Assembly (NCBI GenBank): GCA_025055115.1
Contig: JANWYJ010000076.1
Coordinates: forward strand, 1-35,794
DNA: 35,794 nt
Reading direction: 5' to 3'
Source: Gemmata sp.
GTDB lineage: Bacteria; Planctomycetota; Planctomycetia; Gemmatales; Gemmataceae
The notes beneath the pieces were generated by a model. The model saw only the letters and a list, made by a program, of their open reading frames with translations, was not told the DNA's origin and ran no database searches. Below are positions 1-35,794 of this stretch, in pieces. The position numbers and the translations under genes were made by a program. Position 1 is the stretch's first letter, and every line of letters starts with the position of its first letter.

Positions 1-731
1 TGACCCATATTGCCTTTGCGTCGCTGTGGGTGTTGCCGGTAATCGCCGCTCGACCCAGCGTGCGCTGTGGTTACGCGGTCGTTTCGGGGGCGCTGCACCT
101 GGTATTGTCGTATGTGTTCAACTACCGCTGGGTGAACACCCCGCCCAACGGAGTCGATGGTGGCCCATTGGGGTTTCTCACTTGGTCGATCCCCCTTCTG
201 GCGGGCACACTGGCCTCTGATGCGTACCAGGCCATCCCCGACCGCTGGCGGTTGGCAATCCGCTTGGGGGGGGCGGGCCTGGCAGTGATGGTTGTGGCGT
301 ATGGTCTTTCCTGCCTTCATCTTGCGCCTTCCGACATCGACCAGTGGCAATTCCGCGTCACCGTGTCGGCAGTCCCTTGGCCGCTGACCCCTGTGGATGC
401 CAAACCACCGACCAACGACCTGTTCACCATGAGCCAGCGCTCCGGCAGCCTCACCTACACGCTCTTTGGGGCGGGGGTCGCGCTGACTGTGTTGGCGCTG
501 TTTGTGGTCGTGTCTGATCTGGGCCGGTGGCAGGTCGGCCTGTTCCGGACGTTTGGCTCGAATGCATTGATCAGTTATGTCATTCACGATGTCGTCTTTA
601 GTTCGGTGAAAGCGTTCGTGCCGCGGGATGCCCCCCTGTGGTACGTCGGGGTGAGCTGTACCGTGGCGATTGGGATTTGCTACCTTTTTGTGCGTTCTCT
701 GGAGAAGCAGAAGATTTATGTGAAGCTCTAG
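1..731 (+). CDS. Acyltransferase-like membrane protein (HGSNAT/DUF5009-like), 3' part
   Basis: The frame is open from the first bases of the window (base 3) to the TAG at 729-731, so the gene very probably starts upstream and only about 242 C-terminal residues are visible. A GTG at base 30 is possible but has no ribosome binding site. The protein has several hydrophobic membrane spans, a segment reading GPLGFLTWSIPLLAGTLASD, and a final region with FGSNALISYVIHD followed by two more spans. This resembles the C-terminal half of heparan-alpha-glucosaminide N-acetyltransferase-like proteins (DUF5009/YeiB-type), which are common in planctomycetes. In that family these integral membrane proteins transfer acetyl groups to sugars across a membrane. 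The catalytic histidine region would lie in the missing N-terminal part, so the activity cannot be judged here. Confidence 0.6.
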   Translation, partial: THIAFASLWVLPVIAARPSVRCGYAVVSGALHLVLSYVFNYRWVNTPPNGVDGGPLGFLTWSIPLLAGTLASDAYQAIPDRWRLAIRLGGAGLAVMVVAYGLSCLHLAPSDIDQWQFRVTVSAVPWPLTPVDAKPPTNDLFTMSQRSGSLTYTLFGAGVALTVLALFVVVSDLGRWQVGLFRTFGSNALISYVIHDVVFSSVKAFVPRDAPLWYVGVSCTVAIGICYLFVRSLEKQKIYVKL

Positions 732-1090
732 CTATTTCGGGGAAGCTCCGAGCCGTTACCGTGCGCCCTCTTGCCGCTGCCATCGGGTGTCGGTCCTTCG
801 TCGAAGAGGATTGATGGGAAGCTCCGAGCCGCTGCCGTGCGCCCCCCGGTGCCCCGCGCCCGCGGTGGCCGGGAAATACCGATTTTTCTGGCCGTTGTGT
901 TCGCAGTGCGAACCCCAAGCGCTCCGCGGCGGCGGCGGCCAGACGGACGGGAGTTTTCTACGGCCAATGGGTAACGATCGAACGCCGCGAACAAGGCTAC
1001 AGCCGCTGAGATGTCGCGCCGATGGGGCGGCAGGCGTCCAAAGGGCTGCCTGAGCGGGTGGGGAAGCCGCCTGTGGACCGAGGCGGCCGC
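732..1090. other. Convergent intergenic region without a convincing gene
   Basis: This 359-bp stretch lies between two convergent genes. Several frames are open here in both directions, as expected for very G+C-rich DNA, but none shows a recognisable domain or a start with a ribosome binding site. Apart from the 29-bp direct repeat nothing functional was identified, and no clear bidirectional terminator was found. Confidence 0.5.
740..844. repeat. Direct repeat, 29 bp, two copies
   Basis: Copies at 740-768 and 816-844 start with gggaagctccgagccg and differ at two positions, with 47 bp between them. They lie just after the stop codon of the acyltransferase-like gene. Confidence 0.8.
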
Positions 1091-2692
1091 TCAGTTGTAG
1101 CGGAGGGCTTCGATGGGATGGATATGGGCGGCCCGGCGGGCCGGATAGAGAGCGGCCAACGTGGTCAGCCCCACGGCAAAAATCATCGAACCAAGCCACA
1201 ACCACTGGGGGAAAATGAAAATTGTGGTGGTGAGCATTTCGCGTTCGCCCATCTGTTGATCCAAAAGCCCGCGGACCCAATCATCGGCCCACACGGCCAA
1301 GCCGCGAGCCAGCGCCAGCCCCACGACGGCCCCCATCAGGCCGATGATTGCCCCTTCGAGTAAAAACAAGGCGAGGATTTGTTGCCGGGTCGCCCCCACG
1401 GCTCGGAGAATGCCAATCTCTTTGGTTCGCTCCAAGACACTGGTGACCAAGGTGTTGGTGATGCCCACCGCCGCCACAAAAAGGGCGATGAAGGCGAACA
1501 GATTCAACCCCGCGGCGATGAGCGTCACCTCGCGCTTGGCGGCGGTGAACCATTTGGCCGCGGAGTAGGTCCGGAAGCCCATGTCTTCGATGGCTTGCAC
1601 CGTCGCCGGGAGGTCGCCCCCGGGTCGGAGGCGCACATCGGCCGACAGAAAGCCGCCGTCGGCGGCCCAGGGCAGTTGGCGGAAGAGGGTTTCGCCGCTG
1701 GGGGGCGGTAGAAAGGCGTGGGCGGTGGCCAGTTCCCAGGGGTCTAACGGGGTACGTTTCTTCCGCTCGGCGCGCGTCAGCAGGCGGACTACGCCACAGA
1801 TGCGGTAGACGCCGCTGGCGATCTTGCCCGAATCGGCGGCCCGTTCGCGGTCCGGGTCGGCGGGTTGTTCGAACAGTTTTTGCAGCTCGAGTTTCTCCGC
1901 AGCGCTCAGTTCGATGAGGTCGAGTTTGTCCCGTAGTAGAGACGTGAGTTTTTCCAGAACCTGCCATTGGCCGCGGGTCAGCTCTTCGGGTGGCTTGTGG
2001 CCCAATAGAGCGCGGGCGAGGGCGAATTGTTGGGTATTCTTGACGCCGCCGACATCGAGTTTCACGCTCAGGCCTAAAATTTTGTCCAGATCGGCATCAT
2101 CACGAAAGCCCAACTGATAGGCGACGAGTTCGGAAACGACCAGCTCGTCGGTCGCCTTCGCCTGGGGCAGTCGGCCGACAATAAGCCGTGGGGTCAGTTC
2201 GTCGAGCGGTCCGCTGATGGTGAAGGCGGGTACGGAAGTATCGGCGGTGTCGGCCCAGATGCGGCCATCGCCGCTGCGGTAGGTGCGGATTTCGGCCACA
2301 TCCGGCAGGGCCGCGATAGCCGCGCAGCGCTCGGGGGTGAGCATCTGGGGCGGCCGAACCAGGCGCTGGGCGGTATAGCGTTCGATGAGGGCTTCGCGGA
2401 GCCGAGCTTTGCGTTGTTCCGACATCTGGCCGAGCACCTGGATTTTCTCCTGCTCGGTTGCGGGAATGCGGCTTTCGTCGGGCAGGGGATCATCGACACG
2501 AACCACAATCCGCCAGAAATCGTCGCGACCTTGAAATTCCGTGTCGATGAAGGCGCGTAATCCCAACCCCAAAGCGCAACTGAACGCCAGCGCGCAGGTG
2601 CCGATGGTCACTCCCACCAACGTGAGGGTGGTGCGCATCTTCTGGCGCCACAACCCGTCCAAGGCCAGACGAACCAAGGCTAGCCGATTCAT
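1091..2692 (-). CDS. ABC transporter permease, MacB/FtsX type
   Basis: The 533-residue product has one N-terminal membrane span (about 20-42), a large extracytoplasmic region (about 45-385) and three C-terminal spans (about 390-412, 437-462 and 497-518). This is the MacB_PCD plus FtsX architecture. Diagnostic motifs are ERTKEIGILRAVGA on the cytoplasmic loop and PARRAAHIHPIEALRYN at the C terminus. Family members couple to a LolD/MacB-type ATPase and transmit ATP hydrolysis to the periplasmic domain, in lipoprotein release, macrolide or peptide efflux, or cell-wall control. No ATPase gene is adjacent in the window; it may lie elsewhere. The ATG at 2692 was chosen over an upstream start at 2797 because MNRLALVRLALDGLWRQKMRT is the normal beginning of the family. 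The extracytoplasmic region seems longer than in MacB and contains a charged, helix-rich stretch. The substrate is unknown. Confidence 0.85.
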   Translation of the reverse strand: MNRLALVRLALDGLWRQKMRTTLTLVGVTIGTCALAFSCALGLGLRAFIDTEFQGRDDFWRIVVRVDDPLPDESRIPATEQEKIQVLGQMSEQRKARLREALIERYTAQRLVRPPQMLTPERCAAIAALPDVAEIRTYRSGDGRIWADTADTSVPAFTISGPLDELTPRLIVGRLPQAKATDELVVSELVAYQLGFRDDADLDKILGLSVKLDVGGVKNTQQFALARALLGHKPPEELTRGQWQVLEKLTSLLRDKLDLIELSAAEKLELQKLFEQPADPDRERAADSGKIASGVYRICGVVRLLTRAERKKRTPLDPWELATAHAFLPPPSGETLFRQLPWAADGGFLSADVRLRPGGDLPATVQAIEDMGFRTYSAAKWFTAAKREVTLIAAGLNLFAFIALFVAAVGITNTLVTSVLERTKEIGILRAVGATRQQILALFLLEGAIIGLMGAVVGLALARGLAVWADDWVRGLLDQQMGEREMLTTTIFIFPQWLWLGSMIFAVGLTTLAALYPARRAAHIHPIEALRYN

Positions 2693-2771
2693 CGTGTGTG
2701 CCACCCCCGAGTGTACCCCGTCAACGAGCAACGGCGCGGTTGGGTTGGGAGGGAATCGCCCAAGCCCCCTG

Positions 2772-2798
2772 TTGGCAAGCCGGCGCGGTTTGTACAAT
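2772..2798 (+). promoter_or_regulatory. Possible sigma70-type promoter for rpsA
   Basis: TTGGCA at 2772-2777 and TACAAT at 2793-2798 resemble -35 and -10 boxes, but the 15-base spacer is short. The position would give a leader of about 145 bases containing the tandem repeat in front of rpsA. This is weak evidence. Confidence 0.3.
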
Positions 2799-2891
2799 TC
2801 TCGTATTCCCTCCCGAAGAAGCGGATCAGGGTGATGCGCCGGGGGGAAAGGTTGGTTGAACTATCCCGTCGCTCCTGATGGTCGGATCGTC

Positions 2892-2951
2892 GGGGCTGTA
2901 GTTTTTCCCACAAATTCACTTGGGGCTGTAGTTTCTCCCACAAATTCACTT
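2892..2951 (+). repeat. 30-bp tandem duplication abutting the rpsA start codon
   Basis: Two units, 2892-2921 and 2922-2951, start with ggggctgtagttt and end in cacaaattcactt. They differ at one base. The second unit runs directly into the ATG at 2952, replacing any recognisable Shine-Dalgarno sequence. Each copy may carry translation-control sequence of the S1 leader, but this is inference. Confidence 0.9.
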
Positions 2952-4760
2952 ATGGTCAATCGTAACCTCCTGCGCCAATTCGACGCTCCCGACGACGATA
3001 TCCCCGAGCTGGACACGCGCTTCCAGGAAGAAATTCACCGCTGGATCGCCAGTGAAGAGCAAGAGTACGAACCCAACAAGATTGTGACCGGCAAGGTCCT
3101 GGAAATCCGCGGCGAGGATGTCGTCGTGGATATTGGCTTCAAATCCGAAGGTATCATCAAACTCGAAGAATGGAAAGAAGAAGGTAGCGATGCGCCGCTG
3201 CCCAAACCGGGTGATACCGTCGAAGTGCTTCTGGAAAGTGCGGAAAGTGAAGACGGCACCATTGCCTTGTCGTACCGCAAAGCCAAGCGACAAAAGGAAT
3301 GGAATGCCATTTTGCAGAAGCACAAAGAAGGCGACGTGGTGACCGGCAAGGTGCTCAAGAAGATCAAAGGGGGCCTGTTGGTCAATATCGGCGTCAATGT
3401 CTTTTTACCGGCCAGCCAGGTCGACATTCGCCGTCCGCAAAGTATCGACGAATACATCGACAAAACGATCGAGTGCGTCATTCTGAAAATCGACGAGCAG
3501 CGGCGCAATATCGTCGTCAGTCGGCGCAAACTGATCGAAGACCGCCGCCGCATTCAGAAAGAAAAGCTGTTGGCGGAATTGGAAGTGGGGCAAATTCGCA
3601 AAGGGGTGGTCAAGAACATCGCCGAATTCGGGGCGTTTGTCGATTTGGGGGGTATCGATGGCCTGTTGCACATCACCGATATGGGCTGGCACCGGGTCAC
3701 CAACCCGCGCGACGTGGTGCAGATCGACCAGGAACTGGAGGTGTACATCCTGCACATCGACCGCGAGAAAGAAAAGATCGCTCTGTCGCTGAAGCACAAA
3801 ACGCCCAGCCCCTGGCAGAACATCGAAGAACGCTATCCGGTGGGCAGCCGGCATATTGGCGAGGTGGTCAACATCATGCCCTATGGGGCTTTTGTCAAAC
3901 TGGAACCGGGTATCGAAGGTTTGGTTCACATTTCGGAAATGTCGTGGGTCAAGCGGATTGCTGACCCCAAGGAGTTGGTGCAAATTGGCGACAAGGTGGA
4001 AGTCCAAGTTTTGAACATCAACCACGAGAAGAAGGAAATCTCGCTGGGGATGAAACAATGCCAGAGCAACCCGTGGGGGGATGTGGCCAAGAAGTACCCG
4101 CCGGGCACCATCATCACCGGCGTGGTCCGCAATCTGACCAACTACGGCGCGTTCATCGAAATCGAGGAAGGCATCGATGGCTTGCTGCACGTTTCCGATA
4201 TGAGCCATGTTCGCAAAATCTCCAACCCTTCGGAAATGGTGCAAAAAGGCCAAAAACTGACCTGTGTCGTCCTGGCCGTCGATCAAGAACGCAAACGGGT
4301 GGCTCTGGGCCTCAAACAAATGGGGCCGGACCCGTGGGAAACCGACATTCCCAACAAGTACAAACCCGGCCAGAAGACCCGCGGCAAGGTCACCAAACTG
4401 ACCAACTTCGGCGTGTTTGTGGAATTGGAAGAAGGCTTGGAAGGCTTACTGCACATCTCCGAGCTGTCCGACGAGAAGATCGAATCGCCGGAAGAAGTGG
4501 TCAAGGTGGGCGATGAGGTCGATGTGAAAGTGCTCCGCGTCGACACCAAGGAACGCAAAATTGGCTTGTCGATGCGGAATATCGACGATCCGACGGTACC
4601 CGACGACGTGCCCGACATGCCGATCGAAGGTCCGGAAGCCGAGAAGGCTATGGAAGCGACCAAAGCGGCCCGCGAAGCCAAAAAGGAGACCCTCCGCGGC
4701 GGCACCGGGGCCAGCGGCCCGCTCTTCCAACTGCCCGGCCAAGACAACAAGGACGCCTGA
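2952..4760 (+). CDS. rpsA: 30S ribosomal protein S1
   Basis: S1 binds mRNA on the 30S subunit and helps load structured or poorly Shine-Dalgarno-equipped messages. The 602-residue product has six S1 OB-fold domains at about 41-110, 126-192, 211-281, 298-368, 383-455 and 470-542. The last four show the classic pattern YGAFV followed by GLLHISEMS. A charged, low-complexity tail follows. The frame extends upstream to 2856, but those extra residues come from the tandem repeat, so the ATG at 2952 (MVNRNLLRQFD) is preferred. No Shine-Dalgarno sequence is visible before it. An intrinsic terminator follows 11 bases after the stop. Bacterial S1 genes are commonly autoregulated through their leader, and the unusual repeated leader here would be the place to look. 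Identification is secure; the exact start is less so. Confidence 0.95.
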   Translation: MVNRNLLRQFDAPDDDIPELDTRFQEEIHRWIASEEQEYEPNKIVTGKVLEIRGEDVVVDIGFKSEGIIKLEEWKEEGSDAPLPKPGDTVEVLLESAESEDGTIALSYRKAKRQKEWNAILQKHKEGDVVTGKVLKKIKGGLLVNIGVNVFLPASQVDIRRPQSIDEYIDKTIECVILKIDEQRRNIVVSRRKLIEDRRRIQKEKLLAELEVGQIRKGVVKNIAEFGAFVDLGGIDGLLHITDMGWHRVTNPRDVVQIDQELEVYILHIDREKEKIALSLKHKTPSPWQNIEERYPVGSRHIGEVVNIMPYGAFVKLEPGIEGLVHISEMSWVKRIADPKELVQIGDKVEVQVLNINHEKKEISLGMKQCQSNPWGDVAKKYPPGTIITGVVRNLTNYGAFIEIEEGIDGLLHVSDMSHVRKISNPSEMVQKGQKLTCVVLAVDQERKRVALGLKQMGPDPWETDIPNKYKPGQKTRGKVTKLTNFGVFVELEEGLEGLLHISELSDEKIESPEEVVKVGDEVDVKVLRVDTKERKIGLSMRNIDDPTVPDDVPDMPIEGPEAEKAMEATKAAREAKKETLRGGTGASGPLFQLPGQDNKDA

Positions 4761-4770
4761 ACCATCCCCG

Positions 4771-4800
4771 AACGCCGCCTCGGGCGGCGTTTCTTTTTCC
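4771..4800 (+). terminator. Intrinsic terminator of rpsA
   Basis: An 8-bp perfect stem (4772-4779 pairing with 4783-4790) has a 3-base loop and is followed by tttcttttt. It lies 11 bases after the rpsA stop codon. Confidence 0.9.
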
Positions 4801-4838
4801 CCCAAAGCCCAGACCTTTTTCCCCCCAAAGCCCAGACC
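4794..4838. repeat. 22/23-bp tandem duplication after the rpsA terminator
   Basis: Units 4794-4815 and 4816-4838 both read as a T-run, a C-run and then aaagcccagacc, differing by one C. The first unit begins inside the T-tract of the terminator, so the duplication copied part of that tract. The rest of the gap up to 5078 shows nothing recognisable. Confidence 0.85.
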
Positions 4839-5078
4839 CCGGCGCAGGAAGTACCCCAGCAGACTTGTGCAATTTTTGTACACCCTATGGGCCTTCGCCA
4901 CGATCTTGTCCTCCTTGGCCAAGAAGGAGTCGGCAAGCCCTGGCGGCGACCCTTTTTGCGCGGCGGACTGCGGGCAGTTCCCTATTGCCAATCGGGGGTT
5001 GCGTGCGTACTTGGTGTCGGAGAGGCTCTTTTCACACCCCTGGGTATTTTTCGGCCTTCTGCCTATCGAGGTGCCACG

Positions 5079-5945
5079 ATGGTTACTGTACGGACAAGCC
5101 GCGCCGCGGCGCTGGTTTTGGCCTTTGTGATCAGTGCCGGGTTATCGTCGCTGTCGGTCAGCGCCCAACCCGGCCAAGATAAGAAGGACCCGGCCAAAAA
5201 ACTGGCTAAGTCCAAACTGAAAGTCATTGTCCCGCAAGACGATGCGATTTTGTTGATCGAAGGCAAGGAAACCAAAGTGACCGGCAAGGAACGGGAATTC
5301 GTCACCCCGGAATTGGAAGTCGGCAAGCTCTACGAATACTCTTTTGAGGTTCGCTGGGAGCCGAACAATTACACGAAGATGACTCGCACCAAGTCGATTG
5401 AGTTCAAAGGGGGCGAGGACATCATCGCCGATCTGAGCAAAGCCGATCCCAAAAACCCCGACAAGGCCGTCATTCGCTGGGTACCCACACCCGACGATAT
5501 TGTCGAAGAAATGATCAAGCTCGCCGGGGTGAAAAAAGGCGATATTGTCTATGAACCGGGTCCTGGCGATGGTCGCGTGCTGATTGCCGCGGTCAAAAAA
5601 GGCGCAGAGAAAGCCGTAGGCATCGAATTGGACGAAAAGAAGGTCGAAGAAGCCCGCGAAGCTATCAAGAAAGCCGGTCTGGAAAAACAAATCACCATCA
5701 TCCAAGGCGATGCTCTCAAAGACCGCGACTACAGCGAAGCGACAGTGGTCTTCTTGTACATGGGCAACGAGTTCAACAATCTGCTGCGGCCGATCCTCGA
5801 AAAGCAACTCAAACCCGGCACGCGCATCGTCTCGCACCGCTTCACGATGGGCGACTGGAAGCCGGATAAGTCCATCGTCGTGACCGGGGCGGATGGCGAC
5901 GAATACATGCTGCACTTGTGGATCATGCCCGAAAAGAAGAAGTAA
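5079..5945 (+). CDS. Exported TIGR03000-domain SAM-dependent methyltransferase
   Basis: The 288-residue product starts with a signal peptide (about 1-29, ending SVSAQ). A beta-sandwich region of the planctomycete TIGR03000 type follows at about 47-120 (VIVPQDDAILLIEGKET, then REFVTPELEVGKLYEYSFEV). The class I methyltransferase domain spans about 135-258. Its SAM-binding motif I is VYEPGPGDGR (158-166), and GIELDEKK supplies the acidic residue at 183 that usually contacts the ribose. The fold predicts methyl transfer from SAM to an unknown acceptor. The oddity is location: SAM is a cytoplasmic cofactor while the signal peptide predicts export. GAGGTG five bases before the ATG at 5079 supports this start over an upstream one at 4887. 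A strong hairpin follows the gene. The protein may be inactive as an enzyme or serve as a binding scaffold. Confidence 0.8.
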   Translation: MVTVRTSRAAALVLAFVISAGLSSLSVSAQPGQDKKDPAKKLAKSKLKVIVPQDDAILLIEGKETKVTGKEREFVTPELEVGKLYEYSFEVRWEPNNYTKMTRTKSIEFKGGEDIIADLSKADPKNPDKAVIRWVPTPDDIVEEMIKLAGVKKGDIVYEPGPGDGRVLIAAVKKGAEKAVGIELDEKKVEEAREAIKKAGLEKQITIIQGDALKDRDYSEATVVFLYMGNEFNNLLRPILEKQLKPGTRIVSHRFTMGDWKPDKSIVVTGADGDEYMLHLWIMPEKKK

Positions 5946-5968
5946 CCGCCCACCACGCCAGCGACAGG

Positions 5969-6000
5969 ACAACCGAGCCACAGCCGGCTCGGTTGTGCTT
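5969..6000 (+). terminator. Hairpin terminator after the methyltransferase gene
   Basis: An 11-bp perfect stem (5969-5979 with 5986-5996) has a 6-base loop. Only a short, mixed T-rich tail follows (gctttcgt), so it may be a weak intrinsic terminator. Confidence 0.65.
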
Positions 6001-6055
6001 TCGTCAACCGGCCCTGCGCTGAATAAAATCCTGCCGGCGCTCGTCTATAAGAATG

Positions 6056-6081
6056 CCGTCGTGACTGCACGACGGTTTTTT
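6056..6081 (+). terminator. Second intrinsic terminator, 25 bases before the next start codon
   Basis: The 8-bp perfect stem (6056-6063 with 6068-6075), a 4-base loop and six consecutive T (6076-6081) make a textbook intrinsic terminator. It lies just upstream of the ribosome binding site of the gene at 6107. It either backs up the hairpin at 5969-5996 or sits in the leader of the downstream gene as an attenuator. Confidence 0.8.
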
Positions 6082-6106
6082 GGCCTTCCCGAAAGAGAGG
6101 ACGTGG

Positions 6107-6661
6107 ATGATTCGCCAACTGATGCTGGGGATGGTGGTGGTGCTTTGCAGCGGGATCGCCACAGCCGCCGACTTGAAGTCGGGTCCGCAAGCCGGCGACA
6201 AAGTGCCCGGTGCGTTCCACCCCTACAACGTCACCGGGGAAGACGCTGGCCAATGTGCCTGCTTGTACTGCAAAGCGGGCGATAGCCCCGTCGTCATGAT
6301 CTTTGCCCGCAGTAGCGACGACCCCAGGATCCAGCAACTTCTCAAAGCTATCGACGCCGAAACCGTCAAAAACGCCAAAGCCGAAATGCACAGCTTTGCC
6401 ATCTTCATGGGCAACAAAGACCAACTCATTCCGCAACTGAAAGAGGTGGCCCAAAAAGCAGAACTGAAAGCCACCATCTTGGCCATCGAAGACAAAGAAG
6501 ACCCCATTCCCGCCAAGTACAACCTCAACCCGCAAGCCGATGTGACGGTCATTCTTTACGTCGATCGCATCGTGAAAGCCAATTACTGCTTTGCCAAAGG
6601 AAAACTCACAGATAACGACATCGCCGCGATCGTCAAGGATGTGGCCAAGATTGTGAAGTAA
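6107..6661 (+). CDS. Exported thioredoxin-like protein
   Basis: The 184-residue product has a signal peptide (about 1-20, cleavage near GIATAAD). The fold resembles the peroxiredoxin/thioredoxin group: GDKVPGAFHPYNVTG, then a cysteine cluster, then the strand SPVVMIFAR, and a late strand ADVTVILYVD. The cluster reads C50-A-C-L-Y-C55, placed after the first strand as in thioredoxins, although it is not a plain CxxC. In this fold such cysteines carry out thiol-disulfide exchange or bind metal, and the extracytoplasmic location fits envelope redox work. GAGAGG six bases before the ATG at 6107 decides the start. It has no operon partner; a terminator precedes it. Similar short exported proteins are frequent in planctomycetes and remain functionally undefined. 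Confidence 0.7.
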   Translation: MIRQLMLGMVVVLCSGIATAADLKSGPQAGDKVPGAFHPYNVTGEDAGQCACLYCKAGDSPVVMIFARSSDDPRIQQLLKAIDAETVKNAKAEMHSFAIFMGNKDQLIPQLKEVAQKAELKATILAIEDKEDPIPAKYNLNPQADVTVILYVDRIVKANYCFAKGKLTDNDIAAIVKDVAKIVK

Positions 6662-7232
6662 CGGTTCTTCTGGGCGGCGGCCGCCCACCGCCTACCCATA
6701 TGGCTGCTCCCGTCTTACGCACACGTCCACTTACGCACACGTCCACCGCGCCTGAAGTTTGTGTTAAGAGGTAACGTGTTCTCCACCCAAACTGGCTGCT
6801 CCCGTCTTGCGCACACGTCCACTGCGCCTCTTGTCCGGTGGATTTTGTGACAAGGACGTTTGCAAAAAATGGACTTGACAAGCGACACTCTCTGACAATA
6901 CGCTCACAGCAAACTTCCCAAACCAACCTGCCTCGAAAGGCGGCGAGAAAGCCACCGACCGGCTCTTGTGCGGCCTGATTCGCATGGTGCGGCCATTTTT
7001 TCCATGCCGCAAAGGAAATTTGGCCCCAAAATTGCTAAAGTTTTGAGAAGTTAAAACCGAAAGCCGACTGCGGTCGTATTAATAACGGATTGTCGGCAAT
7101 GCCGCCATCCAACTTGACGAAAAAATGAAAAAAGACTGAAAGATCGGCTCGGCAATCTTGTACAATCCGAAGTAGGAGCGCCGCGGGAATCATCTCTGAC
7201 CTTCCCCCGGCACGATCCAGGAGGGACATCTC
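6662..7232. other. Long intergenic region before csrA
   Basis: No gene was recognised in these 571 bp. The left half contains direct repeats (separate entry). A TTGACA at 6875-6880 is followed about 17 bases later by a poor -10 (atacgc), and a TACAAT at 7161-7166, 67 bases before csrA, lacks a clear -35. The region just before csrA is A-rich. Promoters for csrA must lie here, but none can be assigned confidently. Confidence 0.5.
6701..6822. repeat. Direct repeats, 30 bp and internal 16 bp
   Basis: Copies at 6701-6730 and 6793-6822 start with tggctgctcccgtctt and differ at one base. The last 16 bases of the first copy are repeated again immediately, at 6731-6746. Confidence 0.85.
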
Positions 7233-7601
7233 ATGCTGGTGCTCACCCGTCGTCCAAGCGAATCAATCATCATCGGCCACAATATCAAAATCACCGTCGT
7301 CAGTGTCGGTCCGGGACGCGTGAAACTGGGCATTGAAGCCCCACCCGAAATCCGCATCGATCGGAAGGAAATCCACGACCGCATCGAGCAATCGGCCGAT
7401 GTCCTGGCGGCGCTGGGTGACACAAACCCTGACCCTCAAAACACTTCCGTTGTTCATGGTCCCGACACGGCCTTCTTGGTACCGGCAGCCACCCCGGACG
7501 CCCCCTCCCGCTCCTCGGCCGCTCAACGGCCTGCCCCCCCGATCCCTCACGGTTCTGACACCCCCGCGACCAACTCCCGACTGCCCCGCAAACCACGCTG
7601 A
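7233..7601 (+). CDS. csrA: Carbon storage regulator CsrA, with a C-terminal extension
   Basis: CsrA is a small dimeric RNA-binding protein that recognises GGA motifs in leader hairpins and usually blocks ribosome loading. Residues 1-50 align without gaps to Escherichia coli CsrA. The RNA-contacting residues are kept: L4, R6, R7 and R44, with GIEAP at 33-37. H43 is replaced by D. After about residue 60 the protein continues with roughly 60 Pro/Ala/Ser-rich residues, making it 122 residues instead of about 60-75. The tail has no recognised domain. A strong AGGAGG lies eight bases before the ATG, and since it contains GGA it is also a candidate autoregulatory site. A second csrA lies 3.5 kb downstream. 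No fliW was found in the window. Confidence 0.93.
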   Translation: MLVLTRRPSESIIIGHNIKITVVSVGPGRVKLGIEAPPEIRIDRKEIHDRIEQSADVLAALGDTNPDPQNTSVVHGPDTAFLVPAATPDAPSRSSAAQRPAPPIPHGSDTPATNSRLPRKPR

Positions 7602-7670
7602 CTGGTTCCCACAAGACCTTTGCTGATTCCATTTACGTTTGCTGATTCTATTGGCTTGATTTCTCAGAAT

Positions 7671-7708
7671 CTCATCCTTCCGCAGAGGAAGCGCTGCGGA
7701 AGGATGAG
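7671..7708 (+). terminator. 15-bp perfect hairpin after csrA
   Basis: Bases 7671-7685 pair perfectly with 7694-7708 around an 8-base loop (aggaagcg). No T-tract follows, so it is either a factor-dependent or weak terminator, or an RNA structure. The loop displays AGGA and the 3' arm contains AAGGATG, both similar to CsrA-binding sequence. Just upstream the 11-mer tttgctgattc occurs twice (7619-7629 and 7638-7648). Confidence 0.6.
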
Positions 7709-7841
7709 TCGTTGAACGGCCGGTTGAGCCGCCCTTCGCCATACCTTTCTTGACCAATACCGATCGTTTTTCGGGGAAGAGTGTTGCCATCGCCGTGCGT
7801 TGGCGTCGTAATAAGAACAAAACGGCCGCGGAGAGAACACC

Positions 7842-8591
7842 ATGCGTGGTTTATTACTGGTCATGGTCTGTGCAATAATTGAACAGGCCCTGTTCGATTT
7901 TGGCACAATCTCTGAGTGCCACAGCGCGTCAGCACCGCCCACGACAGCGAAGGAAGCGTTCCAACCCTTCCAAGGATTGATCGGCTCTTGGAAGGGCCGC
8001 GGCACTCCGGAAGGCAACAAGGATGAACGCGCCGCCGGAGCGTGGGAAGAAAAAATCACTTGGGAATGGAAGTTTCAAGACGGCGACGCCTGGTTGCACA
8101 TCCGCTTCACCGGCAGTAAGCATTTCATGCATGGCGACCTCCGCTACACTCCCGCAGGCGATGCCAGCGAAGCCCGTTTCACCCTCACGCTCAGCTGCTC
8201 TGATCGTTCGACGGCTACCTTCGCCGGTACCTACGACGCCCAACTGCGCGTCTTAACGCTAACGCGTACCGATGGCCCAGCGACTGAAGAGCAGCGGTTG
8301 GTCTTTAGCCTGCTACATCCTAACCGCTACCTGTACCGGTTCGATGTTCGCCCAGCTCATACCAAGGTGGCCTTCACGAAAAAATACCAAGTCGGCGCGA
8401 CCAAAGAGGGCGAGGCGTTCGCCCAAGTGCCCAAAGGCCCTGAATGCATCGTCAGCGGCGGACTGGGTACCATCACGGTGGTTTATAAAGGCCAAACGTA
8501 TTACGTGTGCTGCTCCGGTTGCCGCGACGAGTTCCGCGCGCATCCCGAAAAGTACATCCGCGAGGCCGAAGCCAAAGCGCAGGGGAAATGA
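7842..8591 (+). CDS. Secreted protein with DUF1579-like N domain and C-terminal TRASH-type metal site
   Basis: The 249-residue product begins with a hydrophobic leader (about 1-31, somewhat irregular, with SECHSASA near its end). Residues about 40-185 form a beta-rich domain like DUF1579/lipocalin-type proteins (FQGLIGSWKGRGTPEGN). The C terminus (about 200-240) has C202, then 20 residues, C223, three residues, C227 within YYVCCSGCRDEFRAHPEKYI. This spacing is that of TRASH/YHS-type metal-binding domains, which bind copper, zinc or other soft metals in metal handling and sensing. GGAGAG upstream of the ATG at 7842 supports the start. It stands alone between csrA and a HEAT-repeat protein. The combination suggests an envelope metal-binding protein, but no function is known. 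Confidence 0.65.
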   Translation: MRGLLLVMVCAIIEQALFDFGTISECHSASAPPTTAKEAFQPFQGLIGSWKGRGTPEGNKDERAAGAWEEKITWEWKFQDGDAWLHIRFTGSKHFMHGDLRYTPAGDASEARFTLTLSCSDRSTATFAGTYDAQLRVLTLTRTDGPATEEQRLVFSLLHPNRYLYRFDVRPAHTKVAFTKKYQVGATKEGEAFAQVPKGPECIVSGGLGTITVVYKGQTYYVCCSGCRDEFRAHPEKYIREAEAKAQGK

Positions 8592-8650
8592 GCGGATCGC
8601 CCGCGTCTATTCCCGAAACCCAAGCCATAGCGCCAAGGAAATGAGCGGAT
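8584..8650. repeat. 14-bp direct repeat containing the stop codon of the upstream gene
   Basis: ggaaatgagcggat occurs at 8584-8597, where its TGA is the stop codon (8589-8591), and again at 8637-8650. The remaining gap up to the next start at 8862 shows only the ribosome binding site GAGGAG (8852-8857). Confidence 0.75.
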
Positions 8651-8861
8651 ACCTCCCGCAATCCCGCCCTCCCGATGCCGGCGCGGTCCGACGAGGCGGT
8701 GCTTATCGAGACTGTCGGCAGGGAAACTTGGAGCGACGGCGACCATCCGCACATCGCGACTTCCAACGAAAGGGACGGCCCCGGCGTTGAGCCAAGTAGC
8801 CCACCGCCGGGGCGCGAGTTACAATCCAGTCTGCCAGTTGCGGCATCCGTTGAGGAGCATC

Positions 8862-10352
8862 ATGAAGAAGCTATTCAGCTCTGTGGGGCTAGTCGGATGG
8901 GCCATCGGAGCCGCAATCGCGAACCCCCCTTCGCCCGAACCGATGGTGCCACTGCCGCAACTGGTGCAGCAACTCGGCGCCGACGATTTTCGCACGCGGG
9001 AGAAGGCCTCGGCCAGCCTGGAGAATGCCGGTCCGGCGGCGATTCCTCACTTGCAGAAGGCATTGCAAACCGACAATCCAGAAATACGCCTGCGGGCGGC
9101 AGCGATTCTGGCGAAACTCCAACGTACCGTCGATAGCACCGAACGTCTGGCCGCACGCCGCGTGGCTTTGAACTATCGGAATATGCCGCTGGGAGCTGCT
9201 CTCAACGACTTCCGCAGCCGCAGCGGCTTACCCATCCAGCTCGACGCCAGCCAACTGGCCGATCCCTTCCGTCAGATCACGCTGCAAACCGAGGAACTGC
9301 CCGTTTGGGAAGCCCTGGAAGCCTTCTGCACCGCCGCCGGCCTGCGCGAACGCTTCCACCACGAGATTGATTTTCCCAAAAAACCGACCGCCGACTCCCG
9401 CCGCTACATCTCCCTGCCGCTGCTGCCAACCGCCGAACGGGTACCGATTGTTCTTGGGGATGACGACGGCGCAGCGCCGCGAGCTATCGGCGACCGACGC
9501 ACCGCAGTGCGCGTGCTGGTGCTGCCGCCATCGTTCCCCGGCCATCGCACGATTTTGGGCCGCGGTGAAGTGGTGCTCTGCTTCGACATCATGCCCACCC
9601 CCGGCCTGAAGTGGCAAGACGGCGCGACGGTGAAAATCCGCCAAGTGATCGACGATGCCGCCCGTTATGGCAGTGGTGGCAGTCGCCGCGACCACCCCGC
9701 GCCGGCCGACGGTCAGGAGGTGGTGGCGTTCGCTGCGCCTGGCGGGGCGGTTTTCGGCCCGGGGGGGATACGGTTCGATCCCACCGGACGGCCCATCTAT
9801 CCCGCCACGATTCCCAATCCGCGCATCGTTCCTGTGTCGTTGAAGCTTGGTACTCCGCACGCCAAGAAACTCCGCCGGCTCGAAGGGACGGTGGTGGGCG
9901 AAATCGATGTGGCCCATCAGCCCCTCATCACCGTGAAAGACCCCATCCGCTATGTCGGCAACAGCTTCTATGGACCCGGCGAAGTGCAACTGAAGATTCG
10001 AGGCGTCAACGAGCACGGCGACCAAGCCAACCTCCAGTTGGAATTGGCCCACCCGACGCCGTGGATGTTGAACGCCCGCCGCGGCTGGAATCCCGGTGGC
10101 ATCTGGCCGGAATCCCCGCAATCCACTCAAACGATGCCCACCGTGCGGCTCTACGATGCCTCCGGCCGCGAGATCACCACCAAAATCAGCAACTACTTCG
10201 TCAGTACCTCGAACGACGACCAACTGTATGAGCATACGTTCTCACTGAGTTATGCGAAGACCACCCATCCCCCGGCTAAGCTCGTGGTGGTGGGTACGCG
10301 ACCCGTGGTGGTCGAAGTTCCGTTTGTCCTGGAGAACGTGCCGTTGCCGTAA
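8862..10352 (+). CDS. Secreted HEAT-repeat / STN-like domain protein
   Basis: The 496-residue product starts with MKKLFSSVGLVGWAIGAAIA, a signal peptide with cleavage near residue 20. Residues 30-88 form helical HEAT-like units (LGADDFRTREKASASLEN, then NPEIRLRAAAILAKLQ). Residues about 99-162 look like the short N domain of secretins and TonB receptors (STN): VALNYRNMPLGAALNDF, then LPVWEALEAFCTAAGL. The rest is beta-rich with no family I can name. Planctomycetes have many such exported HEAT/STN proteins of unknown role. GAGGAG four bases before the ATG at 8862 fixes the start; an upstream start at 8787 would give a poor leader. The stop codon TAA lies inside a 26-bp tandem repeat. Confidence 0.65.
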   Translation: MKKLFSSVGLVGWAIGAAIANPPSPEPMVPLPQLVQQLGADDFRTREKASASLENAGPAAIPHLQKALQTDNPEIRLRAAAILAKLQRTVDSTERLAARRVALNYRNMPLGAALNDFRSRSGLPIQLDASQLADPFRQITLQTEELPVWEALEAFCTAAGLRERFHHEIDFPKKPTADSRRYISLPLLPTAERVPIVLGDDDGAAPRAIGDRRTAVRVLVLPPSFPGHRTILGRGEVVLCFDIMPTPGLKWQDGATVKIRQVIDDAARYGSGGSRRDHPAPADGQEVVAFAAPGGAVFGPGGIRFDPTGRPIYPATIPNPRIVPVSLKLGTPHAKKLRRLEGTVVGEIDVAHQPLITVKDPIRYVGNSFYGPGEVQLKIRGVNEHGDQANLQLELAHPTPWMLNARRGWNPGGIWPESPQSTQTMPTVRLYDASGREITTKISNYFVSTSNDDQLYEHTFSLSYAKTTHPPAKLVVVGTRPVVVEVPFVLENVPLP

Positions 10353-10399
10353 GGGCCTGTCCGATTGGTGATGCGTAAGTGCCTGTCCGATTCGTGATG
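10348..10399. repeat. 26-bp tandem duplication containing the stop codon
   Basis: Units 10348-10373 and 10374-10399 start with cgtaag and share gcctgtccgatt; they differ at two positions. The TAA in the first unit (10350-10352) is the stop codon of the HEAT/STN gene, so the second unit carries a copied stop codon. Confidence 0.88.
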
Positions 10400-10501
10400 A
10401 ACGTTGCGGCTGGTTGAGAACGTCGTCCTTTCGCCCACGGGTGGTCGCGGTGGGGGAGCCGCTGGCTGCGCCCCGGCTCCGTTCGAGGCTCGGTCGTTGT
10501 C

Positions 10502-10722
10502 GTGCCCAGACGTGGTGACGTATCCGCAGGATTACTCGTGGGGATGTAGGGATTACTCGTGGTCACTTGTTGCCCCATCCTTCAGGCACCAAGCAGGTGC
10601 CCAGACGTGGGGATGTAGCCGCGGGATTGCTAGCCGCGGGCCTTGCACTGGTCAACCGACTGGTCATTGCGTTCATCTGTACACAGATGTAGCCGCGGGA
10701 TTGCTAGCCGCGGGCCTTGCAC
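10502..10722. repeat. Nested direct repeats, including an exact 37-bp pair
   Basis: An exact 37-bp unit starting gatgtagccgcgggattg occurs at 10612-10648 and 10686-10722. Each unit contains tagccgcggg twice. Diverged relatives precede it: tgcccagacgtgg at about 10503 and 10598, and ggattactcgtgg at 10529-10541 and 10550-10562. A hairpin with 7-bp arms (10674-10680 with 10683-10689) overlaps the left edge of the second 37-bp unit. Confidence 0.88.
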
Positions 10723-10795
10723 CGCGGCGCGACGTTCGGACGCAGTTTCTCACAATCTCTATTCTCTCACAATCTCCATGAAAATAGCCCCATCG

Positions 10796-10900
10796 ATCAA
10801 AAAGTTGAAAAAATTCTGCACTCTTGGTCAGTATCTGGACAATTTCGCGTGCTAGCTGGGGTAGCCGTCAATCAAAAAGTTGAAAAAATTCTGCACTCTT
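10796..10900. repeat. Exact 30-bp A-rich direct repeat upstream of the second csrA
   Basis: Copies at 10796-10825 and 10871-10900 start with atcaaaaagttgaaaaaatt and end in ctgcactctt, 75 bp apart start to start. Their A-rich composition contrasts with the G+C-rich surroundings, so a regulatory role is possible, but no known operator matches. Confidence 0.88.
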
Positions 10901-11137
10901 TGGCAGAATGCTCCTTGACGGCGCAACTTACCCGGTTTTACAGTGGGGAATGATGAGAAGCGGCGCAGGGTGTGCGGGGATGGCACACCTCCGCGGACAT
11001 CGGCCGTAGCCGCCGACCTCCGCGGGACCATGGGGGTATTGCGGCCCGCCGGAAGGGATTCCGCGGCCCGTGTTGTGGAGCCGGTATTCCAGATGACCGA
11101 CTCAGGACCAGACTGACTCCTCAAAAAATAGACACCA

Positions 11138-11356
11138 ATGCTCGTACTGTCCAGAAAAAAAAATGAGTCGATTGTGATTAACAATGACATTGTTATCACA
11201 ATTGTCGAAATCCGCGGCGACAAGGTCCGGCTGGGAATTGAAGCTCCCAAGGATGTTCCGGTGCACCGGCAAGAAGTCTATGAGGCGATTCACGGTATCA
11301 AAGCCCCGGTGCCGACCATGAGCGCCAAGCCGGACGACACGAACAACCGTGGTTGA
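11138..11356 (+). CDS. csrA: Carbon storage regulator CsrA, second copy
   Basis: A standard-length CsrA of 72 residues. It keeps L4, R6, E10, GIEAP (33-37) and the H43-R44 pair of the RNA-binding surface. R7 is K and G15 is N. It differs clearly from the copy at 7233, so it is an old paralogue rather than a recent duplicate. No convincing Shine-Dalgarno sequence precedes the ATG; the leader is A-rich (ctcaaaaaatagacacc), unlike the strong AGGAGG of the first copy, so the two are probably controlled differently. It is single and not in an operon. Targets are unknown; in other bacteria CsrA often controls flagellar messages, and a flagellar operon lies 7 kb away on the other strand. Confidence 0.92.
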
Positions 11357-11771
11357 AGGCCTCCGTGGGCCGGCCTGATGCTCCGCTCTGAGGCGACAAG
11401 CCTGGAGCCGGTTTCCCCCCTTATTCCTTCAACGGTTGCTAATCCTTCCGCTGTGGCAGCAGGGGATCGAGTTGAAGATCGGTTCTCCGTTGTTGCCGAT
11501 CTGGAACAGCGTTCGAATCATCGTGATGGTGGTGAATGACAATATCGTGATGGTGGTGAGGGACAATCGCCCCCCGCACAAGCCATCGTCGCTGTCTGGA
11601 ATCGTGTTCTCAGCATCGTGGTGGTGGTCAATTGAGACTGTGCATCCACTCTCGCGCTGCGTGTGTGTTTGAAAATCGTTCGAATGATCGTGGTGGTGGT
11701 GAGAGCCGGAGTTGCCGATCGGTCCTTTTCCCTCAGCTCTTCCACCAAGGCGTCTGATCTTCTGGCCAACC
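11357..11771. other. 415-bp intergenic region with a degenerate repeat block
   Basis: Frames on both strands are open here only because of the repeated tggtggtg sequence. The minus-strand frame gives clusters of His and Thr-Ile repeats and is not a credible gene. No promoter was identified for the CoA-binding protein gene that follows. Confidence 0.5.
11520..11710. repeat. Four diverged 24-bp units
   Basis: Two tandem units (11520-11543 and 11544-11567) start atcgtgatggtggtga and end in gacaat. Two diverged units with atcgtggtggtggt lie at 11615-11638 and 11687-11710. The first and fourth are both preceded by gttcgaat, and gttgccgatc occurs on both sides of the block, suggesting an older, larger duplication. 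Confidence 0.75.
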
Positions 11772-12155
11772 ATGACTCGCACCGTCGCTGTGATCGGGGC
11801 TAGCACGGATCGCCGCAAGTTCGGCAACAAGGCCGTTCGCGCTCACCTGGCCGCAGGCTACACCGTCTATCCGGTCAACCCTCAGGCCCTCGAAGTGGAA
11901 TCGCTGCCCGCTTATGCTTCCCTGAGTGATGTTCCGGCTGGCCCGTTAGATCGCGTTACTGTGTATGTGCCGCCGGCGATCGGTCGAACGATCCTGCCGG
12001 CGATTGCGGCCCGCGCCCCGGCGGAAGTGTGGTTCAACCCCGGTGCCGACGACCCCGGGGTGTTGGCCGAAGCGCGCCGTTGGGGGTTGAATGTCATCGT
12101 GGGGTGCAGCATCGTGGCCTTGGGCTTTTCCCCGCAACAATTTCCCGACGAATGA
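11772..12155 (+). CDS. CoA-binding protein (YccU-like)
   Basis: The 127-residue product is a single Rossmann domain of the CoA_binding_2 type. It has VAVIGASTDRRKFGNKA at the N terminus (nucleotide-binding loop), then YTVYPVNPQA, a central VTVYVPP and a late NPGADDPGVLAEARRWG followed by VIVGCSIVALG. The length matches the stand-alone family, which binds CoA in structural work but has no settled physiological role. The ATG at 11772 matches the family N terminus; a longer frame from 11712 has no support. The next gene starts 85 bases later behind its own probable promoter, so cotranscription is not needed. Confidence 0.88.
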   Translation: MTRTVAVIGASTDRRKFGNKAVRAHLAAGYTVYPVNPQALEVESLPAYASLSDVPAGPLDRVTVYVPPAIGRTILPAIAARAPAEVWFNPGADDPGVLAEARRWGLNVIVGCSIVALGFSPQQFPDE

Positions 12156-12170
12156 AGCATGGACTCCGGC

Positions 12171-12198
12171 TTGATTTGTGTGGCGGTTTGTCTATAGT
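12171..12198 (+). promoter_or_regulatory. Probable sigma70 promoter of the LptD-like gene
   Basis: TTGATT (12171-12176) and TATAGT (12193-12198) with a 16-base spacer match -35 and -10 consensus at four and five of six positions. The position is 42 bases upstream of the chosen start codon, between two genes in the same direction. Confidence 0.5.
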
Positions 12199-12240
12199 CC
12201 CGCGCCTTCCAGGAGAGGACCATACAGCCGGAGAAACCGC

Positions 12241-14970
12241 GTGGGGAGCGGGCGGGTACCAACCTGTGTCGGGCTGGTCGCGTTACTGGCGATGCTCTGT
12301 GGGGCGTCGTGGGCGGCGGCTCAACCGGTGCGCCGCGTTGCGGAATTAGCCGATCCGTGGGCCGGCCTTTCCCTTCCGACCGAAGGCGAGATGCCGCCGC
12401 CGGCGCTGGTGCCGCCCCGCACGGCGTATCAGCCCCCTTCGCCCCGCGAGCCGGCCGGCAATTCCGCGCCGCCTTTGGGTCTAGCACCTCCCACGGCCAC
12501 CCCCAAAGCCCGGATTATCACCTATGGTCCACGCTACGGCCCGCCTCCGGATGTAGAAGGCACCGACTTGCCCGATGGCACCAAGCGGTTGCTCATCACC
12601 GGCGGGGTCGTCTTCAACATCGCCAGTCTCGACGGCAGCGAACGCACGGAATTCGCCACCGATCACGCCGTGGTGTGGATTCGCAACGCCGGCGACCAAG
12701 TGGACATCAACGGACTGATCACCGAAGGCGGTGGGAAGAACGCGGTCGAGGTATATATGGCCGGCAACGTCATCATCCGCACGACGCAAGCCGGCAAAGG
12801 TCAGCCGATCACGCAAACGCTCCGTGCTCAGGAAGTCTATTACGACACGGCCAGCAACAAAGCCGTCGCCCTCCAGGCCGCTTTGGAGTTGGCCATTCCG
12901 CAAGTGCCTGATGCTCTGCATATTACCGGGCAAGAAGTGCGCCGGCTCGACTTGGAAAACTGGGAAATTCTCCAAGGTTCGGCCAATGCCAGCAAATTGC
13001 CCAGCGATCCCGGCTTGCGGCTCGATGCCCAGCGTTTCACGCTCAGCCAACGGTCCGTGGTGCGGCGGAATATCTTCGGCATTCCTTTCCGCGATGTCCG
13101 CACGGGTCAACCCGTGGAGTATCTCGAACAGATCGTGACCGGGGAGAATGTGGTCACGCGGCTGGCCAATATTCCGATTTTCTATTGGCCCAAAGTGCGG
13201 CTCGATGCGACCGACCCCCTTGGCCCGCTCGAAGGCTTCAACTTCGGTGTCAACCGGCAGTTCGGCACGCAGTTCGGCACCACCTGGGATATTTACGAGC
13301 TACTGGCCCTGCGACCGCCGCCGTCGCACAAGTGGCGCTTGAATCTCGACTATTTGACGAAACGCGGGCCGGCCGCCGGGACCGACTACCTCTACCGCGT
13401 ACCCAGTGAATCCCCCGACGAGCCGCCGCTGGGTCAGGGGCTGATCCGGCTTTATGGCATTGTGGATGATGGTTTCGACCTGCTCGGTGGCCCCCGCGGC
13501 ATCGACCCCCTGCCCCCCAACACCCGCGGCCGGGCCTTGTGGCGGCACCAACAAGAAATTCTCGACAGCCTCTACTTCCAAGGTCAGCTCGGCCTGCTCA
13601 GCGATAAGAACTTCCTGGAACAATTCTACAAGAACGAATTCGACCTTGGCCCCAACCAAGAGACCTTCGCCTATCTGGCCTGGCAGCGCCGCACCTACGG
13701 AGCTACCCTCTTGACGCAGCAACGTGTTGGCCAAGCCTGGCAACCGCAAACGAATTGGCTGCCCCGGATCGACGGCCACCTCATCGGCCAGACGTTTCTG
13801 GATGACTGGTTCGTGTACAGCGCTCGGGCCCACGCAGCTTATGCCCAACTGCGCCCCGCGGAGTACAACCCCTATTCCCTGCTACCCACCGATCAACGCA
13901 CCGACACAGGCCGCTTCGGCCTCTGGCAAGAACTGAGCCTGCCTTTGCCGGTGGGGCCTCTGAAGTTCACACCCTACGGGATTCTCGATCTGACCGAATA
14001 CACCCACGACCTCAACGGCAACGAGATTGGCCGCATCGCCGGTGGCGGTGGGGCACGGGCCAGCCTGCCGTTCTCGCGCCTCTACCGCGAGGTCAATAGT
14101 GAATTGCTCAATCTGCGCGGTTTGTATCACAAAGCGATTCTCGGGGCCAACTACCGCTACATCCAATCGAATGTCCCGTACACACAACTGCCCTATCTGG
14201 ACCGATTGACCAACGATGCGATCGACCAATCGTGGCGCTACATCACACCGCTGCAATCGACCTTGGTGCCAGGGCCGGACGGTCTGGCTTTGCAGAATGC
14301 CGCGGGTGTTAGCGTCTTCAATCCGCAGCAGTACGCCATTCGCCGCCTGGTCGAGAACCGCATCGACACAGTCGACGATATCCACGTGCTGCAATTGGAT
14401 TTGCGGCAACGCTTCCAAACCAAACGGGGCTATCCGGGGATGGAACACACCGTCGATTTCCTCACCGTTGATGTGTCGGCCTCGTACTTCCCCGAAGCCA
14501 ACCGCGACAACTTCGGCAACCCCTTCGCCTTTTTGGAATACGCGACATTGTGGAATATCGGCGACCGCACCGCGATTGTCGCCAACGGCTGGTTTGAACC
14601 CTATGAGAACGGCAGCCGGTATTGGAACGCCGGGATTTATCTCAATCGCACCGACCGGACGAACTTCTTTGTTGGTTATCGGCAAACCGATCCGCTCAAT
14701 AGCAAAGCGGTGACCGCGAACGTGGCGTATCAACTCAGCTCGCGGTACTTTGTCAGTCTGGGTGCCAGCTACGACTTTGGCATTCAAGCGGCCTTGTCGA
14801 ATTCCTTCGCGCTGACTCGCACCGGTACCGATCTGACGGTCACCCTCGGTTTCACTTATACCGCGTTTGTGAACAACTTCGGCTTCCAGTTCCTGATCGT
14901 GCCGAATCTGGCGGCGAATTATGGGCGCTCGGTCGCTCCGCTGACAGGCCAGGCGCTCGGTCGCCGTTAG
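12241..14970 (+). CDS. lptD: LptD-like outer-membrane LPS-assembly protein
   Basis: In Gram-negative bacteria LptD is the outer-membrane barrel that inserts lipopolysaccharide into the outer leaflet. The 909-residue product has a signal peptide (about 1-27, ending SWAAAQ), a Pro-rich linker to about residue 90, and an OstA-like beta-jellyroll part at about 110-280. A long region of alternating hydrophobic and aromatic strands then runs to the end, as in a 26-strand barrel. The match to LptD is by architecture and by phrases such as LANIPIFYWPKVRLDATDPLG. No cysteine is present after the signal peptide, whereas proteobacterial LptD depends on disulfides. GTG at 12241 was chosen because GGAG lies eight bases upstream and it gives a clean signal peptide; a GTG at 12178 lies before the -10 box. 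No other lpt gene is nearby. Confidence 0.75.
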   Translation: MGSGRVPTCVGLVALLAMLCGASWAAAQPVRRVAELADPWAGLSLPTEGEMPPPALVPPRTAYQPPSPREPAGNSAPPLGLAPPTATPKARIITYGPRYGPPPDVEGTDLPDGTKRLLITGGVVFNIASLDGSERTEFATDHAVVWIRNAGDQVDINGLITEGGGKNAVEVYMAGNVIIRTTQAGKGQPITQTLRAQEVYYDTASNKAVALQAALELAIPQVPDALHITGQEVRRLDLENWEILQGSANASKLPSDPGLRLDAQRFTLSQRSVVRRNIFGIPFRDVRTGQPVEYLEQIVTGENVVTRLANIPIFYWPKVRLDATDPLGPLEGFNFGVNRQFGTQFGTTWDIYELLALRPPPSHKWRLNLDYLTKRGPAAGTDYLYRVPSESPDEPPLGQGLIRLYGIVDDGFDLLGGPRGIDPLPPNTRGRALWRHQQEILDSLYFQGQLGLLSDKNFLEQFYKNEFDLGPNQETFAYLAWQRRTYGATLLTQQRVGQAWQPQTNWLPRIDGHLIGQTFLDDWFVYSARAHAAYAQLRPAEYNPYSLLPTDQRTDTGRFGLWQELSLPLPVGPLKFTPYGILDLTEYTHDLNGNEIGRIAGGGGARASLPFSRLYREVNSELLNLRGLYHKAILGANYRYIQSNVPYTQLPYLDRLTNDAIDQSWRYITPLQSTLVPGPDGLALQNAAGVSVFNPQQYAIRRLVENRIDTVDDIHVLQLDLRQRFQTKRGYPGMEHTVDFLTVDVSASYFPEANRDNFGNPFAFLEYATLWNIGDRTAIVANGWFEPYENGSRYWNAGIYLNRTDRTNFFVGYRQTDPLNSKAVTANVAYQLSSRYFVSLGASYDFGIQAALSNSFALTRTGTDLTVTLGFTYTAFVNNFGFQFLIVPNLAANYGRSVAPLTGQALGRR

Positions 14971-15058
14971 CAGTCTCTGTAAGCTCCGGCGGTGCTGCAG
15001 GTATCTTCTGATGTCCCGCGTCGGTGCGGGTGGGGTATCACCACCAGAGGAGGCCGCC

Positions 15059-15448
15059 ATGAAGCCCTTTGTCATCGCTGCCGTGCTGGCAGCGGTTCTG
15101 ACGATGAGTGCAGCGCCGGTCGCATCGGCACAGTGGGTTGTGCAATCCCGCGGCGTGACGCCGTACGGAGCGATCGTAACGAATCGTCAAGTGTACAACT
15201 GGGATCGTATCCAATCCTACAACACCTATGTTTCCCCATTGGGAACGGTGAAAAAACAAGTCCTCTACACCGATGTGTGGGGCAACCGCTGGGGCCGGGC
15301 CGCAGGCTTCAACCCTTTTCTCGGCGTCGGCTATGACAAAACGTTTGTTCAACCGAACCCGCTGACTCCGCAACCACTTTTTGTCGCGCCGAATCCGCGC
15401 TGGGTCAGTCCGGGTTGGGTCAGTCCGGGTTGGGGGCGGCGCTGGTAG
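15059..15448 (+). CDS. Small secreted planctomycete protein, function unknown
   Basis: The 129-residue product has a clear signal peptide (about 1-24, cleavage after PVASA). The mature part is Gln/Asn/Tyr/Trp-rich without cysteines: it starts QWVVQSRGVTPYGAIVTNRQ and ends with repeats of WVSPGW. The in-frame repeat comes from tandem 15-bp units (tgggtcagtccgggt at 15410-15439). I do not recognise a family with confidence; similar short exported proteins are seen in planctomycetes. AGAGGAGG six bases before the ATG at 15059 fixes the start. The gene converges on the ImpE-like gene, ending 9 bases before it. Confidence 0.6.
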   Translation: MKPFVIAAVLAAVLTMSAAPVASAQWVVQSRGVTPYGAIVTNRQVYNWDRIQSYNTYVSPLGTVKKQVLYTDVWGNRWGRAAGFNPFLGVGYDKTFVQPNPLTPQPLFVAPNPRWVSPGWVSPGWGRRW

Positions 15449-15457
15449 CGAGGTCCC

Positions 15458-16276
15458 TCAGGCGAGCGATCGCCGACCGGTCGCCGGAGGGGCGCCAGAA
15501 ACTTCGATGAAGTGGCAATCCGCCAAGCGCTGTTCCTCATCATCGCCCACGATGAGAAGCTTGCCACCCAGGCAGCGCGTCGGGCCACGGTCCGGACAGA
15601 TGTAGTCGGTTTCCAACCCCAGGGCGAAGACCCCCTCACCCCGGTACGATGCGGGATACACCAAGGGCAAGTCCACGTCGCGACGGCTACCATCGCGAAG
15701 TGTGAGTACCGCCGGGCGGTAGAGTTGGTCGAGCCAGCCGGCCGGCGGCGCAAGCACCACCTTGTGCAGAGCTTCCCACGGCACCCAGAGGTATTCTCCT
15801 CCCCAAAACACCTCCAGAACGGAGGCGAAGCGGTCGTCAGCATCGCGCAGTTGGTCGAAAGGCCGGCCATCGATGAAGCCATGCACCATCGGGCTACGGG
15901 CGTCGGCGGCATCGATGGCGTGCAGGGCTTGTTCAGGTTGTGCCCGCCGCAACCACTGCCACGCTTGCTGCCGGCGCGATGCATGGGGCGGTGGCGGTTC
16001 GGGAAAAATCCGCGGTGGGCGGCCTAAAACGCTGCGCTGCCGCTCGCTGCGCAACAGCCGGTGTAAGCGGCGTTCGCTGTCCGCGGCAGCGGGCGTGTCG
16101 TCGAGGGGGAGTTGGGCCAGATGGTGAGAGATGTCGCGAAACCGGCCCATGAAGAACAGTAGATCGATCAATTGCCGCCGCAACTGGGGGTTGGCGGGGT
16201 CCGCGGCGATAGCGTGCTGTAGCTGGGCCAATGCTTCGGCCAGGCGGCCTTCCGCCAAAAGATCGTCAACCGTCAT
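15458..16276 (-). CDS. ImpE/TagJ-family protein
   Basis: The 272-residue product starts with TPR-like helices (LLAEGRLAEALAQLQHAIAADPANPQLR). It then has the ImpE signature part: VHGFIDGRPFDQLRDADDR, then FWGGEYLWVPWEALHKVVL, then PPAGWLDQLYRPAVLTL and LVYPASY. In type VI secretion clusters TagJ/ImpE is an accessory protein associated with the sheath and its ClpV disassembly ATPase in some systems. No other type VI gene is in this window. Its only partner is the gene just upstream (17124 to 16309, 32-base gap, same strand), so the pair is probably an operon. The ATG at 16276 lacks a strong ribosome binding site, consistent with translational coupling. The role outside a secretion cluster is unknown. 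Confidence 0.8.
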   Translation of the reverse strand: MTVDDLLAEGRLAEALAQLQHAIAADPANPQLRRQLIDLLFFMGRFRDISHHLAQLPLDDTPAAADSERRLHRLLRSERQRSVLGRPPRIFPEPPPPHASRRQQAWQWLRRAQPEQALHAIDAADARSPMVHGFIDGRPFDQLRDADDRFASVLEVFWGGEYLWVPWEALHKVVLAPPAGWLDQLYRPAVLTLRDGSRRDVDLPLVYPASYRGEGVFALGLETDYICPDRGPTRCLGGKLLIVGDDEEQRLADCHFIEVSGAPPATGRRSLA

Positions 16277-16308
16277 ACCGTCATTCTACGTCGTGCGGTG
16301 GTTTGGCG

Positions 16309-17124
16309 TCAGGCGGCTGGGGCCATGACTGCGACGGGCTGCGGAACGGTCACGGCGGGCGCCCCCAGCCGCGTCAGCTCGTCGGCCACCTGCCATGGCG
16401 TCAGCCGGCCTAACGCGGTCGCTTGCACCATCAATTCGGGGAAACGGGGGGTCCTGGGGGTCGCGGGGCGGATCACCGCCGGCCCGACTAAAACCACGCG
16501 CACGCCGTTGATGCGTGGCACCGCGGCCAGCGGCTGCGTCGGCCACAGCCACTCGCGACACCCGCGGAAACCGCTGGGCAGCGTGCCCTGAGGGCGCAGG
16601 GCCGCGGGTGTGTACAGTTGGATGTCGCGGGTGAAATCGACTGCCAGGCGCTCGATCAGTTGCCCCACGTCGGCGGCTCCGCGTAACAGCCAGCGCACCC
16701 CGCTGCGGCGGAGGGGGTCGAGTACCAGAAAGACTTCATCATCGGGCACGGCTAACAAGTCTACAAGCCGCCGGGCCGCCGGACAACACCCGGCCAGAAG
16801 CTGGGCCGCCGCTGCCAAGTCCAAAGCCCGAGCCAAGCGCCGGACTTCCACATGGCGAAAAAGTTCGGGCATTGCGGCGTCGATGTGCGCAGCCAGTTCG
16901 GCCCACGGCGGCATGCGGTCACCGGCGGCGACGAGTTCGGCTTGCCGTTGCGGGTCGAAAAAGAATAGCGGGGGTTCCTGCCATCGCGATCGGTGCCGCT
17001 GAGCCGCGGCACGCCGGAGTTCTTCGCGCAACGCCAGCAGACGCGGACGCGCGATGAAAGCCACATCGGGTTGCGCGTCCACGGGTGTCCGGGCCGCAGT
17101 GGGTGTGAAGACATCGGCCGCCAT
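16309..17124 (-). CDS. Unrecognised protein upstream of the ImpE-like gene
   Basis: The 271-residue product matches no family I recognise. It has no signal peptide and no membrane span, and is rich in Ala, Arg and Leu. Visible features: an N-terminal helical, Arg-rich segment (RPRLLALREELRRAAAQRHR), a central stretch VDLLAVPDDEVFLVLDPLRR, then FTRDIQLYTPAALRPQGT, GCREWLWPTQPLAAVP, and GVRVVLVGPAVIRP. The mix looks like a globular alpha/beta protein. ATG at 17124 is preferred, with GGGAGG nine bases upstream. It is followed after 32 bases by the ImpE-like gene, so a joint function is likely (inference). A 24-bp tandem duplication lies just upstream. Confidence 0.6.
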   Translation of the reverse strand: MAADVFTPTAARTPVDAQPDVAFIARPRLLALREELRRAAAQRHRSRWQEPPLFFFDPQRQAELVAAGDRMPPWAELAAHIDAAMPELFRHVEVRRLARALDLAAAAQLLAGCCPAARRLVDLLAVPDDEVFLVLDPLRRSGVRWLLRGAADVGQLIERLAVDFTRDIQLYTPAALRPQGTLPSGFRGCREWLWPTQPLAAVPRINGVRVVLVGPAVIRPATPRTPRFPELMVQATALGRLTPWQVADELTRLGAPAVTVPQPVAVMAPAA

Positions 17125-17141
17125 CGGCACATCCTCCCTGA

Positions 17142-17189
17142 TGAGCCGGGATAGATCATTCCGCTTGAGCCGGGATAGATCATTCCGCC
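17142..17189. repeat. 24-bp tandem duplication upstream of the unrecognised gene
   Basis: Units 17142-17165 and 17166-17189 start tgagccgggatagatcattc and differ only at the last base. They lie directly before the ribosome binding site of the gene starting at 17124. Confidence 0.9.
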
Positions 17190-17336
17190 GCCCCCATTAG
17201 ACGGTGAACCATCGGCTGTTGCAAGCCGAACTGGAAGTCGCCCCGCGGGTCGCGACCCTATCGCCCCGCGGAGTCGGCCCACGTCGCGGGTAGACCACAA
17301 TTCAACCGACGGATTGTCCCCGTGCGGGCCGCGACC

Positions 17337-17442
17337 TTCTCACCGAGCCGCATCGGCCAGCTCCGCACGTTCTTGAGTGTCGGCGAACCAAGCCAGGTCA
17401 TCCATGCTTCTCACCGAGCCGCATCGGCCAGCTCCGCACGTT
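17337..17442. repeat. Exact 35-bp repeat copying the 3' end of the metallophosphoesterase gene
   Basis: Copies at 17337-17371 and 17408-17442 start ttctcaccgagccgcatc. The right copy contains the last ten codons and the stop codon of the metallophosphoesterase gene; the left copy lies in the downstream gap. Confidence 0.9.
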
Positions 17443-18064
17443 CCGCCGCCGGGTGTGCCAGAGTAACAACCACGCCGCAACCGTGGCCCAGCGCGGTGCT
17501 GGCGTTGAGGAAGATGGTGCCGTCGATCTCAGCACGCCCGGCGGCTTCGTGAATGTGTCCGAACACGTGCAGCCGTGGTTGGACGATCTGCACGCGCTCG
17601 AAGAGTGTAGCGCTGCCGGCGGACTGGCCGCGGTGGGTGCGGTCGAGAATCCCGCGTGGCGGGCCGTGCGTGATGAGAATATCCACCCCCGCGGGAATCG
17701 CTTGCCATTTGGCGGCCAGTTGCTCCTCCGGCAGCATGAAGGCCCAATCGAAGAATGTGGGCGTCCATGGGCTGCCGTAGAACGTCAGCCCAGCGAGGGT
17801 GCAGGCGGCATCTTCGAGATAGATGGCGTGGGTGAGCCGTTGCCGGGCGGCGGTCGGAGCCTCTTGAAAGGCGAAGTCGTGGTTGCCAGCGATGACCACT
17901 TTATGGGGGTGTGGCAGGGTGCCCAGCCAGGCGTTGAAGGCGTCGATGTCCTCGAGTGTACCGTGCCGGGTGCAATCGCCGGCGTGGATCAACACATCGC
18001 CCGGGGGAATGTGGGTGTGAGTGTGAAAGCCGTGGGTATCCGCAACACAAACGATCCGCACCAT
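17411..18064 (-). CDS. Metallophosphoesterase
   Basis: The 217-residue product has the full calcineurin-like metallophosphoesterase motif set: DTH (9-11), GDCT with D30, GNHD (60-63), a later THGPP with H133, and GHIHE with H170 and H172. These residues hold a dinuclear metal centre that hydrolyses phosphomono- or diesters. Size and motif spacing resemble the small UPF0046/MPPED-type group, which shows phosphodiesterase activity, but the substrate cannot be predicted. It has no signal peptide, so it is cytoplasmic. The ATG at 18064 starts MVRIVCVADTHG, as expected; an upstream in-frame ATG at 18079 is less likely. It stands alone between two repeat-bearing gaps. Confidence 0.9.
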   Translation of the reverse strand: MVRIVCVADTHGFHTHTHIPPGDVLIHAGDCTRHGTLEDIDAFNAWLGTLPHPHKVVIAGNHDFAFQEAPTAARQRLTHAIYLEDAACTLAGLTFYGSPWTPTFFDWAFMLPEEQLAAKWQAIPAGVDILITHGPPRGILDRTHRGQSAGSATLFERVQIVQPRLHVFGHIHEAAGRAEIDGTIFLNASTALGHGCGVVVTLAHPAAERAELADAAR

Positions 18065-18155
18065 AGCCCCTCCCAACAATCCGCCACGGCGACCCCAGTT
18101 GTGCCGTCGCGGGCCGCCGCGACGGGCGAAAGCGATCCTCGTTGGCGTGGCCTCG

Positions 18156-18268
18156 CCGGTGGACGCGCTACCGGGTGCATGTTACCGCAGCGCCCCGTTC
18201 ACGATACGTAGTCGCAATCATGCCCCCGGCCGGTGGACACGCGACCGGGTGCATCTTACCGCACTGCC
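18156..18268. repeat. 39-bp direct repeat, two copies
   Basis: Copies at 18156-18194 and 18230-18268 start ccggtggac and share accgggtgcat and ttaccgca; they differ at a few positions. They fill much of the gap between the metallophosphoesterase and the sigma factor gene. Nothing else is recognised there. Confidence 0.8.
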
Positions 18269-18319
18269 AGCGTTTTCGCGAAGATGTTCTCGGGTCGGGA
18301 CTTCCGGATGCGGTACGGC

Positions 18320-19060
18320 TCAACCAGGGTCTGAAGACGGTAAGCCCCGGCGGGCGCGGAGTTGTTCCCCCAGCTCGAACAGTGCTTTACTGAGCAACCG
18401 CGACACCCGTGATACCGACAGTTGCAGCACCGCGGCGATTTCACGCAGGCGCAAGTCGTCGCGGTAATAGAGCGTGATGGCCAGCCGTTCTTTTTCCGGC
18501 AACGCGGCGATAGCGTCGGTCAGTTGTTGCAGCAGTTCGTCGCGTTCGGCATCGGCTGCTGGTTCGGCGGCGGTCACCATCGGTTCGAGGCCGTTGGGTT
18601 CGGCGGCTTGCTCCCAGGATACGGTTTTGGTGAAACGTTCGGCGGCCAGGGTATCGGCGACTTCATCTTCGGTCAGTCCGGTGGCCGCTGCCAGGGCCGC
18701 GACCGTGACGGGGTGTGGCAGTGTGCGATACGCCTTGCGGATGAGGGCGATACGCCCTAGAACATGTTGCGGCAGTGGGCTATTGCGACGCAATTCATCG
18801 ACAATCGCTCCGCGGATGCGTAGATAGGCGAAGGTTTTGAATTGGGCATTGCGCGTGGGGTCGAACTTGTTGGCCGCTTCCACCAAGCCCAAGACGCCGG
18901 CCGATTCGAGGTTCTCCACGTCCACGTTGGCGGGCAGCTCGCCCACCAGCCGTCCGATCACGTGCTTGACCAAGGGGAGATGTTTGAGAATCAGATCGTC
19001 GCGGCGTTGTTGTTCCGCGGTCCGCTGATACGCGCGAACGGTTGCACTGGGTCCATTCAT
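18320..19060 (-). CDS. fliA: Sigma-28 type flagellar RNA polymerase sigma factor
   Basis: Sigma-28 directs RNA polymerase to late flagellar genes. The 246-residue product has region 2 at about 22-92 (HLPLVKHVIGRLVGELP, then NLESAGVLGLVEAANKFD and FKTFAYLRIRGAIVDELRR, the typical FliA/WhiG phrase). Region 3 lies at about 95-150, and region 4 at about 188-236 (ALPEKERLAITLYYRDDLRLREIAAVLQL, with the helix-turn-helix SVSRVSRLLSKAL). The stretch around 155-185 is acidic and variable. The ATG at 19060 begins MNGPSATVRAY; an upstream GTG at 19096 is possible. The gene follows flhA by 63 bases and closes the flagellar operon, where many bacteria also carry flhF and flhG, both absent here. No FlgM anti-sigma gene is in the window. 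Confidence 0.9.
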   Translation of the reverse strand: MNGPSATVRAYQRTAEQQRRDDLILKHLPLVKHVIGRLVGELPANVDVENLESAGVLGLVEAANKFDPTRNAQFKTFAYLRIRGAIVDELRRNSPLPQHVLGRIALIRKAYRTLPHPVTVAALAAATGLTEDEVADTLAAERFTKTVSWEQAAEPNGLEPMVTAAEPAADAERDELLQQLTDAIAALPEKERLAITLYYRDDLRLREIAAVLQLSVSRVSRLLSKALFELGEQLRARRGLPSSDPG

Positions 19061-19123
19061 GATGCTGCCACTCAGACCCTCATCGCCACAAGACACTCAC
19101 CCTTCGGGGCCGCTGCCGACCAC

Positions 19124-21265
19124 TTATGGTCGGCGTTCGCCGGTTGGGTCGAACAGCGCCCCGACGGCGGAGGGACTCGTCGTCAGTAAATCCTCCGGTC
19201 GGATCACAGCGACGGGTTCCATCAACAAATCGTTGGGAATTTCCTGATACGCCACCACGACCAAATCGGGCAAGGCGCGGACCAGGGATTGCCGCACGGC
19301 GCGGCGCAGGCTGGAGTCGCACAGTAGCGCCACCTCATAGCCGCGGCTGTTGGCTTTGCGTAACTCGGCGGCGAGTTTGAGCGTCAGTTGTTCGAGCCGG
19401 GCCGGGTCGAGCACCAATTGATTCCCCTGCAGGGCGCGGCGCAATTCCACCTCCAAGCGCGGATCGAGAACCAGCGCGCGAATCCGCCCGTTCGGATCGC
19501 GGAAGCGATCGACCACGGCCCGGCCAATATCAACGCGGACCTTTTCCGCCAGTTCGGCGGGGTCTTTGATGGTTGGGGCGTAAACGGCCAGACTCTCCAA
19601 GATGCGCGGTAAGTTGGAAATCGGTACCCGTTCATCAAGCAGAATCGTCAGCACGCGATGGAGGGTGCCCAGCGTGAGCATGTTCGGGATGAGATCATCG
19701 ACGACAGCCGGAGAGGTTTCGCGGACTTTGTCGATCATCGCTTTGAGGTCGTCGCGGCTGAGCAATTCGCCAGCATGACGGCGGACGATTTCGCCCAAGT
19801 GGGTGATGATGACGTTGGCCGCGTCGACCACAGTATATCCCGCGGCCTCGGCCCGATTGCGGTCGGCATCGGTGATCCACTTGGCGGGCAGCCCAAAGGC
19901 GGGTTCTTGTGTGTCTTCCCCGCTCAGGGCGATGCGGGCCGCACCACCCGGATCGATGGCCAGCCACAAGTCGGGCCGGACGCGGCCACGGGCGACCTCG
20001 CGGCCACTGATGAGAATGCGGTAAGTTTGCGGTTCCAATTGAATGTTGTCGCGGACACGTACCGCGGGTACCCACAGACCGCTTTGCTTGGCCAGATCGC
20101 GGCGCAGGCCGCCAATCCGATCGAGTAATCCCGGTCCCTGTTTGGTCGACACCAGGGGTATCAGCGCCGCTCCAATTTCCAAGCTGATACGATCGGCGAG
20201 GGTAAAATCTTCCAAATACCCTTCCACCGGGGATTTGGGCACTGCCGCAGCCGGGGTGGCCGCTTCCGCAGCGTCGCCCGCTGCTTGCCGCCCCGCGCCA
20301 GTCAGCCGCTGCGACAACAGAAAGAGCATGCCACCGAGGACCAGAAACGGCACGGTCGGCAGGCCCGGCAGGAGGGCCAACCCCAGCATGATGTACGCCC
20401 CCAGGCGCAGAGGACCGGCCGCGGCATCGAACTGGCTGCCAATCTCCTGACCCAAACTGCTCTCCGAGGTTGCTTTCGTCACCAGAATACCGCTGGCGGT
20501 GGCCGTGATGAGGGCGGGAATCTGCGTGACCAGCCCATCCCCCACGGTCAGCACCGAATAGGTGCGAATCGCCTCGGCCAGGGGCATACCTTGCGTTAAG
20601 CCGATGATGAATCCGCCGATGAGATTGATGGCCGTGATGATGATAGCGGCAATGGCATCGCCGCGAACAAAGCGGCTGGCCCCGTCCATCGTGCCGTAGA
20701 ATTCGCTTTCGCGCATCAGCTGTTGCCGCCGCCGCCGGGCTTCGGGTTCGTCGATGAGTCCGGCGTTCATCTCCGCGTCGATGGCCATTTGCTTGCCCGG
20801 CATCGAGTCGAGGGTAAAGCGAGCTGCCACTTCACTGACCCGCGCCGCCCCTTTGGTAATGACCACAAACTGAATGACAATCAAAATCAGAAAAATCACC
20901 AGACCCACGACCAGATTCCCACCCACAACAAATTGCCCGAAGGCTTGGACGACTTCGCCGGCGTTGGCATTGAGCAGGATCAAACGCGTGGTCGCCACGT
21001 TCAAGGCCAGCCGGTAGAGCGTCAGCAGCAACAACAGCGACGGGAAGGTCGAAAACTCCAGCGGCTGCCGTACCGTGAGCGTGATCAGCAGCAGCAGGAT
21101 CGTCGCCCCGATGTTGAGCGTCAGCAGCAAGTCCAGAATCAGCGTCGGTAGGGGAACCAGGAAGACGATGAGCAGCCCCAGCAGTGACACCGATAACAGT
21201 AGCTCGCTTCGCGCTAACAGCGGAGCGTTGACACGATTCGGGTTCAGCCGCGGGTCGGTTGCCAT
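19124..21265 (-). CDS. flhA: Flagellar export gate protein FlhA
   Basis: FlhA forms the nonameric ring of the flagellar type III export gate and couples proton motive force to substrate transfer. The 713-residue product has about eight N-terminal membrane spans, the FHIPEP-family signature at about 150-172 (starting FTLDSMPGKQMAIDAEMNAG) and a large cytoplasmic C domain from about 340. That C domain docks chaperone-substrate complexes. The length is typical (about 690-710). It starts 81 bases after flhB with no other gene between them. Confidence 0.97.
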   Translation of the reverse strand: MATDPRLNPNRVNAPLLARSELLLSVSLLGLLIVFLVPLPTLILDLLLTLNIGATILLLLITLTVRQPLEFSTFPSLLLLLTLYRLALNVATTRLILLNANAGEVVQAFGQFVVGGNLVVGLVIFLILIVIQFVVITKGAARVSEVAARFTLDSMPGKQMAIDAEMNAGLIDEPEARRRRQQLMRESEFYGTMDGASRFVRGDAIAAIIITAINLIGGFIIGLTQGMPLAEAIRTYSVLTVGDGLVTQIPALITATASGILVTKATSESSLGQEIGSQFDAAAGPLRLGAYIMLGLALLPGLPTVPFLVLGGMLFLLSQRLTGAGRQAAGDAAEAATPAAAVPKSPVEGYLEDFTLADRISLEIGAALIPLVSTKQGPGLLDRIGGLRRDLAKQSGLWVPAVRVRDNIQLEPQTYRILISGREVARGRVRPDLWLAIDPGGAARIALSGEDTQEPAFGLPAKWITDADRNRAEAAGYTVVDAANVIITHLGEIVRRHAGELLSRDDLKAMIDKVRETSPAVVDDLIPNMLTLGTLHRVLTILLDERVPISNLPRILESLAVYAPTIKDPAELAEKVRVDIGRAVVDRFRDPNGRIRALVLDPRLEVELRRALQGNQLVLDPARLEQLTLKLAAELRKANSRGYEVALLCDSSLRRAVRQSLVRALPDLVVVAYQEIPNDLLMEPVAVIRPEDLLTTSPSAVGALFDPTGERRP

Positions 21266-21346
21266 CGGATTCCGTTCACATCGGTTACTGAGATTTAGAA
21301 CATACTGGCGGCGGCGGGGGGGGAGAACTCAGCTCAGACCTGATTT

Positions 21347-22456
21347 TCACCCCGGCGCGAAATTTCCGCCCGGACCCTGCGCCGGGCCTCGGGGTATGCC
21401 CCGCTGCCGGTACACCAAGGCCAGCACTTCGGCGACCGCCCGAAAAAGCGCAGGAGGGATCGGTTGGCCGAGGGGAACACTGTGGTAGAGGGTGCGGGCC
21501 AACGGCGGCCGTTCGAGGACCACCACCCCCTGTTGCCGAGCCAGTTCGGCGATGCGGCGGGCTAGTCCCCCGCGGCCACGGGCCACGACCACGGGGGCGT
21601 CGTCCTGCAGGGTATTGTACCGCAAGGCGATGGCGTAGTGTGTGGGGTTGGTGATCACCACCGTAGCTTGGGGTACGGCGGCCAGCATCTTCCGTCGCGT
21701 GCGTTCCCGGGCGATCTGCCGCAAGCGGGCTTTCACCAAGGGGTCGCCTTCGTCTTCTTTCAGTTCCCGTTTCACCTCATCTTTGGTCATGCGCAGCGAC
21801 TGCTCAAAGCGGTAGCGTTGATAGGCATAATCGAGCAGGGCCACGCCCACGATGGCCGCGGCCAGGAACACGGCCAACCGCAGCACGATCGCCCACGCAG
21901 CCGCCACCGACCAGGCCAGCGGCCCGTGGCTGAGGGCTGTCAGCACGCCCAGCCGGCCTTCGAGGATCAGGTAGGCGACCACGGCCAACGCAGCCACCTT
22001 CAGCAGCGTCAAGCCGGTTTTGACCAGTGAAGCCAGGGAGACCAATCGCGATACCCCCTGGGCCGGGTTGAGTTTCTCGAAGTCCGGAGCGAGCTTCTCG
22101 GTATTGATCTGAAACCCGGCCTGGGCCACACTGACCGCGACTCCCACCGCCAGCAGCACCCCCAGGAACGGCCCGAGGGCGACCAACACGCGTAGGAACG
22201 TTCGGCTTAGCAGTGCCACCGCGGCTTCTAGGCCAAAATCCGGTTGAAACTGCGGCGGCCTCGCGTGATGCAGCACATCCCGCAGGGCGTACCAAATATC
22301 CGTCCCCAAGTACATCAAAGCGATCACACCGGCCAGCAGAACCACGCTCCCCACTAGCTCGGCACTGAACGGCACCTGTCCCTGGCGGCGGGCCTCCTCC
22401 CGCCGCCGTGGCGTCGGTTCTTCGGTTTTGGACTCACGATCGATGTCTTCGGCCAT
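21347..22456 (-). CDS. flhB: Flagellar export switch protein FlhB
   Basis: FlhB is the export gate component that switches substrate class from rod/hook to filament after self-cleavage. The 369-residue product has the N-terminal KTEEPTPRRREEARRQGQV, four membrane spans, and a C domain with the autocleavage motif N270-P271-T272-H273. Typical FlhB continues as here, AIALRYNTLQDDAPVVVARG. The start lies 10 bases downstream of the fliR stop. A second, short FlhB-like gene without the NPTH motif lies at 35174. Confidence 0.97.
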   Translation of the reverse strand: MAEDIDRESKTEEPTPRRREEARRQGQVPFSAELVGSVVLLAGVIALMYLGTDIWYALRDVLHHARPPQFQPDFGLEAAVALLSRTFLRVLVALGPFLGVLLAVGVAVSVAQAGFQINTEKLAPDFEKLNPAQGVSRLVSLASLVKTGLTLLKVAALAVVAYLILEGRLGVLTALSHGPLAWSVAAAWAIVLRLAVFLAAAIVGVALLDYAYQRYRFEQSLRMTKDEVKRELKEDEGDPLVKARLRQIARERTRRKMLAAVPQATVVITNPTHYAIALRYNTLQDDAPVVVARGRGGLARRIAELARQQGVVVLERPPLARTLYHSVPLGQPIPPALFRAVAEVLALVYRQRGIPRGPAQGPGGNFAPG

Positions 22457-22465
22457 TCGCCGTTC

Positions 22466-23215
22466 TCACAAAACAGCCGCCAGGAGGTCGCTGACACGTC
22501 CGGTCAGGGCCGTCATTGTCCGCACCATCTCAGGCAGCAGAAACAAGCTGCCCACAAGAACCACCAACACCTGCAAGGTGAAACCCACGGAGTAGATGTT
22601 GAGCTGGGGCGCGGTCCGCGCCATGATGGCCAGGGTGATCGCCAGCAAAAACAGACAGGTGGCCAGCGGCGCAGCGAGCAGAACCCCCATTTCGTAAGCC
22701 ACGGCCAACCCAGTCACCATCGGTCCTGTCTGTGGGATGGTCATCCCGCCCAGGGGGAAGGTGGCGAACGACGCATGCAGGGCCGCGAAAACCACATGAT
22801 GACCATCCACCCCAAGAAAAACGAGGGCGGCGGTGGTTTCGAAGATGGTCGTCAGAGGGCCGGCGGCATCACCGGTAGGGCCGGGCAGGGGGGCAATGTT
22901 CAAACCCACCTGCTGGGCGACGAATTCCCCCGCCACCCGGACGGGTAGTAAAAAAAGGTTTAACGCAAACCCCAGGGCAGCACCCAGTAGCGCCTCTCGC
23001 ACCAACGTCAGCCCATAGCGGACCGAATCGATCGCGACCCCCGGAGGCCCCGCTTGTGGCGGCGAGGCCGAACCGAGGTAAAAGCCGGCCAATGCCACCA
23101 CCAGCCCGATCCGCACCCCGCGCGGCGTTCGCGCCCCCCACAGGGGCATCACCGCGACAAACGCCCCCAACCGGGCCAGCAACAGACCCGTGAATACCGC
23201 CAGTTCCTGTGTCAT
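22466..23215 (-). CDS. fliR: Flagellar export gate protein FliR
   Basis: FliR forms, with FliP and FliQ, the core channel of the export gate. The 249-residue product has about six hydrophobic spans, including the phrases LLGAALGFALNLFLLPVRVAG and AGEFVAQQVGLNIAPLPGP, and ends LFLLPEMVRTMTALTGRVSDL. The frame extends upstream to 23575, but those residues overlap fliQ and are not credible. ATG at 23215 overlaps the fliQ stop codon by 3 bases (ATGA), indicating translational coupling. Confidence 0.95.
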   Translation of the reverse strand: MTQELAVFTGLLLARLGAFVAVMPLWGARTPRGVRIGLVVALAGFYLGSASPPQAGPPGVAIDSVRYGLTLVREALLGAALGFALNLFLLPVRVAGEFVAQQVGLNIAPLPGPTGDAAGPLTTIFETTAALVFLGVDGHHVVFAALHASFATFPLGGMTIPQTGPMVTGLAVAYEMGVLLAAPLATCLFLLAITLAIMARTAPQLNIYSVGFTLQVLVVLVGSLFLLPEMVRTMTALTGRVSDLLAAVL

Positions 23216-23481
23216 GACCCCGCCTCCACGGCATAGGCGAGCATCCGTTGCATGAACGCGACCGCTTGCTGAAACGAGAACCCGAAGGTCAATACCAAGG
23301 TCAGACCGACCAAGATAATCCGCGGAACGTAACTGAGCGTCTGATCCTGAATGCTTGTCACCGTCTGAAAAATGCTCACCACCAACCCCGCGGCCAGGCT
23401 CACCACCAACGCCGGCAAGGACACCAGCAGGGCAACAACAAACAATTCCTGTGTCATGCGAATGACCAATTCCATCGTCAT
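23212..23481 (-). CDS. fliQ: Flagellar export gate protein FliQ
   Basis: FliQ is a small two-span subunit of the FliPQR gate. The 89-residue length equals the family norm. The phrases LVVSIFQTVTSIQDQTLSYVP and FMQRMLAYAVEAG are diagnostic. ATG at 23481 (MTMELVIRMTQELF) has GGAG six bases upstream; two neighbouring ATG codons are possible alternatives. The stop overlaps the fliR start, and fliP ends 35 bases upstream. Confidence 0.95.
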   Translation of the reverse strand: MTMELVIRMTQELFVVALLVSLPALVVSLAAGLVVSIFQTVTSIQDQTLSYVPRIILVGLTLVLTFGFSFQQAVAFMQRMLAYAVEAGS

Positions 23482-23516
23482 GGCCATCTCCGGCGCGGGC
23501 TTGGGCTGCGGACCCG

Positions 23517-24191
23517 TCAGGCGTAACTGGCGGCCACGGCATAGCTGACCCAATGCCAGCCGTCGGCCAGAACAAACAACAAAATCTTGAAGGGCGCTGA
23601 GATCGTCACCGGCGGCATCATCACCATCCCCATCGACGTCAGCACACTGGAGACCACCAAATCGACCATCAGAAACGGCAAATAGATGCAGAAGCCCATG
23701 ATGAAAGCGGTTTTCAACTCGCTGATGACAAACGCGGGAATCACCGTCAGGATCGGCGTTTGTTCGGGTTCTTCCAGCGTATGCTGGCCCGACAGGTGGA
23801 GGAACAGGGCCAGATCGCGCTGCCGGGTATGCCGCAGCAGGAAGCGTTTGTGAATGTCGAGGCCTTTCTGGATCGCGGCGGGTCCGGGGAGTTGTTGGTT
23901 CAAGTAGGGCTGCAACGCGGCCTGGTCGATTTCCTGCAACGTCGGCTGCATGATGTAGAGGGTCAGGAATAGCGCCAACCCGGTCAGGACGAGATTGGGC
24001 GGGATGTTCTGTGTGGCCAAGGCTTGCCGGGCAAACGCTAACACAATGACCACGCGGGTAAAACAAGTGGTGGTCATCAGTGCGGCGGGCAAAAGCACCG
24101 ACAGCCCCAAGGCCAAGGCCAGTTGCACGGGAGGCGAGAGATTCTGGAAGTCCAGCCCGTTGGGACCCAAAAGTTGATGCAACTCGCCCAT
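23517..24191 (-). CDS. fliP: Flagellar export gate protein FliP
   Basis: FliP forms the pentameric core of the FliPQR channel. The 224-residue product has four spans and the conserved phrase TCFTRVVIVLAFARQALATQ followed by IPPNLVLTGLALFLTLYIM. The C-terminal part has FVISELKTAFIMGFCIYLPF and SSVLTSMGMVMMPP. It has no separate cleavable signal peptide as in Escherichia coli FliP, so it is slightly shorter. The fliO gene ends 88 bases upstream. Confidence 0.96.
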   Translation of the reverse strand: MGELHQLLGPNGLDFQNLSPPVQLALALGLSVLLPAALMTTTCFTRVVIVLAFARQALATQNIPPNLVLTGLALFLTLYIMQPTLQEIDQAALQPYLNQQLPGPAAIQKGLDIHKRFLLRHTRQRDLALFLHLSGQHTLEEPEQTPILTVIPAFVISELKTAFIMGFCIYLPFLMVDLVVSSVLTSMGMVMMPPVTISAPFKILLFVLADGWHWVSYAVAASYA

Positions 24192-24279
24192 ACCCTCCGC
24201 CTCCCTGCGTCAGCGCCTGCTGGAGGCTTACCCCGGGGGGGAAAATCCGTCAAGCCAAAGCCGCATGCTGCCCGGGCCA

Positions 24280-24990
24280 CTACACTTCACGGGCACCGGG
24301 GGCGACTGTCCCGACGTTGGAGGTCGATGGGCTGCGCTCACCGAGCATCGGCCTTTCTCCGCCGTCGTGGTCTGGCGTGGGCCGCGGCGGTTCACTCCGG
24401 CGGACCACCAGTTGGAGAATTTCAGCCGGCGATACAGACGCGGAAGCGACCCGCGCGGCCCGGGTCGCCGCGGCAGCCGTGGGCGGCAGCGCCGGCGGTT
24501 CCGGCCCCGGCCCGGGCAATTCCAGCAGTGTTTTCACCCCGTGGCCGTCGGTCCCGATGAGCAAGCGGCGTGGACCGGCTTGCACCAGATGAATCACCCC
24601 CGGACCAACGGCGACAGAAGCGATGGTCTCCAGCGGGGTTGAGGCACTGCCCCGAGCCGTCTTCGCCTGCAGCCACCGGGCGACCAGAACACACAAACCA
24701 CCGACCACGACCAACCCCAACCCCAACTTCACCAGAGAGGCACCGATTCCGGGAGCGGTCGGCGCGTCCGGGGGCACGGGTCGGGACGAATCCCGCGTGG
24801 CTGGGGCGTCCGGGGGCACGGTTCGAGCCGAATCCGCAACGGGCGACCGTGGCCGCGATGACGCCGGCGACCAACGCGTACCCGCAGCGAGCATCGGCAG
24901 GGCAAAGCCGACCGCAACCACCACCAGCCCGGCGGCGATCCACGCGGGTAAGAGCTTCCGTGGTGAGGGTGTTGATCGTGGGTGTGCCAT
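24280..24990 (-). CDS. fliO: Flagellar export protein FliO
   Basis: FliO assists assembly of the FliPQR gate. The 236-residue product has a first hydrophobic span at about 14-35, a Pro/Ala-rich linker with a repeated VPPDAP phrase, a second span at about 85-110 (LVKLGLGLVVVGGLCVLVARW), and the FliO core. The core phrase is PLETIASVAVGPGVIHLVQA, then RRLLIGTDGHGVKTLLELP. The C-terminal tail is low complexity. ATG at 24990 has GGAGGG seven bases upstream. Duplicated units upstream add one or more in-frame start codons (25041 and beyond), so an N-terminal extension of one or two 17-residue units is possible. Its position before fliP fits. Confidence 0.88.
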   Translation of the reverse strand: MAHPRSTPSPRKLLPAWIAAGLVVVAVGFALPMLAAGTRWSPASSRPRSPVADSARTVPPDAPATRDSSRPVPPDAPTAPGIGASLVKLGLGLVVVGGLCVLVARWLQAKTARGSASTPLETIASVAVGPGVIHLVQAGPRRLLIGTDGHGVKTLLELPGPGPEPPALPPTAAAATRAARVASASVSPAEILQLVVRRSEPPRPTPDHDGGERPMLGERSPSTSNVGTVAPGAREV

Positions 24991-25096
24991 GAGGTCCCTC
25001 CGTTGGCAAGTTCCGGATGACGCCGATCGTGGGTGTGCCATGAGGTCCCTGCGTCGGCAAGTTCCGGATGACGCCGATCGTGGGTGACGATGATCA
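24974..25096 (-). repeat. 51-bp tandem repeat carrying the fliO start codon and ribosome binding site
   Basis: Units 24974-25024 and 25025-25075 start gatcgtgggtgtgccatgag and differ at two positions; a third partial copy begins at 25076. Each full unit carries, on the minus strand, a purine-rich ribosome binding site and an ATG (24990 and 25041). Fifty-one is divisible by three, so all copies stay in frame with fliO. The rest of the gap up to 25251 shows nothing recognisable. Confidence 0.92.
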
Positions 25097-25251
25097 CAAG
25101 GTTTTCGAGGCCGTTGTGGCGGCGACACACCGGCGTTTCCCCGCTGCGACGCGCTGGGGCGATGGGCGATTCGGGGCGGAGAGTGCCGCGCCTGTGCGCG
25201 TGGCGGCACATCGGCTTGGGGAGGGCCGCGGCGAACGGGTGGGGGAGATCG

Positions 25252-25959
25252 TTAGGGGGTTTTCGCGGCCCCTGGCGCAGTTGGAGTCGTGCGGAGGCGG
25301 AGCATGCGGTCGATCAATTGCGATCCGAGCGACGGTTCGAGGCTTTCCAGAATGCGGGCGGAGTTGCGTTCTTTCATCTTCACGAGAATTTTGGCCGCGG
25401 TGTCCATGCGGCCTTTCTCGGCCATGTCCTTGAGAATCGGCGCGGCCGCTTCCGGTGCCATGGCCTCGTACATGGTGGCGAGTTTGGTGATGTTGGCATC
25501 TTCGAGGGCGTTGTATTCGACCGTGCGGTTGTTGAGGTCTTTGAGCATAGCGTCGAGTTTGCTGGTCTCGGCGGGGAGGTTTTTCAACTCGGCCATCACC
25601 TGTTGCAACAGGTAGTCGTTGCGTTCGCGTTGTGTTTGCAGGTCGCGCAGGACTAATTCGATCTGGGCGGTGCGACGTTCGAGCCGAGCTTCGGTATCGC
25701 GCAGGCGCTTGAGATCGGCTTCGCTGAGAGGCGAGGCCGGCGGTTCTTTGGTCGCGGGCGGGGGTTTGGGTTCGGTGATTTCTTTCGGCTTGCCGTTTTT
25801 TTCGAGAGCGGGTTTCTCTTTGTCCGGGGGGGGCGTTTTCTCCTTGTCTTTCTCCGCGGTTTCCTGTTGTTGCTTGGCTTGTTGGAGCCACAGCGATAGC
25901 GCGGCGGAGACGGAGAACAAAAACATCGCCAATAGTCCGAGAATCAGGAAGTTTTTCAT
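25252..25959 (-). CDS. MotE-like flagellar protein (MgtE_N-type C domain)
   Basis: The 235-residue product has one N-terminal membrane anchor (about 5-26) and a Lys/Pro/Glu-rich linker (about 30-78). A coiled coil covers about 80-150 (LKRLRDTEARLERRTAQIEL). The C domain resembles MgtE_N/MotE: VEYNALEDANITKLATMYEAM, then PEAAAPILKDM and ARILESLEPSLGSQLIDRML. Such proteins, called MotE, YlxF or FlbB, lie next to fliJ in several phyla. They act as periplasmic or motor-associated scaffolds for stator or MotC folding. Here the gene lies between fliJ and fliO, supporting that role. The start has no clear ribosome binding site beyond a weak purine run. Confidence 0.75.
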   Translation of the reverse strand: MKNFLILGLLAMFLFSVSAALSLWLQQAKQQQETAEKDKEKTPPPDKEKPALEKNGKPKEITEPKPPPATKEPPASPLSEADLKRLRDTEARLERRTAQIELVLRDLQTQRERNDYLLQQVMAELKNLPAETSKLDAMLKDLNNRTVEYNALEDANITKLATMYEAMAPEAAAPILKDMAEKGRMDTAAKILVKMKERNSARILESLEPSLGSQLIDRMLRLRTTPTAPGAAKTP

Positions 25960-26051
25960 TGTCGGACTCAGGGCCTGGGGTAGCCACGAACAACGGCACG
26001 GGTTCGTGTCGCGTTGGTGTGACGTATTGTCGCGCGTCTTTGCGGCGGTGT

Positions 26052-26540
26052 CTAGGCCACTGCGCCGTGGGGGCGGCGGAGGGCGCTGGTGTCGTCGTCA
26101 GGGCGACGGTGCCAGAGGCGGAGGCTGACTTCGTCGAGCTGCTGCTGGTCGGCCTTGGCGGCTTCGCGTCGCCATTGTTCCCAGTGTTGGCGGCGGAGAG
26201 TGGCGATGGCTTCGACCTCGGTGGCCAGTTGAGCGCGTTCCTGGGCCGCGGTCAGCAGGCGTTGCTCGGCGCTGGTTAATTCTTGTTCGGCCGTACGTAG
26301 GGCGTGGCCGAGGCGTTCGGCCATGTCAGCGGCACAAACCCATTGTTGGGGTGTCATGGTGCGGCCGATGGCCTGCGTGAAGCTCTCGGCGATGCGGGCC
26401 AGTTGGGTGCGGATATGCTCCACGGCCGCTCGGGCCTGTTCGACCGCTTGGACAGCGCGCTGTTGTTCCAATTCGGCCAGCCGCTCCAGTTGTTGTTTGA
26501 CGCGCAGCAGGCGTTCGAGTGAAAATTCAAACCGTTTCAC
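26052..26540 (-). CDS. fliJ: Flagellar export chaperone FliJ
   Basis: FliJ is the coiled-coil stalk of the export ATPase complex and recycles chaperones. The 162-residue product begins KRFEFSLERLLRVKQQLERL, the standard FliJ opening, and is nearly all heptad-like helix rich in Glu, Gln, Ala and Arg. The GTG start at 26540 is supported by GGGAGG six bases upstream. It follows fliI across a 193-base gap that shows no gene or clear signal. Confidence 0.9.
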   Translation of the reverse strand: MKRFEFSLERLLRVKQQLERLAELEQQRAVQAVEQARAAVEHIRTQLARIAESFTQAIGRTMTPQQWVCAADMAERLGHALRTAEQELTSAEQRLLTAAQERAQLATEVEAIATLRRQHWEQWRREAAKADQQQLDEVSLRLWHRRPDDDTSALRRPHGAVA

Positions 26541-26733
26541 AGTGGCCTCCCACGAACGTTGCGCCGCTTATGGCGAAGCGCAATAGTGGTGTCAAGCCAA
26601 AGTGCCCGCGGCGACGGGGCAGGTGGGGCAGTCCGGCCAAGCGGCGGCGGATCGGGACATGCCGCGGGGCGTTGACAGCCGGAGTTACCGGCAAGCGGCG
26701 CAGCGTGTCTCAGTTCGAGCCGTGGTTGTGGGT

Positions 26734-28050
26734 TTAGAATTTCCATTCTTCGGCCAGTTGGAAGAGTCCGGCGCGGGTTTGTTCGAAGCGGGAACGTTCG
26801 CCGATGTCTTGCTTGAGGAACTTCTCGACGCGCGGCATCAGTTCAATCGCTTTATCAATGGCGGCATTGGAACCGCGGACGTAAGCCCCGATGCGGAGCA
26901 GGTCCTGAACTTCGGCGTAGGTCGCCAGGATGGCGCGCAATTTGCGTGCCGCCTGCGCGTGCGCTTTATCCACCACGTCGGTCGCGACCCGACTGATACT
27001 GCGGGCGACATCAATCGCCGGATAGAAACCGCGTTCGGCCAGTTTGCGGTCAAGGACAATGTGGCCATCGACCAGACCACGCACGTAATCGGCAATCGGT
27101 TCATCCAGGTCGCCGCCATCGACCAGAACGGTCAACAGCGCCGTGATACCGCCGACCGCGGCGTTGCCGAGCCGTTCCACCGTATTGGCCAGAGTGGTGA
27201 AGACACTGGGGGTGTAACCGCGGCTGCTGGGGGGTTCGCCGCGCAGCAGCCCCAGTTCGCGTTGGGCCAAAGCCAGCCGTGTGAGGCTATCGATGACGAA
27301 CAAGACATTGCCACCACGCTCGCGGAAGAAATCGGCGATCGCAATAGCGGCTTGCGCAGCCCGAACCCGCATCAGCGGCGTTTGTTCGCACGTCGCGACG
27401 ACGACAATCGAGCGTTGCCTGCCTTCTTCGCCCAGAACATCGTCAAGGAAGGGTTTGACTTCCCGGCCGCGCTCACCAATCAGAGCAATGACGTTGACAT
27501 CGGCTTGCGAACCTTTGGCAATCTCGCCCAGAAGTGTACTTTTGCCCACTCCAGAGCCAGCGAAAATACCGATGCGCTGGCCGCGACCACAGGTCAACAC
27601 CGCGTCGATGGCGCGAATGCCGGTGACAAACGGTTGGCGGATGGGCTGCCGCTCGAGGGCCGGAGGGGCCGCGCCATGCACCGACTTCATCGAACAGCCG
27701 GTGATGGGGCCGCGGTGATCGAGGGGGCGGCCCAAACCGTCGATGACGCGCCCCAACAGGTTGCCGCCCACGGGAATGGTGGCGCCTTTGCCTTTGCGCA
27801 TCACGGGCATGCCGGGCCGCAGATCATCGGCCGGGTCGAACGGCAGCATGTAGGCGATGTCCCGTTCAAAACCGATCACTTCCGCCAATACCGGTTCCCC
27901 GCGCTGGGGGATGATGTAGCAGTGGTCGCCCACGGCGGCAGGAATCGCCGAGGTCATGATCCCGGTGACGCTGCGCAGCCGCCCGCCGATACTATAAAGT
28001 GGCGTTTGCGTAATACTGCGACTCATCGCCGACAAATCCAAACCGAGCAT
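26734..28050 (-). CDS. fliI: Flagellum-specific export ATPase FliI
   Basis: FliI is the ATPase of the flagellar type III export apparatus, related to the F1 beta subunit. The 438-residue product has Walker A GSGVGKST at 165-172, ALIGERGREVKPFL, a Walker B strand ending NVLFVIDSLTRLALAQRE, and GEPPSSRGYTPSVF. All are typical. Its ATG overlaps the fliH stop codon by one base (TAATG), showing translational coupling. The length is normal. Confidence 0.97.
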   Translation of the reverse strand: MLGLDLSAMSRSITQTPLYSIGGRLRSVTGIMTSAIPAAVGDHCYIIPQRGEPVLAEVIGFERDIAYMLPFDPADDLRPGMPVMRKGKGATIPVGGNLLGRVIDGLGRPLDHRGPITGCSMKSVHGAAPPALERQPIRQPFVTGIRAIDAVLTCGRGQRIGIFAGSGVGKSTLLGEIAKGSQADVNVIALIGERGREVKPFLDDVLGEEGRQRSIVVVATCEQTPLMRVRAAQAAIAIADFFRERGGNVLFVIDSLTRLALAQRELGLLRGEPPSSRGYTPSVFTTLANTVERLGNAAVGGITALLTVLVDGGDLDEPIADYVRGLVDGHIVLDRKLAERGFYPAIDVARSISRVATDVVDKAHAQAARKLRAILATYAEVQDLLRIGAYVRGSNAAIDKAIELMPRVEKFLKQDIGERSRFEQTRAGLFQLAEEWKF

Positions 28051-28721
28051 TACTTCAAACTCCGTAACAGTTCCTCACGAATGTCTTCAAGTTCACGGGT
28101 GATGTCGGAAAGCAGCATCGACTCCCGGCCCTCAACGTGGCAGGCACCGCGGGCCAGGGTAGCATCGGTTACGATCCGCGGCGCCTCCGGGCCGGTCAGC
28201 CAGGGTTCGTCGCCGGACGGGCGGAGGCGGCTTTGCAGAAGCTCCCAATCGGCCGGGTTCAAACGCACCACCACGGGCACATCGTCGGTCATTTGTGCGA
28301 TCATGTCGCGGATTTTGGCGTCGATGGGGAAGTCGTTGGCGGTGATGCGTTCATGCAACAAGCGCGTGGCCATGGTGGTGGCCAGTTCGATGGCTGCGCG
28401 TTGCCATTGTTCGATGCGGTTATGTTGTTCGGCGCGCAGTTGAGCGATCGCGGTCTGCAACTGTTGCAACACTGTGGCGATGGCGTGGCGCTCAGCCTCC
28501 AGTTGTTCAAGCCGTTCAGCCGAAGCCTCGGTTTGGCTGGCGGGGGGGGGGGGAGTCGCGGCCGGACTTGGTGGGGCAACCGAGGCGGGGACGCGGGGCG
28601 GAGGAGCTTCGGCCGCGGCGGGTGTTTCCGGCAACAGCGATTGCGGCCGAACACAACGAACCTGCCGCAGCGGTGCATGAAACCGAAGGCGTGTGACGAC
28701 TGGGGCGACGGACATACCCAT
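28050..28721 (-). CDS. fliH: Flagellar assembly protein FliH
   Basis: FliH is the peripheral stalk that regulates FliI and tethers it to the C ring. The 223-residue product has a Pro-rich N terminus (about 25-65), a long helical coiled coil (about 68-120) and a globular C domain (VVVRLNPADWELLQSRL, then VTDATLARGACHVEGRESMLLSD), matching the FliH/SctL pattern. ATG at 28721 has GGGGAAG about seven bases upstream; a second ATG at 28715 is equally plausible. A 730-base gap separates it from fliG, so a separate promoter for fliH onward is possible. Confidence 0.88.
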   Translation of the reverse strand: MGMSVAPVVTRLRFHAPLRQVRCVRPQSLLPETPAAAEAPPPRVPASVAPPSPAATPPPPASQTEASAERLEQLEAERHAIATVLQQLQTAIAQLRAEQHNRIEQWQRAAIELATTMATRLLHERITANDFPIDAKIRDMIAQMTDDVPVVVRLNPADWELLQSRLRPSGDEPWLTGPEAPRIVTDATLARGACHVEGRESMLLSDITRELEDIREELLRSLK

Positions 28722-29450
28722 ACAGGCTTCCCCGCGGGGACGACACGCCGTGGCGTTTCCACCGCCACGACCCCTCCCACCCATGATGGCTCTTAGCCGC
28801 GGGGCGTGAAAATCGCAAGAGCCACTGGGTTGAAATGGGAGGCACCGAAAGATGGCTTAAATTCAGGCCGCAGGCGAGCTACAGCACGGGAGTGTCGGAA
28901 TTTTTTGCAAGATTGTTCCGCGATTTGGCAGACGGCGGCGATTTTTTTACTCCGGCCTGAATACGCCGCAGACCCTCAGGGCCGCAGGCCGGCCTCCCCC
29001 GCGGGGGTATCGGTGGCCGGTGGCCGGATGGCTCGAGGCCAGCCTCACGACGAGAGCCGCCGCGCCGCGGATGGTGTTGCCGACGATTGTTGCGGCGAAT
29101 TCTTGGCTCATCCCATACTGGATCGACCGGTGCCGCCTCATGGTTTTCTCATCTGCGGCTGTGGCTCAGCGGAGTGTCTGGCGCGCTGGGGCGTCGCGGT
29201 GTCTCAGTTTCATGGTTTTCTCATCTGCGGCGGTGGCTGAGCGGCCTAGGATCTTCGGTTATTGCTCAGTGGCAGAAAATCTCCGGCTATGACTCAGTGG
29301 CATAGGATCTGCGGTTGTGGCTCAGCGACCTGAAAGCTCTGGCGGTTGTCGGTGGATGCCAGCCGTTGGTATTTGCCAGGTCTGTATTTGCGGCTGAGCG
29401 GCATAAAATCTCGGGCGGTTGTCAGGCTTTCGTGGCCGTCTCATGGTTTT
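28722..29450. other. 730-bp non-coding gap inside the flagellar operon
   Basis: No frame of this gap has a credible protein. The right part (29138-29450) is filled with diverged repeats (separate entry). The left part has an A/T-rich island (about 28895-28960) in G+C-rich surroundings, which could hold a promoter for fliH on the minus strand, but no box could be assigned. Confidence 0.6.
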
Positions 29451-29460
29451 CTAATCTTCG
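29138..29460. repeat. Repeat family related to the fliG 3' end
   Basis: The sequence tcatggttttct occurs at 29138, 29210 and 29441; the copies at 29138-29172 and 29210-29244 are 35 bp long and differ at two positions. The third copy (29441-29460) overlaps the fliG stop codon (29451-29453) and its last codons. Between them lie about five diverged units of 20-28 bp with the pattern tctgcgg, gtggctcag and a short spacer. Confidence 0.75.
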
Positions 29461-30395
29461 GGTGTCACTTCTCCATCTTCTTCGGCTTTGCGAACAGCGG
29501 CGATGACTTTGGCTTGGGCTTCGCGGATGCGGGCGGCGGAAACAGTACCCAACAGTTCGCTTTCGTCGCGCAGTACGTCGCGGGAGCGGCTCGACATGTT
29601 GCGGGTCACTTTGTCCATGATTTCGGCCGTAACTCCTTTGAGGGCCGTAGCTAACGTCTTGACATCGAGTTTGCCCAACAGCACTTGCATTTGTCGATCG
29701 GGAATGCGCAACAGGTCTTCGATGCGGTAGAGCTTTTCGAGGATTTTGCTGGCTAGAACCGGGTCGGCGGCTTCGATCTGTTTAATGACCGGCAGGCGTT
29801 CGGCGCGGGGTAAAGCCCGGATCATGTCGGCCAACTTTTCGATCAGTTCGTCGGGGTTGGGTTCTTTGGGCAACTCGGTGAGGCGGCGGGCTTTGGCGGC
29901 GACCGCGTGGAGCAGTTGGTTGATCATGTGCGGGCTGCGGGTGGTGGGTTTGGCCATCCGCAGGGTGACTTCAGCACGGAATTCCAGCGGCATGCGTTGC
30001 AGCACTTTGCCGGCTGTCGCCGGATCGAGCGTAGCCAGAACGATGGCCACAGTTCCGGGTTGTTCGCCCTCGAGGGCACGTGCGACGATGTCGGGGGCGA
30101 GGGTCCGCAGTTCGTCGGCTGGGGGCGGAGGCGGGGGCGGAGGCTCGGGAGCGGGCGGCGGGGCTGGTGCCGCGGCCGGCGCCGGGCGTTCGACAATCCG
30201 TTGCAGGTCGAAGAAGTGGGCGAGGGCGGCGTCGATTTCGGGACCCGGGGGGGAGGCGGCCGACGGTTCGGCCAGACGTGCCCGCAGGCGTGCCGCCTCC
30301 GCGGGGCCGAGGCGAGCTAAGATCGTCTCGACGATCTCCGCCGGCATCAAGCGCAGCAGTAATACCGCAACATCAACACTCGGGGCTTCGGCCAT
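29451..30395 (-). CDS. fliG: Flagellar motor switch protein FliG, divergent
   Basis: FliG binds the MS ring and, through its C domain, transmits torque from the stator. The 314-residue product has a short N domain (about 1-70: VDVAVLLLRLMPAEIVETIL), then an unusual Pro-rich linker (about 70-105). A middle domain follows (EGEQPGTVAIVLATLDPATAG) and then a C domain (VLASKILEKLYRIEDLLRI, MDKVTRNMSSRSRDVLRDE). The EHPQ FliM-contact motif of typical FliG reads EQPG here. The C-terminal charged helix is present. ATG at 30395 has GGAG five bases upstream. It follows fliF by 18 bases. Confidence 0.9.
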   Translation of the reverse strand: MAEAPSVDVAVLLLRLMPAEIVETILARLGPAEAARLRARLAEPSAASPPGPEIDAALAHFFDLQRIVERPAPAAAPAPPPAPEPPPPPPPPADELRTLAPDIVARALEGEQPGTVAIVLATLDPATAGKVLQRMPLEFRAEVTLRMAKPTTRSPHMINQLLHAVAAKARRLTELPKEPNPDELIEKLADMIRALPRAERLPVIKQIEAADPVLASKILEKLYRIEDLLRIPDRQMQVLLGKLDVKTLATALKGVTAEIMDKVTRNMSSRSRDVLRDESELLGTVSAARIREAQAKVIAAVRKAEEDGEVTPED

Positions 30396-30413
30396 CCGCA
30401 CTCCGCATTCCGG

Positions 30414-31928
30414 TTAGCTGGCCGGGGTTCCCAACAGCGATCGGAAGATCGCGGCCACCCGCTCGGGATCGGTGCGGGCCATGTCGATCAACCGATTCAG
30501 GTCATTGCGCCGGCGCTCTTCTGCTGTCGGTGGCGTAACCGCTTGTGGCGCAGGAGCTTCGGGCAGACGCCGCCGCCGCAATACCAACAACGCCACAATC
30601 AGCACCACAAGGAAACTGGCGATCGCCAAACTGAGGTTGCGCGCCAGTTCCACATACAGCTGAATTTGTTGCAGTTGCGTCAGGGTCTCGTCCGGCTCGG
30701 GGGGGCCGAGTGGACCGGTCAGCTTGACATTGGTGAGTTTAACCTCATCGCGTCCCGGACGGAAGCCGACTGCCTGCTTGATGATGTCTTCGGCATCCGT
30801 AGCACTGATGACCGCTTGGCCTTCGGTCGAACTCAGATCGACCAGCGCCGCGATGGTGAGGCGAGTCACGGCGGCCATGCGGTCTTCCAATTCCCGGACC
30901 GTTTCGGAGAGGGCGTAGTCGGTTTGAACGGTTTCTTCCTGTGAGGTGGTGGTGCCAGTGCCGGCGCTGGCGGTGGTTCCCCCGGCGCGGGTGAGGTTGC
31001 TCGTGGCCCCCGCGACGCCGCGCGCGGCCACGCCGGTGGTTTTCGACGACATTTGCCGTTCGCTTTTGGCCACTCGGCCATCGGGCGCGTAACTCCGCTG
31101 CATCTCCTTGACGCGTTGAAAGTTAATGTCGGCACTGACTTGCACAACAGCCCGCCCCGGGCCGAGATGCTGAGTCAGCATCTGTTGCGCTTTGTTGGCC
31201 AGGTATTCCTCCAGTTCGCGGCGGTACTCCAACTGCGGGGTAGGCAGCTGGTCACGCTCCGCCGCGTTGGGATCGGAGAGCAAGCGCCCGTTCGAATCGA
31301 CCACCGTGACATTTTCCGGCTTCAGCCCTTCCACACTGCGCGCCACCAGCGCCACGATGCTGGCCGCGGTGGCGCGGTTCATCACCGCTCCGGGTTTCAA
31401 TTTAATGACCACACTGGCCGTTGGCGGCTTTTCACCCCGAACAAAGTAGGTTTGCTCAGGTTTGGCGATCAGCACCCGGGCCGACTGAACCGGCTCCAAT
31501 TGCATGATGGAGCGGGCCAGTTCCGCTTGCAGCGCGCGTTGATAGTTGACGGATTGCACGAAGGGAGTCGTCATCAGCGAGGTTTCGTCGAACAGTTCGT
31601 AGCCTTTGCCACCCCGGGTGGGCAGTCCGGCACTGGCCAAGGCCACCCGGGCTTCGGCCAGCCGCTGCTGAGGAACCAGAACCGCGCTGCCATCGGGCGA
31701 TAGCTTCACCGGAATATTCTGGGCCGTCAGGGTCGTGCGCATCGCCCCGGCTTCATCTGGTGCCAAATCGCGATAGACCGCCACATAGGTACTGCTCGAC
31801 AAATACGCCACCACGCCCAAAGCGACCAGCAACGCCACGCCGGCGGCGACCACCAACACCCGGCGGGCCAGCCCCAGCCCGGCCCAATACTCCCGCGCTT
31901 GGGTCCACAGACGACGCAGCGTTTCCAT
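30414..31928 (-). CDS. fliF: Flagellar MS-ring protein FliF
   Basis: FliF builds the MS ring and houses the export gate. The 504-residue product has a first membrane span at about 23-42 and the YscJ/FliF ring-building motifs (LPTRGGKGYELFDETSLMTT, then YQRALQAELARSIMQLEPVQSAR). A second part has the phrase EYLANKAQQMLTQHLGPGRA. A C-terminal span lies near 430-450 (LSLAIASFLVVLIVALLVL), followed by a cytoplasmic tail that should bind FliG. ATG at 31928 is supported by GAGGA about seven bases upstream; the extended frame to 31973 is not needed. It is slightly shorter than the Escherichia coli protein. Confidence 0.95.
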   Translation of the reverse strand: METLRRLWTQAREYWAGLGLARRVLVVAAGVALLVALGVVAYLSSSTYVAVYRDLAPDEAGAMRTTLTAQNIPVKLSPDGSAVLVPQQRLAEARVALASAGLPTRGGKGYELFDETSLMTTPFVQSVNYQRALQAELARSIMQLEPVQSARVLIAKPEQTYFVRGEKPPTASVVIKLKPGAVMNRATAASIVALVARSVEGLKPENVTVVDSNGRLLSDPNAAERDQLPTPQLEYRRELEEYLANKAQQMLTQHLGPGRAVVQVSADINFQRVKEMQRSYAPDGRVAKSERQMSSKTTGVAARGVAGATSNLTRAGGTTASAGTGTTTSQEETVQTDYALSETVRELEDRMAAVTRLTIAALVDLSSTEGQAVISATDAEDIIKQAVGFRPGRDEVKLTNVKLTGPLGPPEPDETLTQLQQIQLYVELARNLSLAIASFLVVLIVALLVLRRRRLPEAPAPQAVTPPTAEERRRNDLNRLIDMARTDPERVAAIFRSLLGTPAS

Positions 31929-32041
31929 GATTCGATCCTCTGTCGTCGCTTCTGCGGCATCGGCCAGCAGCACCGGCTCTCCATGGCGGCGGCCGGTTCA
32001 TTCACCCCGACCATGCCGCGGCCATCGCCACCACCGCGCCA

Positions 32042-32374
32042 TCAAATCTGCATACGCGTCACTTCCTGAAATGCCTCCGACAAGCGATTGCGCAATTCGA
32101 GAATCAGGCGGAACGACAGATCGGCCTGGGCCACGGCGAGGGCCACCGTATGTAGGTCTTGGGCTTCGCCGGTCGCCAGGGCGGTCACGGCCGCATCGGC
32201 CGCCGCCTGGGCCTGCCGGTTGTTATCGAGTAAGCCGTTGAGGACGGTAGCAAAACCGCTGCGCGCCGCCGGAGAGCTATCCCCGGCTCCAGGCGGTGGG
32301 GCCAGGGGGGCCAGTGGGGCCAGGGGGGGCAGGGGGGGCAGAGGCACCCCAGGGGCCAGAGCATCCAGCGGCAT
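32042..32374 (-). CDS. fliE: Flagellar basal-body protein FliE with low-complexity N terminus
   Basis: FliE joins the MS ring to the proximal rod. The 110-residue product has the family C-terminal part, ALAVAQADLSFRLILELRNR followed by LSEAFQEVTRMQI. Residues about 8-30 are a run of Pro-Leu and Ala-Pro-Leu repeats from a G-rich tract in the DNA (32286-32345), which is unusual for FliE. The start is 3 bases after the flgC stop, indicating coupling. Confidence 0.9.
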   Translation of the reverse strand: MPLDALAPGVPLPPLPPLAPLAPLAPPPGAGDSSPAARSGFATVLNGLLDNNRQAQAAADAAVTALATGEAQDLHTVALAVAQADLSFRLILELRNRLSEAFQEVTRMQI

Positions 32375-32377
32375 GGT

Positions 32378-32812
32378 TTATCCTCGCAACAGAACGAGTG
32401 CTTGTTCATTCATTTGGCGGAATGTTTGGGCCGTCCGCAAATTCGCTTCATAGGCCCGTGCCGCGGTCACCAGATTGACCATTTCGATCGGTAATTGCAC
32501 GTTGGGCATGGCGACGAAGCCGTTGGCGTCGGCGTCGGGATGGCCGGGCAGGTAGATGCGGGGCAGTTCGCTGGGGTCTTCGATCAGAGCCACGGCCTGA
32601 ACGCCGCGGAACGCGGGAAGCCCCAGCGGTCTCAGGGAATCGTCCAACACTTCCGCAAAAACCACGTCTTGCCGGCGGTAGGGGCCACCGTTGGCGGAGC
32701 GGGTGGAGTTGGCGTTGGCGATGTTGTTGGCGATCACTTCCATCCGTAGCCGCTCGGCGGCCAGGCCCGAGGCGCTGATGGCACCGGCGCCCAGAACGTC
32801 TTGGAATGGCAT
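32378..32812 (-). CDS. flgC: Flagellar proximal rod protein FlgC
   Basis: FlgC is one of the rod subunits. The 144-residue product has the rod/hook N-terminal signature (AAERLRMEVIANNIANANST) and the typical C-terminal VNLVTAARAYEANLRTAQTF. ATG at 32812 has GGAGG six bases upstream; further upstream Met codons are not needed. It lies between flgB and fliE as usual. Confidence 0.95.
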   Translation of the reverse strand: MPFQDVLGAGAISASGLAAERLRMEVIANNIANANSTRSANGGPYRRQDVVFAEVLDDSLRPLGLPAFRGVQAVALIEDPSELPRIYLPGHPDADANGFVAMPNVQLPIEMVNLVTAARAYEANLRTAQTFRQMNEQALVLLRG

Positions 32813-32866
32813 ACGCGACCTCCGCATTCTCTTTCTCATCTTCGTCCTGTGGCGCGCCGCTGGGGG

Positions 32867-33223
32867 TTAGCGTCCGGCCACCGCGGCGCGCAGTGCGGCG
32901 ATCCGACTGGCGATGATTTGGGCCGCCGCTTGATAAATCAGGGCGTTTTTGCTCAGGCTGTTCATTTCTTGGTCAATGTCCACGGTGTTACCATCGACTC
33001 GTTCGGGGCCGTCGGCGATGACCACGCGGGGCTTGACGAGACGGATCGCGTGCGGGTCGGCGGTGGCTAGAGCCTTGGCCAGATCGGCTTCGAACTCCAC
33101 CGTCTGGCGCCGGTAGCCAGGGGTATTGACATTGGCGACGTTGTGGGCAATCACCCGATGGCGGAGCGTGGCCGCATCCAAAAGCGGCGCCAGCAGCGTT
33201 AATCCGGGAATGGTTGGTTCCAT
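32867..33223 (-). CDS. flgB: Flagellar proximal rod protein FlgB
   Basis: FlgB is the first rod subunit gene of the operon. The 118-residue product has the motif RHRVIAHNVANVNTPGYRRQ near the N terminus and ends with the helical MNSLSKNALIYQAAAQIIAS. It is slightly shorter than usual (about 130-138). It is the first gene of the minus-strand block; the 119-base gap to the plus-strand fliK-like gene must hold divergent promoters, which could not be assigned. Confidence 0.95.
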   Translation of the reverse strand: MEPTIPGLTLLAPLLDAATLRHRVIAHNVANVNTPGYRRQTVEFEADLAKALATADPHAIRLVKPRVVIADGPERVDGNTVDIDQEMNSLSKNALIYQAAAQIIASRIAALRAAVAGR

Positions 33224-33342
33224 GGTGGCCGGTATCGGTCGTTGGGTGCTGGTAACTTGAATCGGTTGTAGGAATTGTGCCCAATGGTGGTGGAAGTGCT
33301 CGAATTTCTCGCGCTTGTGGAAGAATAGACTAAAGTTGTGCT

Positions 33343-34920
33343 ATGCAAATACCTTGGGCTGAGGGTGTGAATCTGGCGACGGTCCCGACGGGTGGCGGGA
33401 TCGTGGCCCGGGTGGTGGCCGGGTCGGTTCAGCAATTGCCGATCGGGGAATTGCTGGAAGCGACCGTGACGGCGGTTTCGCCGCGGGGCACCATCTTGAC
33501 TGTGAATGGTACGGCTCTGACGGTTCGGCCTCCGTATGCCCTTACTCCGGGGGCGGTGGTTGGGGTCCGTGTGCCGCCGCAGGCGGCCCCGGCGGCCGTT
33601 GCGATACTCGAATTTCTCCCCGCTGCGTCGGCCTCCGGTAAGCTTGCGGTCACGACCGCAACCCCAGGGGCTGCGCATGCTTCCATCGCCGCAACAGCTT
33701 CCATAGTCACAACTTCCGGCCTAGCCTCAACGGCCGGAGCCGGGGCGAATGCGGCAACGATTGTCCTGTCGCCCACGCAACCGGTGGTGGTGGACGTGTT
33801 GCAGCGGCACGCCGAGGGGTCTTTCCGCGTGCAGATCGAGGGGCAGGAGACGTTGGCGCATTCCGCGCTGCCGCTACTGGCCGGTGCGCGCTATGTTCTG
33901 CAGGTGGAGCGCACGCCGCAGGGATTGATGCTGCGGCCGCCGGCCATCCCATCGTCTGGGTTGTTGCCGGTGGCCACTGCCGTGTTGCGAACGCCCGCGC
34001 AACCGGTGGTCGAAACGGTGCCGGCGTTGCAAGCCGAGATCACGCAATTACTTACGTCGCCATCGACGTCGGTGGTGGAGCCATTGCCGCTGCGGCAGGC
34101 CGCGGCGGGTGTTACGCAAACGCTCCAGGGACTGCTGCCGAATCCGCCGCGACCGTTACAGGCCAACGAAATTCAGCGCTGGGTGGAGCACGGGGGGCTT
34201 CTCTATGAGGCCAAGTTGGCACAAGTGATTGATAAATTGGAAGTTACGAGCAATAATCCCACCGAAAAGCCACCAGAAGCGTTTTCGGGGAAGTCGGCGG
34301 CAGCAACCGCTTCCGAGACCGAGCGTGGGGAACCGGCGGGTGTCCGACTGGTCCACGCGGCCGAAGCCGATCTCAAGGCCGATTTGTTGCGGTTGTTGCA
34401 GACGGTGCCGCAGTTGGGGGCGGCGGTTCGGCCGTCGTTGCTTTCGGCCACGCAGGCGGTGCTGACGGGGATTGAAGCGCAGCAGGCGTTCAATGTGTTG
34501 GCGCAAAGCAGTCATTCACCGTATGTGTTCCAGGTGCCGTTGGCCGAAAATGGCGTGTGGCGAACGCTCCGCCTGGCGTTGGAACCAGAGTATCGCCCCG
34601 GGGGAGCGGACAACGCGCCACACGGACGCTTCCGCCTCTTTATGCATGTGCCGCTGCAAGAATTGGGCGAAACGTGGATCGACGCGGGGCTGGCCGGCGA
34701 CCAATTCCGGGCCACGATCTATCTTGATCGGCCCGCGGTGCGGCAGCGGGTGGAAGCCGCCTTGCCCGAACTGCAGGCGGAATTGGCGGCGGAAGGCTTT
34801 GCCGAGGTGCTGCTGGCGGTGCGTGCGGCCAGTGAGTTATCGGAGCGGCAACGGAAGCAAGCCGCGGCGATGCAGGCGGGCCGACCGGAGACCGTTTCCC
34901 GGCTCGATGTCCGCGTCTGA
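33343..34920 (+). CDS. fliK: FliK-like hook-length control protein
   Basis: FliK measures hook length and triggers the FlhB switch. The 525-residue product has a long variable N part rich in Ala, Thr, Val and Pro, as usual for FliK. Its C domain at about 400-490 has RFRLFMHVPLQELGETWIDA, then DQFRATIYLDRPAVRQRVEA and LPELQAELAAEGF. This matches the Flg_hook fold that contacts FlhB. The small FlhB-like gene downstream supports the assignment. The N-terminal 100 residues have a beta-rich region (TVTAVSPRGTILTVNGTAL). The ATG at 33343 has no strong ribosome binding site. The overall identity is moderate by motif, so the call is a family-level one. Confidence 0.8.
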   Translation: MQIPWAEGVNLATVPTGGGIVARVVAGSVQQLPIGELLEATVTAVSPRGTILTVNGTALTVRPPYALTPGAVVGVRVPPQAAPAAVAILEFLPAASASGKLAVTTATPGAAHASIAATASIVTTSGLASTAGAGANAATIVLSPTQPVVVDVLQRHAEGSFRVQIEGQETLAHSALPLLAGARYVLQVERTPQGLMLRPPAIPSSGLLPVATAVLRTPAQPVVETVPALQAEITQLLTSPSTSVVEPLPLRQAAAGVTQTLQGLLPNPPRPLQANEIQRWVEHGGLLYEAKLAQVIDKLEVTSNNPTEKPPEAFSGKSAAATASETERGEPAGVRLVHAAEADLKADLLRLLQTVPQLGAAVRPSLLSATQAVLTGIEAQQAFNVLAQSSHSPYVFQVPLAENGVWRTLRLALEPEYRPGGADNAPHGRFRLFMHVPLQELGETWIDAGLAGDQFRATIYLDRPAVRQRVEAALPELQAELAAEGFAEVLLAVRAASELSERQRKQAAAMQAGRPETVSRLDVRV

Positions 34921-35090
34921 GACGGGGCGATGCTCGACCAGGCGGCTGTCGGAAGGGGTGAAGCTGCGGAATGTCTGTGTCTGCGATGAAGTCACTCTCC
35001 GGTTGTGCCCTTCGGGGTATGGAAGGATCGTCTGGGTCCTGGGCCGTTGCGGTCGGAAGCGAGGGGGGGCGTCAAGCCGGTAGGCAACGC

Positions 35091-35136
35091 TGTCGTTACT
35101 CGGCCATAAGGATTGTCGTTACTCGGCCATAAGGAT
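35091..35136. repeat. Exact 23-bp tandem duplication upstream of the FlhB-like gene
   Basis: Units 35091-35113 and 35114-35136 start tgtcgttactcggccataag and are identical. They end 37 bases before the start codon at 35174. The rest of the 253-base gap after the fliK-like gene shows nothing recognisable. Confidence 0.92.
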
Positions 35137-35173
35137 TGTGATTCGATGGGTTCGGAGGCGCGGAGGGGGCGTG

Positions 35174-35443
35174 ATGGCGGAGAATGCTGCTCGTAGGCGG
35201 GCCGTGGCATTGCGTTACGATCCAAGCCGCGACGCCGCCCCGGTGGTGGTCGCCAAAGGCCAGGGGCGTTTGGCCGAGCAGATTCTAGCGCTGGCCCGCA
35301 AAAATGCTGTTCCCGTGCGGGAAGATGCCAATTTGGTTCAGGTGCTCAGCCGGTTGAAGATCGATCAGGAAATTCCTCCGGAAGTGTACCGCGCCGTCGC
35401 AGCCATTCTGGCGTTCTTGTACCGCGTCAACCGGCCAGCGTAG
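35174..35443 (+). CDS. FlhB C-terminal homologue (FlhX/YlqH-like)
   Basis: The 89-residue product matches the FlhB cytoplasmic domain after the autocleavage site: RRAVALRYDPSRDAAPVVVA, then KGQGRLAEQILALARKNAVP, VREDANLVQVL and IPPEVYRAVAAILAFLYRVN. The NPTH cleavage motif and all membrane spans are absent. Similar short proteins next to fliK genes (FlhX, YlqH) resemble the cleaved FlhB fragment and may replace or assist it in the export gate. The ATG at 35174 has GGAGGG about seven bases upstream; an earlier start at 35138 would overlap the repeat. The stop codon is followed directly by a 15-bp repeat array. Confidence 0.85.
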   Translation: MAENAARRRAVALRYDPSRDAAPVVVAKGQGRLAEQILALARKNAVPVREDANLVQVLSRLKIDQEIPPEVYRAVAAILAFLYRVNRPA

Positions 35444-35444
35444 G

Positions 35445-35534
35445 CGAATCGGAAGGGGGCGAATCGGGAGGGGGCGAATCGGGCGTAGGCGAATCGGAAG
35501 GGGGCGAATCGGAAGGGGGCGAATCGGGAGGGGG
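35445..35534. repeat. Six 15-bp tandem units directly after a stop codon
   Basis: Six consecutive 15-mers of the type cgaatcggaaggggg run in perfect register. The third unit (35475-35489) ends in gcgtagg, the same seven bases that hold the stop codon at 35438-35444, so the stop region itself was copied into the array. Confidence 0.92.
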
Positions 35535-35580
35535 TGAGGCGGAACTTCGGCCCCCAACCACCGCGAGCAGAGAAGCGATG

Positions 35581-35684
35581 CCTCCCACGCAGCGATGGCT
35601 GACAACCAGGTATCACGTCCCCAACAGGCTGCCCTCCCACACAGCGATGGCCAACAACCAGGTATCACGTCCCCAGCAAGCCGC
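35581..35684. repeat. 52-bp tandem duplication at the start of the last gene
   Basis: Units 35581-35632 and 35633-35684 start cctcccac and share cagcgatggc and caaccaggtatcacgtcccc; they differ at about seven positions. Both contain an ATG; the second one (35648) opens the partial coding sequence at the window edge. Confidence 0.88.
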
Positions 35685-35794
35685 CCTCACCGCCAGGATG
35701 GTGGAACGGGGGTTTCCCCACACCGCGGTGGCCGTCTTGTGCGGGTATTTCTCACGCACGAGCGTGGCGGCCCGATACCCACAGACGTGCCAAC
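35648..35794 (+). CDS. Possible coding sequence, N-terminal part only
   Basis: From ATG at 35648 a frame stays open to the end of the window (49 codons). It reads MANNQVSRPQQAAL, then TARMVERGFPHTAVAVLCGY and FSRTSVAARYPQTCQ, which looks like a genuine amphipathic helical start, but no family is recognised and no Shine-Dalgarno sequence is visible. The preceding 52-bp unit encodes a near-copy (MADNQVSRPQQAAL) from 35596, in a different frame relative to this gene. It could also be chance, since other frames are open here. Confidence 0.4.

Follow-up and report, generated by a model that had tools for sequence, protein, structure and literature searches.

The window, meaning the whole stretch of 35,794 nucleotides analysed here, carries close direct duplications in the gaps between its genes (Table 1). 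A preliminary description had listed 15 positions, and a close direct duplication is present at all of them (15/15), but the one near 8584 is weak, with 14 bp exact and 79% identity over 42 bp at a spacing of 53. It had further named seven units as lying over a start or stop codon; five (8584, 10348, 17408, 29441 and 35438) cover the end of a called gene, whereas those at 24974 and 35581 do not.

Table 1. Direct duplications in the window, by position (A, duplicated arm; B, insert between arms).
Feature	Position	Strand	Details
Older A-B-A locus	740..844	.	arms 740-768 and 816-844 (27/29), B 769-815, spacing 76
Tandem duplication, unit 30	2892..2951	.	
Tandem duplication, unit 23	4793..4838	.	
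A-B-A locus	6701..6823	.	arms 6701-6731 and 6793-6823, spacing 92; inner 16-bp tandem 6714-6746; 92-16=76
Diverged direct duplication, spacing 53	8556..8650	.	over stop codon of gene 7842-8591
Tandem duplication, unit 26	10348..10399	.	contains TAA stop of gene 8862-10352
A-B-A-like pair, spacing 95	10502..10631	.	~20-bp unit repeated in B by eye; 95-20=75
Young A-B-A locus	10612..10722	.	arms 10612-10648 and 10686-10722 agree at 37/37 positions; B (37 bp, 10649-10685) matches nowhere else in the genome
A-B-A locus	10790..10909	.	clean empty site in sister genome: A once, B absent
Tandem duplication, unit 24	11520..11567	.	absent from the preliminary description
Tandem duplication, unit 24	17142..17188	.	
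Young A-B-A locus	17336..17443	.	arms identical (37/37); B 17373-17406 (34 bp) matches G000:C12:52012-52045 at 94%; arm 2 extends over the 3' end of gene 17411-18064 (-)
A-B-A locus, spacing 74	18155..18268	.	arms 35-40 bp (32/35)
Tandem duplication, unit 51	24974..25086	.	
A-B-A locus	29138..29244	.	arms 29138-29172 and 29210-29244 (33/35), 37-bp B; further copies, degenerate (71%), start near 29294 and 29441
Tandem duplication, unit 23	35091..35139	.	
15-bp array (GGCGAATCGG core), 45-bp superunit	35438..35544	.	over stop of gene 35204-35443
Tandem duplication, unit 52 (88%)	35581..35684	.	

Exact repeats of at least 14 bp are present in 12 of the 24 gaps that measure at least 60 bp, the gap limits being set by a codon-usage gene caller made for this analysis. 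Gap sequence (7.3 kb) holds 16 such loci and gene sequence (28.5 kb) holds 2; the contrast is about 25-fold for duplications of at least 18 bp. The comparison with shuffled gaps of equal composition that had been proposed as a check yielded none at all (five dinucleotide shuffles per gap, exact repeats of at least 14 bp). We then took a sample of 1,059,400 bp (1.06 Mb) of the same genome. There, 304 exact close pairs lie in 189 kb of gaps versus 52 in 870 kb of genes, and the sister genome (G017) holds 10 exact pairs in 69 kb of gaps. Gene interiors almost free of duplications and an exceptional density in gaps, both asserted from the window, are thereby borne out, and the gap duplications are confirmed as real and genome-wide.

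The preliminary description had attributed the duplications to a process and not to a dispersed element, which agrees with our results; its assumption of one single process does not, since two were found. The spacing of the duplications in the genome sample is bimodal, with modes at 15-31 bp and 65-80 bp, and in the second class an arm of ~37 bp flanks an unrelated insert of ~36 bp on both sides, an arrangement that had been missed together with the bimodality. In total, 115 such A-B-A loci lie outside the known CRISPR array of this genome (116 with it), about one per 9 kb, whereas tandem duplications account for 197 loci; a gene end is spanned by 24/116 and 33/197 of the two classes.

The A-B-A loci are directly seen to follow a narrow geometry. 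A is mostly 36-37 bp (the mode, 38/116 loci), B is ~36 bp, and the start-to-start spacing is mostly 69-77 bp. Exact arm runs of at least 30 bp in gaps, at a spacing of 65-80, measure 37 bp in 10 out of 23 cases, one of the ten being the true array, and two exact arms are 45 bp; where the arms are 35-39 bp, B falls within 34-39 bp in 52/58 loci, again with the true array included. B is also non-local: among young loci it matches nothing else in the genome in 15/16, a count that leaves out one marginal match (E 0.72), and local template switching was rejected as its source on this ground. At the boundaries, CC adjoins at least one end in 18/44 loci versus 16% for gap positions picked at random (p=7.5e-5), and the longer matches GCC and CC|G are weaker (p=0.006 and 0.03); the sites thus show a moderate preference for the CC at -2,-1 of a leader-repeat junction. 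Target choice directed by hairpins was discarded, as inverted repeats are no commoner in A than in gap DNA taken at random (mean 3.80 vs 3.74). Four A-B-A loci have a possible third copy and are candidate proto-arrays.

Alignment to a related genome in search of single-copy ancestors, another check proposed earlier, succeeded in part: one of ten orthologous sister alignments gives a clean empty site with A once and B absent, and the other nine were not judgeable, some being too diverged. The 13 orthologous gaps with duplications are directly observed to be longer than in the sister, by a median of 130 bp, versus a median of 6 bp shorter for the 46 without (p=5e-7), a contrast to be read with the caveat that longer gaps leave more room for duplications. 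The 59 orthologous gaps taken together show no overall length shift against the sister (p=0.67).

The same genome holds an array of exactly these dimensions, with a 37-bp repeat, a 36-bp spacer and a leader ending in GGCC, and cas2-cas1 lies alongside it on contig C95. The products match PF01867 (Cas1, 6.8e-66) and PF09827 (Cas2, 8.9e-13), and residues E155, H220 and D232 of Cas1 are invariant across four Cas1 sequences; we take these to be the catalytic Glu-His-Asp. With such a Cas1, a Cas2 and an adjacent array, the locus has the make-up of a CRISPR-Cas adaptation module. A Cas4-Cas1 pair is present on contig C86. Contigs other than C95 also carry a match to Cas6 and genes of the RAMP type, and RAMP-family genes at C49 and C80 rule out an effector-free system. 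The module resembles the RT-associated modules (cas6, cas2-RT-cas1) of three other genomes, G031, G036 and G079, whose Cas1 is 48-53% identical, and the 37-38 bp array repeats of G031 and G036 end in GGCCATTGAAAC, as does its own repeat. Those modules carry RT between cas2 and cas1, whereas here there is no room for an RT gene between cas2, which ends at 58144, and cas1, and the G031 RT used as a query found no match in this genome, in a search that had no positive control. Without RT beside cas1, the module does not belong to the RT-CRISPR adaptation type. It adjoins an array, while the module of G079 has none beside it.

The A-B-A loci carry a repeat-length duplication, a spacer-length non-local insert, an empty site in one case and a leader-like site, as a Cas1-Cas2 event does, and they are best read as off-target integrations of spacers by this integrase, numbering in the hundreds. 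The integrase would attack both strands of ordinary chromosomal DNA ~37 bp apart and insert a prespacer of ~36 bp, and gap filling would then duplicate the target, A; chemistry and ruler of such off-target events would be those of the genome's own CRISPR array, and hits in genes would be purged by selection. The C95 Cas1-Cas2, a relative of RT-associated modules that has no RT between cas2 and cas1, is the candidate enzyme and the likely maker of these loci. Because arm identity spreads from 80% to 100%, the process has apparently been running for a long time. Overall, we put at roughly 0.8 the probability that two mutational processes mark the gaps, namely off-target spacer integrations by Cas1-Cas2 at the A-B-A loci and staggered breaks at the tandem duplications.

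The tandem duplications are mostly 11-35 bp and lack microhomology. Their ends overlap by zero bases in 91/197 loci, by one in 39/197 and by two in 17/197, and the fractions among loci with an overlap of at most 8 (0.55, 0.24 and 0.10) lie close to those expected by chance (0.55, 0.28 and 0.11); the zero-overlap peak is missing in the nine exact tandems of G079. Outside the ends, C at -4 is enriched, not universal (44/90 left and 48/90 right vs a 29% background; p=6e-5 and 1e-6), and a weaker excess of C is seen at -7. Cas1 was rejected as the origin of the tandems, since their ends show C at -4 and not CC (CC on a side in 17/90), and A-B-A ends lack the C at -4 (23/88). The two processes do overlap at the same loci: pairs spaced 85-100 bp contain an inner tandem copy of at least 13 bp in 14/19 cases, versus 1/116 at 64-82, and 12 of the 19 fall back to 70-81 once this inner copy is subtracted.

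We suggest that the tandems would arise from staggered breaks by fill-in and rejoining. Since the C at -4 coincides with the cleavage preference of topoisomerase I given in PMC7587558, paired cleavage followed by fill-in is our hypothesis, in which two opposite-strand topoisomerase I cleavages in melted DNA may supply the breaks. The tandem class does bear the C at -4 expected of duplications made by this enzyme, on both strands and four bases upstream of the cut; that said, one preferred base holds little information and topoisomerase I leaves the weaker C at -7 unaccounted for, so that we hold the whole topoisomerase step, which depends on that base, only tentatively, and give about even odds to another nickase or excision-repair incisions setting this boundary. 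If topoisomerase I does make the tandems, a bacterial indel signature becomes readable from genomes. The nearest comparison is with yeast, where de novo duplications are linked to topoisomerase II (Stantial 2020, as cited in PMC9698242). Topoisomerase cleavage reportedly leads to small duplications there, as proposed here; the yeast enzyme is type II and the outcome NHEJ-dependent, while here Ku was not found and the duplications, mostly 11-35 bp, have a type IA-like boundary.

Four other accounts address one or both classes. End-joining was among the processes suggested at the outset; a form of it in which staggered breaks are joined and filler DNA is captured would be consistent with homology-free tandem copies, which staggered-end fill-in also gives; however, filler capture would fix neither A at ~37 and B at ~36 nor the CC at the ends, and classical end-joining (NHEJ) is disfavoured because no Ku match was found in 19/19 genomes of the genus, which makes this account improbable. 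Replication slippage, likewise suggested there, or unequal crossover, with selection confining the copies to gaps, is simple and universal, and some arrays (that at 35438-35544) do resemble later slippage expansions. It fits neither class, though: it cannot supply a B that is missing elsewhere in the genome or an arm peak at 37, it is rejected for the tandems because their end overlap is at chance level, and the sister and other members of the genus hold few duplications, so we consider it more improbable still. A small mobile element or transposase inserting B with a 37-bp target duplication would give a transposition-like A-B-A geometry, but no ends in common could be made out by eye among the 45 youngest B segments, B lengths range over 31-42 bp and the array of the same genome already has exactly this geometry, which leaves it with very little probability. 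Least probable of all is assembly error, for which the draft state (100 contigs) speaks, as it is unlikely to yield the ~25-fold gap-to-gene contrast, the boundary preferences, a continuous arm divergence down to the 80% search floor or gaps longer than the sister's at the same places.

Returning to Cas1-Cas2 integration as the source of the A-B-A loci, its distribution follows the Cas1 branch only in part. G079, from another genus but of the same branch, has eight A-B-A loci with arms of 32-39, and five genomes outside the branch have none in 77 kb of gaps. The branch alone is insufficient, because G031 and G036 carry it, with RT and arrays, yet show 0 and ~2 A-B-A-like pairs outside their arrays across 22 and 20 kb of gap sequence; conversely, the sister lacks this branch yet has six A-B-A pairs, several of them weak. 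The array of G031 has 33 spacers of 34-43 bp. Searches for protospacers used the array spacer together with sets of B segments, namely 19 against phages and plasmids, six against viral contigs (seven viral scans) and 23 against 94 other genomes of the family. None gave a match; the last is a weak search, with at most five candidates scored per genome and an own-genome recovery of 5/24. The true array spacer is as matchless in phages, plasmids and viral contigs as the B segments.

We lean slightly towards a wider view, in which a CRISPR integrase acts as a long-term chromosome-wide mutator: ~500 snippets, mostly foreign, would sit in gaps, each with its 37-bp duplication; they would make gaps longer, alter gene ends, form a scattered archive of past invaders outside arrays and perhaps seed proto-arrays, with a blunt tandem footprint of topoisomerase I in the same genome. 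If this is true, natural CRISPR adaptation would carry a mutational cost across the whole genome, the inserts would record invaders invisible to array-based searches, and hundreds of natural events could inform on integrase specificity and the birth of arrays. The questions of what holds Cas1-Cas2 to its proper site, and of whether it is set free when a partner is lost (here perhaps RT), would also become testable.

In 2018, Nivala, Shipman and Church reportedly observed off-target integration by Cas1-Cas2 in E. coli under overexpression, plus a few natural cases, with a duplication of repeat length said to flank each insert, at sites like the native locus. Insertion into the non-array chromosome, the repeat-length duplication and native-like sites are common to both systems; theirs depended on Cas1-Cas2 overexpression with few natural cases, whereas ours is a natural genome with about one A-B-A locus per 9 kb. 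Off-target integration itself is already known from E. coli, and it is the natural load of such events that appears to be new. Non-canonical integration of spacers by Cas1-Cas2 into the non-array chromosome is also cited in PMC11788318 and PMC9456107. Ectopic spacer acquisition reported in Streptococcus thermophilus (PMC7999890, PMC5338259) shares the unusual place of insertion, but there the new spacers lie inside the CRISPR array, and here the putative ones lie elsewhere in the chromosome.

Direct duplications were present at all 15 positions named in the preliminary description, and its impression of an exceptional density in gaps was borne out: over the initial 320 kb, gaps averaged 1.40 exact repeats (at least 14 bp, lying within 150 bp) per kb and genes 0.07, against none in shuffled gaps and 0.004 per kb in shuffled genes. 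The draft genome totals 4.93 Mb in 100 contigs, of which the window is contig 3. The closest relative of the window's S1 gene is that of an uncultured Gemmata (97%); the nearest genome compared, the sister G017, shares ~84% DNA identity across the probe. Genes and gaps were set by a codon-usage gene caller written for this analysis, and direct repeats were counted in both. The sample of 1,059,400 bp (57 stretches, 757 called genes; about one-fifth of the genome, contigs picked by number) held 304 pairs in gaps and 52 in genes; for 460,000 bp of the sister the counts were 10 and 13. Start-to-start spacing was bimodal: one mode, 15-31 bp, contained 139 pairs in gaps, and the other, 65-80 bp, 94 in gaps and 2 in genes. 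The duplications fall into two classes: tandem, with adjacent units, and A-B-A, the 65-80 bp mode, where an unrelated segment B lies between two direct-repeat arms A. The window also holds a 15-bp tandem duplication within a called gene (15401-15434), an array of 15-bp units in 45-bp superunits spanning a stop codon (35438-35544), a gap with degenerate ~28- and ~35-bp repeats (28635-29450; 816 bp here vs 318 bp in the sister) and, at 19124-31973, ordinary flagellar/export genes flhA, flhB and fliF.

The copies had seemed recent, and a single-copy state was sought by aligning gaps to the sister. At 10790-10909 the sister holds A once, without B, a clean empty site with a length difference of 75 bp; the other nine alignments were too diverged or not judgeable. 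Among 59 orthologous adjacent gaps, the 46 free of duplications average 101 bp here vs 119 bp in the sister, and the 13 with duplications 382 bp vs 190 bp. The two groups differ (p=5e-7; p=2e-5 for sister gaps of at least 100 bp only), therefore this genome gained DNA where duplications sit; all 59 pooled show no length shift (p=0.67).

With mismatches allowed (identity floor 80%), 116 A-B-A gap loci were found at spacing 64-82, one being the genome's true CRISPR array, and one further locus sits mostly inside a gene. Arm length peaks at 36-37 bp (38/116), and 10 of the 23 exact arm runs of at least 30 bp are 37 bp; of the 58 loci whose arms are 35-39 bp, 52 have a B of 34-39 bp, a range partly constrained by the spacing bounds. 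Arm identity spreads from the 80% floor to 100% (21/116 identical), suggesting that the process has long been at work. Extrapolated by length, the whole genome would hold about 540 such loci.

These dimensions, with 37 bp of target duplicated on either side of a 36-bp insert, are those that Cas1-Cas2 produces in adding a spacer, and the genome encodes such a module. Its Cas1 and Cas2 pass Pfam cut-offs, and E155, H220 and D232, which we take to be catalytic, are invariant across four related Cas1. Outside the A-B-A arms C is favoured at -2 (chi-square 31) and -1 (chi-square 13), the same preference as at the leader end of the array (GGCC); CC stands at either end in 18 of 44 loci, compared with a rate of 16% at random positions in gaps (p=7.5e-5). 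Two exact arms of 45 bp fall outside the explanation offered for 37-bp arms; at L098:13078-13195 a 45-bp exact arm accompanies a 28-bp B, the sum still being 73. The array repeat has no copy elsewhere in the genome at up to 3 mismatches. A second, Cas4-fused Cas1 lies on contig C86, and the motif TGTTCCACGTGGAACGTCGGCGAA immediately precedes cas2 (about 17740-17760 of stretch L124; C95 near 57.75 kb).

Features and their locations (C, contigs of this genome; L, individual DNA stretches analysed)
Feature	Location	Remark
cas2	C95:57812-58144	
cas1	C95:58291-59265	open frame starts earlier
CRISPR array	C95, 257 bp beyond cas1	37-bp repeat, 36-bp spacer; second spacer cut by contig end, probably 32 bp
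B with second match	window 17373-17406	94% to C12:52012-52045
Dispersed element, this genome	L127:18197, L090:15913, L089:12230, L104:7431, L102:11530, L135:9329	
Dispersed element, sister	L152:13783, L149:18151	

B is non-local DNA. Among loci outside the array with 35-39-bp arms, the 16 youngest include only 1 whose B has a clear second match in the whole genome, and in the 1.06-Mb sample 2 of 104 B segments have matches at E<1e-5, as do at least 1 of 104 random gap 36-mers. B is lower in G+C than gap DNA (0.546 < 0.583). Searches of phage, plasmid and viral sequences found no match to B, nor any to the true array spacer. Separately, a dispersed element present in both this genome and the sister has the parS-like core GTTCCACGTGGAACGTC, followed by a tail close to GAATACTCA.

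A search of 94 other genomes of the family found the C95 branch of Cas1 (best identities 48-53%) in three, G079, G036 and G031, accompanied by cas2, RT and a gene for Cas6 or a similar protein (putative in G036). In G079, which belongs to a different genus, 57.8 kb of gaps contain 8 A-B-A loci, with arms of 32-39 bp. Non-array A-B-A-like pairs number ~2 in 20 kb of gaps in G036 and 0 in 22 kb in G031, almost all pairs there being true arrays; in five genomes with at most a 35% match to this Cas1, or with no match (G002, G008, G063, G084, G086), 77 kb of gaps contain no A-B-A. The sister, which lacks the branch, has its own array and 6 further A-B-A pairs, several of them weak, and G036 and G031, with the branch, have few or none; the branch is thus associated with A-B-A loci but neither necessary nor sufficient for them. 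The sister array (L147:1-700, G017:C5) has a different repeat of ~36 bp. In G079, cas6 and cas2-RT-cas1 (L173:5907-10080, G079:C254) have no adjoining CRISPR array that we could find, and this adaptation module is apparently an orphan.

The tandem class comprises 197 gap loci with units of at least 11 bp, the smallest scanned; 191 are 11-35 bp, with a mode at 15-23. Overlap beyond one unit (0 in 91, 1 in 39, 2 in 17) equals chance expectation. C is enriched four bases outside the duplication (left 44/90, right 48/90, background 29%), with no such enrichment at A-B-A ends. PMC7587558 gives C as preferred at -4 of topoisomerase I cleavage sites. Our hypothesis, tentative and held at somewhat under even odds, is that topoisomerase I would make two cleavages, on opposite strands of melted DNA, the 3' ends would be extended, and the ends would be rejoined, perhaps via the bound enzyme because Ku was not found in 19 genomes of the genus. 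For spacing up to 45 bp, this genome has a density of 0.67 per kb of gap; the sister has 0.04, G079 0.34 (over its first 94 kb) and the five genomes with a distant Cas1 match or none 0-0.09. The two processes overlap: an inner tandem copy of at least 13 bp lies in 14 of 19 pairs spaced 85-100 bp vs 1 of 116 at 64-82 (p=4e-14), and its subtraction brings 12 of the 19 to 70-81.

Among the titles and abstract openings surveyed, no recognised case of natural genome-wide off-target integration appeared. The nearest known phenomenon to the A-B-A loci is the off-target integration of spacers in E. coli, cited in PMC11788318 and PMC9456107 and reportedly seen by Nivala in 2018.
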